Program-made: the position numbers and the translations under genes
Assembly (NCBI GenBank): GCA_001874255.1
Contig: MPDC01000002.1
Coordinates: forward strand, 186,001-250,000
Source of the DNA: Alphaproteobacteria bacterium MedPE-SWcel
Lineage (GTDB): Bacteria > Pseudomonadota > Alphaproteobacteria > Rhodobacterales > Rhodobacteraceae
Length of the DNA: 64,000 nucleotides
Direction of reading: 5' to 3'
Shown: one piece after another, positions 1 to 64,000 of the stretch
Layout: every line of letters starts with the position of its first letter
Position numbering within the stretch: the stretch's first letter is position 1
Notes under the pieces: generated by a model
Told to the model about the DNA's origin: nothing
What the model saw: only the letters and a program-made list of their open reading frames with translations
Databases searched by the model: none

Positions 1-1
1 T

Positions 2-1069
2 GACGATACCTCGAGCCTTGGCGATTGGGAGATTGATCCGCGAAAATGGCCCGATGGGCTGACGCCGTTGATTGCCCATGTACAGTCTCTGAATATGGGA
101 TTTGGTCTGTGGTTCGAGCCGGAAATGGTCAACCTCGACAGTGACCTGGCGCGCTCGCACCCGGATTGGATTCTGGGGCCGGCAGACCAGGTCGAGGGCC
201 GGCAGCAGCGGGTATTGAACATGGCGCTGCCAGAGGTCCGGCAGCATTTGTTCGACAAGATCTCTGCGATCCTTGCGACAAACGCCATCGAATACATCAA
301 GTGGGATCACAATCGTCTGCTGCCGATCCCGGATGCGGCGCAGGCCGACGGCACGCTGCGCCTGCTCGGGGAGCTGAGAGACCGGTTCCCGCAGGTCGAG
401 ATCGAAAGCTGCGCATCCGGCGGTGGCCGGATTGACGCGGGCATCCTTGCTCAGACCCAACGGGTCTGGTTGTCGGACAGCAACGACGCGTTGGAGCGGC
501 TGCGTATTCAGCACGATGCTGCCCTGTTGCTGCCCTTGCCGGTGACGGGATCTCATGTGGGGCCGCGCACCTGCCATACCTCCGGGCGGACGATTGACAT
601 GCGCATGCGGGCCTGGGTGGCTGCGCAAAGGCATATGGGGTTCGAGATGGATCCCCGCGAGCTGACAGATGAGGAAGCCCGCGTTCTCGGCAATGTGACC
701 CGCTGGTGGAAACGGCACCGTGACTGGCGCATGACCGCTGATATCCTGCGGCTGGACAGCGCCGATCCGAACATCATTGCCGAACAACAGCTGGCGGCCC
801 GAAAAGACAGGTTTGTCGTCTTTGCCGGAAAGGCGCGATCGTCGCATCAGATCATGCCGCGCCCCTTGCGCCTGACCCAGCTTGATCCGGACGCGACCTA
901 TCGCATCGAACTGATCAACCGGGATGAATTGCATCATCTTTCGCGCGGGCAGACGGCGCTCAAGGACGGGCCTCTGACGCTCAGCGGGCAAATTCTGATG
1001 CAGCAGGGTTTGACTCTGCCCTGGCAATTCCCCGAAACGATCTGGGTGATCGAAGGAGAAAAAATATGA
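2..1069 (+). CDS. Alpha-galactosidase, GH36 family (5' end outside window)
   Basis: This is the C-terminal 355 codons of a glycoside hydrolase family 36 enzyme, which removes terminal alpha-linked galactose from oligosaccharides such as melibiose or raffinose. The open frame runs to the left edge, so the start is missing. Family hallmarks are DDTSSLGDW and FGLWFEPEMVN, followed by the nucleophile Asp in EYIKWDHNR and the acid/base Asp in LSDSNDA. No signal peptide can be judged. The stop overlaps the next start (ATGA, 1066-1069), so it is the upstream part of a galactose operon. An internal TTG at 68 opens a shorter frame but would delete conserved sequence and is not the start. Confidence 0.93.
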   Translation, partial: DDTSSLGDWEIDPRKWPDGLTPLIAHVQSLNMGFGLWFEPEMVNLDSDLARSHPDWILGPADQVEGRQQRVLNMALPEVRQHLFDKISAILATNAIEYIKWDHNRLLPIPDAAQADGTLRLLGELRDRFPQVEIESCASGGGRIDAGILAQTQRVWLSDSNDALERLRIQHDAALLLPLPVTGSHVGPRTCHTSGRTIDMRMRAWVAAQRHMGFEMDPRELTDEEARVLGNVTRWWKRHRDWRMTADILRLDSADPNIIAEQQLAARKDRFVVFAGKARSSHQIMPRPLRLTQLDPDATYRIELINRDELHHLSRGQTALKDGPLTLSGQILMQQGLTLPWQFPETIWVIEGEKI

Positions 1070-2781
1070 CCAAAGATCGCCGCAGCCAAGGCTGGTATGG
1101 CAAATTGGACAAGGACGGCTTTATCCATCGGTCCTGGATGAAAAATCAGGGTTTTCCCGATCATGCCTTTGACGGCCGGCCGATTATCGGGATCTGCAAC
1201 ACCTGGTCCGAACTGACCCCCTGCAACTCCGGGCTGCGCGAACTGGCCGAAGGGGTGAAACGCGGGGTCTGGGAGGCAGGTGGCTTTCCGGTGGAGTTTC
1301 CGGTGATGTCGCTTGGGGAAACCCAGATGAAGCCGACCGCCATGCTGTTTCGCAACCTTCTAGCCATGGATGTGGAGGAATCAATCCGCGCCTATGGTAT
1401 TGACGGGGTCGTGCTGCTGGGCGGCTGCGACAAGACAACCCCCGGTCAGTTGATGGGCGCGGCTTCTGTCGATCTGCCTGCCATCGTTGTTTCTTCCGGG
1501 CCGATGCTGAACGGCAAATACCGAGGTCAGGACATCGGGTCCGGCACTGACGTCTGGAAATTCTCCGAGGCCGTTCGGGCCGGCGAAATGACGCTGAAGG
1601 ACTTCATGAACGCGGAATCGGGCATGAGCCGGTCCAAGGGCGTCTGCATGACGATGGGAACGGCCTCGACCATGGCGTCGTTGGTCGAAGCCATGGGAAT
1701 GTCGCTTCCGACCAACGCGGCCCTGCCAGCCGTGGATGCCCGGCGCATGGCGCTGGCGCATCTGACCGGGAAGCGGATCGTGGAAATGGTCGACGAGGAT
1801 CTGAAGCCTTCGGATGTTCTGACGAAAGAGGCCTTTGAGAACGCCATTCTTGCCAATGCCGCTGTCGGCGGGTCCACCAATGCGGTGGTCCATCTGCTGG
1901 CGCTTGCAGGCCGGGTGGGAATTGACCTCGATCTGAAGGATTTCGAGATCGGCTCTGATATTCCGCTGCTGGTCAATTGCATGCCGTCCGGCAAGTATCT
2001 GATGGAAGATTTCTGTTACGCAGGTGGCGTTCCCGTTGTGCTGAAGCAGCTTCAGGACCACGGCCATCTGCGCGCCGCAACGACCGTCCTCGGAGGCGAT
2101 ATCAGTGTCTATGCTGAGGGTGCGGAATGTTTCAACGGTGATGTGATCCGCAGCTTTGAGGCGCCGGTCAAACCGGCGGCGGGTCTGCGGGTTCTGCGTG
2201 GCAATCTGGCGCCGAACGGGGCCATTGTGAAACCATCGGCCGCCTCTGATCATCTTCTGGAACACGAGGGCGAGGCCTTTGTTTTCGAAAGTATCGAAGA
2301 CATGAAGGCCAATATCGATCGCGCCGATCTTCCGGTGACGCCAGACACCATACTGGTGCTCAAGGGCTGTGGGCCGAAGGGGTATCCCGGCATGCCGGAG
2401 GTCGGAAACATGCCAATCCCGCACAAGCTGGTGACACAGGGTGTCAAGGACATGATCCGGGTGTCCGACGCCCGCATGTCCGGTACCGCTTTTGGGACCG
2501 TGATCCTGCATGTTTCGCCCGAAGCGCAGGCCGGAGGGCCGCTTGCACTTGTGCGCACCGGTGATCGCATTCGCGTCTCCGCGTCAAAGGGCGAACTGGA
2601 GCTTCTGGTCTCAGCCGAAGACCTGGCCACGCGGCAGGCCGAATGGCGTCCGGACCCACCGCATTACACGCGCGGCTACGCGAAACTATATGTCGATCAC
2701 GTCCTGCAGGCTGACAAAGGCGCGGATCTGGATTTCTTGGTGGGCAAAGATACCCGACCGGTCACAAGGGAGAGCCACTGA
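1066..2781 (+). CDS. IlvD/Edd family sugar-acid dehydratase (probable D-galactonate/L-arabinonate dehydratase)
   Basis: The 571-residue protein belongs to the IlvD/Edd Fe-S dehydratases. Cluster-type cysteines are visible in the segments ICNTWSELTPCN, LLGGCDKTTP and SKGVCMTMGTAS, followed by AVGGSTNAVVHLLA and a C-terminal GCGPKGYPGMPE motif. The opening GWYGKLDKDGF resembles the L-arabinonate dehydratase subgroup rather than the valine/isoleucine enzyme IlvD or the 6-phosphogluconate dehydratase Edd. Its position with KDGal kinase and KDPGal aldolase genes indicates that it dehydrates D-galactonate to 2-keto-3-deoxygalactonate. This is inference: the usual D-galactonate dehydratase DgoD is an unrelated enolase-superfamily protein and is not seen here. 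It overlaps the upstream gene by 4 bases. Activity on L-arabinonate or D-fuconate is also possible. Confidence 0.85.
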   Translation: MTKDRRSQGWYGKLDKDGFIHRSWMKNQGFPDHAFDGRPIIGICNTWSELTPCNSGLRELAEGVKRGVWEAGGFPVEFPVMSLGETQMKPTAMLFRNLLAMDVEESIRAYGIDGVVLLGGCDKTTPGQLMGAASVDLPAIVVSSGPMLNGKYRGQDIGSGTDVWKFSEAVRAGEMTLKDFMNAESGMSRSKGVCMTMGTASTMASLVEAMGMSLPTNAALPAVDARRMALAHLTGKRIVEMVDEDLKPSDVLTKEAFENAILANAAVGGSTNAVVHLLALAGRVGIDLDLKDFEIGSDIPLLVNCMPSGKYLMEDFCYAGGVPVVLKQLQDHGHLRAATTVLGGDISVYAEGAECFNGDVIRSFEAPVKPAAGLRVLRGNLAPNGAIVKPSAASDHLLEHEGEAFVFESIEDMKANIDRADLPVTPDTILVLKGCGPKGYPGMPEVGNMPIPHKLVTQGVKDMIRVSDARMSGTAFGTVILHVSPEAQAGGPLALVRTGDRIRVSASKGELELLVSAEDLATRQAEWRPDPPHYTRGYAKLYVDHVLQADKGADLDFLVGKDTRPVTRESH

Positions 2782-2782
2782 C

Positions 2783-3553
2783 ATGGATCTGAACGCAACG
2801 TTTCACGACCTCGAAGGTGCTTCGGTTTTCATAACCGGGGGCGGATCGGGCATTGGCGCGTCCCTGACCGAAGGCTTCTTGCGGCAAGGGGCCAAAGTGG
2901 CCTTTGTCGGACGCTCGGACGCCTCTGGTTTTGTCGAACGGATGGCGGCAGAAACCGGCAATCGGCCACTGTTCATCCAATGTGACATCACCGACATTGC
3001 CGCTTTGAAAAAGGCCACAGCTCAGGCCGCAGACGCGCATGGCCCCATCGGGGTGCTTGTCAACAACGCCGCCAATGACCAGCGCCACGCGACGCTGGAG
3101 GTGGATGAGGATTTCTGGGATTGGTCACAGTCGATCAACCTCAAGGCCTATTTCTTCGCCTGCCAGGCGGTCATTCCGGGCATGCAGGCGCTGGGTGGCG
3201 GTGCGATCATCAACTTCACCTCGATCAGCTACATGATGGGGAACTGCGGCTACCCGGCCTATACTTCGGCCAATTCCGGGATCAACGGACTGAGCCGCAG
3301 CCTTGCCCGGGAGTTCGGTCCGGACCGCATCCGGGTGAACGCGCTGGCGCCAGGTTGGGTGCTCACTGACAAGCAGCTGGATAAATGGGCGACCCCAGAG
3401 GCCCTGGCGGCACATCTGGAGCGGCAATGCCTGAAGGATCATCTTGCGCCGCAGGATATTGTTGAGTCCACACTCTTCCTGGCCTCAAAAACCAGCCGGA
3501 TGATATCGGGGCAGGCCCTGGTGGTGGACGGCGGCGTCGTGGTGTCGGGATGA
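2783..3553 (+). CDS. SDR-family sugar 1-dehydrogenase (probable D-galactose dehydrogenase) with Asn at the catalytic Lys position
   Basis: This is a 256-residue short-chain dehydrogenase. I start it at ATG 2783, one base after the dehydratase stop; a longer frame reaching back to 2510 only mirrors the upstream gene. The Rossmann glycine motif is TGGGSGIGA, NNAAND follows, and the C-terminus carries SGQALVVDGG. Its overall pattern (VLVNNAANDQRH, GGGAIINFTSISY, AREFGPDRIRVNALAPG) is like Caulobacter-type D-xylose dehydrogenase. In the operon it would oxidise galactose to the galactonolactone that the SMP-30 protein hydrolyses. The expected YxxxK reads Tyr160-Thr-Ser-Ala-Asn164, so the canonical catalytic lysine is missing. 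The stop overlaps the kinase start (ATGA). Confidence 0.88.
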   Translation: MDLNATFHDLEGASVFITGGGSGIGASLTEGFLRQGAKVAFVGRSDASGFVERMAAETGNRPLFIQCDITDIAALKKATAQAADAHGPIGVLVNNAANDQRHATLEVDEDFWDWSQSINLKAYFFACQAVIPGMQALGGGAIINFTSISYMMGNCGYPAYTSANSGINGLSRSLAREFGPDRIRVNALAPGWVLTDKQLDKWATPEALAAHLERQCLKDHLAPQDIVESTLFLASKTSRMISGQALVVDGGVVVSG

Positions 3554-4464
3554 CAGAACGCAAAGGCGCCAAAGCTGTGTGGGTTGCGGTCGATTGGGGA
3601 ACGTCGCATTTGCGCGTGTGGCCAATGGCCTCTGACGATACTCCGTTGTGCCGTATCGACTCTGACATGGGCATGGGGGGGCTCGACCCTTCGGCATATG
3701 AATCGACGCTAACAGCCTTGTTAGAGCCGTATTTTACACCCGGCACGGCGTTGGACGTGATATGCTGCGGCATGGCCGGATCGCGCCAGGGCTGGTCCGA
3801 AGCCCCCTATGCAACTGCGCCCTGTCGGCCGCCCTCTCTTGATCTGGCCACCCGCGTCGAAACCTCTGACGCACGGCTGAACGTCTATATCCTGCCCGGG
3901 GTGAAGCAGCATGATCCTGCGGATGTGATGCGCGGCGAGGAAACTCAGATCGCGGGCGCCCTGGCCGCTGATCCCGGGATGGACGGTGTGATCTGCCTGC
4001 CCGGAACCCATACCAAATGGGTGTCTGTCCACAGCGGAGAGATCACCAGCTTTGCCACCTTTCTGACTGGCGAGTTGTTTCAGTTGATCAGCCAGCAATC
4101 GGTCCTGCGCCACACCCTTGCCTCAGGTGGTTGGGACACATCCGCCTTTGAGGCGGGGTGCCGTGCCGCAATCGAGGCCCCGCAGGCGCTCGCGAATGCG
4201 TTGTTCCGGTTGCGGGCCGAAGCGCTCTTGGCAAATCTCGACCCGGTCGAGGCGCGGTCGCGGGCCTCGGGCTATCTGATCGGGCTGGAGATCGAGGACA
4301 TGCGACCGCGGTGGCAGGGAAAGACCGTTGTCCTCGTGGGCGAGAACGAGATTGCCCAGGCCTATGCCGCTGCGCTGGCAACACAGGGGGCCGAGACTGT
4401 TCTGGCGGATGCAGAAGAGTTCACCTTGGCCGGGCTGCGGTCCGCCCGGGCGCAGATCACATGA
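3550..4464 (+). CDS. dgoK: 2-dehydro-3-deoxygalactonokinase
   Basis: The 304-residue protein is a DgoK-family kinase. It phosphorylates 2-keto-3-deoxygalactonate (KDGal) with ATP to KDPGal, the fourth step of the De Ley-Doudoroff pathway in the cytoplasm. The N-terminal phosphate-binding signature is VAVDWGTSHLRVW, followed by CGMAGSRQGW, LPGTHTKWV and the FLTGELF segment, as usual for DgoK. Its length matches the family. It overlaps the dehydrogenase by 4 bases and is followed after 10 bases by the aldolase that consumes its product. The start of interspersed motif copy A (3716) lies inside it and encodes Leu-Leu-Glu-Pro. Confidence 0.95.
   Translation: MTERKGAKAVWVAVDWGTSHLRVWPMASDDTPLCRIDSDMGMGGLDPSAYESTLTALLEPYFTPGTALDVICCGMAGSRQGWSEAPYATAPCRPPSLDLATRVETSDARLNVYILPGVKQHDPADVMRGEETQIAGALAADPGMDGVICLPGTHTKWVSVHSGEITSFATFLTGELFQLISQQSVLRHTLASGGWDTSAFEAGCRAAIEAPQALANALFRLRAEALLANLDPVEARSRASGYLIGLEIEDMRPRWQGKTVVLVGENEIAQAYAAALATQGAETVLADAEEFTLAGLRSARAQIT
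3716..3735 (+). repeat. Interspersed motif, copy A (in dgoK)
   Basis: CCTTGTTAGAGCCGTATTTT; read as Ala-Leu-Leu-Glu-Pro-Tyr-Phe. A CTAACA at 3709 makes a small inverted repeat with its TGTTAG. Compared with the consensus it differs at three positions. Confidence 0.65.
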
Positions 4465-4474
4465 GGATACGACC

Positions 4475-5080
4475 ATGAGCCGAGAGATTATCGCGATCCT
4501 GCGCGGATTGACCCCTGATGAGGCCGTTCCCATCACCGACGCTCTTCTTGAGGCGGGGATCACGCGGATCGAGGTGCCTCTGAACTCGCCGCAGCCGTTT
4601 GACAGTATAGAAAAGATGGTTCGCCACGCGGGCGACCATGCGGTCATCGGCGCCGGAACCGTTCTGGACCTCGCTTCGGTGCGAAGGCTGCAGAACATAG
4701 GCGCCGGGATGGTGGTCTCGCCGGATTGCAACCCTGATGTGATCTCCGAGACGAAAGCGGCGGGCATGTTGTCCTATCCCGGCGTGTTTTCCGCGACCGA
4801 GGCGTTTGCGGCCCTGCGTGCCGGGGCCGATGGGCTCAAGTTTTTTCCGGCCTTCAAGCTGGGGATTGACGGTTTCACGGCGCTCAGGGCCGTGTTGCCG
4901 CGCTCTGTTGCGACCTATGCCGTTGGTGGCGTCGCGGCCGAGGATTTCGCCGATTGGTTGGCTGCGGGCATCACCGGGTTCGGGATCGGCTCCTCGCTCT
5001 ACAAACCCGGCCAAAGCGCGCAAGAGGTGTCGGCCAGCGCCCTCCGGCATGTTGCGGCCTACGATGCGGTTGTCCAATGA
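4475..5080 (+). CDS. dgoA: 2-dehydro-3-deoxy-6-phosphogalactonate aldolase
   Basis: This 201-residue class I aldolase of the KDPG/KHG family cleaves KDPGal to pyruvate and D-glyceraldehyde 3-phosphate. The start is ATG 4475, giving MSREIIAILRGLTPDEA; an in-frame ATG at 4328 lies inside dgoK and would add non-homologous residues. Motifs are AILRGL near the N-terminus, VIGAGTVLD, and the Schiff-base lysine in GLKFFPAFKLG. The C-terminal GIGSSLYKPG phosphate-binding loop is present. It sits directly behind dgoK and overlaps the lactonase start (ATGA at 5077), so kinase and aldolase are translated together. Confidence 0.95.
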   Translation: MSREIIAILRGLTPDEAVPITDALLEAGITRIEVPLNSPQPFDSIEKMVRHAGDHAVIGAGTVLDLASVRRLQNIGAGMVVSPDCNPDVISETKAAGMLSYPGVFSATEAFAALRAGADGLKFFPAFKLGIDGFTALRAVLPRSVATYAVGGVAAEDFADWLAAGITGFGIGSSLYKPGQSAQEVSASALRHVAAYDAVVQ

Positions 5081-5922
5081 GCACAGAGGTCTACAGTTCC
5101 GTCCCATGCACATTGGGAGAAGGCCCCCTCTGGCACCCGCTGCGGCAGCAATTGTTCTGGTTCGATATACTCGGCAAGAGAATGCTGTCGGTGGACGGTG
5201 GCGAGGACCGTATCTGGCAGTTTGACGAATGTGTCTCGGCCGCTGGGTGGCTGGATCGGGACCGGCTCTTTATGGCCAGCGAAACCGGCCTCTGGACGTT
5301 TGACCTTGGCACCGAAACCCGGACATTGGTCTGCCCTTTGGAGGCCGATAATCCTGTGACGCGATCCAATGACGGGCGGGCCGATCCCTGGGGTGGGTTC
5401 TGGATCGGGACCATGGGGTTTGCGGCCGAACCCGGAGCCGGATCGATCTATCGCTTCTACAAAGGAGAGCTGCGCAGATTGGTGCCGGATGTAACGATCT
5501 CGAACGCGATCTGTTTCCCGGCGGATCGAAGCTGTGCCTATTACACCGACACCGCGATCGGCAAAATCATGTGCCAGCCTCTCGATGCGCGGGATGGCTG
5601 GCCATCGGGCGCAGCAGAAGTGTTCCTGGACCTCAGCGCCGAAGAATTCGGCGCGGACGGTGCCGTTGTCGATTGCGACGGTAACCTCTGGAATGCGCAA
5701 TGGGGGGCTGGACGGGTGGCTTGCTACAGCCCCGAGGGCGCCTTGTTAGAAACTGTTTCTGCGCCCACTCCCCAAACCTCATGCCCGGCCTTTGGCGGGG
5801 AGGACATGGCGACGCTCTTCATCACGACGGCGGCAGAAGGCAGAGAGCCCGGACTTGCCGGACAGACCTTCATGTCGGCTACGGGCGCGACGGGTCAACG
5901 TGAACATCAGGTAGTACTGTGA
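5077..5922 (+). CDS. SMP-30/gluconolactonase family sugar lactonase (probable galactonolactonase)
   Basis: This 281-residue six-bladed beta-propeller lactonase belongs to the SMP-30/regucalcin family. I choose ATG 5077 in the ATGA overlap with dgoA, which gives the family-typical beginning with CTLGEGPLW. Metal ligands are visible: Glu in LGEGPLW, Asn in SNDGRADPWGGFWIGTM and Asp in GADGAVVDCDGNLW. It would open D-galactono-1,4- or 1,5-lactone to D-galactonate, linking the SDR dehydrogenase to the IlvD-like dehydratase. Substrate is inferred from the neighbours; gluconolactone or arabinonolactone cannot be excluded. It contains interspersed motif copy B (5741-5760) near its C-terminus. Confidence 0.9.
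   Translation: MSTEVYSSVPCTLGEGPLWHPLRQQLFWFDILGKRMLSVDGGEDRIWQFDECVSAAGWLDRDRLFMASETGLWTFDLGTETRTLVCPLEADNPVTRSNDGRADPWGGFWIGTMGFAAEPGAGSIYRFYKGELRRLVPDVTISNAICFPADRSCAYYTDTAIGKIMCQPLDARDGWPSGAAEVFLDLSAEEFGADGAVVDCDGNLWNAQWGAGRVACYSPEGALLETVSAPTPQTSCPAFGGEDMATLFITTAAEGREPGLAGQTFMSATGATGQREHQVVL
5741..5760 (+). repeat. Interspersed motif, copy B (in the lactonase gene)
   Basis: CCTTGTTAGAAACTGTTTCT; read as Leu-Leu-Glu-Thr-Val-Ser. Here the right half is a perfect palindrome (5748-5760) and GGGCGC/GCGCCC flank it as inverted repeats (5736-5741, 5761-5766). Confidence 0.72.
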
Positions 5923-5929
5923 GGCCACT

Positions 5930-7837
5930 ATGAAACGCACCCTTGGAACCTGCTACTATCCGGAGCATTGGCCACAAGAGATCTGGGACGAAGATGCCAC
6001 CCGCATGGCGGAGGCAGGGCTGACCTGGGTCCGTATCGGGGAGTTCTCCTGGTCCAAGCTGGAACCCTCGCCGGAAGAGCTGTGTTGGGACTGGCTCGAT
6101 CAGTCGATCGAGAGCCTCGGCTCAAAAGGCTTGAAAGTCGTTCTTGGCACGCCGACGGCAACCCCCCCCCGATGGATGACAGAGCGCCATCCCGACATGT
6201 TTGCCGTGGATGAAAACGGGCATGTCCGGGGCTTTGGCTCACGTCGGCATTATTGCTTCAGTCATCAGGGATATTTCGCCGAAAGCCAGCGCATCACCCG
6301 GTTGATGGCCGAGCGCTACGGCGCAAATCCGCATGTGGCGGCATGGCAGACGGACAATGAATACGGCTGCCACGATACGGTTGTCAGCTATTCTGACGCT
6401 GCGGGGTATGCGTTTCAAACCTGGCTGCAGCAGACCTTTTCCGGCGATATTGAGGCGCTCAACCGTGCCTGGGGCAATGTCTTTTGGTCAATGGAGTACC
6501 GGAGTTTCTCCGAGGTGGGGTTGCCCAATCTCACGGTGACGGAACCCAATCCGGCGCATGTTCTGGCCTTCAAACGCTTCAGCTCTGATCAGGCTGTGGC
6601 CTTCAACCGGGCGCAGGTCGACATCATCAAGGAGTACAGCCAGGCGCCCGTTGCCCATAACTACATGGGACGCGTCACGGATTTCGACCATTTCAAGGTT
6701 GGCTCCGATCTGGAGATTGCAAGTTGGGACAGCTACCCGCTGGGGTTTCTCGAAGACCGCGCGGGCGCGACCGTTGCGGAACAACAGAAGTTCTCGCGGC
6801 AGGGCGACCCTGATTTCCAAGCGCTGCACCATGACCTGTATCGCGCTGTCGGTCGGGGGAGATGGTGGGTGATGGAGCAACAGCCGGGCCCTGTGAACTG
6901 GGCGCCATACAACCCATCGCCGCTGCCGGGCATGGTGCGGTTGTGGACCTGGGAAGCGTTTGCCCATGGCGCGGAGGCTGTGTGTTATTTCCGGTGGCGT
7001 CAGGCGCCCTTTGCGCAGGAGCAATTGCATGCCGGGATGCTGCGCCCCGACAGCCAGGACGCCCCGGCCATCGTCGAGGCGCGTCAGGTTGCGAAGGAGC
7101 TGCAGGAGGCGCAGGATGTTCAGCCCGCCCAGGCTGACGTCGCCATTATGTTTGACTACGACGCGGACTGGGCCTGGTCGACGCAACCCCATGGGGCGGG
7201 GCTCAGCTACTTTGGCTTGATCCTTGACTATTACAAGGCGCTGCGCAGAGCCGGCCTGACCATTGATATCTTGCCACCGGACCGGCGGGACTTTTCCGGA
7301 TACCGCATGGTGCTTGTTCCCGGAATGATGCATGTGCCCGATGATCTGAAAACGGCATTGGCAGATTGCAGCGCCGAGGTTTTGCTCGGGCCACGAACGG
7401 GGGCGCGGGATCAGCATTTCAATATGCCCACGACACCACTTCCGCCTGCGTTTCCGAATTTCGACGTCACCGTGTCGCGGCTTGAGAGCTTCCGGCCCGA
7501 CTTGCCCCGACCCTTGGTTGGTGGCGGAGCGGCAATACGGTATCAGGAAGAGTTGGAAAGCGGTGCCGAAGTTGTCTTGCGATCAGAGGCAGGCGCGAAA
7601 GTCGCCGTTCGCAGCGGTCGGTTGATGTATTGTGGCAGTTGGCTCGATGCTGAGGGTATGGATCGGTTGATTGCGATCGCTGCCGAGGCGGCGGGTCTGG
7701 CGTTGCGTATGCTCCCCGAGGGGGTGCGAACCCGCCGCACCGCGACGGAGGAGTTCTGGTTCAACCACTGCGCCGAGCCCGTCGAAACCGAAGTGGGCCT
7801 GATCCAGGCGGCCGGAGTGGTGCGCAGGCCGATTTGA
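5930..7837 (+). CDS. Beta-galactosidase, GH42 family
   Basis: The 635-residue protein is a glycoside hydrolase family 42 beta-galactosidase. It starts with the family's CYYPEHWPQEIWDEDATRM, and contains the acid/base Glu in WQTDNEYGCH and the nucleophile Glu in VMEQQPGPVNW. The TIM barrel covers roughly residues 1-380, followed by the trimerisation (DJ-1-like) domain with DYDADWAW and RRAGLTIDILP. There is no signal peptide, so cytoplasmic hydrolysis of imported beta-galactosides is likely. It is the last gene of the operon, 7 bases after the lactonase, and its stop faces radC 4 bases away. A run of nine C (6162-6170) lies in the conserved TATPPRWM codons. Confidence 0.95.
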   Translation: MKRTLGTCYYPEHWPQEIWDEDATRMAEAGLTWVRIGEFSWSKLEPSPEELCWDWLDQSIESLGSKGLKVVLGTPTATPPRWMTERHPDMFAVDENGHVRGFGSRRHYCFSHQGYFAESQRITRLMAERYGANPHVAAWQTDNEYGCHDTVVSYSDAAGYAFQTWLQQTFSGDIEALNRAWGNVFWSMEYRSFSEVGLPNLTVTEPNPAHVLAFKRFSSDQAVAFNRAQVDIIKEYSQAPVAHNYMGRVTDFDHFKVGSDLEIASWDSYPLGFLEDRAGATVAEQQKFSRQGDPDFQALHHDLYRAVGRGRWWVMEQQPGPVNWAPYNPSPLPGMVRLWTWEAFAHGAEAVCYFRWRQAPFAQEQLHAGMLRPDSQDAPAIVEARQVAKELQEAQDVQPAQADVAIMFDYDADWAWSTQPHGAGLSYFGLILDYYKALRRAGLTIDILPPDRRDFSGYRMVLVPGMMHVPDDLKTALADCSAEVLLGPRTGARDQHFNMPTTPLPPAFPNFDVTVSRLESFRPDLPRPLVGGGAAIRYQEELESGAEVVLRSEAGAKVAVRSGRLMYCGSWLDAEGMDRLIAIAAEAAGLALRMLPEGVRTRRTATEEFWFNHCAEPVETEVGLIQAAGVVRRPI

Positions 7838-7841
7838 AGTG

Positions 7842-8624
7842 TCAAAGCAGCCCCTCGCTGCGAAAAGACAATTCGTCGGACGCTCCGATGATGAGATGAT
7901 CGTGCAGTTCAATTCCGAGGGCGTCCAATGCGGACTCGACCTTGCGGGTCATGCTGATGTCAGATTGGGACGGGGTCGGGTCGCCGGACGGGTGATTGTG
8001 GACGAGAATGAGGGCACTGGCGTTGAGCTCCAGTGCCCGTTTGGCGACCTCACGTGGGTAGACGGGCACGTGATCCACTGTGCCGCGGGCCTGTTCTTCG
8101 TCCGCTATGAGGACGTTCTTGCGGTCAAGGAAGAGGACGCGGAACTGTTCGGTGTCCCGATGCGCCATGGCGGTGTGACAATAATCCAGGAGCACATCCC
8201 AGCTGCCAATGACCTGTCGTTGCATCACACGGGAGCGCGCCATGCGCTGGGCCGCGGCCTCAAAGATCTTCAGATCGCAGATCACCGCCTGACCGACGCC
8301 GGAGATACGCGCCAACCGTTCCGGGGGGGCCGAAATCACGCGGTTCAGATCCCCGAATTGCGCCAGCAGGCTGTGGGCGAGAGGTTTGACATCTTTGCGG
8401 GGAATGCTCCGAAACAGGATCAATTCCAGCAATTCATATTCGGGAAGAGCCGTTGCGCCACCCGTCATGAACCGTTCGCGGAGGCGGGCGCGGTGATCGG
8501 AAATGTAGGAGGGTACGCGACCTCGCGGTAGTGGGACGGCAGCGGCCTCATCGCTGTCGCCAAACAGCGGCATCATCGCTTCTTCGAACTGACCGGATTT
8601 TCCCATGTGATCATGGTGATGCAA
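7842..8624 (-). CDS. radC: RadC family protein (JAB/MPN-domain)
   Basis: This 260-residue RadC homologue has the helix-hairpin-helix-like N-terminal part (RLRERFMTGGATALPEYELLELILF, RISGVGQA) and the C-terminal JAMM metalloprotease-like motif with HNHPSGDPTPSQSD. RadC proteins were once linked to DNA repair, but their biochemical role is unsettled. The annotated ATG at 8624 gives MHHHDHMGK; the internal ATG seven codons later is an equally good start. It is transcribed towards the GH42 gene, with only 4 bases between the two stops. A strong terminator at 8681-8705 separates it from dnaJ, so it should have its own promoter in 8625-8680. Confidence 0.92.
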   Translation of the reverse strand: MHHHDHMGKSGQFEEAMMPLFGDSDEAAAVPLPRGRVPSYISDHRARLRERFMTGGATALPEYELLELILFRSIPRKDVKPLAHSLLAQFGDLNRVISAPPERLARISGVGQAVICDLKIFEAAAQRMARSRVMQRQVIGSWDVLLDYCHTAMAHRDTEQFRVLFLDRKNVLIADEEQARGTVDHVPVYPREVAKRALELNASALILVHNHPSGDPTPSQSDISMTRKVESALDALGIELHDHLIIGASDELSFRSEGLL

Positions 8625-8680
8625 TCTTGGTTAGCGAATGGTTAAAATCGTGGGGTCGGACCGTGAAGATACAGAAAAGA

Positions 8681-8705
8681 AAAACGCCCCGAAACGGGGC
8701 GTTTT
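8681..8705 (-). terminator. Rho-independent terminator of dnaKJ
   Basis: There is a perfect 11-bp stem, AAAACGCCCCG with CGGGGCGTTTT, around a 3-base loop. On the minus strand it is followed by a T-rich tail starting TTTTTCTTTT. It lies 40 bases after the dnaJ stop and upstream of radC. Confidence 0.9.
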
Positions 8706-8744
8706 ACAGGCTTTGCCTGGCCTTTGGGGCCAGGGCAGCGAGGC

Positions 8745-9899
8745 TCACCCCTTCATGCCGTCCCAAAAGCTCTTGACGGATGAAAAGAAGCTGCGGCTCT
8801 CGGGGTTGTTGTTTTCCTCTGACAGCTCGTCGAACTCTCTCAGGATTTCCTTTTGGCGCGGGGTCAGGCTGACCGGTGTTTCCACTGCCAGCTCGATGAA
8901 CATATCCCCGACACCGCCGCCGCGCAGGGCTGGCATGCCCTTGCTGCGCAGGCGCATTTGGCGCCCGGACTGGCTGCCTTCGGGGATTTGAACCCGGCCA
9001 CGTCCACCATCGATGGTCGGAACCTCGATGGCGCCGCCGAGCGCGGCCTTGGCCATGGAGACCGGCACCCGGCAGTGCAGATTGTTGCCTTCGCGTTCGA
9101 ACAGGTCGTGGCTCGCGACCTCGATGAAGATATAGAGATCGCCCGGAGGGCCGCCCCGCAGACCCGCCTCACCTTCACCAGCGAGGCGAATGCGCGTCCC
9201 GGTTTCCACCCCGGCGGGAATATTGACCGAGAGAGAGCGGTCTTTTTCAACCCTGCCATGGCCGTGGCAGGACTTGCAGGGGTTCTTGATCATCTGACCG
9301 AGACCTGAGCAGGTCGGGCAGGTGCGTTCGACGGTGAAGAACCCTTGTTGCGCCCGAACCTTGCCCATGCCGGAGCAGGTTGGGCAGGTCGTCGGCTCAG
9401 CCCCGCCCTCGGCGCCGGTGCCATCGCAGGACGAGCAGCCGACGGAAGTGGGAACATTGATCGTCTTGTGAAGGCCGGTGAAGGCCTCCTCCAGCGACAG
9501 GCGCAGGTTATAGCGCAGGTCGGCCCCGCGCGATGCGCGTTGATGGGCGCCACCGCGGCCGCCGCCTCCGCCCATGAAGTCACCGAAGAGATCATCAAAG
9601 ACGTCGGAGAAGGCCGAGGAGAAGTCACCGCCGGGATGGCCTCCCGGGCGCTGTCCACCGCCGCCCATACCGTTTTCAAAGGCCGCATGACCGTAACGGT
9701 CGTAGGCCGCCTTTTTCTCCGGATCCTTCAGGACGTCGTAGGCCTCGTTGGCTTCTTTGAACTGGGCCTCGGACTCCGGGTTGTCCTTGTTCCGGTCCGG
9801 GTGCAGCTCTTTGGCTTTCTTGCGAAAGCCCTTCTTGATCTCGTCGGCGCTGGCGCTTTTGACCACACCAAGCACTTCGTAGTAATCGCGTTTTGACAT
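8745..9899 (-). CDS. dnaJ: Chaperone protein DnaJ (Hsp40)
   Basis: This 384-residue type I DnaJ stimulates DnaK ATPase and delivers unfolded substrates. Domains in order are the J domain (about 1-70, with HPD in LHPDRNKDN), a Gly/Phe-rich linker (about 75-125), four zinc-binding CxxCxGxG repeats ([32 protein letters not shown]) and the C-terminal substrate-binding region. It follows dnaK on the same strand after 77 bases that contain a stable hairpin, and is followed by a strong terminator. Length is standard. Confidence 0.98.
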
Positions 9900-9928
9900 C
9901 GGAAAATCCCTTCTGCCTCAACGAAAGA

Positions 9929-9955
9929 GGGCCGGTCCGGGGAACGGACCGGCCC
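9929..9955 (-). promoter_or_regulatory. Intergenic hairpin between dnaK and dnaJ
   Basis: A perfect 10-bp GC-rich inverted repeat (GGGCCGGTCC with GGACCGGCCC, 7-base loop) lies in the dnaK-dnaJ gap. The minus-strand tail (TCTTTCG) is only weakly T-rich. It is more likely a partial terminator or mRNA-stabilising element that gives less DnaJ than DnaK than a full terminator. Confidence 0.65.
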
Positions 9956-9976
9956 ACCTTTGGCCAAGGTGCACCC

Positions 9977-11902
<1,926 letters not shown>

Positions 11903-12013
11903 TGTGTTCGATCCCTTTTACTTCACAAGGCGATTACCCGAAGCCAGAACCCGTTTTGGCATTCCGGCCCCGATTCAGTTGCGATAGGGTCTCCACCCAA
12001 CCGCTTCTCGGCG

Positions 12014-12043
12014 TATATAGGGAGCGAAAATGACCCCTGCAAC
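12014..12043 (-). promoter_or_regulatory. Candidate sigma-32 (heat-shock) promoter of dnaK
   Basis: On the minus strand GTTGC (-35-like, 12039-12043) and CCTATATA (-10-like, 12014-12021) are separated by about 17 bases. This resembles the alphaproteobacterial RpoH pattern CTTG-N17-CYTAT, but the first C of the -35 is G. The position about 110 bases before the dnaK ATG is sensible. It is by eye only. Confidence 0.4.
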
Positions 12044-12109
12044 CGCACGATTGCCCTGTTACAGGCAAATATGAGCGCTTTTGCGACAAACAGAGTTAAG
12101 ATTAGGCTA

Positions 12110-12712
12110 ATGGCACCACTGACGCTGCGCGGTTTCGAAATTCACAAGGGATTTCTGCCGCTCGAAGTGCAACGCACCCTCATTCACGCGCTCCGGCCGG
12201 TTCTGCGAGCGGCCCCGCTGTTTTCGCCGGAGGTGCCCGGCGGAGGGCAGATGTCAGTTCGGATGACATCTGCAGGCCGTTTTGGATGGTTCAGCGACGC
12301 CAGGGGCTATCGCTATGCGGACCGCCACCCGTCAGGACAGGCCTGGCCGCAAATCCCGCCCGAGGTGCTGCGCATATGGACGGCTCTGGTTGGGGGCGAC
12401 AAGGATCCGGACTGCTGCCTGTTCAATTACTACGGTGAAGGCGCGCGGATGGGGTTGCACCAGGACAAGGACGAAGCCGACTTTTCGTACCCGGTGGTGT
12501 CGGTGTCCCTCGGAGACGATGGCCTGCTGCGGATCGGCGGAACATCCCGCAAGGACAAAACGGAATCGATCTGGCTCAACTCCGGAGATGTTGTGGTCAT
12601 GGGAGGCCCGGCCCGGCTGGCCTATCACGGCGTTGACCGGATCCGGTTCGGATCCTCCAGGCTCTTGCCAAAGGGCGGGCGTGTGAACCTGACGCTCCGG
12701 GTGGTGACCTAG
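12110..12712 (+). CDS. alkB: AlkB-family 2-oxoglutarate/Fe(II) dioxygenase
   Basis: This 200-residue AlkB homologue oxidatively removes methyl lesions such as 1-methyladenine and 3-methylcytosine from DNA or RNA. Iron ligands are His and Asp in GLHQDKDE and the distal His in AYHGVDRIR; the 2-oxoglutarate arginine is in VNLTLR at the C-terminus. The Tyr-rich CLFNYYGEGA strand precedes the HxD motif as in AlkB. I prefer ATG 12110 (MAPLTLRGF); an in-frame ATG at 12071 would add 13 residues with a poorer ribosome site. It is divergent from dnaK, and its TAG stop overlaps the stop of the convergent permease gene by 4 bases. Confidence 0.93.
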   Translation: MAPLTLRGFEIHKGFLPLEVQRTLIHALRPVLRAAPLFSPEVPGGGQMSVRMTSAGRFGWFSDARGYRYADRHPSGQAWPQIPPEVLRIWTALVGGDKDPDCCLFNYYGEGARMGLHQDKDEADFSYPVVSVSLGDDGLLRIGGTSRKDKTESIWLNSGDVVVMGGPARLAYHGVDRIRFGSSRLLPKGGRVNLTLRVVT

Positions 12713-13530
12713 CGCCGTGCGCTCCAGCTCAGCGATACCGCGCGGCGGGTGTAGAATTCACCCATCAGCCCGAGCACCAGAAAGATCAACGCGAGCCAGG
12801 CCGTATATTCCCACCATGTGACCCTGGGGTTGTAGTTGATGAAAATATGGCCGCGCGCCTGATCAATGGTGTGAAACAGCGGGTTCCAGATGAACATTGG
12901 CAGCATGTAGCCCGGAAGGGAGTTGGCAAGCACCATCTTGCCGGAAAACAGCATATTGGACCGCTGATAGACCGTTGAAATGATACCGATTGCACCCGGC
13001 ATCCAGGGTTTCAGCACATAGAGCACCAGACCAATCGCGGCACCCGAGGCCCAGGACAGGAGTATCATGCCAAAGGCGGGAAACGGCTCTTCGATATGAA
13101 TGGGCGTGAAGGCCACGTGATAGGCAAACAATATGATCAACATCGACAGTATCTGAACATATAGCGCGCCGATCGCCGCCGACAGAATCGCAATGGTGGT
13201 GTTCATCGGCGCGTGTTGCATCATCGGGCTGGAGGCCCCTTCGGCACCGACCACCGCGCCGAGCGTCTTCGTGTGGGTCATGAAGAGAAACACACCGGAC
13301 ATCATGTAGAGCAGAAAATCGCCGCGAATGGCGCCGCCGCGCATCCCCAGAACAGAGAACATGAAATAGAAGAACATGACGAACATCACGGATTGCACGA
13401 TGTTCATTCCGAGCGCCACGAAGGCATTGTTGTGCTTGGACCGCACGCTCCGCACAACCGAGTGAAAGACAACTTCACCCAATGTTATGGCGCGCGAGAG
13501 CGCAGATCTATCGGTTCGGTATTGAAACAT
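12709..13530 (-). CDS. ABC-2 type polysaccharide export permease (KpsM-like)
   Basis: This 273-residue inner-membrane permease has about six hydrophobic segments, including NIVQSVMFVMFFYFMFSVLG, a central AIGALYVQILSMLIILFAY and a C-terminal TAWLALIFLVLGLMGEF. Its layout and the amphipathic N-terminus fit the ABC-2 subfamily that exports capsule or O-antigen polysaccharides. ATG 13530 is preceded by GAGG at good spacing; an in-frame ATG at 13596 would add 22 unlikely residues. No ATP-binding partner (KpsT type) is encoded in the window. It is divergent from cysQ-kdsB and the following polysaccharide genes, which supports an export role, but this is inference. Confidence 0.85.
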   Translation of the reverse strand: MFQYRTDRSALSRAITLGEVVFHSVVRSVRSKHNNAFVALGMNIVQSVMFVMFFYFMFSVLGMRGGAIRGDFLLYMMSGVFLFMTHTKTLGAVVGAEGASSPMMQHAPMNTTIAILSAAIGALYVQILSMLIILFAYHVAFTPIHIEEPFPAFGMILLSWASGAAIGLVLYVLKPWMPGAIGIISTVYQRSNMLFSGKMVLANSLPGYMLPMFIWNPLFHTIDQARGHIFINYNPRVTWWEYTAWLALIFLVLGLMGEFYTRRAVSLSWSARR

Positions 13531-13648
13531 GACCTCTATTTCAGCAGTGCTATGCCAAACATCGCATGGAATTCTTGCCGATCCATTGCCAAGCAATCAT
13601 AAGAAGCGCAAATCTTTGTGGCAACATGTGGTCCCTGGGGAGTTTAAA

Positions 13649-14446
13649 ATGAATTATGATGAGCTGATTGCCGTGATCCGGCGTCTTGCCCTGGAGGCCG
13701 GGGACAAGATTATGGAAATCTATAATTCCGATGATTTTGACGTGAAGGTGAAGTCGGACGACAGTCCGGTTACCGCAGCGGACGAAGCCGCGGACGCCTT
13801 GATCTCGGCGGGCCTTCGTGCGGCTTTTCCGGATGTATTGCTTGTCACCGAAGAGCAATCGGCCTCGCATGCGGTCAAGGGAGACACGTTCCTGATCGTC
13901 GATCCGCTCGACGGTACCAAGGAGTTCATAAATCGCCGCGGCGATTTTACGGTCAATATCGCGCTGGTTGAAAACGGCGTGCCGACACGTGGCGTTGTCT
14001 ATGCGCCGGCCCGCGATCGCATGTTCTACACGTTGGCAGATGGGACATCGGTTGAAGAAGCGGCTCCGTTTTCGGCCGCAGAGGCCGGAAAGGTCACGCC
14101 GATTCGTGTCGCGGAGAGTGACAACGCAGCGCTGATGGTGGTGGCGTCCAAGTCCCACAGGGATCAGGCCACAGATGATTATATCAACAAATACAACATC
14201 AAAGACATGAAGAGCGCCGGCTCTTCGTTGAAATTCTGCCTTGTCGCGACAGGCGAGGCCGATCTGTACCCGCGGGTTGGACGCACGATGGAATGGGATA
14301 CGGCCGCTGGTCATGCGGTTCTCGGGGGGGCCGGAGGGCGTGTGGTGCGTTTTGACGATCACGCACCGCTGGTTTACGGAAAAGACGGCTTTGCCAATCC
14401 ATTTTTCATTGCCTGTGCTCCGGCTGTAGATCTGAAGAAAGCCTGA
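13649..14446 (+). CDS. cysQ: 3'(2'),5'-bisphosphate nucleotidase CysQ
   Basis: The 265-residue protein is an inositol-monophosphatase-fold enzyme that hydrolyses adenosine 3',5'-bisphosphate (PAP), the by-product of PAPS-dependent sulfotransferases and of PAPS reduction. Metal-binding motifs are VTEEQ, DPLDGTKEF and WDTAAGHAV. ATG 13649 has GGGGAG 6 bases upstream; an in-frame ATG at 13529 would add 40 unconserved residues. Its stop overlaps kdsB (TGATG). Being in the same run as galU, galE and a sulfotransferase suggests that it protects the cell from PAP during polysaccharide sulfation; a general role in cysteine synthesis is equally known for the family. Confidence 0.95.
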   Translation: MNYDELIAVIRRLALEAGDKIMEIYNSDDFDVKVKSDDSPVTAADEAADALISAGLRAAFPDVLLVTEEQSASHAVKGDTFLIVDPLDGTKEFINRRGDFTVNIALVENGVPTRGVVYAPARDRMFYTLADGTSVEEAAPFSAAEAGKVTPIRVAESDNAALMVVASKSHRDQATDDYINKYNIKDMKSAGSSLKFCLVATGEADLYPRVGRTMEWDTAAGHAVLGGAGGRVVRFDDHAPLVYGKDGFANPFFIACAPAVDLKKA

Positions 14447-15246
14447 TGTCTGTCCTGATCGTGATTCCGGCGCGCTATGCGTCGTCGCGTTATCCCGGCA
14501 AGCCGCTTGCGGAATTGACGGGTGCGACAGGCCAGAAACGGACCTTGATCGAACGGTCCTGGCGTGCCGCGCGGGACGTCAAGGGGGTGGACCGCGTGGT
14601 TGTCGCCACCGACGACGACAGGATCAAAACCGTTGCCGAGGGGTTCGGTGCCGAGGTCGTGATGACCGCCGAGTCCTGTGGAAATGGCACTGAACGCTGC
14701 GCCGAGGCCCATGCGGCTTTGGGGGAGGGCTACGACGTCGTGGTGAACCTGCAGGGGGATGCTCCGTTGACGCCGCACTGGTTCATCGAGGATCTCATCG
14801 CCGGCCTGGAGGGCGCGCCGGACATGGGGCTGGCAACTCCGGTGCTGCAATGCGACGGTGCCACGCTGAACAGTCTGCAGCGGGACCGCAAGGAAGGGCG
14901 CGTCGGAGGAACGACCGCAGTCTTCGCCAGCGATCAGCGCGCGCTCTACTTCTCCAAGGAGGTGATCCCCTTCACCGCTGCCACCTATACGGAGGCCGAG
15001 GACACCCCTGTGTTCCATCATGTTGGTGTATACGCCTACCGGCCCGATGCCCTGCGCGCATATCCCTCCTGGCCCGTTGGCCCGCTCGAGACATTGGAGG
15101 GGCTGGAGCAATTGCGTTTCCTGGAGAATGGCAGAACCATCCTATGTGTTACGGTGAAGGCCCGGGGACGGGAGTTCTGGGAGCTGAACAATCCACAGGA
15201 TGTGCCGAAAATTGAGACCATGATGAAAAAAATGGGCATTGAGTAG
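14446..15246 (+). CDS. kdsB: 3-deoxy-manno-octulosonate (Kdo) cytidylyltransferase
   Basis: The 266-residue CMP-sugar synthetase of the KdsB/KpsU family activates Kdo with CTP to CMP-Kdo for LPS inner core, or for the Kdo linker of ABC-exported capsules. The nucleotide-binding signature is VIPARYASSRYPGKPL, then VVVATDDDRI, ESCGNGTERCAEA and VNLQGDAPL; the C-terminal part has a LETLEGLEQLRFLENG motif. An insertion (about ELTGATGQKRT) follows the first motif. It is translationally coupled to cysQ. Whether it is the housekeeping enzyme or a capsule paralogue (KpsU) cannot be decided from this window. Confidence 0.92.
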   Translation: MSVLIVIPARYASSRYPGKPLAELTGATGQKRTLIERSWRAARDVKGVDRVVVATDDDRIKTVAEGFGAEVVMTAESCGNGTERCAEAHAALGEGYDVVVNLQGDAPLTPHWFIEDLIAGLEGAPDMGLATPVLQCDGATLNSLQRDRKEGRVGGTTAVFASDQRALYFSKEVIPFTAATYTEAEDTPVFHHVGVYAYRPDALRAYPSWPVGPLETLEGLEQLRFLENGRTILCVTVKARGREFWELNNPQDVPKIETMMKKMGIE

Positions 15247-15429
15247 GAGGTTTCTCCCTAGATTTCTTAAAATCTTCCGTGCAGACCTTGGTTCGTGTTA
15301 AGGTTTGGTCGACACAGGGTGCCTGCCCTGCTGAGTGGCGCAAGTGTGGTGAGAAATTGAAAGACGCTCCTTCGCACAAGTGTCGCCGGGTGTTGCGCTT
15401 AAGTCAGATATTCAGAATTGAGAGTCGAG

Positions 15430-16323
15430 ATGCGTAAAAAAGTCACGAAAGCAATTTTCCCTGTTGCGGGCCTCGGAACCAGGTTCCTGCCCGCAACCAA
15501 GTCCGTTCCCAAGGAAATTATGACCTTGGTGGACCGCCCCCTGGTGCAATATGCCATTGATGAGGCACGCGCCGCCGGTATCAAGGAGTTCATCTTTGTC
15601 ACGTCGCGCGGCAAAGGCGCGCTTGAGGATTACTTTGACCATTCGCCAATCCTCGAGCAGGAGTTGCGCAAGAAGGGCAAAGATGAACTTCTGGAAGTCC
15701 TCAAGAATACCAATATGGACTCTGGTGCGATCGCCTATATCCGTCAGCACAAGGCGCTGGGCCTCGGTCACGCCGTCTGGTGCGCGCGGCGTTTGATCGC
15801 CAATGAACCCTTTGCGGTGATCCTTCCCGACGATGTGATCGCAGCGGAAAAACCCTGCCTGCAGCAGATGGTCGAAGCCTATGAGGAAACCGGCGGCAAC
15901 ATGGTCGCGGCCATGGAAGTCGCACCGGAAAAAACCTCTGCCTACGGTGTTCTGGATGTCAAGGACGACATGGGATCTGTTGTGTCGGTCAATGGCATGG
16001 TGGAAAAGCCCAAGCAGGAAGACGCGCCGTCGAATCTGGCGGTCATCGGGCGCTACATCCTGTCGCCGTCGGTTCTGCGCAACTTGAACCAGCGCAAGCA
16101 GGGCACCGGTGGCGAGATCCAGCTGACAGATGCAATTGCCGAAGACATTGCCGGTGATGTGCCGGTGTACGGATATCGCTTCAAGGGCAAGAGGTTCGAC
16201 TGCGGCTCCAAAGCCGGTTTCCTGCAGGCCACTGTTGCCTTCGCTCTGGCGCGTGACGAGCTGCGCGATGATCTGATGGAATATATCACCGAGGTTGCGC
16301 AAGTCAGCCGCGCGGCAGAGTAA
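15430..16323 (+). CDS. galU: UTP-glucose-1-phosphate uridylyltransferase
   Basis: The 297-residue GalU makes UDP-glucose from UTP and glucose-1-phosphate. The sequence opens with the nucleotidyltransferase signature FPVAGLGTRFLPATKSVPKE, followed by VDRPLVQYAIDEA, LGLGHAV, ILPDDVI and the C-terminal KGKRFDCGSKAGFL. I start at ATG 15430; a TTG four codons upstream opens the same frame. A 183-base gap follows kdsB, so it probably has its own promoter, and a strong terminator follows. It supplies UDP-glucose to galE just downstream. Confidence 0.97.
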   Translation: MRKKVTKAIFPVAGLGTRFLPATKSVPKEIMTLVDRPLVQYAIDEARAAGIKEFIFVTSRGKGALEDYFDHSPILEQELRKKGKDELLEVLKNTNMDSGAIAYIRQHKALGLGHAVWCARRLIANEPFAVILPDDVIAAEKPCLQQMVEAYEETGGNMVAAMEVAPEKTSAYGVLDVKDDMGSVVSVNGMVEKPKQEDAPSNLAVIGRYILSPSVLRNLNQRKQGTGGEIQLTDAIAEDIAGDVPVYGYRFKGKRFDCGSKAGFLQATVAFALARDELRDDLMEYITEVAQVSRAAE

Positions 16324-16347
16324 ACTTCGCCCTGTCATCAAGATTTG

Positions 16348-16380
16348 AGCTTGCCCCCCTACGAGGGGGCAGCTTTTTTT
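16348..16380 (+). terminator. Rho-independent terminator after galU
   Basis: The GC stem TGCCCCC with GGGGGCA (extended by AGC/GCT with one bulge) is followed by seven T. It lies 25 bases after the galU stop and ends just before the galE leader. Confidence 0.88.
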
Positions 16381-16432
16381 GAGCAGAGCGAATTTCACAT
16401 ATTCAGATTTCGCAAGAGAGAGGCGACGGGTT

Positions 16433-17416
16433 GTGACCAATATACTTGTGACGGGGGGGGCGGGCTACATCGGGTCCCATGCCTGCAAGGCGCTGAAGCA
16501 GGCAGGGTATACACCCGTAACCTTTGACAACCTCGTCACAGGCTGGAAGGACGCCGTCAAATTCGGCCCGTTCGAGCAGGGCGACCTGACAGACAGAGCC
16601 CGCCTGGATGAGGTCTTCGAGACATACAAACCTGCCGCAGTCATGCATTTTGCCGCCCTGAGCCAGGTGGGCGAGGCGATGAGCGAACCGGGCCGGTATT
16701 GGGCGAACAACGTGGGCGGGTCCCTGTGCCTGATCGAGGCTGCGGTCGCCGCTGGATGTCTGGATTTCGTATTCTCTTCCACCTGTGCCACCTATGGTGA
16801 ACACGACAATGTGGTCCTGGACGAAAATACACCCCAGGTGCCTCTGAACGCCTATGGCGCCTCCAAACGGGCCGTCGAAGACATCCTGAAGGATTTCGGC
16901 GCCGCATATGGATTGCGCTCGGTCATCTACCGCTATTTCAACGTTGCCGGTGCTGATCCGGAGGGCGAGATTGGCGAGTTCCATCAGCCGGAAACGCATC
17001 TCATCCCCCTGATGATCCAAGCGATCCGCGGTGAGCGGGCCGGCCTCACGGTTTTTGGAACGGACTATGACACGCCGGACGGCACCTGCATTCGCGACTA
17101 TGTCCATGTCTGCGACCTGGTGGATGCGCATGTTCTGGGGCTGAAATGGCTGGAAGAGGGCAAGCCGAGCCGGGTGTTCAACCTTGGTACCGGCTCCGGG
17201 TTTTCCGTCATGGAAGTGATCGATCACTCGCGGTCTGTCACCAACAGGGATGTGCCCTACAGCATCGGTGACCGGCGGGCAGGCGATTGCACCAAACTGG
17301 TCTCCGGCTCGACCCGCGCAGGAGAAGAGCTGGGCTGGGAGCCGAAACGCTCGACGCTTGACCAGATGATTGCCGATGCCTGGACATGGCATCAGAACGG
17401 CCATTACGAGACCTGA
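16433..17416 (+). CDS. galE: UDP-glucose 4-epimerase
   Basis: The 327-residue extended SDR interconverts UDP-glucose and UDP-galactose. The NAD site is TGGAGYIGSHACKAL, catalytic Ser/Thr are in SSTCATYGE, and Tyr-x-x-x-Lys is YGASKR; VFNLGTGSGFSV lies near the end. I choose GTG 16433 (MTNILVTGG); upstream in-frame ATG 16379 would overlap the galU terminator. A run of eight G (16453-16460) encodes the glycine motif. Positioned after galU and before glycosyltransferases, it provides UDP-galactose for surface polysaccharide. It may also serve growth on galactose, although the oxidative galactose route in this window does not need it. Confidence 0.95.
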   Translation: MTNILVTGGAGYIGSHACKALKQAGYTPVTFDNLVTGWKDAVKFGPFEQGDLTDRARLDEVFETYKPAAVMHFAALSQVGEAMSEPGRYWANNVGGSLCLIEAAVAAGCLDFVFSSTCATYGEHDNVVLDENTPQVPLNAYGASKRAVEDILKDFGAAYGLRSVIYRYFNVAGADPEGEIGEFHQPETHLIPLMIQAIRGERAGLTVFGTDYDTPDGTCIRDYVHVCDLVDAHVLGLKWLEEGKPSRVFNLGTGSGFSVMEVIDHSRSVTNRDVPYSIGDRRAGDCTKLVSGSTRAGEELGWEPKRSTLDQMIADAWTWHQNGHYET

Positions 17417-17417
17417 T

Positions 17418-18458
17418 GTGACGGCACTGCCGCTTCCGCACATATCTGCTGCCGCAGCATACAGGCTGCGGCTGAAGCGGCGGCGGTGCCTTTGGCGGGC
17501 CTTTCGCGCCCGAAGGCGGCTTCAGCCGATTGTGGACAATACCTCGGCGATCCAGCCTTCGGACATCCTTGTGGTCGTGGTGCTGCGCAACGAGATCGGG
17601 CGCCTGCCGTATTTTCTGGAATATTACCGCAAGCTGGGCGCCGGGCATTTTCTGATCGTCGACAACGGCAGCGACGATGGCAGCGCGGCGCTGTTGCGGC
17701 AGGAGGCGCAGCGTGGCGATCTCTCGGTCTGGCACACCTGCGACAGCTATCGCGGCAGCAGGTTCGGGCTCGATTGGTCCGGGTGGTTGTTGATGCGCTA
17801 TGGCCACCGTCACTGGTGCCTGACCCTGGATGCGGACGAACTTCTGGCCTATCCGGGCATGGGGCGGCATGATCTGCACGCGCTGACCCGCCGCCTTGAT
17901 CAATCCGGGCAACGGGGATTCGGCGCGATGATGCTGGATCTCTTTCCCAAGGGGCCGCTGGCGCTGCAGGAGTATGACAGCCGCACCCCTCCGACTGACC
18001 TGCTGTCCTGGTTCGACCCCGGCCCATATCGCGCGCTGCGTCAATCGCCTCAGGGCAATCTCTGGCTGCAGGGTGGGGCACGAGACCGCGTATTCTTTGC
18101 AACCACGCCCGAGCGTGCGCCCACTTTGAACAAGATCCCCTTGATCCGCTGGCACTGGCGCTATGCCTATACCAACGCGACCCATGCGCTGTTGCCGCGC
18201 CAATTGAATGGGCTCTATGACGGGCCAAACGGCACGCGGCCGTCCGGCGTCCTGCTGCACACGAAATTCTTGCCGGAAACGATTGCACAGGCGACCGCGC
18301 AGCAACAGCGCGCCGAGCATTTTCACCGGCCAGACCTGTTTGACGACTACTATGCGCTGCTCGCCAGCGGACCGGATTTGTGGCATCCGGCCGCAGTGCA
18401 ATACACCGGCCCGGACCAACTGGCGGACCTCGGGCTCTGTTGCCCGGTTGACTGGTAG
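17418..18458 (+). CDS. Glycosyltransferase, GT2-like (paralogue 1)
   Basis: This protein of about 346 residues has a GT-A fold start (VVLRNEIGRLPYFLEYYRKLG, HFLIVDNGSDDG), a metal-binding Asp-x-Asp in LDADELL, and a conserved LNKIPLIRW segment. The basic N-terminus (RLRLKRRRCLWRAFRARRR) may bind the membrane surface. GTG 17418, two bases after the galE stop, is the likely start; an in-frame ATG at 17370 lies inside galE. It is homologous over its full length to the next gene, so the pair arose by tandem duplication. Donor and acceptor sugars are unknown; the galU-galE context points to UDP-hexoses. Confidence 0.82.
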   Translation: MTALPLPHISAAAAYRLRLKRRRCLWRAFRARRRLQPIVDNTSAIQPSDILVVVVLRNEIGRLPYFLEYYRKLGAGHFLIVDNGSDDGSAALLRQEAQRGDLSVWHTCDSYRGSRFGLDWSGWLLMRYGHRHWCLTLDADELLAYPGMGRHDLHALTRRLDQSGQRGFGAMMLDLFPKGPLALQEYDSRTPPTDLLSWFDPGPYRALRQSPQGNLWLQGGARDRVFFATTPERAPTLNKIPLIRWHWRYAYTNATHALLPRQLNGLYDGPNGTRPSGVLLHTKFLPETIAQATAQQQRAEHFHRPDLFDDYYALLASGPDLWHPAAVQYTGPDQLADLGLCCPVDW

Positions 18459-18606
18459 GTCACCGAAAGGCGACACAGCCTAACCGGTTCTAAACGCATT
18501 GTTTCCATAGTGTGGACGTGACATATTGTTTGCACTTGCGTGGGCCGGGAACAGACAGTCACGCCAGGGGCACCGGGGACGGCCCCAGATACTGGGGAAA
18601 GACATT

Positions 18607-19617
18607 TTGGGGCTTTGGGACTCTTACCGGATGCGGATCAGGCGCAAGCGCCGGGGTCTGCGTGCCTTGCGGAAATCACGGGAGTTGCGCTGCGTTCAGG
18701 ACAATACGGGCCGCATACAATCCGACGATATCATATTGGTGTCCACCGTTCGGAACGAGCAGATCCGTTTGCCCTATTTCCTGCAGTATTATCGCGGGCT
18801 TGGGGTGAATCATTTCCTGTTTGTCGATAACGATTCCACCGATGGAATGCAGCGCTATCTCAAGGAGATGCCGGATGTTTCGATCTGGCACACCAAGGGC
18901 AGCTACAGGAAATCCACCTTCGGTGTCGATTGGACCAACCATCTGCTGCGGAAATACGCGCATGGGCATTGGTCCCTGGTCGTTGATCCGGATGAATTCT
19001 TTGTTTTCCCATTCTGTGACACGCGGCCAATCCGGGCCCTGACGGATTGGCTGGATGCATCCCAGCTGCGGAGCTTTTCTGCCATGCTGCTGGATGTTTA
19101 CCCGAAAGGACCGCTTGATGAGATGCCCTATCAGGCGGGGCAGAACCCATTGGACATTGCCCATTGGTTTGACAGCGGCAACTACACGGTCACCAGGAAC
19201 AAGACATACGGCAACCTCTGGATCCAAGGCGGGCCCCGGGCCCGGATCTTCTTTGCGAACAAGCCCAGACAGGCGCCGGCCTTGAACAAGATCCCGCTGG
19301 TCAGATGGGACCGAAAATTCGTCTTTGTCAGCTCAACGCATATGTTGCTGCCGCGCGGACTTAATCAGGTGTATGAGACCGACGGGGGCGAAAAGGCCAG
19401 CGGTGTTCTGTTGCACACGAAATTTCTCGATACGTTTTCCGCCAAAGCACAAGAAGAACTCACGCGGCGGCAGCATTATGCAGGGTCCGCAGAATATACC
19501 GCCTATGCGGACACATTGCAGACCCACCCGGATCTATGGTGCAAATGGAGTGAAAGATACATCAATTGGCGCCAGCTGGAGATCCTCGGTCTGATGTCAA
19601 AGGGCAACTGGGCATGA
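18607..19617 (+). CDS. Glycosyltransferase, GT2-like (paralogue 2)
   Basis: This protein of about 336 residues parallels its upstream neighbour: VRNEQIRLPYFLQYYRGLG, FLFVDNDSTDG, metal site VVDPDEFF, and LNKIPLVRW then THMLLPRGLNQ. I place the start at TTG 18607, preceded by GGGGAAA at 6 bases, giving a GLWDSYRMRIRRKRR N-terminus that matches the basic N-terminus of paralogue 1. An open frame extends to TTG 18526, and ATG 18631 is a third candidate. Its stop overlaps the GT14-like gene (ATGA at 19614). It probably adds a sugar to the same glycan as its paralogue; specificity is unknown. Confidence 0.8.
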   Translation: MGLWDSYRMRIRRKRRGLRALRKSRELRCVQDNTGRIQSDDIILVSTVRNEQIRLPYFLQYYRGLGVNHFLFVDNDSTDGMQRYLKEMPDVSIWHTKGSYRKSTFGVDWTNHLLRKYAHGHWSLVVDPDEFFVFPFCDTRPIRALTDWLDASQLRSFSAMLLDVYPKGPLDEMPYQAGQNPLDIAHWFDSGNYTVTRNKTYGNLWIQGGPRARIFFANKPRQAPALNKIPLVRWDRKFVFVSSTHMLLPRGLNQVYETDGGEKASGVLLHTKFLDTFSAKAQEELTRRQHYAGSAEYTAYADTLQTHPDLWCKWSERYINWRQLEILGLMSKGNWA

Positions 19618-21314
19618 GCGCGGTCGGCATCGTCATGCTGGTGCACACCGCCCTGAACCGGGCCGAGCAAGTGGTGCGCCACTGGACAGCCGCCGGCTGC
19701 CCCGTGGTGCTTCATGTGGACCATATGGTCGACCGAAAGACATTTCAGGCCTTCAGGGCCAAATTCGCCGGCGACCGGCTGGTCCGGTTTTCGCGCAGGC
19801 ATCGATGTGAATGGGGCACCTGGGGCATTGTCGCGGCCACTCAATCTGCGTCGGAACTGATGCTGGCGCAGTTTCCGGATGTTCAGCACGTCTATCTCGC
19901 ATCCGGCTCCTGCCTGCCCTTGCGTCCCGTGCAGGAATTGATCGACTATCTGGCACAGCGCCCGCAAACCGATTTCATCGAGAGCGCGACAACGGCCGAT
20001 GTTCCCTGGATCGTCGGTGGCCTCAGCGCGGAACGTTTTACGCTGCGCTTTCCCTTTTCCTGGCGCAAACATCGCAAGATGTTTGATCGCTATGTGAACC
20101 TGCAACGCAGGCTTGGAATGCGACGGCGAATTCCGGCCGGGCTGACACCCCATATGGGCAGCCAATGGTGGTGCCTGACCCGCCAAACCCTGTCCGCGAT
20201 CCTGCACAGCCCCGATCGGCCGCGCTATGACCGCTATTTCCGGCATGTCTGGATCCCCGATGAAAGCTATTATCAAACGCTGGCGCGGCTCTATTCACGC
20301 ACCATTGAAAGCCGGTCCCTGACGCTTTCGAAGTTCGATTTCCAGGGCAAGCCGCATATCTTCTACGATGACCACCTGCAGCTGCTGCGGCGGTCCGATT
20401 GCTTTGTCGCGCGCAAGATCTGGCCGCAGGCAGACCGGCTGTATCAGGCTTTTCTTGCCGATGCCGCCAGTGACATGAAACGGACAGAGCCGAACCCAGG
20501 CAAGATCGACCGAATATTTGCCAGGGCCGTCGAACGCAGGACGCGGGGGCGGCGGGGTCTTTATATGCAGAGCAGATACCCCAATCACGGCGCTGAAAAT
20601 GGCATGACCTCTGGTCCCTATTCGGTATTGCACGGGTTTGCCGAGCTTTTTGAGGATTTTGAACCCTGGCTGGCGCGCACCACCGGCGCCCGGGTGCATG
20701 GCCATTTGTTTGCCCCGGAACGTGCGGAACTGGCTGACGGTCAACAGCTGTTCAATGGGTGCCTCAGCGACAATGCCAAGCTGCGCGACTATAATCCCGA
20801 GAGTTTTCTGGCCAATCTGATCTGGAATACCAGAGGCGAGCGCCAGTGTTTTCAGTTCGGTCCGCGCGACACACAGACGGTGAATTCATTTGTTGCACGG
20901 GATGCGAATGCACAGGTTTCGGTCATTTCCGGGGCCTGGGCGATCCCCTTGTTCAAATCAAACCAGAGCTTTTCGGACCTGCGTCGCGAGGCCGCGCGGT
21001 TGCAGCAGATCGAGGCCGAGCATCTGCAGATGCTGCGCTCACGTTGGGCCAATGCCCGCATCCGGATCTGGACCATGGCGGAGTTCATAGAGGCGCCGAT
21101 GGAAAATCTCCAGACCGTCGCCAGCGAGATTGGCCCGACCGTCGCCAGCCATCTGACGGAAGCCCCGCATATGGCGGATCTGAGCAACTTCGGTCGATTT
21201 TTGCAGAACCTCAAGAACCAGGGCATGCACCCGTATCTGATGGGTGATTTCCCGGTTGGCGCCCTCAAATCGAAGAGCCCGGACCGGCCCCGCAAACCCT
21301 ATATGGTGAAGTGA
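19614..21314 (+). CDS. GT14-like (core-2/I-branching) glycosyltransferase with extra C-terminal domain
   Basis: The 566-residue protein has an N-terminal half (about 1-290) resembling the core-2/I-branching beta-1,6-GlcNAc transferase and xylosyltransferase family: VLHVDHMVD, HVYLASGSCLPLRP and THE family's GLTPHMGSQWWCLTR with IPDESYYQT. The remaining 270 residues (from about RGRRGLYMQSRYPN) form a second domain I know only as an uncharacterised region attached to such enzymes in this bacterial group. ATG 19614 is set by the 4-base overlap with the upstream glycosyltransferase. No signal peptide is visible, so it acts in the cytoplasm on a membrane-linked or soluble glycan precursor. Confidence 0.78.
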   Translation: MSAVGIVMLVHTALNRAEQVVRHWTAAGCPVVLHVDHMVDRKTFQAFRAKFAGDRLVRFSRRHRCEWGTWGIVAATQSASELMLAQFPDVQHVYLASGSCLPLRPVQELIDYLAQRPQTDFIESATTADVPWIVGGLSAERFTLRFPFSWRKHRKMFDRYVNLQRRLGMRRRIPAGLTPHMGSQWWCLTRQTLSAILHSPDRPRYDRYFRHVWIPDESYYQTLARLYSRTIESRSLTLSKFDFQGKPHIFYDDHLQLLRRSDCFVARKIWPQADRLYQAFLADAASDMKRTEPNPGKIDRIFARAVERRTRGRRGLYMQSRYPNHGAENGMTSGPYSVLHGFAELFEDFEPWLARTTGARVHGHLFAPERAELADGQQLFNGCLSDNAKLRDYNPESFLANLIWNTRGERQCFQFGPRDTQTVNSFVARDANAQVSVISGAWAIPLFKSNQSFSDLRREAARLQQIEAEHLQMLRSRWANARIRIWTMAEFIEAPMENLQTVASEIGPTVASHLTEAPHMADLSNFGRFLQNLKNQGMHPYLMGDFPVGALKSKSPDRPRKPYMVK

Positions 21315-21320
21315 TTTCCG

Positions 21321-22748
21321 ATGGCTGACACTTTTTCATGCTTTGTCATCTTTGCCGAAATGCGCACGGGGTCGAATTTTCTCGAGGCAAACCTGAATGC
21401 GATGGACGGCGTCATTTGTCATGGCGAGGCGTTCAACCCGCATTTCATCGGATACCCCAATCGCACCGAGATTCTCGGGGTCACGCAGGAAATGCGGGAA
21501 AGCGATCCGCATCGGCTGCTTGCTGAGATTCGGCGTCAGCCCGATGCGATGGCGGGGTTTCGGTATTTTCACGATCATGATCCGCGGGTTCTGGATGCCA
21601 TTCTGGACGATCCGTCAGTCGCCAAGATCATCCTGACGCGCAATCCTCTGGACAGCTATGTGTCATTGAAGATCGCCCAGGCCACGGGCCAGTGGAAACT
21701 GACAAATCTGGCCCGTCGCAAGGACGCAAAGGCGCCGTTTGATGCGGAGGAGTTCGGCGCCCATGTCGAGGCCTTGCAGGCCTTTCAGGTGACGTTGCTC
21801 ACGCGTCTTCAGCGGTCCGGACAGACCGGGTTCTACCTCGCCTACGAAGACCTGCAGGATGTTGAGGTCATGAACGGTCTGGCCAAATGGCTCGGTGTGC
21901 CTGCCCGACTTGACGACCTGGATGGCAAGTTGAAACGCCAGAACCCGGAGCCCGCCGTTGCCAAAGTGAGCAATCCCGATGTCATGATGGATGCGCTGTC
22001 CGGTCTGGATCGCTACAATCTGTCCCGGACCCCGAATTTCGAACCGCGCCGGGGACCGGCGGTTCCGGGCTATGTGGCGGGTGTGGTGACGCCTGTGCTG
22101 TATCTGCCTGTGCGCAACGGGATCGAGGATCTGGTGACCGGGTGGATTGGCAGCCTCGACAGCGTTGCGCCCGACGGGCTGATTACAAAGATGAACCAAA
22201 AGCAGCTGCGGCACTGGCGGCGTGGCCACCCGGGGCATCGGAGCTTTACCGTCGTGCGGCACCCGTTGGCGCGGGCGCATACCGTGTTCTGCACCCGGAT
22301 TCTGTCCAAGGGCCCCGGGAGCCTGCTGCAAATCCGCAATACATTGCGCCGTCGTTTCAACCTGGAAATTCCCGAACAGGGCGTGGACGAAACCTATGGC
22401 CTGTCTCAGCACCGGCTGGCCTTCGAGCAATTCCTGAAGTTCCTGAAGGCGAACCTCGCCGGGCAGACCTCTGTCAGGATCGATCCAAACTGGGCCAGTC
22501 AGGCGCAGGTGCTATGTGGATTTTCCGAGCTGGCAGTGCCCGATCTGGTCCTGCGCGAGGAGGACATGGCCACAGATCTTCCGTGGTTGGCGCAAAAACT
22601 CGGCAGAATGAACCCGGCGCCCGCACCCCGAATGGAGGCAGACCAGCCCCATGCGCTGAGCGCGATCTATGACGCGGATCTGGAAGCACTGTGCCAGTCG
22701 ATCTATCAACGGGATTATCTGACCTTGGGATACGGGGCCTGGCGCTGA
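21321..22748 (+). CDS. Two-domain sulfotransferase
   Basis: The 475-residue protein has two sulfotransferase-like parts. The N-terminal half carries a PAPS 5'-phosphosulfate loop in FAEMRTGSNFLEANL and a 3'-phosphate site in ILTRNPLDSYVSLK, like NodH/LPS sulfotransferases. The C-terminal half starts with LPVRNGIEDLVTGW and has SFTVVRHPLARAH, like carbohydrate sulfotransferase family 2. It follows the GT14-like gene by 6 bases and ends the run of polysaccharide genes. It probably sulfates the glycan assembled by these neighbours using PAPS; cysQ upstream would remove the PAP formed. Which half is active, or whether both are, cannot be told from sequence alone. Confidence 0.85.
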   Translation: MADTFSCFVIFAEMRTGSNFLEANLNAMDGVICHGEAFNPHFIGYPNRTEILGVTQEMRESDPHRLLAEIRRQPDAMAGFRYFHDHDPRVLDAILDDPSVAKIILTRNPLDSYVSLKIAQATGQWKLTNLARRKDAKAPFDAEEFGAHVEALQAFQVTLLTRLQRSGQTGFYLAYEDLQDVEVMNGLAKWLGVPARLDDLDGKLKRQNPEPAVAKVSNPDVMMDALSGLDRYNLSRTPNFEPRRGPAVPGYVAGVVTPVLYLPVRNGIEDLVTGWIGSLDSVAPDGLITKMNQKQLRHWRRGHPGHRSFTVVRHPLARAHTVFCTRILSKGPGSLLQIRNTLRRRFNLEIPEQGVDETYGLSQHRLAFEQFLKFLKANLAGQTSVRIDPNWASQAQVLCGFSELAVPDLVLREEDMATDLPWLAQKLGRMNPAPAPRMEADQPHALSAIYDADLEALCQSIYQRDYLTLGYGAWR

Positions 22749-22861
22749 GACATCGCGCCTGAAAGAGCGGCTTCCGGATCGCCCCATGGACCTCGCCTGA
22801 TCTCTGCCGATGAAAAACCTCCGCGGCCTGTGCCGTCAGAGAGGGTGTCCGCCTTCGGTGA

Positions 22862-23326
22862 TCAGGCGGCCTGCACCGACTGATTCTCGGTCAGAATAGT
22901 ATAGAGCGTCGTGGGGTCCGGATTGGCCCGGAGCTTGGTGCAGAGGCTCTGTTCCCTCAGGGTACGGGACACCAGCGCGAGGGCCTTGAGGTGTTCCACG
23001 CCCGCATCCACCGGCGCAAAGAGAGCAAAGACGATGTCCACCGGTTGGCGGTCGACCGCCCCGAAATCCAGTGGTTTTTCAAGCGAGACAAAGACGCCCA
23101 CGACCTGCTCCACCTTCCCGAGCCGGGCATGAGGCAAGGCGACACCATGGCCGACGCCAGTGGGACCCAGGCTTTCGCGGTCCAGCAGCGCCTCGACGGT
23201 GGTCTGCGCGTCGAGTTGATGCGCGAAATTAGCGACTTCTGCGATTTCCTGAAACAGGCGCTTCTTGCTGGAGGCAGCACCAATTACCCGCACGGCCTCT
23301 TGTTTGAGGATGTTCGAAATCTGCAT
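22862..23326 (-). CDS. ptsN: Nitrogen-regulatory PTS EIIA protein
   Basis: The 154-residue EIIA-Ntr protein receives phosphate from NPr on the histidine in GVALPHARLG (about residue 66) and regulates potassium transport, carbon/nitrogen balance and stress responses. The VGVFVSLEKPLDFGAVDRQPVDIVFAL core is typical. It is the last gene of a minus-strand run (rnd-lptCAB-hpf-ptsN) and follows hpf after 53 bases that contain a stable hairpin. No PTS sugar permease is seen in the window, which agrees with a purely regulatory PTS. Confidence 0.95.
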   Translation of the reverse strand: MQISNILKQEAVRVIGAASSKKRLFQEIAEVANFAHQLDAQTTVEALLDRESLGPTGVGHGVALPHARLGKVEQVVGVFVSLEKPLDFGAVDRQPVDIVFALFAPVDAGVEHLKALALVSRTLREQSLCTKLRANPDPTTLYTILTENQSVQAA

Positions 23327-23347
23327 TGGTACTGCTCCATTCGGGGT

Positions 23348-23371
23348 GAAGGGGCCTTTGCGGGCCCCTTC
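23348..23371 (-). promoter_or_regulatory. Hairpin between hpf and ptsN
   Basis: A perfect 9-bp stem, GAAGGGGCC with GGCCCCTTC, has a 6-base loop and no T run behind it on the minus strand. It probably protects the hpf message or reduces read-through into ptsN. Confidence 0.6.
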
Positions 23372-23379
23372 GATTGTAT

Positions 23380-23943
23380 TCAGGGATCGATCCAGCCGAT
23401 GTTGCCATCTTCGCGTCGATACACCACGTTTAATCCGGCTTTGGCGTCATTTCTGAACACCAGAACAGGCGATCCGGCCAATTCCATTTGCATTACAGCT
23501 TCGCCAACGGACAAAGACGGGATCTTGGTCTCCATCTCGGCCACGATGATTGGCTGCAAGGTCTCTGGTTCTGCCTCTGAATCCACCTCTTCAGAAGCGA
23601 GGATATACGAGCTGGCGCCCATAAGTTCAACAGGCTCGCTCCGGTCGCGGTGGTGATCTTTCAATCTCCGCTTGTATCGCCGGAGCTGCTTGTCCATTTT
23701 TTCCAGGCATCCCTCAAAGGCTGCATAGATTTCAGTGGCATGGGCCCTCGCCTGACAGGTCAGGCCCGTCGAGAGGTGAACGATGGTTTCGCAGACATAT
23801 TCATGCGCGTTGCGGGAGAAGACGACCTGAGCATCGGTCGGTCGGCCTGCATATTTCTCTAGGACCGTGCTCAACTCGGTTTCCACGTGGGTTTGAAGAG
23901 ATTCGCCGATGTCGATCTGTTTTCCGCTGACTTTGTAACGCAT
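23380..23943 (-). CDS. hpf: Ribosome hibernation promoting factor, long form
   Basis: The 187-residue long HPF has an N-terminal YfiA-like ribosome-binding domain (about 1-100, MRYKVSGKQIDIGESLQTHVETEL) and a C-terminal dimerisation domain (about 130-187, LQPIIVAEMETKIPSLSVGEAVMQMELAGSPVLVFRN with variation). Long HPFs join two 70S ribosomes into inactive 100S dimers in stationary phase. The gene is separated from lptB by 278 bases, so it probably has its own promoter, and it precedes ptsN. Confidence 0.95.
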   Translation of the reverse strand: MRYKVSGKQIDIGESLQTHVETELSTVLEKYAGRPTDAQVVFSRNAHEYVCETIVHLSTGLTCQARAHATEIYAAFEGCLEKMDKQLRRYKRRLKDHHRDRSEPVELMGASSYILASEEVDSEAEPETLQPIIVAEMETKIPSLSVGEAVMQMELAGSPVLVFRNDAKAGLNVVYRREDGNIGWIDP

Positions 23944-24143
23944 GTGATCTCCTTATTGTTATGCCTGACTCGATGCGACACTCCGCCGTTGGTGTGCGGT
24001 CGCTTTTCTACGATAGCCAGAAAGGAAGGGCAGAATGTGAAGCAAGCAGCTCAGGTGGCCCTGAGCACAGGGCCAATTGGGTGACTGCGACGGGATGCAC
24101 ATTTGCCATACGACAATTCCATGACAATCCCCGGTCGGAGTCA

Positions 24144-24161
24144 ATGCAAATCCATTTGCAT
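24144..24161. promoter_or_regulatory. Perfect palindrome upstream of hpf
   Basis: ATGCAAAT and ATTTGCAT form a perfect inverted repeat around two bases in the lptB-hpf gap, about 200 bases before the hpf start. It is AT-rich against a GC-rich background and could be a regulator site. No regulator can be named, and the rest of the 278-base gap (23944-24221) holds nothing else I can identify. Confidence 0.4.
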
Positions 24162-24221
24162 TTGTTCACGACGGGTTGTGTCGTGGCGCCGGGCTGTGCG
24201 GAAACTTGCTGAGGACCTGCC

Positions 24222-24980
24222 TCAAGAGATGCGAAAATTGTCACCTAGGTAGACGCGCCGGACATTTTCGTTCTCGACGACTTCTTCCGGGGTGCCGGAC
24301 ATCAGGACCTGTCCGTCATGCAGGATATAGGCGCGGTCCACGATCTCGAGAGTTTCACGCACATTGTGATCCGTGATCAGGACCCCGATTCCACGTGTCT
24401 TGAGGTCGGCCACAAGGTTTCGGATGTCGCCGACCGAGATCGGATCGACGCCCGCAAATGGTTCATCAAGCAGCAGGTATTTTGGATCCGCCGCCAGGCA
24501 GCGGGCAATTTCCACCCGCCGACGTTCCCCACCAGAGAGCGCCAGTGCCGGCGCGCGGCGCAGGTGCTCGATGGAAAAATCGGACAGCAGCTCTTCAAGC
24601 CGCTCGCGGCGTTTATGGCCATCGGAGACGGTAATATCCAGCACAGCGGCAATATTGTCTTCGACGGACAGGCCGCGGAAAATAGACATCTCCTGAGGGA
24701 GATAGCCGATGCCGAGCCGGGCGCGCCGGTACATCGGCAGGTTGGTCACGGTCTGCCCGTCAATGCTGACGCTGCCGGCTTCCGGGAAGACTAGCCCCGC
24801 AATTGTGTAAAAACTGGTCGTCTTGCCAGAGCCGTTCGGCCCCATCAATGCAACAACCTCGCCGCGTTTCAGCTCCATCGAGACGTCGCGGATCACGACC
24901 TTTTTGCGGTAGCTCTTGCGCATCTTGTCGACGCGCAGCCCGGGCGTTCCGGGTGTGACTGTCAGTTCCGGACGTGCCAT
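24222..24980 (-). CDS. lptB: LPS export ABC transporter ATP-binding protein
   Basis: The 252-residue ATPase of the LptBFG complex powers LPS extraction from the inner membrane. Walker A is GPNGSGKTT, the signature is LSGGERRRVEIARCL, Walker B is YLLLDEPFAGVDP, followed by LITDHNV. It overlaps lptA by one base (TGATG) and ends the lptC-lptA-lptB block. lptF and lptG are not in the window, as usual. Confidence 0.97.
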   Translation of the reverse strand: MARPELTVTPGTPGLRVDKMRKSYRKKVVIRDVSMELKRGEVVALMGPNGSGKTTSFYTIAGLVFPEAGSVSIDGQTVTNLPMYRRARLGIGYLPQEMSIFRGLSVEDNIAAVLDITVSDGHKRRERLEELLSDFSIEHLRRAPALALSGGERRRVEIARCLAADPKYLLLDEPFAGVDPISVGDIRNLVADLKTRGIGVLITDHNVRETLEIVDRAYILHDGQVLMSGTPEEVVENENVRRVYLGDNFRIS

Positions 24981-25489
24981 CAGTTGTTGTCGCCGCCAGA
25001 TAGGCCGCCGGATAGGGTGGTGCGGACGCGCCCGCTGAGGGTTGCGTTGCCGGTGGCAAGGTTGACCACCATCCGTTCAGCCCCGAGTGACGTGGTGCCC
25101 TGTGTCAGCAACACGCTGCCCCGCAGCTCAACCAGACCACTGTCGATCGAATAGTCGGCCTCACCGGCCTCGGCGGCGTCGGTCCCACTGACCAGAATGA
25201 CATTGCCGCGGGCCTCCAGCCGTTCGATGCCGCTGCCTTCGGTCTTGTTGATGACCAGAACGCTGTCCGCGCTGAGCCGCATTTGCCCCTGGGTGATCAA
25301 GACATTTCCCTTGAACAGCGCAGAGCCGTCTTCCTGATTCACATCGAGCGCATCGGAGGTGACATCCACCGGCTGGGAGGTGTCCGTTTTCAGCACCCCA
25401 AACGAGATTTCGGTGCCCTGCGCGCCGGCAGGTGGTCCAAGAGACAGGGCGACAAGGCCGAGAATGAAAGCGATTGCTAGTCGTTGCAC
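24980..25489 (-). CDS. lptA: LPS transport periplasmic protein LptA
   Basis: The 169-residue protein has a signal peptide (IAFILGLVALSLGPPAGAQG) and the OstA-like beta-jellyroll: PVDVTSDALDVNQEDGSALFKGNVLITQGQ in pieces, with LSADSVLVI. It forms the periplasmic bridge between LptC and LptD. It lies between lptC and lptB, 3 bases behind lptC. The size fits alphaproteobacterial LptA. Confidence 0.92.
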   Translation of the reverse strand: MQRLAIAFILGLVALSLGPPAGAQGTEISFGVLKTDTSQPVDVTSDALDVNQEDGSALFKGNVLITQGQMRLSADSVLVINKTEGSGIERLEARGNVILVSGTDAAEAGEADYSIDSGLVELRGSVLLTQGTTSLGAERMVVNLATGNATLSGRVRTTLSGGLSGGDNN

Positions 25490-25492
25490 GTG

Positions 25493-26092
25493 TTATCTTT
25501 CTGCTTTTGCGGGATCGTACACCAGCTTTACGCCATTCGTGAACTCAATATGCACGGGCGCGTTCTTTGATGTCGTGAAGATCCGCATGGATCCGGCGGT
25601 AAACTCCCCGATCGGGCCGGTCGCGGTGATGCTGCCGGGGCTGCGGGCTTCGATCCCGCTCACTTCCGCTTCGAGGGCCTCGGTCTCGATTCTGGTGCCA
25701 TCGGCGGTCAGAATGCGGACGTTGCCTGTCAGCGTCGCGATATTGGTATCTGACCGCAGCGCCCCGGCATCGGACAGCAGCAGGATGCTGCGCCCTTCGG
25801 TGGTCCGGATTTCAGCTTCGAGATCGGTGGCGGAGGCCGCTCCAAGGTCGCCGCTCGGGAAGGCTTTGGCCGCTGCTATCGTGATTTCATGACCGGTTTC
25901 CGTGGTGCCCGTGAAGAAGGGCGCCGTGACCTGCTGTCCCCGCAGCCGGTCATCTATGTCGACCTGCGCAAACGGGATGACGGGACCGGTCTCGACCCGG
26001 CGGGAAATCAGGAACAGCGTCGACAACAGCGCCACGGCGGCGAGCGGAAGGACAACCTTCAGGAGCGCAATGATGCGGGAATAGCGATCCAT
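25493..26092 (-). CDS. lptC: LPS export protein LptC
   Basis: This 199-residue bitopic inner-membrane protein has an N-terminal anchor (LKVVLPLAAVALLSTLFLI) and a periplasmic LptC/YrbK-like beta domain (GHEITIAAAKAFP, LTGNVRILTADG, LEAEVSGIEA). It takes LPS from LptBFG and passes it to LptA. It is 63 bases downstream of rnd and directly upstream of lptA. Confidence 0.9.
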   Translation of the reverse strand: MDRYSRIIALLKVVLPLAAVALLSTLFLISRRVETGPVIPFAQVDIDDRLRGQQVTAPFFTGTTETGHEITIAAAKAFPSGDLGAASATDLEAEIRTTEGRSILLLSDAGALRSDTNIATLTGNVRILTADGTRIETEALEAEVSGIEARSPGSITATGPIGEFTAGSMRIFTTSKNAPVHIEFTNGVKLVYDPAKAER

Positions 26093-26155
26093 CTCTTGGC
26101 CATCCTGTTGCCGGGTTTCATGAAAGCTGCGGGAAAACTGCGGCCGTGGGCTCTG

Positions 26156-26770
26156 TCACGAATGCGCAAAAATATCGGTTTCGGGCCACCCGGCCAGGTC
26201 CAGTTTCGCGCGCGTCGGGAGGAAATCGAAACAGGCCTGCGCCAGGTGCTGCCGCTCTTCCCGTTCCAGCCGCTTGTCCAGCTCGATCCGCAACCTGTGA
26301 AGGTAAAGAACGTCCGAGGCGGCATAATCCTGTTGCGCGCGCGTGAGCGTTTCCGCGCCCCAATCGCTCATTTGTTGCTGTTTGGAGAGGTCCAGCCCCA
26401 GCAAATCCTGTGTCAGGTTCTTCAGCCCATGGCGATCCGTATAGGTGCGCACAAGACGGCTGGCGATCTTGGTGCAGTAGACAGGCGCCGCGAGGGCCCC
26501 GAACGCGTGAAACAGCGCCGCAATGTCGAATCGCCCATAGTGGAACAGTTTCAGCACCTCGGCATCGGCAATAAGGCGGGAAATGTTGGGCGCCTCCCTC
26601 TGGCCTTTGGCGATTTGCACCACATGGGCGTTGCCGTCCCCACCGGACAGTTGCACAACGCAGAGCCGGTCGCGGTGCGGGTTCAGCCCCATGGTCTCGC
26701 AATCGATCGCCACCACGGGCCCCAGATCCAGATCGTCGGGAAGATCGCGCTGATAAAGTTGCGTGGCCAC
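26156..26770 (-). CDS. rnd: Ribonuclease D-like 3'-5' exonuclease
   Basis: The 204-residue protein contains only the DnaQ-like exonuclease domain: DEDD residues in VAIDCETMGLN, FHYGRFDIAAL and the YAASDVLYL motif. It lacks the HRDC domains of E. coli RNase D, as is usual for short alphaproteobacterial forms. GTG 26770 is chosen because AAGGA lies 8 bases upstream and the protein then begins MATQLYQRDLPDD; the open frame extends to an ATG at 26845. It probably trims tRNA or other small RNA 3' ends. It heads the lpt operon. Confidence 0.88.
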   Translation of the reverse strand: MATQLYQRDLPDDLDLGPVVAIDCETMGLNPHRDRLCVVQLSGGDGNAHVVQIAKGQREAPNISRLIADAEVLKLFHYGRFDIAALFHAFGALAAPVYCTKIASRLVRTYTDRHGLKNLTQDLLGLDLSKQQQMSDWGAETLTRAQQDYAASDVLYLHRLRIELDKRLEREERQHLAQACFDFLPTRAKLDLAGWPETDIFAHS

Positions 26771-27006
26771 GTGCCTGTCCTTCGGTTGTGATCTGTGTCC
26801 GTCCGGGAGTGAACTGGACATAGGGGCTTTGGCCCGCGAACTCAACAGGCGGTTGCCCGGGCCTGCCCGCGAAGGGGCGATTCGGGCGTGTTTCCAAGGC
26901 CCTCCGGGGACGTTTGGGAGGCCTGCACCGGCATGTGGACCTGAAATGGCATCTGTCCGGGGGTGCGGTCACGGTTCATCACGTGATGATTTCAACCTCC
27001 GACAGA

Positions 27007-27035
27007 TTGACAGGGATTTCCAACTCTGCTTTTAT
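27007..27035 (+). promoter_or_regulatory. Sigma-70-type promoter of the xylB operon
   Basis: A perfect TTGACA (27007-27012) is followed after 17 bases by TTTTAT (27030-27035). The -10 overlaps the left arm of the operator at 27031, which is a classical repression geometry. The xylB ATG is 70 bases downstream with GGGAGGAG in front of it. Confidence 0.7.
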
Positions 27036-27056
27036 TTTACCAGCCGAAATAAATAT
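27031..27056. promoter_or_regulatory. Operator 1 for the ROK regulator (xylB promoter)
   Basis: TTTATTT and AAATAAA form an inverted repeat around 9 bases (27031-27053). The sequence TTATTTTAC resembles the NagC/Mlc class of ROK-family operators. Base-by-base it matches the site at 35056-35081 at 18 of 26 positions, with all differences but two in the centre. It covers the -10 of the xylB promoter. Confidence 0.72.
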
Positions 27057-27104
27057 GTGTACAACCCTATGGCTGTGCGCAGGTGGCGACTGGGAGGAGT
27101 TATT

Positions 27105-28556
27105 ATGTTTTTGGGTCTTGACGTGGGAACGTCGGGGCTGCGCGCGTTGCTGGCCGATGAGGGCGGCAACGTTATTGGCGTGGCGGACGCAGCCTATGGG
27201 GTCTCGCACCCGCAGACCGGATGGAGTGAGCAGGACCCGCAGGACTGGATCACAGCCTGCAAGGCCGCCATTGGCGCCCTGCGCTCCGCGCATCCGGGCG
27301 AGGTGGCGAGGCTGCGCGGGATTGGCCTCAGTGGCCACATGCATGGCGCGACGCTTCTGGACAAGGCCGGAGAGGTCCTGCGGCCCTGCATCCTTTGGAA
27401 TGACACGCGCTCGGCAGAGGAGGCGGCAACGCTCGATGCGATCGAAGGCGTGCGGGACCTGTCGGGAAACATCGTCTTTCCGGGGTTTACCGCGCCGAAA
27501 CTGGCCTGGGTCAAAACGCATGAGCCCGAGATCTTTGCACAGGTCGACAAGGTCCTCCTGCCGAAGGATTATCTTCGCTACTGGCTGACGGGCGCTTTCA
27601 TTTCCGACATGTCGGACAGCGCCGGGACGTCCTGGCTGGATGTCGGTGCGCGGGATTGGTCACAGCCTTTGCTGGAGGCCTCTGGGATGCGCCGCGATCA
27701 GATGCCGGACCTTGTCGAGGGGGCCGCGCCCGGTGGTGAGCTGCGCCAGGTTCTGCAGCAGGACTGGGGCATCCGGGGCCCGGTCATTGTTGCCGGTGGC
27801 GGCGGTGACAACGCGGTGGCGGCCTGCGGCGCCGGTTGCTTTCGCGAGGGCGAAGGGTTTGTGAGCCTCGGCACCTCCGGCGTGCTGCTGGCGGCAAAGT
27901 CGCAATACCTGCCTGATCCGGCGTCGGCGGTGCATACATTCTGCCATGCCGTACCGGACACCTGGTATCAGATGGGCGTTATTCTCGCGGCCACCGATTG
28001 CCTGAACTGGCTGTCCCGTACCGTCGGGCAAACACCCGCAACTCTGGCGGGGCTGCTGCCCGAGCGGATCGAGCGCCCGTCGTCGATCACCTTCCTGCCG
28101 TATCTGTCGGGCGAACGCACGCCGCATAACGATGCCCGGATCCGGGCCAGTTTTGTCGGTCTGGATATCGGCGATGGCCCGGCGGAACTCACTCAGGCGG
28201 TGATGGAGGGCGTCGCCTTTGCCCTGCGGGACTGCCTTGAGGCCCTGAAGGGGACCCGGACGGATCTCACGCGGCTTCTGGCCGTGGGTGGCGGCACGCA
28301 ATCGCCCTATTGGGTGGAAACGCTTGCGACCGTGCTGGGCATTCCGCTCGATATTCCGGACAAGGGGGAATTCGGCGCCGCTCTCGGTGCGGCACGCCTG
28401 GCCATGGTGGCCGATGGCGCTGATCTCGCACGCGTCATGACCGCACCGCCGACCTCTCACACCATAGATCCGCGCCCGGAACTGGCAGAGGCCTTCGAGG
28501 CCTCCTACGCCAGCTACCGCGCGCTCTATCCAAACATGAAAGCACTGATGACATGA
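27105..28556 (+). CDS. xylB: Xylulokinase
   Basis: The 483-residue FGGY-family kinase phosphorylates D-xylulose to xylulose-5-phosphate. The N-terminal [15 protein letters not shown] phosphate loop, [24 protein letters not shown] and the C-terminal [16 protein letters not shown] fit bacterial XylB. Start is ATG 27105 with GGGAGGAG at 6 bases. Its stop overlaps the xylA start (ATGA 28553), and the operator in its promoter links it to the ROK regulator. It feeds the pentose phosphate pathway. Confidence 0.96.
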
Positions 28557-29863
28557 CCACAGGTTTCTTTGGCGACGTTTCGCAAATCCAATTCGAAGGC
28601 CCCGACAGCACCAATCCGCTGGCCTTCCGGCATTACAACCCCGACGAGGTGGTTCTTGGCAAACGTATGGAAGACCACCTCCGCTTTGCCACCTGCTATT
28701 GGCACAACTTCGTCTGGCCCGGCGGTGACCCGTTCGGCGGACAGACCTTTGACCGCCCGTGGTTTGACACCACCCTCGAGGCCGCAAAGCTGAAGGCCGA
28801 CGTCGCGTTTGAGATGTTCACGCTGCTGCAATCGCCTTTCTACTGCTTTCATGATGCCGACGTGCGGCCCGAGGGGGCGGATTTCGCGGAAAATACGCGC
28901 AACCTGAACGAGATCGTCGACTATTTCGCCAAAAAGCAGGAAGAGACCGGCGTCAAGCTGCTCTGGGGCACGGCAAACCTGTTCTCCCACGCGCGCTTCA
29001 TGTCCGGGGCCGCAACCAACCCGGATCCGGATGTCTTTGCCTTCTCCGCCGCGACCATCAAGACCTGCATGGATGCCACCCATCGCCTCGGCGGCGAGAA
29101 CTATGTCCTGTGGGGCGGCCGCGAAGGCTATGAGACGCTGCTCAATACCGATCTCAAACAAGAAGACCAGCAGCTCGGCCGGATGCTCAATATGGTGGTC
29201 GAGTACAAGCACAAGATCGGTTTCAAGGGCGCGATTCTGGTCGAACCGAAACCGCAGGAGCCGACCAAGCACCAGTATGACTACGACACCGCGACGGTCT
29301 ATGGCTTCCTGAAACGGCATGGGCTGGAAAACGAGGTCAAGATGAACCTCGAACAGGGGCATGCGATTCTGGCCGGCCATTCCTTCGAGCATGAGATCGC
29401 CATGGCGCAGGCGCTGGGCATCTTCGGGTCGATCGACATGAACCGCAACGACTACCAGTCCGGTTGGGATACCGACCAATTCCCCAACAACACCCCGGAG
29501 GTGGCGCTGGCCTATTATCACATCCTCAAACACGGCGGTTTCACCACCGGCGGCACCAACTTCGACGCCAAGCTGCGCCGCCAGTCCATCGATCCCGAGG
29601 ATCTGCTGATCGCCCATGTGGGCGGGATGGATATCTGTGCGCGCGGGTTGAAAGCCGCAGCCGCGATGATCGAGGATGGCACGATGGACGATTTTGTCAC
29701 CGACCGCTACGCCGGCTGGCAGCGCCCGGATGCGCAGGAAATGCTGTCTGGCAAGCTGACGCTGGAGGATATGGTGACCAAGGTCGAAGCGGGCGGACTG
29801 AACCCGAAACCGCGCTCCGGCCGGCAGGAATACCTTGAAAACGTTCTCAACAGGTTCGTCTGA
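28553..29863 (+). CDS. xylA: Xylose isomerase
   Basis: The 436-residue class II xylose isomerase converts D-xylose to D-xylulose. Family motifs include FAYWHN-like [19 protein letters not shown] with the active-site His, [23 protein letters not shown] with metal-binding Glu, and WDTDQFPNN. It is translationally coupled to xylB (4-base overlap) and followed with no gap by galM. Cytoplasmic homotetramer expected from the family. Confidence 0.98.
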
Positions 29864-30877
29864 ATGACTGCGGCGCAGATCATTGATCACGGGATACACA
29901 ACGGGCACCTGTTGAAGGAGGCCCGGCTGCGCAGCGGCGGGCTCTCGCTCAGTCTGCTGAACGTCGGGGCCGTGACACGTGATCTGCGCCTGCATCACAA
30001 TGGCGCGGACCGACCGCTTGTGCTCGGGTTCGATGACCCGGCAGAGTATCTGGCAAACCCGGACTATCTTGGCGCGATCGCTGGCCGGGTTGCCGGGCGG
30101 ATCAAGGACGCCCGCTTCGAGCTGGACGGGCGGGTCTGGTCGCTTGCGGAAAACGAAGGCCGCAACCAGCTCCATGGCGGACCCGGCGCGCTCTCTCACG
30201 TTCTGTGGGAGATGGAGCTGCTGTCGGATGGCGCCGTCCGGCTCTGCTATCACTCTCCGGATGGGGACAACGGCTATCCGGGCGCGGTGGATTTCACCGT
30301 GGTCGCGCGGCTGGACGATATGGCGCTAGAGTATCACATGACCGCAACCGTCACTCAGCCGACGCCCATCAGCCTCGCGCAACACAACTACTATAATCTT
30401 GCGGGCGGCGTCGGGCCGATCTGGGATCATCGGCTGCACGTCGATGCCACGGGATACCTGATGCTTGACGAGACCGCGGTGCCGAACGGCGAGATCGCGC
30501 CCCTCGACGGGATGCATTTCGACATGCGCCGTGGCAAATCCCTTGGCGATCTGGACCCGGATCGCCTTGGCAGCGACATCAATCTGGTGTTTGACGCCGC
30601 GCGGGATCAGGCCGTGCCGGTGGCCTCCCTGACGGCGCCGGACGGGGTGCGGATGCGGGTCTTTACCGACCAGCCCGGCGCCCAGGTCTACACTGCCTCC
30701 GGCCTGACCCCGAACCCCGGCGGGCTGCCCGGACAGAAGATCGACGCCGACATGGGCGTCTGTTTCGAGCCGCAGGGATTTCCGAATGCGGTCAACCAAG
30801 CGCATTTTCCCGATGTGATCGCAACGCCGGACCGGCCATATCGCCAAAACCTGCGGCTGGAATTTGACACGATATGA
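29864..30877 (+). CDS. galM: Aldose 1-epimerase (mutarotase)
   Basis: The 337-residue galactose-mutarotase-like protein interconverts alpha and beta anomers of aldoses; here it probably supplies the anomer that xylose isomerase uses. Active-site features are NQLHGGPGALSHVLW, SLAQHNYYNLAG with a catalytic His, and the C-terminal FTDQPGAQVYTA and CFEPQGFPNA. The ATG follows the xylA stop directly (TGAATG), and its stop overlaps the peroxidase start by 4 bases. Confidence 0.94.
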   Translation: MTAAQIIDHGIHNGHLLKEARLRSGGLSLSLLNVGAVTRDLRLHHNGADRPLVLGFDDPAEYLANPDYLGAIAGRVAGRIKDARFELDGRVWSLAENEGRNQLHGGPGALSHVLWEMELLSDGAVRLCYHSPDGDNGYPGAVDFTVVARLDDMALEYHMTATVTQPTPISLAQHNYYNLAGGVGPIWDHRLHVDATGYLMLDETAVPNGEIAPLDGMHFDMRRGKSLGDLDPDRLGSDINLVFDAARDQAVPVASLTAPDGVRMRVFTDQPGAQVYTASGLTPNPGGLPGQKIDADMGVCFEPQGFPNAVNQAHFPDVIATPDRPYRQNLRLEFDTI

Positions 30878-32187
30878 AACGCTGTCTGGCCCTTCTTGCA
30901 TCCGTGCTCATCGCGCCGGTCCTGCAGGCGGGCGAGAAGCCGGAACTGGGTCCGCGCCCGGTCTTTCCCGCGCCGGATATGGCAGCGGTCGAGCTGGGGC
31001 AGCTGTTGTTCTATGATCCAATCCTGTCCGGCAATCGCAATATCGCCTGTTCCACCTGTCACCACCCCAGGTTCGGAACCGGCGACGGCGTGTCCCTCGG
31101 ACTTGGCGAGGGGGGGATCGGCCTCGGCCCGGATCGTGTGGTGGACCCGAAAAACCCGCCGGAACAGCGCATTCCCCGAAACGCACCGGGGTTGTGGAAC
31201 CTTGGCGCTCCGGAATTCACGGTGATGTTCCATGATGGCCGACTGGAGGATCACCCGGATCACCCCGGCGGCATTCGCACTCCGCTGGGCGAGGATATGA
31301 TATCGGGGTTTGACGATGCCCTTGCGGCCCAGGCGATGTTCCCGGTTCTGTCCGCAGATGAAATGGCCGGGCATTATTCCGAAAACGACGTGGCGCAGGC
31401 GGTCCGGCTTGGTCAGTTGTCGACTCCGGGCGGCGCCTGGGACCGCATCTCCGCACGGGTCGCCGATATCCCGAACTACCGGACCCGCTTTGATACTGTG
31501 TTGGGCCAAGGTGCGCGCATCACCTTTGCCGATATCGCCAATGTGCTTGCCGACTTCATTCGCTTTGAATGGCGCGCCGACAGCAGCCCCTTTGATGCCT
31601 ATATGGCTGGCCGGGGCGACCTGCTACCGGCAGCGATTCGCGGGATGGATCTGTTTTACGGCGCGGCCGGCTGCAGCCAGTGCCACAGCGGCTGGCTGCA
31701 GAGCGATCAGGCCTTTCATGCTCTTGCGGTTCCGCAGCTTGGCCCCGGCAAGGCCGCCCGCTTCGAAGCGCACAATCGTGACGAGGGGCGTATTCGAGTG
31801 ACCGGCGCGGCAGAGGATGCATTTGCGTTTCGCACGCCGTCCCTGCGCAATGTGACGCTCACCGCGCCCTATGGTCATTCCGGAGCGTTCGGAACGCTGG
31901 ACGCGGTCGTGCGCCACCACCTCAACGCGGCCCGGTCCTTGCAGAGTTATGATCCCGATCAGACCGTCCTGCCCAGGCTCGACGGCGCGGCGGACTGGCG
32001 CGTTCATCAAAGCGCGCCCGAACAGGCGGCGCTGCTATCGGCGGTTGCCATTGCGCCGATCTCTCTCACGGATGCCGAGATTTCCGATATTGTGGCGTTC
32101 TTGTCCAGTTTAACGGATGAGACGGCCGCGGCCGGTCGTCTGGGGGTGCCCGATGCGGTTCCCAGCGGGCTGCCGGTGGATCGCTAG
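30874..32187 (+). CDS. Di-heme cytochrome c peroxidase/MauG family protein
   Basis: The 437-residue protein has a Sec signal peptide (MKRCLALLASVLIAPVLQAG) and two c-type heme sites, CSTCHH (about residue 50) and CSQCH (about residue 264). FRTPSLRNV and APYGHSGAF near the C-terminal heme are typical of the bacterial CcpA/MauG family. It would act in the periplasm, reducing peroxide or oxidising a partner protein. It is the last gene of the xylBA-galM operon (ATGA overlap with galM), an unexpected place for a peroxidase. It ends tail-to-tail with the CRTAC1-type gene, sharing 4 bases (CTAG), and may function with it. Confidence 0.9.
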   Translation: MKRCLALLASVLIAPVLQAGEKPELGPRPVFPAPDMAAVELGQLLFYDPILSGNRNIACSTCHHPRFGTGDGVSLGLGEGGIGLGPDRVVDPKNPPEQRIPRNAPGLWNLGAPEFTVMFHDGRLEDHPDHPGGIRTPLGEDMISGFDDALAAQAMFPVLSADEMAGHYSENDVAQAVRLGQLSTPGGAWDRISARVADIPNYRTRFDTVLGQGARITFADIANVLADFIRFEWRADSSPFDAYMAGRGDLLPAAIRGMDLFYGAAGCSQCHSGWLQSDQAFHALAVPQLGPGKAARFEAHNRDEGRIRVTGAAEDAFAFRTPSLRNVTLTAPYGHSGAFGTLDAVVRHHLNAARSLQSYDPDQTVLPRLDGAADWRVHQSAPEQAALLSAVAIAPISLTDAEISDIVAFLSSLTDETAAAGRLGVPDAVPSGLPVDR

Positions 32188-33758
32188 GGCGACAGTGTCA
32201 GGCGCTGATTGCTCTTCACGCGCTGCCACTCGCCCGTGGTGCCATCGGGCCACAGAACCCGGATCAAAGCGTCCTCCGCATCCCCCAGCCCGATATGAAT
32301 ATCGCCGATATCGCCGCCCGCATGGCCTCCGCCGATGGTGATTTCACGCGTGATCTTGCGACCGGCGATATCGATTTCGACAAAGGCACCGATCGCGCGT
32401 GTGTTTGGGGCAGGGGCCCTGAGCTGCAGCAGGATCCAGTTGCCGAGGGTCTTGCCCGCGATCTCACGGGTGTTCTGCCAGACCTCCATGGGCGCGCGGC
32501 GGTTGACGACGGCGATATCCAGCAACCCGTCCCGATTGAGATCCACCAGCGCGCCGCCCCGGCCCCGGTGAAGGCTGGCGATGCCCGCGGCCTCGCCCAC
32601 CTCGGAGAACGTGCCATCGGCCTGTTGCAGCATCAGGTTGTTCGGGTCCTTCTGAGCCGCATCCGGCATCTGTTCCACATTGCCTTTGGTGACAAAGATA
32701 TCGTCGCGGCCATCGTTGTTCACGTCCCCGAACGCTGCGTGCCAGCCGGTGGACGGCCGGCCGTCGCCACCGGTATAGGGGCGATGCGCTGTCGTGCCGT
32801 AGCCATAGGTGACATCCTCCCACACGGGGCCGTCAGCCGCGGCGCTCTGCAGTTGGAATTTCTGATCGCCCATCGAGGTCAGATAGACGTCCTGCAACCC
32901 GTCCCCGTTCATATCGCGCGATGCGATGCCCATCCCCCAGAGCGCATAGGGACGCCAGCCCTCCTCGGCGGAATAGAGCCTTGGAACGGCCTCCATTGCC
33001 CACATCTGCTCCTGTCCGCCGCGCACGTAGTAGTGGCGGTCGTTTGACAACCGCAGGTCGGCGCGCCCGGTTCTGTTCCAGTCGCTGAACAGAACCGACA
33101 GGGCGCAATAGCCGGGCGAGAGCCGTTGAGGCGGACCATAGGTCTGGCCATCCGGGCGATACAGCAGCGTGTCGTCGCAGGTGCCAAACGGGCCATCCGG
33201 GTCGGCGCGGTCCACATATGTCCCGAACGCGAGGGTCGGCAGGATGTTTCCGGCCTCCCAGGTGGCCGAAAACCCGGTGGTCCAGTGATCGCCGCTGTGA
33301 AAGGCCAAATCATCGAAGGGCGTGAAGTCACAGGCCCCCAGCCCCCGGAGCAACACATCAGGCCCCGCCCGCAGGACAGCCAGATCAAGGATGTCATCGC
33401 CGTCGATGTCCAGCGGATAGGCTCCGGTCACGCCGGTCACGCCGGTCAGGGCCAGGTCATCGGGGGTTTGCGGCGCAAAGGACAGGCCCGCATCGCCGGG
33501 TTCTGTGGTGTTCAGAAACAGTTGTGACGGGTTTTCCCCGCCGGCGGCAAAGAGGTCGGGCAGGTGATCGCCGTTACAGTCGAAAACCGCCAGCCCGCCG
33601 CCCACGTAATGTTCCCAGCCGCCATCGTAGACATGCTCGGCAAGGGGAACGGGGGTGAAACGCGGGATGGTCTGATCCGCCAAAGCGACCTGGCCGGACA
33701 CTATTGCATGTCCGGCCAACAGGGCTGCGATCAGGACAGGTCTCTCAGGCCGCTGCAT
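32184..33758 (-). CDS. CRTAC1-type secreted beta-propeller protein (FG-GAP/VCBS repeats and ASPIC/UnbV domain)
   Basis: The protein of about 524 residues has a signal peptide (VLIAALLAGHAIVSGQVALA) and repeated calcium-loop FG-GAP/VCBS units such as FDCNGDHLPDLFAAG, DIDGDDILDLAVL, DMNGDGLQDVYLT, DVNNDGRDDIFVT and DLNRDGLLDIAVV. The C-terminal ASPIC/UnbV domain is marked by IGAFVEIDIAGR and RVLWPDGTTGEWQ. ATG 33758 has AGGA 8 bases upstream and overlaps the 3' end of the ROK regulator by 14 bases; an ATG at 33815 opens the same frame. It is co-transcribed with the regulator and convergent with the di-heme peroxidase. Its function is unknown. Confidence 0.88.
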   Translation of the reverse strand: MQRPERPVLIAALLAGHAIVSGQVALADQTIPRFTPVPLAEHVYDGGWEHYVGGGLAVFDCNGDHLPDLFAAGGENPSQLFLNTTEPGDAGLSFAPQTPDDLALTGVTGVTGAYPLDIDGDDILDLAVLRAGPDVLLRGLGACDFTPFDDLAFHSGDHWTTGFSATWEAGNILPTLAFGTYVDRADPDGPFGTCDDTLLYRPDGQTYGPPQRLSPGYCALSVLFSDWNRTGRADLRLSNDRHYYVRGGQEQMWAMEAVPRLYSAEEGWRPYALWGMGIASRDMNGDGLQDVYLTSMGDQKFQLQSAAADGPVWEDVTYGYGTTAHRPYTGGDGRPSTGWHAAFGDVNNDGRDDIFVTKGNVEQMPDAAQKDPNNLMLQQADGTFSEVGEAAGIASLHRGRGGALVDLNRDGLLDIAVVNRRAPMEVWQNTREIAGKTLGNWILLQLRAPAPNTRAIGAFVEIDIAGRKITREITIGGGHAGGDIGDIHIGLGDAEDALIRVLWPDGTTGEWQRVKSNQRLTLSP

Positions 33759-34959
33759 GGACGAATTCCTTGACTGTCTGGGCGGTGACTTCCTCGATGC
33801 CATAGGCGGCTGCACCCTTGGCCCACATCAGATCACCCCAATCATGCACGATGACCTCGGGCAGGGGCGCGTCAACCTGCACGACCCAATGGCGCATTTC
33901 ATCGATGACCTTGCCGGAATACAGGTGATCAAAGGACAGCCGGGCCCCGGCAAGAATGATCCGCGTCGGGTCGAAGATATTGACCACATTGGCCAGCCCC
34001 ATGGCAAACATCCTGCGGGCGCGATCAAGAATGGATTGGGCCATGCTGTCGCCGTTCTCGGCGGCCTGGAACAACGATGCAAGCGTGTGGTGACGGTCGC
34101 TGCCACTGGATATATTTGCCTCGCGCAGGAGCGCGTAATCACCGACGTAGGCCTCAAGGCAGCCGCGTTGCCCACATTGGCACAAGGCCCCTTCGAGATG
34201 CACCTTGGTATGGCCAAATTCGGCCCCGCAGCCACGTGTGCCGCGATAGATCTGCCCATCGATCACGATGCCCATGCCGACCCCATGCTCGATGGTGATG
34301 ACAATGAAATTGTCGCAGGTGCGGCCCTCGCCAAAGAGATGTTCGGCCTTGGCCACCAGATTGGCGTCATTATCCAGAAAGACCGGGCAGGGCAGCACCT
34401 CTGCCAGCGCTTTGCCAAGATCGACATTGCGCTCGATGAGCGACGACGACCAATAGACGAAACTGCGTTCCGCATCGACCATGCCGGCCAGCCCAAGCCC
34501 GATGCCAGAGAGGTCCTCAATACCGAATCCGCCTTTTTGGCAAGTGAATTCCAGCGCCCGGCGGATCTGGGAGCAGAGCTCCGGGACCGGCATACAGCCC
34601 TTGACCAGCGGCATTTCGTGGCTGGCCAGTTCGGTGCCGACAAAATCGGTGATCACCGTAGAGATCACATGATGCGACACCTTGAGGCCGGCAATGCGAT
34701 GCGCGGCGCCCCGGATTCTCAGGGCGACGCGTGGTCGGCCGCGCCGGGCCTCGGAGGTCGCTTCCGGTGCGACCTCTTCGATCAGCCCTGCGCCGAGCAA
34801 CTCCGCGGTGATCGCCGTCACCGTCGCGGGGCTGACGCCCGTCGATTTGGCGATGTCGATCCGTGCGATGTGTTCGGCGCTGCGAATCACATCCAGAATC
34901 TGCTGACGCCCGTTCTCGCGCTGATCGCCGGATGACGACAGCTTTCCTGCTCGTGCCAA
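33745..34959 (-). CDS. xylR: ROK-family transcriptional regulator (XylR-like repressor)
   Basis: The 404-residue protein has an N-terminal winged helix-turn-helix (RQQILDVIRSAEHIARIDIAKSTGVS in pieces, SPATVTAITAELL) and a ROK sugar-binding/kinase-like domain with DNDANLVAKAEHLFGEG, IEHGVGMGIVIDG, GCGAEFGH and the zinc motif CQCGQRGCLEAY. Position between xylose catabolic and xylFHG transport genes makes it the probable xylose-responsive repressor. It is divergent from xylF, and operator 2 lies between them, so autoregulation is likely. D-xylose as inducer is inferred. Confidence 0.9.
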   Translation of the reverse strand: MARAGKLSSSGDQRENGRQQILDVIRSAEHIARIDIAKSTGVSPATVTAITAELLGAGLIEEVAPEATSEARRGRPRVALRIRGAAHRIAGLKVSHHVISTVITDFVGTELASHEMPLVKGCMPVPELCSQIRRALEFTCQKGGFGIEDLSGIGLGLAGMVDAERSFVYWSSSLIERNVDLGKALAEVLPCPVFLDNDANLVAKAEHLFGEGRTCDNFIVITIEHGVGMGIVIDGQIYRGTRGCGAEFGHTKVHLEGALCQCGQRGCLEAYVGDYALLREANISSGSDRHHTLASLFQAAENGDSMAQSILDRARRMFAMGLANVVNIFDPTRIILAGARLSFDHLYSGKVIDEMRHWVVQVDAPLPEVIVHDWGDLMWAKGAAAYGIEEVTAQTVKEFVHAAA

Positions 34960-35055
34960 ATTTGTGCTCCTCCCGCGCCGGACAGGGGTGCGGTGCCCTT
35001 ATATGGCGCCTTGCGATCTTCTCCGACAACGTCTCCCTGAGGAAAGGATACATGA

Positions 35056-35081
35056 TTTAATTTGAAACTCAAAAAAAATAT
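35056..35081. promoter_or_regulatory. Operator 2 for the ROK regulator (xylR-xylF divergent promoters)
   Basis: TTTAATTT and AAAAAAAT flank a short centre in the same layout as operator 1 (18 of 26 bases identical). Plausible promoter elements overlap it: TTGAAA (35062) and TACACA (35085) towards xylF, and TTGAGT with TATCCT on the minus strand towards xylR. One bound repressor could control both directions. Confidence 0.65.
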
Positions 35082-35146
35082 TGCTACACAGGTGTCACTG
35101 TGCGGGACCACTGAAGAAACTGGCCCGCATGCCAAGGGAGGAAAAT

Positions 35147-36175
35147 ATGAAATTTCTGAACGGACTTTCCGTTATCGCACTTAGTGCATTTGCTGCATCC
35201 TCGGCCTTCGCTGCGGATCTGACCGTCGGCGTGAGCTGGTCCAATTTCCAGGAAGAACGCTGGAAAACAGACGAAGCCGCGATCGTTTCCGCGCTGGAAG
35301 AGGCCGGAGCCGAGTATCTCTCTGCTGATGCGCAGTCTTCGTCGGCAAAGCAACTCTCCGACATCGAAAGCCTGATTGCCCAGGGCGTGGATGCTCTGAT
35401 CATTCTGGCGCAGGATGCCCAGGCTATCGGCCCGGCTGTTCAGGCCGCCGCTGACGAAGGTATCCCGGTTGTCGCCTATGACCGTCTGATCGAAGACAAC
35501 CGCGCGTTCTACCTGACCTTCGACAACGTCGAAGTGGGTCGTATGCAGGCGCGTGCCGTGTTCGAAAAGATGCCCAAGGGCAACTATGTGATGATCAAGG
35601 GGTCTCCGACCGACCCGAACGCAGACTTCCTGCGCGGTGGCCAGCAGGAGATCATCAACGCGGCTGTTGAAAGCGGCGACATCACCATCGTCGGCGAAGC
35701 CTATACCGATGGCTGGCTGCCTGCGAACGCACAGCGCAACATGGAGCAGTTGCTGACCGCCAATGACAACAAGGTCGATGCGGTTGTGGCGTCCAACGAC
35801 GGCACTGCCGGCGGGGTTGTTGCAGCGCTGACGGCTCAGGGCATGGAAGGCATCCCGGTCTCCGGCCAGGACGGCGACCACGCTGCGCTGAACCGTGTTG
35901 CCAAGGGCACTCAGACCGTGTCGGTCTGGAAAGATGCACGCGACCTCGGCTATGCAGCCGGCGAGATCGCCGTATCGCTGGCCGGTGGCAGCGCGATGGA
36001 AGAGATCGATGGCGCGGCCTCCTGGACCTCTCCGTCCGGGACCACCATGACTGCAAAGTTCCTCGCACCGGTTCCGGTGACCAAGGACAACCTGTCCGCA
36101 GTTGTGGACGCAGGCTGGATCACACAGGAAGCGCTCTGCCAGGGTGTGACCGGCGGCCCGGCGCCGTGCAACTGA
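35147..36175 (+). CDS. xylF: Xylose ABC transporter substrate-binding protein
   Basis: The 342-residue periplasmic binding protein has a signal peptide (MKFLNGLSVIALSAFAASSAFA) cleaved before ADLTVG and a periplasmic-binding fold of the ribose/xylose type (VGVSWSNFQEERW, IPVVAYDRLI, GSPTDPNADFLRGG, VASNDGTAGGVVAAL, GQDGD). These match XylF rather than RbsB. ATG 35147 has GGGAGGAAAAT in front; an earlier in-frame codon (35081) lies in the promoter. It heads xylFHG. A 6-bp hairpin with one wobble at about 36206-36220 in the gap to xylH may hold down expression of the membrane genes. Confidence 0.95.
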   Translation: MKFLNGLSVIALSAFAASSAFAADLTVGVSWSNFQEERWKTDEAAIVSALEEAGAEYLSADAQSSSAKQLSDIESLIAQGVDALIILAQDAQAIGPAVQAAADEGIPVVAYDRLIEDNRAFYLTFDNVEVGRMQARAVFEKMPKGNYVMIKGSPTDPNADFLRGGQQEIINAAVESGDITIVGEAYTDGWLPANAQRNMEQLLTANDNKVDAVVASNDGTAGGVVAALTAQGMEGIPVSGQDGDHAALNRVAKGTQTVSVWKDARDLGYAAGEIAVSLAGGSAMEEIDGAASWTSPSGTTMTAKFLAPVPVTKDNLSAVVDAGWITQEALCQGVTGGPAPCN

Positions 36176-36262
36176 TCACTTGAAAACACCGACCTGCGTT
36201 CCGGGACTCTCTCGGGGCGCGGGCACCCTCGCTACTTAAATTGCTGAATTCTGGAGCCGGAC

Positions 36263-37561
36263 ATGACCGTCACCACGTCTCAGCCAGTCACTCCCCAAAA
36301 CAAGCGAAATATATTCCAGCAGCTGGAGCTGGATGTACGGCTATTGGGCATGATTGGCGCATTCATCATCCTTTGCATCGGGTTCAACCTGGTTACGGAT
36401 GGGCGTTTCCTGACGCCACGCAACATTTTCAACCTGACGATTCAGACGGTTTCGGTTGCGATCATGGCCTCTGGCATGGTGTTCGTGATTGTGACCCGTC
36501 ACATCGACCTCAGCGTCGGAGCCCTGCTGGCGACCTGTTCTGCTGTCATGGCGATGACGCAGACGGAATTCGTCCCGCATGTCCTCGGTCTGGGATTGAA
36601 CCACCCGATCACCTGGATCGTCGCCGTCGGTGTCGGCCTTGTGACCGGTACCCTGATCGGAGCGTTCCACGGCTGGATGATCGGCTATCTGACCATCCCG
36701 GCCTTTATCGTGACGCTCGGCGGCTTTCTCGTCTGGCGCAATGTCGCCTGGTATCTGACCGACGGCCAGACCATCGGGCCGCTGGATTCGACCTTCATGA
36801 TGTTCGGCGGCACCAACGGGACCCTCGGGACCTCGCTCAGCTGGAGCCTCGGGCTGGTGGCGACCGTTGCTGCATTGCTGGTGCTGTGGAATGCGCGCCG
36901 GGCCAAGCTGGCGCATGATTTCCCGGTCAAACCACTCTGGGCCGAAGTGATCATGGGGCTGGTGGTCTCGGGGGCGATCCTGGGATTTGTCGCGGTGCTC
37001 AACGCCTATGACATTCCGACCCGCCGCCTGCAGCGCATGTTCGAAGCCAAGGGCGACGTCATGCCGGAGGGGCTGACCATGGGCTACGGCCTGCCGATTT
37101 CGGTGCTGATCCTCATCGCGGTGGCGATCGTCATGACCGTGGTGGCGCGGCGCACGCGCCTTGGTCGCTACATCTTCGCCACCGGCGGCAACCCGGACGC
37201 GGCAGAGCTGTCGGGCATCAATACCCGCCTGCTGACCGTCAAGGTGTTCTCCATCATGGGCTTTCTCTGCGCCCTGTCCGCTGTTGTGGCCTCGGCCCGG
37301 CTGGCCAACCACTCCAATGACATCGGGACGCTGGACGAGCTGCGGGTGATCGCAGCAGCCGTGATCGGCGGCACCGCCCTGTCTGGCGGGTTCGGAACCA
37401 TCTACGGTGCCATCCTCGGGGCGCTGATCATGCAGAGCCTTCAATCCGGCATGGCCATGGTTGGCGTCGACGCGCCGTTCCAGAACATTGTCGTGGGCGC
37501 GGTGCTCGTTGCGGCTGTCTTCATCGATATTGTCTATCGCAAACGTGTGGGGGCCAAGTAA
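36263..37561 (+). CDS. xylH: Xylose ABC transporter permease
   Basis: The 432-residue permease of the CUT2 family has about ten hydrophobic segments, including MIGAFIILCIGFNLVTDG, the conserved VIVTRHIDLSVGALLATCSA and LSGGFGTIYGAILGALIMQSLQSGMAM split over the C-terminus. The extra length between segments 6 and 7 is usual for XylH compared with RbsC. ATG 36263 follows GGAGC. Its TAA stop overlaps the ATPase start by one base. Confidence 0.94.
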   Translation: MTVTTSQPVTPQNKRNIFQQLELDVRLLGMIGAFIILCIGFNLVTDGRFLTPRNIFNLTIQTVSVAIMASGMVFVIVTRHIDLSVGALLATCSAVMAMTQTEFVPHVLGLGLNHPITWIVAVGVGLVTGTLIGAFHGWMIGYLTIPAFIVTLGGFLVWRNVAWYLTDGQTIGPLDSTFMMFGGTNGTLGTSLSWSLGLVATVAALLVLWNARRAKLAHDFPVKPLWAEVIMGLVVSGAILGFVAVLNAYDIPTRRLQRMFEAKGDVMPEGLTMGYGLPISVLILIAVAIVMTVVARRTRLGRYIFATGGNPDAAELSGINTRLLTVKVFSIMGFLCALSAVVASARLANHSNDIGTLDELRVIAAAVIGGTALSGGFGTIYGAILGALIMQSLQSGMAMVGVDAPFQNIVVGAVLVAAVFIDIVYRKRVGAK

Positions 37562-38343
37562 TGACCACTCCCAAGGAACTCCGCGCCCAGGGCGCGACGC
37601 CAATGGTGGCAATGGACGATATCTCCGTTTCTTTCGGGGGCATCAAGGCGGTGGACCAGGTCAGCGTTGACCTCCACCCGGGCGAGGTCGTCGGCCTGCT
37701 GGGCCACAACGGGGCCGGTAAATCGACCCTGATCAAGGTGCTCTCCGGCGCCTACCAGATGGACAGTGGCGAAATTCGCATCAATGGCGACAAGGTGGAG
37801 ATCACCAACCCCCGCGATGCGCGCAGCCACAACATCGAAACCATCTACCAGACGCTGGCTCTGGCGGACAACCTTGATGCGGCCTCGAACCTGTTTCTGG
37901 GACGGGAGATCGTCACCTCGACCGGTCTGGTGAACGATGCGGCGATGGAGGCCGAGTGCCGCAAGATCATGGGCCGCCTGAACCCGAACTTCCGCAAGTT
38001 CAACGAACCTGTTTCGGCCTTGTCAGGGGGGCAGCGGCAGTCGGTGGCAATCGCGCGGGCGGTCTATTTCAACGCCAGAATCCTGATCATGGACGAGCCG
38101 ACCGCCGCGCTTGGCCCGCATGAGACCCAGATGGTGGCAGAGCTGATCCAGCAACTGAAGGCGCAGGGCATCGGGATCTTCCTGATCGACCACGATGTGC
38201 ATGCGGTGATGGAGCTGTGCGACCGGGCGTCGGTGATGAAAAACGGCCAGCTGGTGGGCACCGTCGACATCGAGGATGTGACGGATGACGACCTGCTGTC
38301 GATGATCATCCTTGGCAAGAAACCCGGCGAAGCGGCGGCCTGA
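37561..38343 (+). CDS. xylG: Sugar ABC transporter ATP-binding protein, single-domain
   Basis: The 260-residue ATPase energises xylose uptake with XylF and XylH. Walker A is [12 protein letters not shown], the signature is [15 protein letters not shown], Walker B is [13 protein letters not shown], followed by [17 protein letters not shown]. Many XylG proteins have two fused ATPase domains (about 500 residues); this one has one, so two copies must dimerise as in the FrcA-type systems. It is coupled to xylH by a one-base overlap and followed by a strong terminator. Confidence 0.93.
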
Positions 38344-38370
38344 TCGGCTGCAGTCGGACCGGATGCGGAA

Positions 38371-38395
38371 AAGGGGCGCAGGAGCGCCCCTTTTT
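38371..38395 (+). terminator. Rho-independent terminator of xylFHG
   Basis: A 7-bp perfect GC stem (GGGGCGC with GCGCCCC, 4-base loop AGGA), extended by two A-T pairs, runs into five T. It lies 30 bases after the xylG stop. Confidence 0.92.
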
Positions 38396-38399
38396 GATG

Positions 38400-38434
38400 T
38401 TCCCCCGATTGAAGTTCCCCCGATTGAAGTTCCC
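38400..38434. repeat. 15-bp tandem repeat, about 2.3 copies
   Basis: The unit TTCCCCCGATTGAAG occurs twice head to tail (38400-38414, 38415-38429) and begins a third time (TTCCCC). It fills the space between the xylFHG terminator and the end of the class II aldolase gene. Confidence 0.85.
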
Positions 38435-38443
38435 CGGAGCGGG

Positions 38444-39184
38444 CTATTTGGCGTAGGTGGCGCCCTCGTCATCCAGAATGGCCTTCAGCGCCGCCAGATG
38501 GGTTTCCGATCCGTCCGGGTATTCTTCCAGTTCGCAGGCGGTCTTTTCCGCCACCTCCGGGGGCAATTCGCGCAGCGGCCGCCCGGTTTGCAGGGCGCGA
38601 ATATATGTCTCGGCGGCGCGTTCGAAATAATAGAGCCGGTTGAAGGTTTCCGCGACGGTTTCGCCGATCACCAGAACGCCATGGTTGCCCATGATCATGA
38701 CCTTGACCTTCGGATCGGTGAGCATGGCGGCACAGCGCGATCCCTCATCCTCGAAGGCCAGCCCGCCATAGCCATCATCAATCACGGTGCGATTGTAGAA
38801 GGTCGCGCAATTCTGGTCGATGGGCGGCAGGCGGCTGTCCTCAAGGCAAGCCAGAACAGTGGCATGGATCGAATGCACATGCATGATACAGCGCGCATGA
38901 GGGCACAGCCGATGCAAGGAGCCATGCAACCCCCAGGCGGTTGGGTCGGGGGCATCGGGACGGTCCATCGTGCTGGGATCATTGGCATCCACTTCCAGCA
39001 GATCAGAGGCCTTGATACGGGCAAAATGGCTCTGATTGGGATTGATCAGGAACCGGCTGCCGTCGTCATTCACGGCCAGTGAGAAATGGTTTGCGACGGC
39101 CTCGTGCATATTGAGCCGCGCCGTCCAGCGGAAGGCCGCAGCCATATCGACGCGTTCCTGCCAATGGTCGAGATTTGCATGCAT
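38444..39184 (-). CDS. Class II aldolase/adducin family protein
   Basis: The 246-residue protein has the class II aldolase fold of fuculose-phosphate aldolase and ribulose-5-phosphate epimerase relatives. Zinc ligands are in [14 protein letters not shown] and [29 protein letters not shown] is the typical N-terminal part. The zinc-binding motif and length match the uncharacterised bacterial members that act on hydroxy-keto acids or phosphosugars. It stands alone between the xylose terminator and the tRNA genes. The substrate cannot be predicted. Confidence 0.85.
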
Positions 39185-39293
39185 GTGGAAGATCCCTGAA
39201 GTGAAGTCAGGGCCACTCTAGCAGGGCCATTCTCGCGAGAGATACAGCAATGTGTCGGGGCGGTGTGATGGGGCGGTGTGATGTCGGGAAATT

Positions 39294-39379
39294 TGGTGCC
39301 CAGAAGAGGACTCGAACCTCCACGTCCTTGCGGACACTAGCACCTGAAGCTAGCGCGTCTACCATTCCGCCATCTGGGC
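39294..39379 (-). tRNA. tRNA-Leu (anticodon CAG), copy 1
   Basis: The minus strand folds as a class II (long variable arm) tRNA: acceptor GCCCAGA with TCTGGGC, anticodon stem CTAGC/GCTAG around loop TTCAGGT, variable arm GTCCGCAAGGAC, T arm with GGTTCGAGTCC, and an encoded CCA. It reads CUG codons. The sequence is identical to copy 2, 303 bases downstream in coordinates. Confidence 0.97.
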
Positions 39380-39596
39380 ACAGATGAGGTGTGAGGCGTT
39401 CTAAGCAGGATTGGGCGAGGCTGCAAGCGGAAAAACCGCCGATCCTGGAAAGCTGCGGCGGAAAATCCAACGACATCGAACAGGATTATCCGGCTGCTTC
39501 GCCTCAGTCGGCGTTGCGTGGCCATGTTGGTGGCCATGTTGACTGAGTATCAACGGATCATGAGGGGGCGGATGATGGGAAACATCATGGGGAATA

Positions 39597-39682
39597 TGGT
39601 GCCCAGAAGAGGACTCGAACCTCCACGTCCTTGCGGACACTAGCACCTGAAGCTAGCGCGTCTACCATTCCGCCATCTGGGC
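39597..39682 (-). tRNA. tRNA-Leu (anticodon CAG), copy 2
   Basis: This is an exact duplicate of copy 1, including the encoded CCA and a few flanking bases (GGTGCCC on one side, CACAGATG on the other). On the minus strand it is the upstream copy, so both may be cut from one transcript. The 214 bases between the copies contain no gene that I can recognise. Confidence 0.97.
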
Positions 39683-39875
39683 ACAGATGTCGTGTTGGCG
39701 GCGTATAAGCGGAGTCGCGCAGAGCGTCAAACAGATAATTCAGATTCTTCACAGAATCCTGTGGCGCGGCGGCCCGTCCTGCGGCCCGGTGGCCGTCCAG
39801 CGGCGTTTTGCGCCTTGTTTGACAGGGCTTGGGGCGGTAGATCGAATGAAGAGCTAGCGCGAGAGGAGCCAAGTC

Positions 39876-40865
39876 ATGTCCAAACTGGTCACCATTTATG
39901 GCGGGTCGGGGTTTGTCGGCCGGTATATTGCCCGTCGCATGGCAAAAGCTGGCTGGCGCGTTCGTGTTGCGGTGCGTCGCCCGAATGAGGCCATGCACGT
40001 CAAACCCTATGGCGTTCCGGGTCAGGTCGAGCCCGTGTTCTGCAATATCCGCGACGACGCCTCTGTTGCGGCCGTCATGGCCGGTGCCGATGCCGTGGTG
40101 AACTGTGTCGGCGTCCTGAACGAGGTTGGCCGGAATACTTTCTCTGCGGTGCAGGCCGAAGGCGCGGGACGCATTGCGCGCATCGCCGCTGAGCAGGGTG
40201 TGGAAAAGCTGGTGCATCTGTCTGCCATCGGCGCCGATGCCGAGGGTGAGAGCGAATATGCCCGGACCAAAGCCGAAGGCGAGGCCGCTGTGCTGGGCGC
40301 CTTCCCGGCAGCGATCATCCTGCGCCCGTCGGTGATTTTCGGGGCCGAAGACCAGTTCTTCAACCGGTTTGCGGCGATGACGCGGCTCGGCCCGATTTTG
40401 CCGATCGCAGGTGGCGCCACCAAATTTCAACCGGTCTATGTGGATGACGTGGCAAAGGCGGCGGTGTCCGGGCTTCTGGGGGACGCGCAGCCGGGTGTCT
40501 ACGAGCTCGGCGGGCCGGAGGTGAAGAGCTTTACCGCTCTGATGGAAGAGATGCTGCAGGTGATCAGCCGACGGCGCCTGATAGTGTCGCTGCCGAATGT
40601 CGTCGCGCGGTTGATGGCGGGGGGCTTTGACCTTGCCCAATCCGTAACGTTCGGTCTGTTTCGCAATACGCTGCTCACCCGCGACCAGCTGAAGTCCCTG
40701 CAGGCGGACAATATCGTATCAGACGGGGCCAAGGGGCTGGCGGATCTCGGCGTCGAGCCGGTGACCATGGGGTCGGTCTTGCCGGATTACCTGTGGAAAT
40801 TCCGCCCCTCGGGCCAATACGACGAGCTGATGAAATCCGCCCGCAATCTGCAGGGCGACGTCTGA
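39876..40865 (+). CDS. Complex I NDUFA9-like NAD(P)-binding protein
   Basis: The 329-residue atypical SDR resembles the complex I accessory subunit NDUFA9 found in alphaproteobacteria and mitochondria. The Rossmann motif is TIYGGSGFVGRYIARRM, followed by VNCVGVLNE, HLSAIGADAEGESEYARTK in pieces, ILRPSVIFGAEDQFFNR and FQPVYVDDVAKA. It has no catalytic Tyr-x-x-x-Lys in the classical setting, as for NDUFA9. The ATG has GAGAGGAG at 6 bases. It would sit at the peripheral arm of NADH dehydrogenase, though a free quinone or sugar-nucleotide enzyme cannot be ruled out. Confidence 0.85.
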   Translation: MSKLVTIYGGSGFVGRYIARRMAKAGWRVRVAVRRPNEAMHVKPYGVPGQVEPVFCNIRDDASVAAVMAGADAVVNCVGVLNEVGRNTFSAVQAEGAGRIARIAAEQGVEKLVHLSAIGADAEGESEYARTKAEGEAAVLGAFPAAIILRPSVIFGAEDQFFNRFAAMTRLGPILPIAGGATKFQPVYVDDVAKAAVSGLLGDAQPGVYELGGPEVKSFTALMEEMLQVISRRRLIVSLPNVVARLMAGGFDLAQSVTFGLFRNTLLTRDQLKSLQADNIVSDGAKGLADLGVEPVTMGSVLPDYLWKFRPSGQYDELMKSARNLQGDV

Positions 40866-40893
40866 CGCCAGACGTCAATGCCAACGGGTGAAC

Positions 40894-40922
40894 AAGGCGC
40901 GGCATGCATCCCGCGCCTTTTT
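40894..40922 (+). terminator. Terminator after the NDUFA9-like gene
   Basis: AAGGCGCGG and CCGCGCCTT form a perfect 9-bp stem with an 8-base loop, followed by TTTTT on the plus strand. The structure abuts the uppP stop, so it could also stop transcription from the other side. Confidence 0.85.
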
Positions 40923-41728
40923 CATTGGGTGTAGGCGATGGCCAGCAGCAACAGGCCAAGCACCACGCGGTAGATCACATAGGGCGTGAAGCTAACGGAT
41001 TGCAGCAGCCGCATCATCAGCGCCAGGGCGGCGAGTGCCGATACCATGGCCAGAAGCGCCGCGAGCGCCATGTCCCGCATCAAGCTCACATCCGCGTCCA
41101 GGGCGACTTCGGTCCCGAGGAGCACGCCGGATGCGATAATCGTCGGGATCGACATCAGCATGGCCACGCGTGCGCCTTCCTCGCGGCTGTAGCCCAATTG
41201 GCGCGCTCCGGTGATGGTAATGCCAGAGCGTGAGGTGCCGGGGATCAGGGCGATCATCTGCCACAGCCCCATGATCAAAGCGTCGCGCGGGCCCCAGTCT
41301 GCCATGCTCTTGTGGGTTTTTCCCCATTGATCGGCCACATAGAGAACCAGGCCGAAGCCAAGCATGGTCCATCCGATCACAGCCATCGAGCGCATCGCGT
41401 CGCTCAGGCCGGTGAAGTGCAGGAAGGCGCCAAAGAGGACCGTGGGGATGGTCGCGATGATCAATCCTGTGGCCAGTCGGGCCCCGGGGGTGTCGCGGCG
41501 CCCGGTCAGCGCCCGCGGCAGGCCTGCCAGCCCGTTCCGGACGTCGCCCCAGAAGTAGAACACCACGGCCGCAAGCGTGCCAATATGCACGGCGACATCG
41601 ATGGCCTGACCCTGATCGGCCATGCCGGTCAGCTCCGGCAGGAGAATCAGGTGGCCGGAAGAGGAGATGGGCAGGAATTCTGTGATGCCTTGAATCAGGG
41701 CAACGAGGAGCAATTGAAATAATGGCAT
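40922..41728 (-). CDS. uppP: Undecaprenyl-diphosphatase
   Basis: This integral membrane BacA/UppP protein of about 268 residues recycles undecaprenyl pyrophosphate to the monophosphate carrier used for peptidoglycan and polysaccharide synthesis; it confers bacitracin tolerance when abundant. Signatures are ALIQGITEFLPISSSGHL at the N-terminus and IPGTSRSGITITGAR. About eight hydrophobic segments follow. I prefer ATG 41728 (MPLFQLLLVA); TTG 41743 opens the same frame five codons earlier. Tail-to-tail with the NDUFA9-like gene. Confidence 0.96.
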   Translation of the reverse strand: MPLFQLLLVALIQGITEFLPISSSGHLILLPELTGMADQGQAIDVAVHIGTLAAVVFYFWGDVRNGLAGLPRALTGRRDTPGARLATGLIIATIPTVLFGAFLHFTGLSDAMRSMAVIGWTMLGFGLVLYVADQWGKTHKSMADWGPRDALIMGLWQMIALIPGTSRSGITITGARQLGYSREEGARVAMLMSIPTIIASGVLLGTEVALDADVSLMRDMALAALLAMVSALAALALMMRLLQSVSFTPYVIYRVVLGLLLLAIAYTQ

Positions 41729-41813
41729 GAAGCAGGAGTCCAAGGGCGAGAGGCGAAGGGGATGTTTGCTATGGGAATATGTATAAGCCCATTGATTTTA
41801 ATAGGAAGTCTGA

Positions 41814-41850
41814 TTTTAGGTTCGATTCGGACCTAAAAATACTGTACAAT
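41814..41850 (+). promoter_or_regulatory. Palindromic operator and promoter upstream of gltD
   Basis: TTTTAGGTTCG and CGGACCTAAAA (41814-41838) form an 11-bp inverted repeat with one wobble pair around ATT. A good -10, TACAAT, lies at 41845-41850, with only a weak -35 inside the palindrome. This geometry suggests an activator binding at -35 of the gltD-gfa-gltB promoter; the regulator is not known. The gltD start is 117 bases downstream. Confidence 0.6.
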
Positions 41851-41966
41851 ACCATGGAAAGCGGTATTCAAGGCGGAGAAGTCCGAAAATAGGTCAGTAT
41901 TGCTGACGTTAATTTGGGACCGGAGGTTTTCTGACCGTCGCCGCCAGCCAGAAGGAGAGTTTCGCC

Positions 41967-43409
41967 GTGGCCAAGCAACCGATGCTGAAGTTCGTGAAAA
42001 TTGATCGCGATATGCCCGAGAAGCGCAATGCTGACACGCGCAGGGAAGACTTCGACGAAATCTATGCAGAATTCGCGGCGGCAAAAGCTGCCGAACAGGC
42101 CAGCCGTTGCAGCCAGTGTGGCGTGCCCTATTGCCAAACCCATTGTCCCTTGCACAACAATATTCCCGATTGGCTGCGGTTGACCGCAACCGGCCGATTG
42201 GAAGAGGCCTATGCGACCAGTCAGGCGACCAATACCTTTCCTGAAATCTGTGGCCGCATCTGTCCGCAGGACCGCCTGTGCGAAGGCAACTGCGTGATCG
42301 AACAATCCGGTCACGGTACCGTCACCATCGGTGCAGTCGAGAAGTACATTACCGACACTGCGTGGGAAAAAGGCTGGGTAAAGCCAAATGCACCGCGGCA
42401 GGAGCGTAGCGAATCGGTCGGAATCATCGGTGCGGGGCCGGGCGGGCTTGCGGCTGCCGACATGTTGCGCAAGGCGGGCGTACAGGTCACGGTCTATGAC
42501 CGCTACGACCGCGCCGGCGGGCTGCTGACCTATGGCATTCCCGGCTTCAAGCTGGAAAAAGACGTGGTGATGCGCCGCAATCAACTGCTTGCGGAGGGTG
42601 GCGTCAAATTCGTGATGAACTGCAACATCGGCGTGGATATCTCGTTTGAGGATATCCGAGCCAAACACGACGCGATCATCATTGCGACGGGGGTCTACAA
42701 ATCGCGTGATCTGGCCATGCCCGGCTCCGGTGCGACAGGGATCGTCAAGGCGATTGATTTCCTCACCGCCTCCAACCGGGTTGCCAATTTCGGCGATAGC
42801 GTTCCGGAATATGAAGACGGCACATATAACGCCGAAGGCAAGAACGTCGTTGTCATCGGCGGTGGCGACACCGCGATGGATTGCGTCCGGACCTCGATCC
42901 GTCAGGGGGCGAACTCGGTCAAATGTCTCTATCGCCGTGACCGCGCGAACATGCCGGGATCCCAGCGCGAAGTTCAGAATGCCGAGGAAGAAGGCGTTGT
43001 GTTTGAATGGCTTTCCGCGCCCAAGGGATTTACCGATGCCGATGGCAATGTCGCGGGCGTCATGGTTCAGAAAATGCGTCTGGGCCAGCCCGATGCTTCC
43101 GGTCGCCAGGCGCCGGAGGTGATCGAAGGCGCCGACTATGTCGAAGACGCCGATCTGGTCATCAAGGCGCTTGGCTTTGAACCGGAAGATCTGCCGACGC
43201 TTTGGGATCAGCCGAATTTGCCGGTCACCCGCTGGGGCACCATCAAGGCAGAGTTCCGCACCGGTGCAACCAACCTCGACGGTGTCTATGCCGTTGGCGA
43301 TATCGTGCGCGGGGCGTCCCTGGTGGTCTGGGCAATCAAGGATGGCCGCGATTGTGCCGAGGCGATCCTTGACCGGTTCAACGTGAAGGCTGCGATCGCG
43401 GCAGAGTGA
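41967..43409 (+). CDS. gltD: Glutamate synthase [NADPH] small subunit
   Basis: The 480-residue GOGAT beta subunit moves electrons from NADPH through FAD to the large subunit. The N-terminal part has the two cysteine clusters (CSQCGVPYCQTHCPLHNN and CGRICPQDRLCEGNC) for [4Fe-4S] centres, then the FAD site GIIGAGPGGLAAADMLRKAG and the NADPH site VVIGGGDTAMDCVRT. GTG 41967 is preceded by GAAGGAGAG. It comes before gltB with a small gfa gene between them, the reverse of the common gltB-gltD order. Confidence 0.97.
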   Translation: MAKQPMLKFVKIDRDMPEKRNADTRREDFDEIYAEFAAAKAAEQASRCSQCGVPYCQTHCPLHNNIPDWLRLTATGRLEEAYATSQATNTFPEICGRICPQDRLCEGNCVIEQSGHGTVTIGAVEKYITDTAWEKGWVKPNAPRQERSESVGIIGAGPGGLAAADMLRKAGVQVTVYDRYDRAGGLLTYGIPGFKLEKDVVMRRNQLLAEGGVKFVMNCNIGVDISFEDIRAKHDAIIIATGVYKSRDLAMPGSGATGIVKAIDFLTASNRVANFGDSVPEYEDGTYNAEGKNVVVIGGGDTAMDCVRTSIRQGANSVKCLYRRDRANMPGSQREVQNAEEEGVVFEWLSAPKGFTDADGNVAGVMVQKMRLGQPDASGRQAPEVIEGADYVEDADLVIKALGFEPEDLPTLWDQPNLPVTRWGTIKAEFRTGATNLDGVYAVGDIVRGASLVVWAIKDGRDCAEAILDRFNVKAAIAAE

Positions 43410-43524
43410 GCCGCCCCGGATCGCGGGCGGTGTGACCCGGAGACGTGATTGCGTCATGCCGCCGCCCGGCGCGGCAATTTTACCGAACAGGCCAGACCAG
43501 ATGGCCGATTATTCAGGAGGACCC

Positions 43525-43956
43525 ATGATGAGAAACGTGAAAGGACAGTGCCTGTGCGGTGCGGTCTCGTTGACCGCCTCTGTGGACAATCCGATCCTGC
43601 GCGCCTGTCACTGCGACATGTGCCGACGCCATACAAGTTCCATGTTCATCTCCCTGGCCATCGTGCCGGGGAGCCTCAGGGCAGAGGGGCCTGCCAAGAC
43701 CTACCGGTCCTCCGACTGGGCCGAGCGTGGGTTCTGCGAGATCTGCGGATCGACGCTCTGGTATGGCACGGTTCATGATGGCACCCGACATCCCGCCGCC
43801 GGCCTGTTCGAAAATGCCGCCGACGCACCGCTCAAGCTGGAGTTTTTTGAGGATATGACACCGGAGGGCTACGATCTCTCCGGCAGCCATCGAAAAATGA
43901 CCACAGAAGAAACCACAGCAATGTTTGCCCCTTCCGAAGAAGGAAACAGCCAATGA
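43525..43956 (+). CDS. GFA (CENP-V/glutathione-dependent formaldehyde-activating) family protein
   Basis: The 143-residue zinc protein has the GFA cysteine pattern: CLCGAV, CHCDMCRRH and CEICGSTLWY. ATG 43525 and ATG 43528 both follow AGGAGG; I use the first. Despite the family name, most GFA members have no shown activity with formaldehyde. It sits between gltD (116 bases upstream) and gltB (ATGA overlap), so it is almost certainly co-expressed with glutamate synthase. A link with that enzyme is only suggested by position. Confidence 0.88.
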   Translation: MMRNVKGQCLCGAVSLTASVDNPILRACHCDMCRRHTSSMFISLAIVPGSLRAEGPAKTYRSSDWAERGFCEICGSTLWYGTVHDGTRHPAAGLFENAADAPLKLEFFEDMTPEGYDLSGSHRKMTTEETTAMFAPSEEGNSQ

Positions 43957-46900
43957 CCAAATATGATGACAACTGGGTTCGGGCCGAAGAAGCCAAGCGC
44001 AAGTGGATGGCCGAAAACGGCCTGTACTCCGAAGAGGAAGAGCATTCCTCCTGTGGGGTCGGGCTTGTCGTCTCTGTCGATGGCTCCAAGAGCCGTCAGG
44101 TGGTGGATGCCGGGATTGCTGCGCTGCAGGCCATCTGGCACCGGGGCGCGGTTGATGCGGATGGCAAGACCGGCGATGGCGCCGGCATCCATGTGCAGAT
44201 CCCGGTACCGTTCTTTCACGATCAGGTGAAACGCACCGGCCATCTTCCGCGCGAAGATGAGCTGATGGCGGTTGGACAGGTGTTCCTGCCACGCACGGAT
44301 TTCGGCGCGCAGGAGACCTGCCGGACCATCGTCGAGGCCGAAGTTCTGCGCATGGGCTATTATATCTACGGCTGGCGCCATGTGCCGGTGGATGTGACCT
44401 GCCTTGGCGAAAAGGCCAATGCCACCCGCCCCGAGATCGAGCAGATCCTGATCTCGAACTCCAAAGGCGTCGATGAGGAGACCTTTGAGCGGGAGCTTTA
44501 TGTCATCCGGCGCCGGATCGAAAAAGCCGCCGCCGCCGCGCAGGTCGGTGCGCTCTATATTGCGTCGCTGTCCTGCCGTTCAATCATCTACAAGGGCATG
44601 ATGCTGGCCGAGCAGGTTGCCGTCTTCTACCCCGATCTGATGGACGAGCGGTTCGAATCCGCCTTTGCGATCTATCACCAGCGCTATTCGACCAACACTT
44701 TCCCGCAGTGGTGGCTGGCGCAGCCCTTCCGCATGCTGGCCCACAATGGTGAGATCAACACCCTGAAGGGCAATCTGAACTGGATGAAAAGCCATGAGAT
44801 CCGCATGGCCAGTTCGACCTTTGGCGACCACGCCGAGGACATCAAGCCGATCGTGGCCAATGGGTCTTCCGACTCGGCCGCGCTCGATTCCGTGTTTGAG
44901 GTGCTGGTCCGCGCCGGGCGGTCGGCGCCCATGGCGAAAACCATGCTGGTGCCCGAGAGCTGGTCCAAGCAGGCCGAAGAGCTGCCGCAGGCCTGGCGTG
45001 ACATGTATTCCTACTGCAACGCGGTGATGGAGCCATGGGACGGTCCCGCCGCGCTGGCGATGACCGATGGCCGCTGGGTCTGTGCCGGTCTGGATCGCAA
45101 TGGCCTGCGCCCGATGCGCTACGTGGTGACCGGCGATGGTCTTGTCATCGCGGGCTCCGAGGCGGGCATGGTACCGATTGACGAGGCCTCCGTGGTGGAA
45201 AAGGGCGCCCTTGGTCCCGGCCAGATGCTGGCCGTCGACATGCAGAAGGGTCAGCTGTACCACGATGTCGAAATCAAGGACAAACTTGCCCGCGCGCTGC
45301 CCTTTGGCGATTGGGTCGAAAAGGTCAACGATCTGGACGAGCTGCTGGGCGGCGTGATCGAAACGCCGCTGTTCACCGGCGAGGAATTGCGGCGCCGTCA
45401 GATCGCTGCCGGCTACACGGTCGAGGAGCTGGAGCAAATCCTGTCTCCGATGGCCGAAGACGGCAAGGAAACCCTGGCCTCGATGGGCGATGACACGCCT
45501 TCGGCGGTGCTGTCCAAGAAATACCGCCCCCTGAGCCATTTCTTCCGTCAGAACTTTTCGCAGGTGACCAACCCGCCGATCGACTCGCTGCGCGAATTCC
45601 GCGTAATGAGCCTGAAGACACGGTTCGGCAACCTCAAGAACGTGCTGGACGAGGACAGCTCCCAGACCGAAATCGTGGTGCTGGAGAGCCCCTTTGTCGG
45701 CAATGCGCAATGGGACAGCCTGATCGAGAATCTGGGTTCCAAACTGGCGGAAATCGACTGTACCTTCGAGCCGGGCGACCGGTCTCTGCACAGTGCATTG
45801 GCGCGCATCCGGGCCGAGGTCGAAGAGGCCGTGCGCTCGGGAGCCGGACATATCGTTCTGACCGATCAGTTCTCTGGTCCTGGTCGCATTGCGATGCCGA
45901 TGATCCTTGCCACCTCGGCGGTGCATTCGCATCTGATCCGGCAGGGGCTGCGGACCTTCTGTTCGCTGAACGTCCGGTCGGCCGAATGCATCGATCCGCA
46001 TTATTTCGCGGTTCTGATCGGCTGCGGCGCCACTGTCGTGAACGCCTATCTGGCCGAGGATTCCCTCGCGGACCGGATCGAACGTGGCCTTCTGGACGGC
46101 ACCTTGACAGAGAATGTCGCCCGCTACCGCGAAGCCATCGATCAGGGGCTGCTGAAGATCATGGCCAAGATGGGGATCTCGGTGATCTCGTCCTATCGCG
46201 GCGGTCTGAACTTTGAGGCCGTCGGTCTCAGCCGCGCCATGGTGGCGGAGTATTTCCCCGGCATGACCTCCCGGATCTCGGGCATCGGTGTGTCCGGCAT
46301 CCAGGTGAAGGCCGAGGAAATCAACGACCGGGGCTGGAACATGCCCGAAGGTGTGCTGCCGATCGGGGGCTTCTACAAGGCCCGCAAAACCGGCGAAACC
46401 CACGCCTGGGAAGCGACCTCGATGCATATGTTGCAGATGGCCTGCAACCGGGCGTCGTTCGAGATGTGGAAGCAGTATTCCGCCAAGATGCAGGCAAATC
46501 CGCCGATCCATCTGCGCGATCTTCTGGACATCAAACCTCTGGGCAAGGCGATCCCGATCGAGGAGGTGGAATCGATCACCTCGATCCGCAAACGCTTTGT
46601 CACCCCCGGCATGTCGCTCGGCGCGCTGTCGCCCGAGGCGCACAAGACGCTGAACGTTGCCATGAACCGGATCGGTGCCAAATCCGACTCGGGCGAGGGC
46701 GGCGAGGATCCGGCGCATTTCGTGCCAGAGGCCAACGGCGACAACCCGTCCGCGAAAATCAAACAGGTGGCGTCGGGGCGTTTCGGTGTCACTGCCGAAT
46801 ACCTGAACCAATGCGAGGAGCTTGAGATCAAGGTCGCGCAGGGCGCCAAGCCGGGCGAGGGCGGCCAGCTGCCGGGCATGAAGGTCACCGATCTGATCGC

Positions 46901-48485
46901 GCGGCTGCGGCACTCCACCAAGGGGGTGACGCTGATCTCGCCGCCGCCGCACCATGATATCTACTCGATCGAGGATCTGGCACAGCTGATCTACGACCTG
47001 AAGCAGATCAACCCGCGGTGCAAGGTGACGGTGAAGCTCGTCTCTTCCTCCGGCGTCGGCACGATTGCTGCGGGCGTGGCCAAGGCCAAAGCCGACATCA
47101 TCCTGATTTCGGGTCACAACGGTGGCACCGGGGCCTCTCCTGCGACCTCGATCAAATATGCGGGTCTGCCGTGGGAGATGGGTCTCACCGAGGCGCATCA
47201 GGTGCTGGCGATGAACAACCTCCGGGGGCGTGTCACGCTGCGGACGGATGGTGGTCTGCGCACCGGCCGTGATATTGTCATGGCGGCGATGATGGGGGCC
47301 GAGGAATACGGCATCGGCACCGCTGCGTTGATTGCCATGGGCTGCATCATGGTGCGTCAGTGCCAGTCCAACACCTGCCCGGTTGGCGTCTGTACACAGG
47401 ATGAGGCGTTGCGCGCCAAATTCACCGGCAATGCCGACAAGGTGGTGAACCTCATCACCTTCTACGCACAGGAAGTGCGCGAGATCCTGGCCTCCATCGG
47501 TGCCCGGAGCCTTGATGAGGTGATCGGCCGCGCCGATCTTCTGGCGCAGGTGTCGCGCGGCTCGGCGCATCTGGACGATCTGGATCTCAACCCGCTGCTG
47601 ATCACCGTCGATGGCTCTGCCAGCATCGTGTATGACCGCGACAAGCCCCGCAACGAGGTGCCCGATACGCTGGATGCGGAAATCGTCCGCGATGCCGCCC
47701 GGTTCCTGAAGGACGGCGAAAAGATGCAGCTCTCCTATGCGGTGCAGAATACGCATCGGACCGTGGGCACCCGCACCTCCAGCCACATCGTGCGCAACTT
47801 CGGCATGCGCAACACGTTGCAGCCCGACCACCTGACGGTGAAGCTGCAGGGATCTGCCGGCCAGTCGCTGGGGGCCTTTGCGGCGCCGGGACTGAAACTG
47901 GAGGTTTCGGGCGATGCCAATGACTATGTCGGCAAGGGCCTGTCCGGCGGGATCATTGTGGTGCGTCCTCCGCAGGTCAGCCCGCTGGCGGCGGCGGAGA
48001 ACACAATTGTGGGTAATACTGTCCTCTACGGTGCGACCGACGGCTATCTCTTTGCGGCCGGGCGCGCCGGCGAACGGTTCGCCGTGCGTAACTCCGGTGC
48101 CAAGGTGGTCATCGAGGGCTGCGGCACCAATGGGTGCGAGTATATGACCGGCGGTGTGGCCGTGATTCTCGGCAGTATCGGCGCAAACTTCGGCGCCGGC
48201 ATGACCGGTGGCATGGCCTATCTCTATGATCCGGACGGCATGGCGCAGGATCTCCTGAACATGGAGAGCATCGTCACCTGCCCGGTGACCGTCGACCATT
48301 GGGAAGCGGAACTGAAGGATCTCATCGAGCGTCACCTGACCGAAACCGGCAGCCGCAAGGCCGTCGAGATCCTGCAGCATTGGGAGGCCGAAAAGGCCAA
48401 CTTCCTGCAGATCTGCCCCAAGGAGATGCTCAATAAAATATCCCATCCGATTACGCTCGAACAACCGGCAGTTCCGGCAGAGTAG
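43953..48485 (+). CDS. gltB: Glutamate synthase [NADPH] large subunit
   Basis: The 1510-residue GOGAT alpha subunit makes two glutamate from glutamine and 2-oxoglutarate. In order it has the class II glutamine amidotransferase domain, whose nucleophile cysteine is in HSSCGVGLV (near residue 31 after a propeptide), a central domain, the FMN/2-oxoglutarate barrel (GEGGEDPAHF, KPGEGGQLPG, GHNGGTGASPATSIKYAG), [3Fe-4S] cysteines in GCIMVRQCQSNTCPVGVC, and the C-terminal beta-helix with GGIIVVRPP. Coupled to gfa by a 4-base overlap. Confidence 0.99.
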   Translation: MTKYDDNWVRAEEAKRKWMAENGLYSEEEEHSSCGVGLVVSVDGSKSRQVVDAGIAALQAIWHRGAVDADGKTGDGAGIHVQIPVPFFHDQVKRTGHLPREDELMAVGQVFLPRTDFGAQETCRTIVEAEVLRMGYYIYGWRHVPVDVTCLGEKANATRPEIEQILISNSKGVDEETFERELYVIRRRIEKAAAAAQVGALYIASLSCRSIIYKGMMLAEQVAVFYPDLMDERFESAFAIYHQRYSTNTFPQWWLAQPFRMLAHNGEINTLKGNLNWMKSHEIRMASSTFGDHAEDIKPIVANGSSDSAALDSVFEVLVRAGRSAPMAKTMLVPESWSKQAEELPQAWRDMYSYCNAVMEPWDGPAALAMTDGRWVCAGLDRNGLRPMRYVVTGDGLVIAGSEAGMVPIDEASVVEKGALGPGQMLAVDMQKGQLYHDVEIKDKLARALPFGDWVEKVNDLDELLGGVIETPLFTGEELRRRQIAAGYTVEELEQILSPMAEDGKETLASMGDDTPSAVLSKKYRPLSHFFRQNFSQVTNPPIDSLREFRVMSLKTRFGNLKNVLDEDSSQTEIVVLESPFVGNAQWDSLIENLGSKLAEIDCTFEPGDRSLHSALARIRAEVEEAVRSGAGHIVLTDQFSGPGRIAMPMILATSAVHSHLIRQGLRTFCSLNVRSAECIDPHYFAVLIGCGATVVNAYLAEDSLADRIERGLLDGTLTENVARYREAIDQGLLKIMAKMGISVISSYRGGLNFEAVGLSRAMVAEYFPGMTSRISGIGVSGIQVKAEEINDRGWNMPEGVLPIGGFYKARKTGETHAWEATSMHMLQMACNRASFEMWKQYSAKMQANPPIHLRDLLDIKPLGKAIPIEEVESITSIRKRFVTPGMSLGALSPEAHKTLNVAMNRIGAKSDSGEGGEDPAHFVPEANGDNPSAKIKQVASGRFGVTAEYLNQCEELEIKVAQGAKPGEGGQLPGMKVTDLIARLRHSTKGVTLISPPPHHDIYSIEDLAQLIYDLKQINPRCKVTVKLVSSSGVGTIAAGVAKAKADIILISGHNGGTGASPATSIKYAGLPWEMGLTEAHQVLAMNNLRGRVTLRTDGGLRTGRDIVMAAMMGAEEYGIGTAALIAMGCIMVRQCQSNTCPVGVCTQDEALRAKFTGNADKVVNLITFYAQEVREILASIGARSLDEVIGRADLLAQVSRGSAHLDDLDLNPLLITVDGSASIVYDRDKPRNEVPDTLDAEIVRDAARFLKDGEKMQLSYAVQNTHRTVGTRTSSHIVRNFGMRNTLQPDHLTVKLQGSAGQSLGAFAAPGLKLEVSGDANDYVGKGLSGGIIVVRPPQVSPLAAAENTIVGNTVLYGATDGYLFAAGRAGERFAVRNSGAKVVIEGCGTNGCEYMTGGVAVILGSIGANFGAGMTGGMAYLYDPDGMAQDLLNMESIVTCPVTVDHWEAELKDLIERHLTETGSRKAVEILQHWEAEKANFLQICPKEMLNKISHPITLEQPAVPAE

Positions 48486-48500
48486 TCCTGAAATCCCCGA

Positions 48501-48521
48501 GAATAAGAGTTCCTCTTATTC
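48501..48521 (+). promoter_or_regulatory. Perfect hairpin just after gltB
   Basis: GAATAAGAG and CTCTTATTC form a 9-bp perfect stem with a 3-base loop, 15 bases after the gltB stop. It has no T run and stands in front of a true terminator, so it may protect the 3' end of the message. Confidence 0.7.
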
Positions 48522-48531
48522 CTGAAACTAA

Positions 48532-48565
48532 ACCCCGCGGTGCTTCGGCCTGCGGGGTCTTTTTG
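48532..48565 (+). terminator. Rho-independent terminator of the glt operon
   Basis: ACCCCGC and GCGGGGT pair, extended by GG/CC with a one-base bulge, followed by CTTTTTG. It lies 46 bases after the gltB stop. Confidence 0.9.
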
Positions 48566-48650
48566 TTTCCGGCTGCGCCATTCGGCCCAAGTTGCCCGTC
48601 TTGGGATTTTCCTTGTTGGAGAGGGCAAGGCCTCTGCCCTATAGAGAGGC

Positions 48651-49391
<741 letters not shown>

Positions 49392-49459
49392 AGTTTTCGC
49401 CCGGGCAAGGCATTGCTTGAGGAAAACGTCCCCTTCATTTCGGAGAGCGCAGGACCCCT

Positions 49460-50125
49460 ATGGCTCGTCTCTATCATGTCCCCCTGTCCCCATTCTGTCG
49501 AAAAGTGCGTCTGTCGCTTGCGGAAAAGAAGATCGAGGTGGAGCTTGTCGAGGAACGATATTGGGACAAGGATGCCGATTTCCTGCGTCGAAACCCTGCG
49601 GCCAAGGTGCCGGTTCTGCGCCTCGATGGCATGTTGATGGCCGAAAGCGCCGCCATTTGCGAATATATCGAAGAGACGCGGCCGGATCCTTCGCTGATGC
49701 CGAAGAAACCGGCCGAGCGTCTGGAAGTCCGCAGGTTGGTGAGCTGGTTTGACGACAAGTTCCACAGCGAAGTCACGTCAAAGCTGCTTTATGAGCGGGT
49801 GAACAAGAAAATGACCGGCGAAGGCTACCCCGACAGCACAAATGTCAAATCCGGTGCCAAGGCGATCAAATACCACATCGACTACCTGTCCTGGTTGCTG
49901 GACCACCGGCGCTGGCTGGCGGGGGATAGCATGACCCTGGCGGATTTCGCCGCCGCCGCGCATCTGTCATCGCTCGACTATATCTCGGATGTGGACTGGA
50001 ATCGCTCGGCGGTGGTGAAGGACTGGTACGCCAAGATCAAGTCACGCCCGGCATTTCGGTCCATTCTCGCCGATCAGGTGCCGGGATTCAGGCCGCCGTC
50101 GCATTATGCCGATCTGGATTTCTGA
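49460..50125 (+). CDS. fzlA: Glutathione S-transferase-like protein, probable FtsZ-binding FzlA
   Basis: The 221-residue GST-fold protein has a thioredoxin-like N-terminus (LYHVPLSPFCRKVRLSLAEKK, VPVLRLDG, AESAAICEYIEE) and an all-helical C-terminal domain (GDSMTLADFAAAAHLSSLDY). The end, PGFRPPSHYADLDF, resembles the conserved tail of alphaproteobacterial FzlA, a GST homologue that binds FtsZ and signals to septal wall enzymes in Caulobacter. It lies between the cell-wall gene mtgA and queG. The FzlA assignment is from memory of the tail and context; a generic GST is the alternative. Confidence 0.72.
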   Translation: MARLYHVPLSPFCRKVRLSLAEKKIEVELVEERYWDKDADFLRRNPAAKVPVLRLDGMLMAESAAICEYIEETRPDPSLMPKKPAERLEVRRLVSWFDDKFHSEVTSKLLYERVNKKMTGEGYPDSTNVKSGAKAIKYHIDYLSWLLDHRRWLAGDSMTLADFAAAAHLSSLDYISDVDWNRSAVVKDWYAKIKSRPAFRSILADQVPGFRPPSHYADLDF

Positions 50126-50153
50126 GCTGGCATCGCGCCGAAAGTAGGGCCAA

Positions 50154-51203
50154 ATGCCCAAGGTAGAGCAGGAAGAACTGAAAAAGCGCCTGGTTGCGCA
50201 GGCCCTGAAAGAGGGCTTTGTTGCCGCGCGTATTTGCCGCCCCTGGGACGTGCCGGAGGTGCCTGCCCGATTGCGGGCCTTTCTGGATGCGGGCTATCAC
50301 GGACAGATGTCCTGGATGGAGGAGCGCACCAACTGGCGCGCCGACCCTGCGGCACTTTGGCCGGAGGCCCGGTCGGTGATCATGCTGGCCGAAAGCTACA
50401 CGCCCGACGAAAACCCGATGGACGTTGTGGGGCTGCCGGATCGGGCCGCGATCTCTGTCTATGCGCGCGGCAAGGACTATCATGATCTCGTCAAGAAACG
50501 CCTGAAGCGGCTGGCCCGCTGGTTGATTGCAGAGGCCGGTGGCGCGCCCGAGGTCAAGGTCTTCGTGGATACGGCACCGGTGCCCGAAAAGGCGCTCGGG
50601 CAGGCGGCTGGTCTCGGGTGGCAGGGTAAACACACCAATCTTGTGAGCCGTGATTGGGGTAATTGGGCCTTTTTAGGGTCTATTTTTACCACGCTCGACC
50701 TCCCGGAGGATCGGGCGGAGCCGGACCGCTGCGGCTCCTGCCGGGCCTGTCTGACGGCCTGCCCGACCGAGGCGTTTCCCGCCCCCTACCAGCTCGACGG
50801 TCGCCGCTGCATCTCCTATCTCACGATCGAGCACAAAGGCCCTATCCCGCTGGAGCTGCGCAGCAAGCTGGGAAACCGCATCTACGGCTGCGACGATTGT
50901 CTGGCAGCCTGCCCCTGGAACAAGTTTGCGGTGGAGGCCTCTGATCTGCGATATGCCGCCCGCGCTGGTACGGTGGCGCCCCCGCTCGCGGAACTGGCGC
51001 GCCTGGACGATGCGACATTTCGAGAAACCTACTCCGGTTCCCCGATCAAACGCATTGGCCGGGACCGGTTTGTGCGCAACGTCCTCTATGCCATCGGCAA
51101 TTCCCAAACCCCCGCCCTCAGGCCGGTGGCGCAGTCCCTGTGTTCTGATCCAGATCCGGCGGTCGCCGATGCTGCCCGCTGGGCCGTTCAGAGGCTGACA
51201 TGA
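50154..51203 (+). CDS. queG: Epoxyqueuosine reductase
   Basis: The 349-residue cobalamin- and iron-sulfur-dependent enzyme performs the last step of queuosine synthesis in tRNA. The two [4Fe-4S] motifs are [16 protein letters not shown] and [13 protein letters not shown], preceded by the cobalamin-domain [17 protein letters not shown] region. The C-terminal HEAT-like helices are present. It starts 28 bases after the fzlA-like gene. A stretch with unusually AT-rich codons (50668-50687) looks like a diverged copy of the interspersed motif, although the encoded residues are conserved in the family. Confidence 0.96.
50668..50687 (+). repeat. Possible diverged interspersed motif, copy G (in queG)
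   Basis: CCTTTTTAGGGTCTATTTTT; 16 of 20 bases match the consensus and the following ACC is shared with copy C. It includes a TTA codon but encodes conserved QueG residues (Phe-Leu-Gly-Ser-Ile-Phe), so chance is a real alternative. Confidence 0.4.
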
Positions 51204-51274
51204 CGCAAACAGGCTGGACGTGACGCCGCAGGTGGCTAAACCCGACAGTCAGGGACAGATTACACGAGGTTGCA

Positions 51275-53281
51275 ATGGCGCTGTTGCTTGGGGTCGATAC
51301 GGGTGGCACCTATACCGATGCCGTTCTCATCCGGGACGAGACCGAGGTCGTGGCCACGGCCAAATCCCTCACCACCAGACAGGATCTGGCCATCGGCATC
51401 GGCGGCGCTGTCCGGGCGGTGTTGGACCAATCCGGCGTGGCGCCGTCCGAAGTGTCCCTGGCGGCTCTGTCGACCACCCTTGCCACCAATGCGCTTGTGG
51501 AAGGTCAGGGCGGGCGTGTGGCGCTGATCTATATCGGATTTGCCGCTACCGATCTGGAGCGGCACGGCCTGCGCGAGGCGCTGAAGGGGGATCCGGCGTT
51601 GATCCTGAGCGGCGGACATACGCATGACGGGAGCGAGGCCACCCCCCTCGATACAGAGGCGCTGCTGTCGTTTCTGGACACCGAGGCCGCCGGTGTGAGC
51701 GGTTTTGCCGTTGCAGGCCTGTTTGCGACGCGCAACCCCGCCCATGAAATCGAAGTCGCCCGGATCATCCAGGCGCGCACGGGGGTGCCGGTCACCAGCT
51801 CGCATCAGCTGAGCGCAAAGCTCAATGGCCCCAAGCGGGCGCTGACAGCCGTGTTGAACGCGCGTCTGGTCGGCATGATCGATGGTTTGATTGGCCGCGC
51901 CGCCGAGACCCTTGATGCGATCGGGGTCCGGGCGCCGATGATGGTTGTGCGGGGCGACGGCGCCCTGATGTCGGCCGAGCAGGCGCGTGTCCGGCCCATC
52001 GAGACGATCCTGAGTGGTCCGGCGGCCTCGATCGTTGGCGCGCGTTGGATGACCGGTGCGGAAAACGCGATTGTCAGTGATATTGGCGGCACCACGACCG
52101 ATGTTGCCCTGATTGAACGGGGCCTTCCCAAGATCGACCCGGCCGGAGCGGAGGTCGGCGGGTTCCGCACCATGGTCGAGGCGGTGGCCATGCGCACGAC
52201 CGGCCTTGGCGGCGATAGCCAGGTTCATCTGAAGACGGAGGGGCTCGGTGGCGGGGTGACGCTGGGGCCGCGCCGGGTTCTGCCGGTGTCCTTGATTGCC
52301 ACCGAAGCGCCACAGCTGGTGCATGCAGCCCTCGATGCGCAGCTGCGGGCCACGGTGGTGGGGGAATATGATGGACGGTTCGTGCGCGCCGTCCTCGGCC
52401 AGTCGACCGTCGGCTTGACCGAACGTGAGGCCGCCGTCCTGGCGCGCATCGGTACCGAGGTTCACCCGCTGGGAGATGTCCTGCGGAGCCGGATGGAGCA
52501 GGGGGCGCTGAGCCGGTTGATCGATCGTGGACTGGTCCAAACGGCCGGACTCACGCCATCCGATGCCAGTCATGTTCTGAACACGGCGTCGGCCTGGGAC
52601 ACGGATGCGGCGCAAAAAGCACTGGCCCTTTTTGCGCGGCGTCGCACCGGCAGCGGGGATGCGGTCGCAAAGGATGCCGAAACACTGGCGCGGATGATCG
52701 TGGACCAATTGACGGATCAGACCGTTTTGACCTTGTTAGAGACTGTTTTTACCGAGGAGCAGGCGCAATTTCCCGGCGATCCCCATGTGCTGGCGCGGCA
52801 TGTCCTGCTGCAGCGGGGGCTCGCGGGCCACAAGGGGCTGCTTGCGATGGAGGCCCGTGTGAATGTCGAGGTGATCGGATTGGGGGCCTCGGCATCGACC
52901 TATTACCCGGCCGTCGGAGCGCGGTTGCGGTGCAAGATGATCCTGCCCGAGTACGCAGGTGTAGCCAATGCCATTGGCGCGGTCGTGGGGCGGATAACGC
53001 AGCGATGCGCGGGGACGGTGACCTCCCCGTCCGAGGGGCGATACAGGGTGCATTTTGACAGCGGGCCGAAGGATTTCAACGACAGTTCGGATGCGATGGT
53101 CGCATTGGAGCAGGACCTCCGGCAGCTTGCCGTCGCAGAGGCCAAGGCCGCAGGTGCGGGGGGCATACACGTCCATGTCGACCGGGATGTAAAAACCGCA
53201 GAGGTCGAAGCCCGTGCCGTCTTTGTCGAAGCAACGATCACCGTCGAAGCCAGCGGCCGACCGCGGGTGGCGCGCGGATGA
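51275..53281 (+). CDS. Hydantoinase/oxoprolinase family protein (HyuA-like)
   Basis: The 668-residue protein corresponds to the A subunit of ATP-dependent hydantoinases, 5-oxoprolinases and acetone carboxylases. The N-terminal LLGVDTGGTYTDAVLI, TTLATNALVEG and the central IVSDIGGTTTDVALI phosphate motifs are clear. Most relatives are encoded next to a B subunit (HyuB), which is absent: queG lies upstream and msrA is convergent downstream. It may be a stand-alone amidohydrolase, or its partner is elsewhere. Motif copy C (52731-52750) encodes Leu-Leu-Glu-Thr-Val-Phe in it. Confidence 0.88.
   Translation: MALLLGVDTGGTYTDAVLIRDETEVVATAKSLTTRQDLAIGIGGAVRAVLDQSGVAPSEVSLAALSTTLATNALVEGQGGRVALIYIGFAATDLERHGLREALKGDPALILSGGHTHDGSEATPLDTEALLSFLDTEAAGVSGFAVAGLFATRNPAHEIEVARIIQARTGVPVTSSHQLSAKLNGPKRALTAVLNARLVGMIDGLIGRAAETLDAIGVRAPMMVVRGDGALMSAEQARVRPIETILSGPAASIVGARWMTGAENAIVSDIGGTTTDVALIERGLPKIDPAGAEVGGFRTMVEAVAMRTTGLGGDSQVHLKTEGLGGGVTLGPRRVLPVSLIATEAPQLVHAALDAQLRATVVGEYDGRFVRAVLGQSTVGLTEREAAVLARIGTEVHPLGDVLRSRMEQGALSRLIDRGLVQTAGLTPSDASHVLNTASAWDTDAAQKALALFARRRTGSGDAVAKDAETLARMIVDQLTDQTVLTLLETVFTEEQAQFPGDPHVLARHVLLQRGLAGHKGLLAMEARVNVEVIGLGASASTYYPAVGARLRCKMILPEYAGVANAIGAVVGRITQRCAGTVTSPSEGRYRVHFDSGPKDFNDSSDAMVALEQDLRQLAVAEAKAAGAGGIHVHVDRDVKTAEVEARAVFVEATITVEASGRPRVARG
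52731..52750 (+). repeat. Interspersed motif, copy C (in the hyuA-like gene)
   Basis: CCTTGTTAGAGACTGTTTTT, identical to the consensus; read as Leu-Leu-Glu-Thr-Val-Phe. Confidence 0.75.
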
Positions 53282-53379
53282 CAGGACAGGCCGAACAAAT
53301 GGCAAAAGCCCCCTCCGGCAGGATGTCCAAACCGGAAGGGGTCGTTCACAGCTGCGCGTATATCAGGCTCTGATCAGGG

Positions 53380-53895
53380 TTATTCGGCAGCTTCGGACCG
53401 CTTGGGCAGCACCCAGTCCGGCCGGGCGAAATGGCAGGTATAGCCATTCGGGAGCCGCTGCAAATAGTCCTGATGCTCTGGTTCGGCTTCCCAGAATTCG
53501 CTTGCGGGCGCCAGTTCGGTGACCACTTTCCCGGGCCACAGACCCGAGGCATTGACGTCGGCAATCGTGTCTTCGGCAACATGCTTCTGATGATCGTCGA
53601 CATAGTAAATCGCCGAGCGGTAGCTCATTCCCAGGTCGTTCCCCTGCCGGTTTTCCGTGGTCGGATCATGGATCTGAAAAAAGAACTCCAGCATGTCCCG
53701 ATAGGAGGTCTGCGCCGGATCGTAGATGATCTCGATCGCTTCTGCATGGGTTCCGTGATCGCGGTAGGTCGCATTGGCGACATCGCCGCCAGTATAGCCG
53801 ACACGGGTGGCGAGCACACCTTTGCGATTGCGGATCAGCTCCTGCATGCCCCAGAAACACCCCCCCGCGAGAACGGCACGTTCAGGTTTGCTCAT
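53380..53895 (-). CDS. msrA: Peptide-methionine (S)-S-oxide reductase
   Basis: The 171-residue MsrA repairs the S epimer of oxidised methionine. The catalytic cysteine is in [11 protein letters not shown], with [13 protein letters not shown] and [14 protein letters not shown] (written here in parts) downstream. ATG 53895 has GGAGGATC in front and overlaps the msrB stop by 4 bases; an upstream frame to 53988 lies inside msrB. Partner enzyme msrB precedes it, so both epimers are handled. Confidence 0.96.
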
Positions 53896-54341
53896 CGGTG
53901 ATCCTCCACTTGATTGATATAAGCGCCATAGCCTTCTGCTTCCATGTCGTCGAGATGGATAAAGCGCAGAGAGGCCGAGTTGATACAATAGCGCAAGCCC
54001 CCCCGGTCGGCCGGCCCGTCGGGAAAGACATGCCCCAGATGGCTGTCACCATGGGTGGACCTGACCTCTGTACGGATCATGCCGAGGCTGCGGTCTTCGA
54101 TCTCCTGCACATGGGCGGTCTCGACCGGTTTGGTGAAACTCGGCCAACCACAGCCGCTTTCGAATTTATCCGCAGAGGCAAACAGGGGTTCGCCAGACAC
54201 GATGTCTACATAGAGACCCGGCTCTGTATTATTGAGCAGCTTGCCCGTTCCGGGGCGTTCGGTGCCTGCGTTCTGGGTGACATAGAACTCTTCCTCCGAC
54301 AGTGCAGCGATGGCGTCGGGGTTCTTGAAAAATGTGGTCAT
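53892..54341 (-). CDS. msrB: Peptide-methionine (R)-S-oxide reductase, zinc-less form
   Basis: The 149-residue MsrB reduces the R epimer. The SGCGWPSF and [12 protein letters not shown] motifs are present; the latter holds the catalytic cysteine. The two CxxC zinc pairs found in many MsrBs are missing: [11 protein letters not shown] replaces the first pair and VFPDGPAD the second. ATG 54341 is supported by GGGAGG; an ATG ten codons upstream is less likely. Translationally coupled to msrA. Confidence 0.94.
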
Positions 54342-54476
54342 CGGGCCCTCCCACTTGATCTTCTGAGCCAATAGATGGGGTTGGACACTGCGCTTTCAAA
54401 CATTGAACCGCAAGAGGGCGCCGCCATGAGATCAGCCAGCCCGACAAAAAGTGATGGGTGCGGGCTGTCGGCTGGG

Positions 54477-55376
54477 TCATCTCGCGCCGGTTGCCACGGG
54501 CGAGGCCGGTGCGGGCGGTTGCCGCGAGAGCTGTACGGCGAGGATGCCGAATGTCACGACGCAGACGCCGACGACATCCAGACGCCCCAGGGTTTCGCCC
54601 AGAAGCAGGCTGGCAACGGCGACGCCGAACACCGGGTTGAGGAAATGGAAGGTGGCGGCGCGAATGGCTCCGATCCGATTGAGCAGCATCACCCAGATCA
54701 GCGTCGCGGCCAGTCCCGGGACCAGCGTGGTATAGGCAAACGCCAGGACCAGCGGCCAGGTCAGGGTGATGTGGATGGTCTCAAAGGCGAGTGCCGCAGG
54801 AAACAGCACCGCCGAGCCGATCAGCATCTGCAACCCCACCACCATCATGAAATTGCCGCCGGATGTGGCACCACGCAGGGCAAGTGTGGCGGCCGTCAGC
54901 GCGAGAACACCGAGACCGCACAGGCCGATCCCCAACAGATCGACGCCCGCGCTGATCCGGGTGCCCATGATCAGGGCGACCCCGACCACCCCGGCCAGCA
55001 AGCCCAACGCGCCAAGAGGCCGGATCTTTTCGCGAAACAGCACAACGGAGGCAAGCGCCACCAGCAAAGGCATGGTCGAGGCGATGATCGCCGCCAGCGA
55101 GGCTTCGATCCACTGCATCGCGACGAAATTCAAACCGAGATAGAGCGCATTCTGGCAGATGCCGAACAGGATCGTCGCTTTCCACTGGCTCCGGGACAGA
55201 TGCCAGGACTGCCGCATCGCGCGGGCAATGATCACACCGATCAGGCCCGAGACAAGAAAGCGCAGCGCGAGCGAAAACAGCGGCGAGGCATCCGCCACAA
55301 TGATCCGCGCGGATGTGAAGGCAGAGGACCACATCAGGGCAAAGGTCAGCCCCATCACTATTGCTCTCAGGTCCAT
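54477..55376 (-). CDS. DMT-superfamily EamA transporter
   Basis: The 299-residue protein has ten predicted hydrophobic helices in two EamA repeats (first with TFALMWSSAFTSARI, second with GLAATLIWVMLLNRIGAI and FLNPVFGVAVASLLLGE). Such transporters export amino acids, drugs or other metabolites. ATG 55376 has GGAAGGG at 6 bases. It is upstream of msrB on the same strand with a 135-base gap. The substrate cannot be predicted. Confidence 0.9.
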   Translation of the reverse strand: MDLRAIVMGLTFALMWSSAFTSARIIVADASPLFSLALRFLVSGLIGVIIARAMRQSWHLSRSQWKATILFGICQNALYLGLNFVAMQWIEASLAAIIASTMPLLVALASVVLFREKIRPLGALGLLAGVVGVALIMGTRISAGVDLLGIGLCGLGVLALTAATLALRGATSGGNFMMVVGLQMLIGSAVLFPAALAFETIHITLTWPLVLAFAYTTLVPGLAATLIWVMLLNRIGAIRAATFHFLNPVFGVAVASLLLGETLGRLDVVGVCVVTFGILAVQLSRQPPAPASPVATGAR

Positions 55377-55482
55377 CAACTGCCCTTCCTGTGATCGTCG
55401 CGGCAAGTTAACCAGTTATCTATCTGCTGAACAGGGGGGCATTCGCCCGGAGCGGGATTGCCTGATAGAAAAACCGATCAAC

Positions 55483-55510
55483 AAAAAAGGGCCGCCCCGA
55501 AGGGCAGCCC
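55483..55510 (-). terminator. Rho-independent terminator of the HU gene
   Basis: GGGC-GCCC arms on both sides (9-bp stem with one C/A mismatch) and six T on the minus strand lie 28 bases after the HU stop. Confidence 0.85.
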
Positions 55511-55537
55511 TGAAACAAGCACTCGATCACAAAGGGA

Positions 55538-55831
55538 TCAAGCGTCGCCGTTGACGCTGTCTTTCAGCGCTTTGGCGATGGTCATCTTCACGACCTTGTC
55601 TGCTTCTTTCATGAACTTCTCACCGGTGGCCGGATTGCGAACTTCACGCTCGGGACGCTCGCGGCAATAGATCTTGCCGACACCGGGCAAGGTCACGGCG
55701 CCACCGCCGGACACTTCGCGGGTGATCAGGTTGCAAACGGCATCCAGCGCGGCGCCAGCGGTTTTCTTGTCGCTGTCCATTTCCTCAGCCAATGCGGCCA
55801 CAAGCTGAGTTTTGGTCATCGGTTTGGACAT
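55538..55831 (-). CDS. hupB: HU-family DNA-binding protein
   Basis: The 97-residue HU/IHF-type protein compacts and bends DNA. The family signature sits in EVRNPATGEKF, preceded by VTLPGVGKIYCRERPERE. The N-terminus KTQLVAALAEEMDSDKKTAGAALDAV (in pieces) forms the helical dimer part. The leader between 55832 and 55974 contains a 13-base palindrome GTTGTAGGACAAC (55892-55904) that could be a regulator site; no convincing -35/-10 pair was identified. Confidence 0.95.
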   Translation of the reverse strand: MSKPMTKTQLVAALAEEMDSDKKTAGAALDAVCNLITREVSGGGAVTLPGVGKIYCRERPEREVRNPATGEKFMKEADKVVKMTIAKALKDSVNGDA

Positions 55832-55974
55832 TACTTATTCTCCTAGATACTGCCCAACGTGTTGGGGCCTCATCGCGTAACTTTAGCGTTATGTTGTAGG
55901 ACAACACAACGCGTAGCGAGGAAGATCAAGCGTCAATCAACCGATTTTTCGTGGAAAACACCATATTTTCGCGC

Positions 55975-57441
55975 TTATAGGAAGGCCGTTTCGTCAAAAG
56001 AGCGCAGTTTGCGGCTGTGCAGGCGCTCCAACGGCATCGTTCGCAACTGCTCCATTGCCTTTATTCCGATCAAAAGATGGCGTGAAACCTGCGTCCGGTA
56101 GAAGTCCGATGCCATCCCCGGCAGCTTCAGTTCGCCGTGCAGGGGTTTGTCGGAAATGCACAGAAGCGTGCCATAGGGCACCCGGAACCGATAGCCATTG
56201 GCGGCGATCGTGGCGCTTTCCATGTCCAATGCGATGGCGCGGGATTGGCTCAGATGCTGGACCGGACCGGACTGATCGCGCAGTTCCCAATTCCGGTTGT
56301 CGTGGCTGGCCACAGTGCCGGTGCGCATGATCCGCTTGAGGTCATAGCCCTCGAGGCCGGTTTGCTGTTCCACGGCTTCTTCCAACGCGACCTGTATTTC
56401 CGCCAGCGCCGGGATCGGCACCCAGACCGGCAGGTCATCGTCCAGCACATGATCCTCGCGCAGATAGGCGTGGGCGAGGACAAAATCGCCAAGCGCCTGA
56501 CTGTTGCGCAGGCCGGCGCAATGGCCGACCATGATCCAGGCATGCGGACGCAGGACCGCGATGTGGTCGGTCGCGGTTTTAGCGTTCGAGGGGCCGACGC
56601 CGATATTGACCAGGGTGATGCCGCTGCCGTCGGCCCGTTTCAGATGATAGGTCGGCATCTGCGGCATCTTTGGGGTTGGCGGCAGCTCGGCGGTTGCATC
56701 CGTGATTTCGGCATTTCCGGTCGACACAAAGCTGGTATAGCCGCTGTTCGGGTCGGCCAGCTGTTCCCGGGCATAGGCCTCGAATTCGGTGACATAGAAC
56801 TGGTAGTTGGTGAACAGAACATGGTTCTGGAAATGGTCCGGGTCGGTGGCCGTGTAATGCGCCAGCCGCGCCAGCGAATAGTCGACCCGCTGGGCGGTGA
56901 ACAACGACAGCGGACCAACACCATTCTCGGGGACATAGGTTCCGTTGACGATGTCGTCATTGGTCGTGGCCAGATCCGGCACGTCAAACACGTCACGCAG
57001 GGGGAACCGGGCCGCGCCCTCCTGGGGAACGGTCAGCCCCGGGCGCGAGGCAACGGCGAAATGAACCGGCATCGGTGTCTTTGACACGCCGACCACCACC
57101 GGCTGATCATGGTTCTTGATCAACAAACCGATCTGTTGCTCCAGATAGTGCTGAAAGAGCTTTGGCCGGGTCACCGTCGTGGTGTAGGTGCCCGGATCCG
57201 CCACATGGCCAAAGCTCAACCGGCTGTCCACCTTTGCGTAGGTCGTGGTCGTGAACCGGACTTCGGGATAGAAGGCACGCATGCGACCACCGGGCGCGGC
57301 GCCTGCGCTCATCGCGGCCATAAACCCATCACAGAGGAAATTGGTTGCCGCGTCATAAAGCTCGATCAACCGGGCCACGGCGGCTTTGGGATCGGTGAAG
57401 GTCTCATCTCCGGGCAGGAGGGGGGTCTTGATGTCACTCAT
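55975..57441 (-). CDS. amn: AMP nucleosidase
   Basis: The 488-residue enzyme splits AMP into adenine and ribose-5-phosphate. It has the Amn-specific N-terminal domain (about 1-180) and a C-terminal nucleoside-phosphorylase-like domain with GVGPSNAKTATDHIAVLRPH, MVGHCAGLRNSQ and LDMESATIAANGYRFRVPYG. The start overlaps the end of adenine deaminase by 8 bases, so adenine made by Amn can pass directly to Ade. Confidence 0.97.
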   Translation of the reverse strand: MSDIKTPLLPGDETFTDPKAAVARLIELYDAATNFLCDGFMAAMSAGAAPGGRMRAFYPEVRFTTTTYAKVDSRLSFGHVADPGTYTTTVTRPKLFQHYLEQQIGLLIKNHDQPVVVGVSKTPMPVHFAVASRPGLTVPQEGAARFPLRDVFDVPDLATTNDDIVNGTYVPENGVGPLSLFTAQRVDYSLARLAHYTATDPDHFQNHVLFTNYQFYVTEFEAYAREQLADPNSGYTSFVSTGNAEITDATAELPPTPKMPQMPTYHLKRADGSGITLVNIGVGPSNAKTATDHIAVLRPHAWIMVGHCAGLRNSQALGDFVLAHAYLREDHVLDDDLPVWVPIPALAEIQVALEEAVEQQTGLEGYDLKRIMRTGTVASHDNRNWELRDQSGPVQHLSQSRAIALDMESATIAANGYRFRVPYGTLLCISDKPLHGELKLPGMASDFYRTQVSRHLLIGIKAMEQLRTMPLERLHSRKLRSFDETAFL

Positions 57442-59239
57442 TGAACGGCTCGATTACTGGAATTTTCTTGAATGTGCGGACGTCGACTAGGCCAAGATCG
57501 CTGATCCGGAGTTCCGGGATCACCACCAGGGCCAGCAGTGAATGTTGCATATAGGCGTTGTTCAGCCGGCATCCACAGTCCTGCATGGCCTCGACCAGCT
57601 TTTGCGCCTTGGCGGCGACTTCGGCGGCAGGCCGGTCGGACATCAGCCCGGCAATGGGCAATTCCACCAGAGCCATTTCCACTCCATCGCGGAACAGGGT
57701 GATGCCGCCGCCGACCTCTGCCAGACGATTGGCCGCCAACGCCATCTGCGTCCGGTCGGTGCCCACGACGATCATGTGGTGACTGTCGTGCGCCACGGTC
57801 GAGGCCATCGCCATCTCGCCCTGATAGCCAAAGCCCGAGACAAAGGCATTGGTGACGCCGCCCGTGGCCCGATGCCGTTCCACAAGGGCAATCTGGCAGA
57901 CCTGATCGTCGCCCTCGACCAACCCGTCGCGGACCGGCAGCTCGGCCTTCAGCGCTTTGGTCGGGGCCTGGTTTTCCACAACGCCAATCACATTGGCGGT
58001 AACCGAGTTCGCGCCTTGGGGCGCGGCCAGTTCAAAGTCCTTGCCCGTCAGCTCATGGCCCAGATGAACAGTGCCGCGCGCGCTTTGGGGCCAGTCCAGA
58101 TGCGGGCATTCGACCTTGATAGAGCCTGATTCCGCGACGATCTGTCCGCGGGCAACCACCAGTTCAATGGGCAGCGACCGCAGGTCCGAGGTCAGGATGA
58201 CATCCGCCCGGCGCCCCGGGGTGATTGATCCGATCTCACGCTCCAGCCCGAAATGCGTGGCGGTGTTGATCGTCGCCATCTGGATGGCCACGACCGGGTC
58301 GCAACCGCAGTCAATTGCATGGCGCACCACCCGGTTCATATGGCCGTCATTGACCAATGTGCCGGAATGGCAGTCGTCCGTGCACAGGATGAAGTTCCGC
58401 GGATCGAGCCCCTTTTCGGTGATCGCCGTGATCTGCGCCTCCACGTCGTACCAGGCAGAGCCGAGACGGACCATCGCACGCATCCCCTGACGCATCCGCG
58501 CGATGGCATCGGCTTCGCAGGTGCCTTCGTGATCGTCCGCAGGGCCCCCGGCGACATAGGCTGCGAAATTGGCTCCGAGGTCGGGCGAGGCATAATGCCC
58601 GCCAACGGTCTTGCCCGCCCGCTGGGTGGCGGCGATCTCGGCCAGCATTTTCGGGTCGGCATTCGACACCCCGGGGAAATTCATCATCTCGCCCAGACCG
58701 ATGATGCCGGGCCAGGTCATCGCCTCGGCCACATCCTCGGCGGAAATTTCGTATCCGGTGGTTTCCAGTCCCGGCGCAGACGGCGCGCAGGACGGCATCT
58801 GGGTGTAGATGTTCACCGGCTGCAACAGCGCCTCGTCATGCATCAGCCGGACGCCCTCAAGGCCAAGCACATTGGCGATTTCATGCGGGTCGGTGAACAT
58901 GGAGGTGGTGCCATGCGGGATCACGGCACGGGCGAATTCCGCCGGAGTCAGCATGCCGCTCTCGATATGCATATGCGCGTCGCACAGCCCCGGCACCATA
59001 AAGCGCCCCTCGGCCTCGATCACTTGCGTCTCGGGGCCCGTGCAGTAGGAGGCATCGGGTCCCACATAGGCCACCCGGCCCGCCTTGATCGCAATGTCAT
59101 GACCGTCCAGCACCTCGCGGGTGTGAACGTTCACCCATTTGCCGTTGCGGATTACCATGTCGGCAGGGGCACGGCCCGCGGCCGTTTCTACCAAAAGAGT
59201 GGCGACGTCGGGCCAGCTTGGAAAAGTCGTATGTGTCAT
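57434..59239 (-). CDS. ade: Adenine deaminase
   Basis: The 601-residue amidohydrolase converts adenine to hypoxanthine. Metal ligands are in PGLCDAHMHIESGMLTP, and CTDDCHSGTLVNDGHMNRVVRHAI (parts) contains the catalytic Asp region; the C-terminal VAHDSHHMIVVGTDRTQM domain is specific to Ade. It is upstream of, and overlaps, amn. A purine salvage pair, AMP to adenine to hypoxanthine, is thus encoded together. Confidence 0.97.
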   Translation of the reverse strand: MTHTTFPSWPDVATLLVETAAGRAPADMVIRNGKWVNVHTREVLDGHDIAIKAGRVAYVGPDASYCTGPETQVIEAEGRFMVPGLCDAHMHIESGMLTPAEFARAVIPHGTTSMFTDPHEIANVLGLEGVRLMHDEALLQPVNIYTQMPSCAPSAPGLETTGYEISAEDVAEAMTWPGIIGLGEMMNFPGVSNADPKMLAEIAATQRAGKTVGGHYASPDLGANFAAYVAGGPADDHEGTCEADAIARMRQGMRAMVRLGSAWYDVEAQITAITEKGLDPRNFILCTDDCHSGTLVNDGHMNRVVRHAIDCGCDPVVAIQMATINTATHFGLEREIGSITPGRRADVILTSDLRSLPIELVVARGQIVAESGSIKVECPHLDWPQSARGTVHLGHELTGKDFELAAPQGANSVTANVIGVVENQAPTKALKAELPVRDGLVEGDDQVCQIALVERHRATGGVTNAFVSGFGYQGEMAMASTVAHDSHHMIVVGTDRTQMALAANRLAEVGGGITLFRDGVEMALVELPIAGLMSDRPAAEVAAKAQKLVEAMQDCGCRLNNAYMQHSLLALVVIPELRISDLGLVDVRTFKKIPVIEPFNE

Positions 59240-59327
59240 GGCCTACTGTTCATGATTGCGATCTGGGGTGCAAGACCCCTATTGCGGGATCATAACAGCG
59301 TCATGAACCCCGGGTAGAGCATCAGTT

Positions 59328-59753
59328 ATGAACATCGTCATTCATCACAATCCGCGTTGCGGCACCTCTCGCAATGTTTTGCAGCTGGTGCGCGATGCGG
59401 GCTATGATCCGGTCGTCGTGGACTATCTTGAGACCGGCTGGACCCGCCCGCAGTTGCTGGCGCTCTTTGCTGCGGCAGGCCTGACGCCACGAATGGCGCT
59501 TCGGACCACGAAATCTCCGGCGGCCGAGCTGGGATTGCTGGAGGAATCCGTCAGCGACAGCGATATTCTCGACCAGATGGTGCTGCATTCCATCCTCGTG
59601 AACCGGCCGATTGTCGCCTGCCCGCGTGGCGTGAAATTGTGCCGCCCTTCGGGGCGCGTTCTGGACCTGCTCGACACCTGGCCTGCAGGACCTTGGGCCA
59701 AGGAAGACGGTACCCTGATCCTTGATGCCGACGGGAGCCGGGTGGGCGAATAG
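59328..59753 (+). CDS. arsC: ArsC-family arsenate reductase-like protein
   Basis: The 141-residue glutaredoxin-dependent ArsC-type protein has the catalytic cysteine in HNPRCGTSRNVL, followed by YLETGWTR, RTTKSP and RPIVACPRG. Its relatives include arsenate reductases and Spx/YffB proteins of other functions. No arsenic efflux or ArsR gene is nearby, so an arsenic role is not certain. Its stop is directly followed by interspersed motif copy D. Confidence 0.88.
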   Translation: MNIVIHHNPRCGTSRNVLQLVRDAGYDPVVVDYLETGWTRPQLLALFAAAGLTPRMALRTTKSPAAELGLLEESVSDSDILDQMVLHSILVNRPIVACPRGVKLCRPSGRVLDLLDTWPAGPWAKEDGTLILDADGSRVGE

Positions 59754-59754
59754 C

Positions 59755-59774
59755 CCTTGTTAGAGCCTGTTTTT
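59755..59774 (+). repeat. Interspersed motif, copy D (after arsC)
   Basis: CCTTGTTAGAGCCTGTTTTT, one difference from the consensus. This copy is intergenic, starting one base after the arsC stop. Confidence 0.75.
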
Positions 59775-59810
59775 CGGGACGCGTGTTGCAGGCCGCTGAC
59801 AGGCGGCGCT

Positions 59811-60764
59811 TCAGATCCGCATCTGTTGACGGCGCAGGCTGCGGGGGGTGGTGTTGAACTCGCCACGAAACGCACGGGTCAGGGCGCTCGGATCCTCATA
59901 GCCGGTGCGAAACGCCACCTCGGACACGCTGATATCAGTCTCTAACAAGAGCTTTCGGGCCAAAATCAGCCTGAACCTGCGGTAGACGGTGGCGGGCGTT
60001 GCGCCAAGCTCTGCCTTCATGCGGGCCTCCAGATCCTTGCGGGGGCGTCCGATGCGGCGGGCGATCTCGGGGATTGGCAATGGCGCTTCCAGATTCGCCT
60101 GCATCAGATCCACCGCCCGGGCAATGCTGCGGGTGCGGGCGAGGGCGGTCTCGGTGCCGGATCCGCGGCTGTCCGCGCTCATGAACAGGGCCGCCACCTC
60201 AAGGCGCAGCGCTTGCCCGTGGGCGCTGCCGATCCGCTCCAGCATCAGGTCAAACGCCGCCAATGCGCCGGTGCAGGTCGTGCGATCGCCGTCCTGAACA
60301 TAGCGCGCCCGGACCGTATGAACCTCGGGAAAGGCCTCGGCCATCCGGTCGAATTCGTCCCAATGGATCGTGGCTTGCCGCCCGTCCAGCAAACCCGCAG
60401 CGGCCAAAAGCCAGGGCCCGGTGTCAAATCCGGCGATGTCGCCATAGCGCGTTGCCGCCGCCCGCAGGGACCGGCGTGTCTGTGCGTGATCGTGGCGCAG
60501 GAAATGATAACTCGGCATCACCACCAGCATGTCCCCGCGACACTCTCCCAGACGGGCGTGGGCGGTGACCTCCATCCCGGAGGAGGACACCGCCGTGCCC
60601 CCGTCAAGAGACAGAAACCGCCAGCGATAGATCTCTCTGCGTGCCAGGGTGTTTGCGGCCCGCAAAGGCTCCACAGTATTGGCGAGACAATGGGCAGAGA
60701 AATCGTCAAACAGCAAAACATCCACCTGCTGCGCCGACCCAAGATCATTTGTCCATTTCTGCAT
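59811..60764 (-). CDS. GlxA-type AraC-family regulator with DJ-1/PfpI domain
   Basis: The 317-residue regulator has an N-terminal DJ-1/PfpI (GATase1-like) sensor domain (about 10-175: VDVLLFDDFSAHCLANTVEPLRAAN in pieces, GDIAGFDTGPWLLAAAGLL) and a C-terminal AraC-type double helix-turn-helix (about 215-317: PLPIPEIARRIGRPRKDLEARM, VSEVAFRTGYEDPSALTRAFR). Similar regulators control carnitine and betaine breakdown in Pseudomonas (CdhR, GbdR). It is divergent from the acyl-CoA dehydrogenase operon, so it probably regulates it. It contains motif copy E (59931-59950). Confidence 0.9.
   Translation of the reverse strand: MQKWTNDLGSAQQVDVLLFDDFSAHCLANTVEPLRAANTLARREIYRWRFLSLDGGTAVSSSGMEVTAHARLGECRGDMLVVMPSYHFLRHDHAQTRRSLRAAATRYGDIAGFDTGPWLLAAAGLLDGRQATIHWDEFDRMAEAFPEVHTVRARYVQDGDRTTCTGALAAFDLMLERIGSAHGQALRLEVAALFMSADSRGSGTETALARTRSIARAVDLMQANLEAPLPIPEIARRIGRPRKDLEARMKAELGATPATVYRRFRLILARKLLLETDISVSEVAFRTGYEDPSALTRAFRGEFNTTPRSLRRQQMRI
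59931..59950 (-). repeat. Interspersed motif, copy E (in the GlxA-type regulator)
   Basis: Minus strand TCTTGTTAGAGACTGATATC; the left 15 bases match the consensus except the first. Read as Leu-Leu-Leu-Glu-Thr in the AraC domain, 156 bases from copy D and in opposite orientation. Confidence 0.7.
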
Positions 60765-60848
60765 GGTTTTCGCCTTTTCTGCATGAAGTGAACCCTAGGC
60801 CAGCGATAGCCTCTTCGGCAAGCGAGCAGACCAGCAAGGAGACGCACC

Positions 60849-62012
60849 GTGCATTTTGGCATGACAGAAGAACAGTCAATGATCGTCGACACTACCCGCG
60901 CCTTTGTCGAGAAAGAGATCTATCCCCACGAGCTGGAGATCGAGCGCAGCGGCCATCTCGACATGGATCTGGTCAAGGACATCCAGACCAAGGCGATCGC
61001 GGCGGGCCTTTATGCGGCCAACATGCCGGAAGAGGTCGGCGGTGCGGGTTTGGATACCCTGTCCTGGCTACTGTATGAAAAGGAACTGGGCCGCGCCAAT
61101 TATGCGCTGCATTGGACCGGCGTCGCCCGCCCTTCGAACATCTTGCTCGCCGGGACCGACGCGCAGAAGGAGAAATACCTCTACCCCTGCATCCGAGGCG
61201 AGAAATGGGATTGCCTGGCGATGACCGAACCGGGCGCCGGGTCGGATCTGCGCGGCATGACGGCTTCGGCCCGCAAGGACGGGAGCGATTGGATTCTGAA
61301 CGGGACCAAACATTTCATCTCGCATGCGGATATCGCGGATTTTGCCATCGTCTTCATGGCAACAGGCGAAGAGGACACGCCGCGCGGCAAGAAGAAAAAG
61401 ATCACCGCCTTCTTTGTCGACAAGGGCACGCCCGGCTTTTCGGTGCGGGAGGGATACCGGAACGTGTCGCACCGTGGCTACAGCAATGCGGTTCTGGAAT
61501 TTGACGACTGCCGCCTGCCAGCATCGGCGGTCCTCGGTGAGGTCGACAAGGGGTTCGAGGTGGCAAACACCTGGCTCGGGGCCACGCGACTACAGGTGGC
61601 GGCGACCTGTCTCGGTCGGGCGGACCGGGCCCTGGCCCATGCCGTCGACTACGCCGCCGAACGCAAGCAGTTCGGGCAGCAGATCGGCAAGTTCCAGGGT
61701 GTCTCGTTCAAGCTGGCCGATATGGCGACCGAACTGAAGGCCGCCAATCTGCTCACCTGGGAGGCCGGATGGAAGTTTGATCAGGGCTCCGTCACCGAAA
61801 GCGATATGTCCATGGCAAAGCTCAAGGCGACCGAAATGCTCGCCATGGTTGCGGATGAGGCGATCCAGATTCACGGCGGCATGGGATTGATGGACGAACT
61901 GCCGCTCGAACGCATCTGGCGCGACGCGCGCGTGGAGCGTATCTGGGAGGGCACCAGTGAAATCCAGCGGCACATCATCAGCCGCGAGATGCTGCGACCT
62001 CTTGGAGGCTGA
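60849..62012 (+). CDS. Acyl-CoA dehydrogenase
   Basis: The 387-residue FAD enzyme oxidises an acyl-CoA to the 2-enoyl-CoA. It has MTEPGAGSDLRGM (FAD), NGTKHFISHADIADF, an R-KQFGQQIGKFQGVSFKLADM helix and the C-terminal QIHGGMGLMDELPLERIWRDAR. The last segment resembles the crotonobetainyl-CoA reductase/CaiA and short-chain branches. GTG 60849 has AAGGAG 7 bases upstream; ATG 60861 is the alternative. With the SelT/W/H-like gene and the ADP-forming-type CoA ligase downstream it forms a probable acid-activation and oxidation operon. Confidence 0.93.
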   Translation: MHFGMTEEQSMIVDTTRAFVEKEIYPHELEIERSGHLDMDLVKDIQTKAIAAGLYAANMPEEVGGAGLDTLSWLLYEKELGRANYALHWTGVARPSNILLAGTDAQKEKYLYPCIRGEKWDCLAMTEPGAGSDLRGMTASARKDGSDWILNGTKHFISHADIADFAIVFMATGEEDTPRGKKKKITAFFVDKGTPGFSVREGYRNVSHRGYSNAVLEFDDCRLPASAVLGEVDKGFEVANTWLGATRLQVAATCLGRADRALAHAVDYAAERKQFGQQIGKFQGVSFKLADMATELKAANLLTWEAGWKFDQGSVTESDMSMAKLKATEMLAMVADEAIQIHGGMGLMDELPLERIWRDARVERIWEGTSEIQRHIISREMLRPLGG

Positions 62013-62014
62013 CC

Positions 62015-62335
62015 ATGTCCGACACCCCTGACCCGACCCACAAACCCAATGTGACCATTACCTATTGCATCGGCTGCAACTGGCTGTTGCGGGCCGCCTG
62101 GATGGGGCAGGAGCTGCTGTCGACATTTCAGGAACAGCTCGGGGGCGTGACCCTGGTGCCGGGCGAGGTGGGCGGCACGTTCGAGATCACCGTCGACGAC
62201 GCGCTGATCTGGGAGCGCAAGCGGGATGGCGGCTTTCCGGACGTGAAAGAGCTGAAGACCCGCGTGCGGGATCGTATCAATCCGGACCAGAGCCTCGGGC
62301 ATCTGGATCGCGAAAATTCGGGTGAACAAAGCTAA
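62015..62335 (+). CDS. SelT/SelW/SelH (Rdx) family protein with CxxC
   Basis: The 106-residue protein has the thioredoxin-like Rdx fold. The redox motif is YCIGCNW, with cysteine in both positions and no selenocysteine. The C-terminal EVGGTFEITVDDALIWERK and GFPDVKELKTRVRD segments match bacterial SelW homologues. It starts 2 bases after the acyl-CoA dehydrogenase stop, and its TAA is followed immediately by the ATG of the CoA ligase. A redox or structural role in the operon is unknown. Its end overlaps motif copy F. Confidence 0.92.
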   Translation: MSDTPDPTHKPNVTITYCIGCNWLLRAAWMGQELLSTFQEQLGGVTLVPGEVGGTFEITVDDALIWERKRDGGFPDVKELKTRVRDRINPDQSLGHLDRENSGEQS

Positions 62336-62353
62336 ATGCAGTCTCTAAACAGG
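62334..62353 (-). repeat. Interspersed motif, copy F (over the CoA ligase start)
   Basis: Minus strand CCTGTTTAGAGACTGCATTT, four differences from the consensus. It spans the selW-like stop and the ATG at 62336, so its opposite strand encodes the first codons of the ligase. Confidence 0.6.
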
Positions 62354-64000
62354 CTATTCAGACCCAAAACCATTGCCGTGATCGGCGGCGGCGCCTGGTG
62401 TTCTGCGGTGATCGAGCAATGCCGGAAGATGGGGTATCAGGGTCGGATCTGGCCGGTGCATCCCAAGGCGGCGGAGGTCGCGGGCCTGCCCGCCTATGCC
62501 GATGTGGGCGCCCTGCCCGAGGCCCCGGATGCGAGCTTCATCGGCGTCAATCGCTTTGCCACGGTAGAGATCGTCGCGGCACTTGCGGCCCGCGGGGCAG
62601 GGGGCGCGGTGTGCTTCGCCTCGGGGTTTCTGGAAGCCCAGGCCGAGGATGCAGAGGGCGCGGACCTGCAGGACAGGCTTTTGCAGGCTGCCGGTGAAAT
62701 GCCGATTCTGGGCCCCAATTGCTATGGCTTCATCAACTACCTCGATGGGGCCCTGCTGTGGCCCGATCAACATGGTGGCCAACGGGTGGACAAAGGTGTG
62801 GCGATTGTCACCCAGAGTTCCAATATCGCCATCAACCTGACGATGCAGACCCGGGCGCTGCCGCTGGCCTATGTGGTGACCTGTGGCAATCAGGCGCAAA
62901 CCGGCTTGGCCGCCATCGGCGAGGCCCTGCTGACCGATGACCGGGTCACGGCCCTTGGCCTGCATATCGAGGGTTTTGGCGATCTGCGCGCGTTCGAGGC
63001 GCTGGCGGCAAAGGCCCGGCAGCTGGGCAAGCCAATCATCGCGCTCAAGGTGGGCAAGTCGGCGCAGGCGCGGGTTGCAACCATCTCTCATACGGCCTCG
63101 CTGGCGGGCGGGGATGCGGGCGCCGGGGCGTTGCTCTCGCGTCTGGGCATTCCGCGTCTCGATGATTTGCCGTCCTTTCTCGAAACCTTGAAACTGCTGC
63201 ATGTGGTGGGGCATCTGCCCTCGACCCGGATTGCGACAATCAGCTGCTCCGGTGGCGAGGCGAGCCTCTCGGCGGATATGGCACATGGGCGCGGGGTGAG
63301 CTTTCCGCCGCTGAATGATCGTCAGCGCAGCGATCTGCGCGCGGCGCTGGGGCCGATGGTGGCATTGGCGAACCCGCTCGACTACCACACCTATATCTGG
63401 CGCGACACAGAAGCGATGACGCGGGCCTTTTCCGCCATGGTCGATCCGCAGCTGGCCTTGACGATCCTCATCGTTGATTTTCCGCGCGCCGACCGCTGCG
63501 ACGCGTCGGATTGGGACTGCACGATCCAGTCGGCCATTGCGGTGCGGGCGCAAACGGGACAGCCGATTGCCATGCTCGCCACCCTGCCGGAATTGCTGCC
63601 CGAAGGGGTCGCCGAACGCCTGTTGGCGGCGGGGGTCGTGCCGATGATGGGCCTCGCCGAAGCGATTTCGGCCATCGAGGCCGCAGGCCACAGACGTCCC
63701 GATGCCCCGCCGGCCCTGTTGTTGCCGACAAAATCACACAGCGACCCCGACCTGGTGCCCGAGGGAGAGGCCAAGGCCTGGCTTGCCCGCTTTGGCCTCC
63801 GGGTGCCGCGGGCCAAGCCTGCACGCTCTGTCGTGGCCGCCCGTGCTGTCGCCGCCGACATCGGCTATCCGGTGGTTCTGAAGGGCGAAGGCATTGCACA
63901 CAAGACCGAGGAGGGCGCGGTGAAGCTGAACCTGGGCTCGGGGCAGGCGGTCAGTGATGCGGCCGTGGCCATGCCCACGGACCGGTTTTTGGTGGAGGAA
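62336..64000 (+). CDS. Acetate-CoA ligase family protein (ADP-forming type), 3' end outside window
   Basis: The open frame runs from ATG 62336 to the right edge with no stop (555 codons). It has an N-terminal CoA-binding Rossmann domain (PKTIAVIGGGAWCSAVIEQC), NCYGFINYLDGALLWP, the phosphohistidine motif ISHTASLAGGDAG with His at residue 252, SCSGGEASLSADMAH, and the beginning of an ATP-grasp domain (AKAWLARFGLRVP, YPVVLKGEGIAHKTEEGAVKLNL in pieces). This is the domain order of fused ADP-forming acyl-CoA synthetases. It starts directly after the SelW-like stop (TAAATG), with motif copy F over its start codon. The substrate is unknown. Confidence 0.9.
   Translation, partial: MQSLNRLFRPKTIAVIGGGAWCSAVIEQCRKMGYQGRIWPVHPKAAEVAGLPAYADVGALPEAPDASFIGVNRFATVEIVAALAARGAGGAVCFASGFLEAQAEDAEGADLQDRLLQAAGEMPILGPNCYGFINYLDGALLWPDQHGGQRVDKGVAIVTQSSNIAINLTMQTRALPLAYVVTCGNQAQTGLAAIGEALLTDDRVTALGLHIEGFGDLRAFEALAAKARQLGKPIIALKVGKSAQARVATISHTASLAGGDAGAGALLSRLGIPRLDDLPSFLETLKLLHVVGHLPSTRIATISCSGGEASLSADMAHGRGVSFPPLNDRQRSDLRAALGPMVALANPLDYHTYIWRDTEAMTRAFSAMVDPQLALTILIVDFPRADRCDASDWDCTIQSAIAVRAQTGQPIAMLATLPELLPEGVAERLLAAGVVPMMGLAEAISAIEAAGHRRPDAPPALLLPTKSHSDPDLVPEGEAKAWLARFGLRVPRAKPARSVVAARAVAADIGYPVVLKGEGIAHKTEEGAVKLNLGSGQAVSDAAVAMPTDRFLVEE

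What the first reader, a model, noticed from the sequence alone, without database searches (positions are those of the whole stretch)
3716..62353. Unexplained 20-bp interspersed motif CCTTGTTAGAGACTGTTTTT
Seen directly: copies at 3716 (+), 5741 (+), 52731 (+), 59755 (+), 59931 (-) and 62334 (-), plus a weaker one at 50668 (+). They lie in a kinase, lactonase, hydantoinase-like gene, a regulator, a ligase start and one gap. These are unrelated genes, so common descent of the proteins cannot explain them. The four coding copies A, B, C and E are all read in the same frame as Leu-Leu-Glu and use TTG-TTA, TTA being uncommon in this GC-rich DNA. Selection on the DNA itself, or spread of a short element, is the simplest reading. 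Possible roles (inference only): DNA uptake or packaging signal, chromosome-organising or strand-loading site, a site for a nucleoid protein, or the trace of a very small mobile element. I do not know of a described element that matches.
Basis: partly seen in the sequence, partly recalled or inferred. Interest (0 to 1): 0.82.

Follow-up and report, generated by a model that had tools for sequence, protein, structure and literature searches.

The report
DNA motif array marking replication origin
A short, one-directional DNA signature is scattered through unrelated genes of marine Rhodobacteraceae-type bacteria, mainly in the few hundred kilobases around the chromosome's replication origin, and is kept there by selection on the DNA itself, so it probably marks the origin region for a protein that has not yet been identified.

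Summary
Seven sites with at most 4 mismatches lie in the window, against 1 in 986 kb of the same genome. They belong to a ~25-bp asymmetric motif, about TTTnnGCCGnGTTAGAG[A/C]CTGWTTY, that clusters around parS. In five genomes not used for the model, 49 of 53 hits (E<=1) lie within 300 kb of parS; these genomes were picked after clusters had been seen. For a 13-mer core it is 43 of 47, against 4 of 32 for the reversed sequence. One genome has 47 sites in 259 kb. Sites show no preference for gaps and no consistent orientation. Coding copies keep the rare codon TTA (14 of 15 AraC, 16 of 24 hydantoinase rows), while distant orthologues lack it. Single sites turn over between genera. Of 143 alphaproteobacterial genomes, only the three from this family have many hits. 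Best explanation: binding sites of an unidentified origin-domain protein, analogous to RacA/ram or MatP/matS but not shown to belong to either. The protein was not found.

The parts
3710..3734 (+). Copy A, in a 2-keto-3-deoxy-galactonokinase gene (3550-4464)
   Evidence: 4 mismatches to the 20-mer; model R1 hit C12:189714, E 0.77; genus matrix 26.4 (matrix biased toward orthologous copies); Pfam PF05035
5735..5759 (+). Copy B, in an SMP-30/gluconolactonase ORF (4954-5922)
   Evidence: 2 mismatches; genus matrix 22.3; Pfam PF08450; not found by model R1 at E<=5
50662..50686 (+). Copy G, degenerate variant in queG (50154-51203)
   Evidence: 4 mismatches; TTA in 17 of 23 rows at this codon in a gene where TTA is 26 of 719 Leu codons; Pfam PF08331; not found by model R1 at E<=5
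52725..52749 (+). Copy C, best copy, in hydantoinase A (51275-53281)
   Evidence: exact; best hit of model R1 in this genome, E 0.015 (this site was one of the 44 used for the model); TTA in 16 of 24 rows; Pfam PF01968
53360..53384 (-). Additional degenerate copy, about 80 nt downstream of hydantoinase A; six relatives carry a copy at about the corresponding place
   Evidence: genus matrix 22.8; L107, L108, L110, L118, L121, L128 at about 12048-12067; sequence read; not found by model R1 at E<=5
58108..58132 (+). Additional copy, inside an adenine-deaminase-like gene (57434-59239, minus strand)
   Evidence: model R1 E 0.18 (site used for the model); genus matrix 31.9; orthologue codons printed; Pfam PF13382 and PF01979
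59749..59773 (+). Copy E, between an arsC-like gene (ends 59753) and the AraC-type regulator; overlaps the stop of the former
   Evidence: 1 mismatch; model R1 E 0.15 (site used for the model); sequence; Pfam PF03960
59932..59956 (-). Copy D, in an AraC-type regulator (59811-60764, minus strand)
   Evidence: 4 mismatches; model R1 E 1.22; TTA in 14 of 15 rows; Pfam PF12833
62335..62359 (-). Copy F, across the start codon of a succinyl-CoA-ligase-like gene (62336 onward)
   Evidence: 4 mismatches; genus matrix 29.2; codon CTA in 7 of 7 rows shown, window included; Pfam PF13607; not found by model R1 at E<=5

Best explanation
The copies are part of an array of ~25-bp asymmetric binding sites that marks the origin domain of the chromosome (roughly 0.25-0.5 Mb around parS) in the window's family (Rhodobacteraceae, or Roseobacteraceae in NCBI's present naming). 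Shown here: the motif, its concentration in the origin domain, its restriction to this family in the sample tested, and selection on the DNA sequence. Inferred: a sequence-specific DNA-binding protein, not identified, occupies the sites. By binding many scattered sites it would make the origin region a distinct, condensed or anchored nucleoid domain and help place or segregate it next to ParABS.
For: Concentration: 49 of 53 model hits at E<=1 in five genomes not used for the model lie within 300 kb of parS; at E<=5 it is 62 of 68. For the 13-mer in six genomes it is 43 of 47, against 4 of 32 for the reversed sequence. In G032, GTTAGAGAC occurs 18 times in 399 kb around the origin and once in 400 kb elsewhere, at equal GC. 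G038: 32 sites above 17 bits in 500 kb with the G032 matrix, against mean 0.42 and maximum 3 for 60 column-permuted matrices. A local GC-skew minimum coincides with parS in both stretches examined. 44 of 47 and 32 of 32 sites lie in large ORFs, ORF coverage 0.93 and 0.92. Codon evidence. Turnover of single sites: 4 of 17 and 1 of 14 alignable sites conserved in place, displaced controls 0 of 102 and 0 of 84.
Against: No binding protein was found and there are no binding, localisation or contact data. Most of the complete genomes tested were chosen after one search had shown hits or clusters in them, and the 300-kb radius was chosen after seeing positions. Counting all ten genomes, only 53 of 72 matches are placed within 300 kb of parS; most of the rest lie on other contigs whose place is unknown (G102 5, G067 4, G166 6). 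G104 is weak: 2 of 4 hits at E<=1. In this genome the G032 matrix finds 7 sites in 310 kb of C12 but also 3 in 740 kb of other contigs. In the k-mer comparisons the motif words were among the top-ranked 8- and 9-mers in G032 but not first, and not in the top eight in G038. Site number varies widely (7 to 47). Some copies lie on plasmids. In one search, 76 of 149 genomes have no match to the strict 14-mer. G166 has no exact parS and unplaced hits.
Confidence: 0.7

Rival explanations
1. The sites are bound by a protein that couples origin position to cell division or replication control (nucleoid occlusion or septum placement, like SlmA, Noc or RefZ) rather than one that folds or anchors DNA.
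For: RefZ sites are origin-proximal and act through FtsZ (PMC6657595, passages). The distribution found here fits equally well.
Against: RefZ motifs are nearly palindromic, five in number and conserved in relative position; these are asymmetric, 7-47 and turn over. SlmA and Noc sites are also palindromic (recalled).
Confidence: 0.18
2. Operator sites of an ordinary transcription factor whose targets happen to lie near the origin.
For: Three of nine window copies (E, F, 53373) are in gaps or at a gene start.
Against: Sites lie in ORFs in proportion to ORF coverage (44 of 47; 32 of 32; a crude stop-to-stop ORF measure), on both strands, in unrelated genes, and near the origin in several genera.
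Confidence: 0.05
3. A short mobile or repeated element, or its footprint.
For: Interspersed near-identical copies; some on plasmids.
Against: No flanking similarity by eye; no gaps at the sites in the codon rows shown, whether or not the motif is present; rare-codon retention; positional turnover within the domain.
Confidence: 0.02
4. Chance similarity or protein conservation picked out by a reader looking for repeats.
For: Four copies read as Leu-Leu-Glu or Leu-Glu; other GC-rich 20-mers reach comparable counts at <=4-5 mismatches.
Against: Local and cross-genome enrichment with controls; distant orthologues keep most residues but not the bases.
Confidence: 0.01

Closest known systems
RacA and ram sites, Bacillus subtilis (PMC6593407, passages)
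   Same: [quoted passage not shown] serve chromosome condensation and tethering at the poles
   Different: ram sites are also distributed over the rest of the chromosome; a sporulation system of another phylum; whether a RacA relative exists here was not searched
MatP and matS, Escherichia coli (PMC3330122, abstract in search listing)
   Same: A short motif repeated tens of times within one few-hundred-kb domain (23 copies in 800 kb)
   Different: Terminus domain and 13-bp target; here origin domain, ~25 bp and asymmetric
MaoP and maoS, Escherichia coli (PMC5023128, passages)
   Same: DNA-site-based organisation of the Ori macrodomain
   Different: A single 17-bp site of unrelated sequence; no match to MaoP's family PF04219 in this genome
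RefZ and RBM sites, Bacillus (PMC6657595, passages)
   Same: Protein-binding motifs placed around oriC and conserved across a genus
   Different: Five near-palindromic sites at conserved relative positions; here 7-47 asymmetric sites that turn over

Membership tests
Domain-specific chromosomal site arrays (the general kind: matS, ram, RBM) | Motif over-represented in one chromosomal domain and rare elsewhere | tested here: met
   49 of 53 hits (E<=1) within 300 kb of parS in five genomes not used for the model; permuted-matrix control; genomes not chosen blindly
Domain-specific chromosomal site arrays (the general kind: matS, ram, RBM) | A cognate DNA-binding protein | not testable with these tools
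   No candidate found; 24 ORFs of the parS contig were printed and judged by eye from recalled families only
MaoP/maoS | MaoP (PF04219; family number recalled, E. coli control positive) present | tested here: not met
   0 matches in G000; E. coli found among 14 control genomes
MaoP/maoS | Single 17-bp maoS site | tested here: not met
   Different sequence by eye and 7-47 sites
MatP/matS | Location in the terminus domain | tested here: not met
   Sites concentrate around parS and a local GC-skew minimum
RacA/ram | High site density near the origin | tested here: met
RacA/ram | RacA protein present | not tested
   no search made
RefZ/RBM | Near-palindromic sites at conserved positions | tested here: not met
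   Asymmetric motif; 4 of 17 and 1 of 14 alignable sites conserved between genera
parS (ParABS) | 16-bp palindrome TGTTTCACGTGAAACA | tested here: not met
   Different sequence; exact parS is present separately, 2-3 copies in 15 of 16 genomes
KOPS or Ter-type polar sites | Orientation set by replication direction | tested here: not met
   28 of 47 point away from parS in G032 (p 0.24) and 9 of 32 in G038, trends in opposite directions (parS taken as origin)
DNA uptake sequence | High copy number over the whole genome (recalled) | tested here: not met
   5 matches in 4.08 Mb, 4 in the window

The most novel reading that the evidence does not exclude
An undescribed origin-macrodomain system of the Rhodobacteraceae, with its own unidentified protein and 7-47 asymmetric sites per chromosome, which some rhamnose-operon plasmids have also acquired (three sites found by both matrices on the 65-kb plasmid of Phaeobacter inhibens), so that these plasmids may be co-positioned with the chromosome origin.
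Probability: 0.3. Interest if true: 0.92.

Novelty: new variant of a known kind. Interest (0 to 1): 0.82.

Why it matters
Placement of the origin region in alphaproteobacteria is explained by ParB-parS and SMC (for Caulobacter: PMC7858052, one passage) and by polar hubs (recalled). A dedicated multi-site array in an abundant marine family would be a further layer, and the 25-mer is a ready bait to fish out its protein. It makes the question of what defines an origin domain directly testable in tractable strains, and it may link certain plasmids to the chromosome's position.

Tried and rejected
Direct-repeat or response-regulator reading of the genus consensus (TGTT-N6-TGTT): it does not hold in the G032 matrix. 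LexA-type GTTC-N7-GTTC (recalled): spacing differs by one base, by eye. Genome-wide word: TTAGAGACTG occurs 5 times in the 1.05 Mb sampled, both strands, expected 0.32, so not a genome-wide word. A degenerate 17-mer at 2 mismatches was at or near the level of its reversed control in most genomes and was dropped. The strict 14-mer in 149 genomes shows clusters but cannot prove absence in the 76 without a match. Copy G was first taken for mere QueG protein conservation (note); codon evidence changed that. The first codon test of copy F used a wrong start and was repeated. Copies A and B were not codon-tested. Literature searches by sequence string and topic gave no description of this motif in their listings; the string search matched 855 papers of which 40 were listed, so it is not decisive. 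A candidate protein among origin-proximal genes was looked for by synteny without result. No structure prediction was run.

Rows left out of counts: the 43-of-47 count uses 6 of the 10 genomes. The other four were draft or lacked an exact parS: G163 3 of 3 within 300 kb, G102 3 of 8, G067 4 of 8, G166 0 of 6 placeable. Searches scored only the best 150 and 54 first-look candidates per genome. could align 17 (G038) and 14 (G000) of 47 sites.
Full report
OBSERVATION. A 19-mer core at <=3 mismatches occurs 5 times in the 4.08-Mb draft genome, 4 of them in this 64-kb window. In 16 further stretches of the same genome (986 kb) one match of the 20-mer at <=4 mismatches was found. Among all 20-mers of the window this family has the most neighbours at <=2 and <=3 mismatches. 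At <=4 and <=5 mismatches GC-rich words reach comparable counts in the window, and several control windows reach similar or higher composition-adjusted scores, so raw counts at high mismatch alone would not have been convincing.

RELATIVES. The 19-mer at <=3 mismatches was counted in 17 genomes of the same genus: 64 matches against 9 for the sequence read backwards. The named records nearest to the window's hydantoinase are Phaeobacter, Tritonibacter, Epibacterium and Leisingera-type bacteria. A 14-mer core at <=1 mismatch in 149 genomes, one per genus of the family, matched in 73 and showed tight clusters in several.

ORIGIN DOMAIN. parS (TGTTTCACGTGAAACA) was sought in 16 of those genomes, 15 having an exact match. 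In this genome it is at C12:136848 and 138762; the window is C12:186001-250000. In six genomes with few contigs 43 of 47 matches of the 13-mer TTAGAGACTGTTT (<=1 mismatch) lie within 300 kb of parS. The reversed control gives 4 of 32. One search covered ten genomes; counting all of them, 53 of 72 are placed within 300 kb, most of the others being on contigs that cannot be placed. These genomes were picked after one search had shown hits or clusters in them (G009 for its few contigs), and the 300-kb radius was set after seeing positions. In G032 (one contig, 3.56 Mb) a comparison of 399 kb around the origin with 400 kb elsewhere at equal GC (57.0 and 57.3%) finds GTTAGAGAC 18:1, TAGAGACTG 14:0 and GTTAGAGCC 13:0; these are among the highest-ranked words, though unrelated words rank first. 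Iterating a matrix there gives 47 sites in 259 kb, the cut-off being set just above the best score in the 400 kb elsewhere. A local GC-skew minimum falls at parS in the fetched stretches of G032 and C12 (not a whole-genome skew). The motif is about TTTnnGCCGnGTTAGAG[A/C]CTGWTTY and asymmetric.

OUT-OF-MODEL TESTS. A sequence-only model built from 40 G032 sites and 4 of this genome finds 53 hits at E<=1 in five other genomes, 49 within 300 kb of parS: G038 23/23, G084 11/11, G170 6/6, G009 7/9, G104 2/4. At E<=5 it is 62 of 68. In this genome it finds 10 hits at E<=5: 7 on the parS contig (5 of them in the window), 1 on C34, 2 on C10. The G032 matrix finds 32 sites above 17 in 500 kb around parS of G038, against a mean of 0.42 (maximum 3) for 60 column-permuted matrices, and 1 in 160 kb elsewhere. 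In this genome it finds 7 in 310 kb of C12 and 3 in 740 kb of other contigs. In G038 the plain k-mer comparison did not put the motif among its eight top words, though GTTAGAGAC is 13:0 and GTTAGAGCC 10:0 in 500 against 160 kb. Of 143 alphaproteobacterial genomes, drawn evenly with completeness of at least 95%, the three of this family have 7, 13 and 11 hits at E<=1. No other has more than 3, and E<=1 means about one by chance per genome (stricter filters in force). One of the three, G184, had not been seen before; its 13 hits lie on two contigs, and its parS was not located.

SELECTION ON DNA. In hydantoinase orthologues (24 near rows) TTA is 45 of 1730 Leu codons, yet 16 of 24 rows use it at copy C and 12 of 24 at a second motif site 354 residues upstream. 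Of 11 distant orthologues 8 keep Leu-Leu-Glu and none uses TTA at the core Leu codon. In the AraC gene TTA is 18 of 511 Leu codons, and 14 of 15 rows use it at copy D, down to 60% protein identity. In queG it is 26 of 719, and 17 of 23 rows use it at copy G. At copy F, read on the other strand, codon CTA is found in 7 of 7 rows shown; CTA is 35 of 1730 Leu codons in hydantoinase. Copies A and B were not tested this way. The codon rows shown have no gaps at these sites, so presence and absence differ by substitutions.

PLACEMENT. 44 of 47 G032 sites and 32 of 32 G038 sites lie in large stop-to-stop ORFs, about as ORF coverage (0.93, 0.92) predicts. 28 of 47 and 9 of 32 point away from parS, trends in opposite directions. 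Between genera 4 of 17 (G032-G038) and 1 of 14 (G032-G000) alignable sites are conserved in place (displaced controls 0 of 102 and 0 of 84), while the array stays in the domain. This fits selection for sites in a region rather than at fixed positions, and fits promoters or polar signals poorly.

PLASMIDS. Some copies outside the domain have a pattern. The C34 copy lies in rfbD of a rhamnose operon, whose relative is on the 130,973-bp plasmid of Ruegeria sp. TM1040, the same length as contig C1 of G009. Another lies in glf on the 70,805-bp plasmid of Phaeobacter porticola, identical to G104 C5 over the 4 kb compared. pPGA1_65 of P. inhibens DSM 17395, which carries rfbABCD, has three sites found by both matrices (7399, 31617, 54360) and three weaker ones found by one matrix each. 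The first 50 kb of pPGA1_262 have none, and the first 50 kb of pPGA1_78 have one of 18.5 with the G032 matrix only.

INTERPRETATION. Shown: motif, concentration in the origin domain, DNA-level selection, family restriction in the sample tested. Inferred: a binding protein and its role. Closest analogues are RacA/ram (passages), MatP/matS (listing), RefZ/RBM (passages) and MaoP/maoS (passages); the last is excluded by the missing protein and the number of sites. No paper describing this motif appeared in the listings of the searches made, which cover open-access PubMed Central papers only.

LIMITS. E-values come from a shortened calibration, and only the best 150 or 54 candidates per genome were scored. 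This genome is a draft, so C34 and C10 cannot be placed relative to the origin. The genus matrix was trained partly on orthologous copies and is biased toward CCTTG; it was used to place sites, not for statistics. Absence in the 76 of 149 genomes without a strict match was not established. G166 lacks an exact parS and its hits cannot be placed.

Noticed in passing
L321/L322 (pPGA1_65) at 7399, 31617, 54360; L004 at about 1505; L078; L315 at 1987: Rhamnose-operon plasmids carry copies of the origin-domain motif: three on pPGA1_65 by both matrices.
   Followed up: partly
window 39286-39392 and 39589-39695: A 107-nt direct repeat, 96% identical, 303 nt apart; origin unknown.
   Followed up: no
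G000 C12:136848 and 138762: Two exact parS sites flank an ORF taken for gidA (recalled, not searched), at a local GC-skew minimum; a spacing of about 1.9 kb recurs in the other genomes with exact sites.
   Followed up: partly
L106-L109, L112, L128 around locus position 10396: A second motif site inside hydantoinase (FLET region) in relatives, not found in the window's gene.
   Followed up: partly
G166: No exact parS and motif hits that cannot be placed: possibly a family member that lost or changed the system.
   Followed up: no
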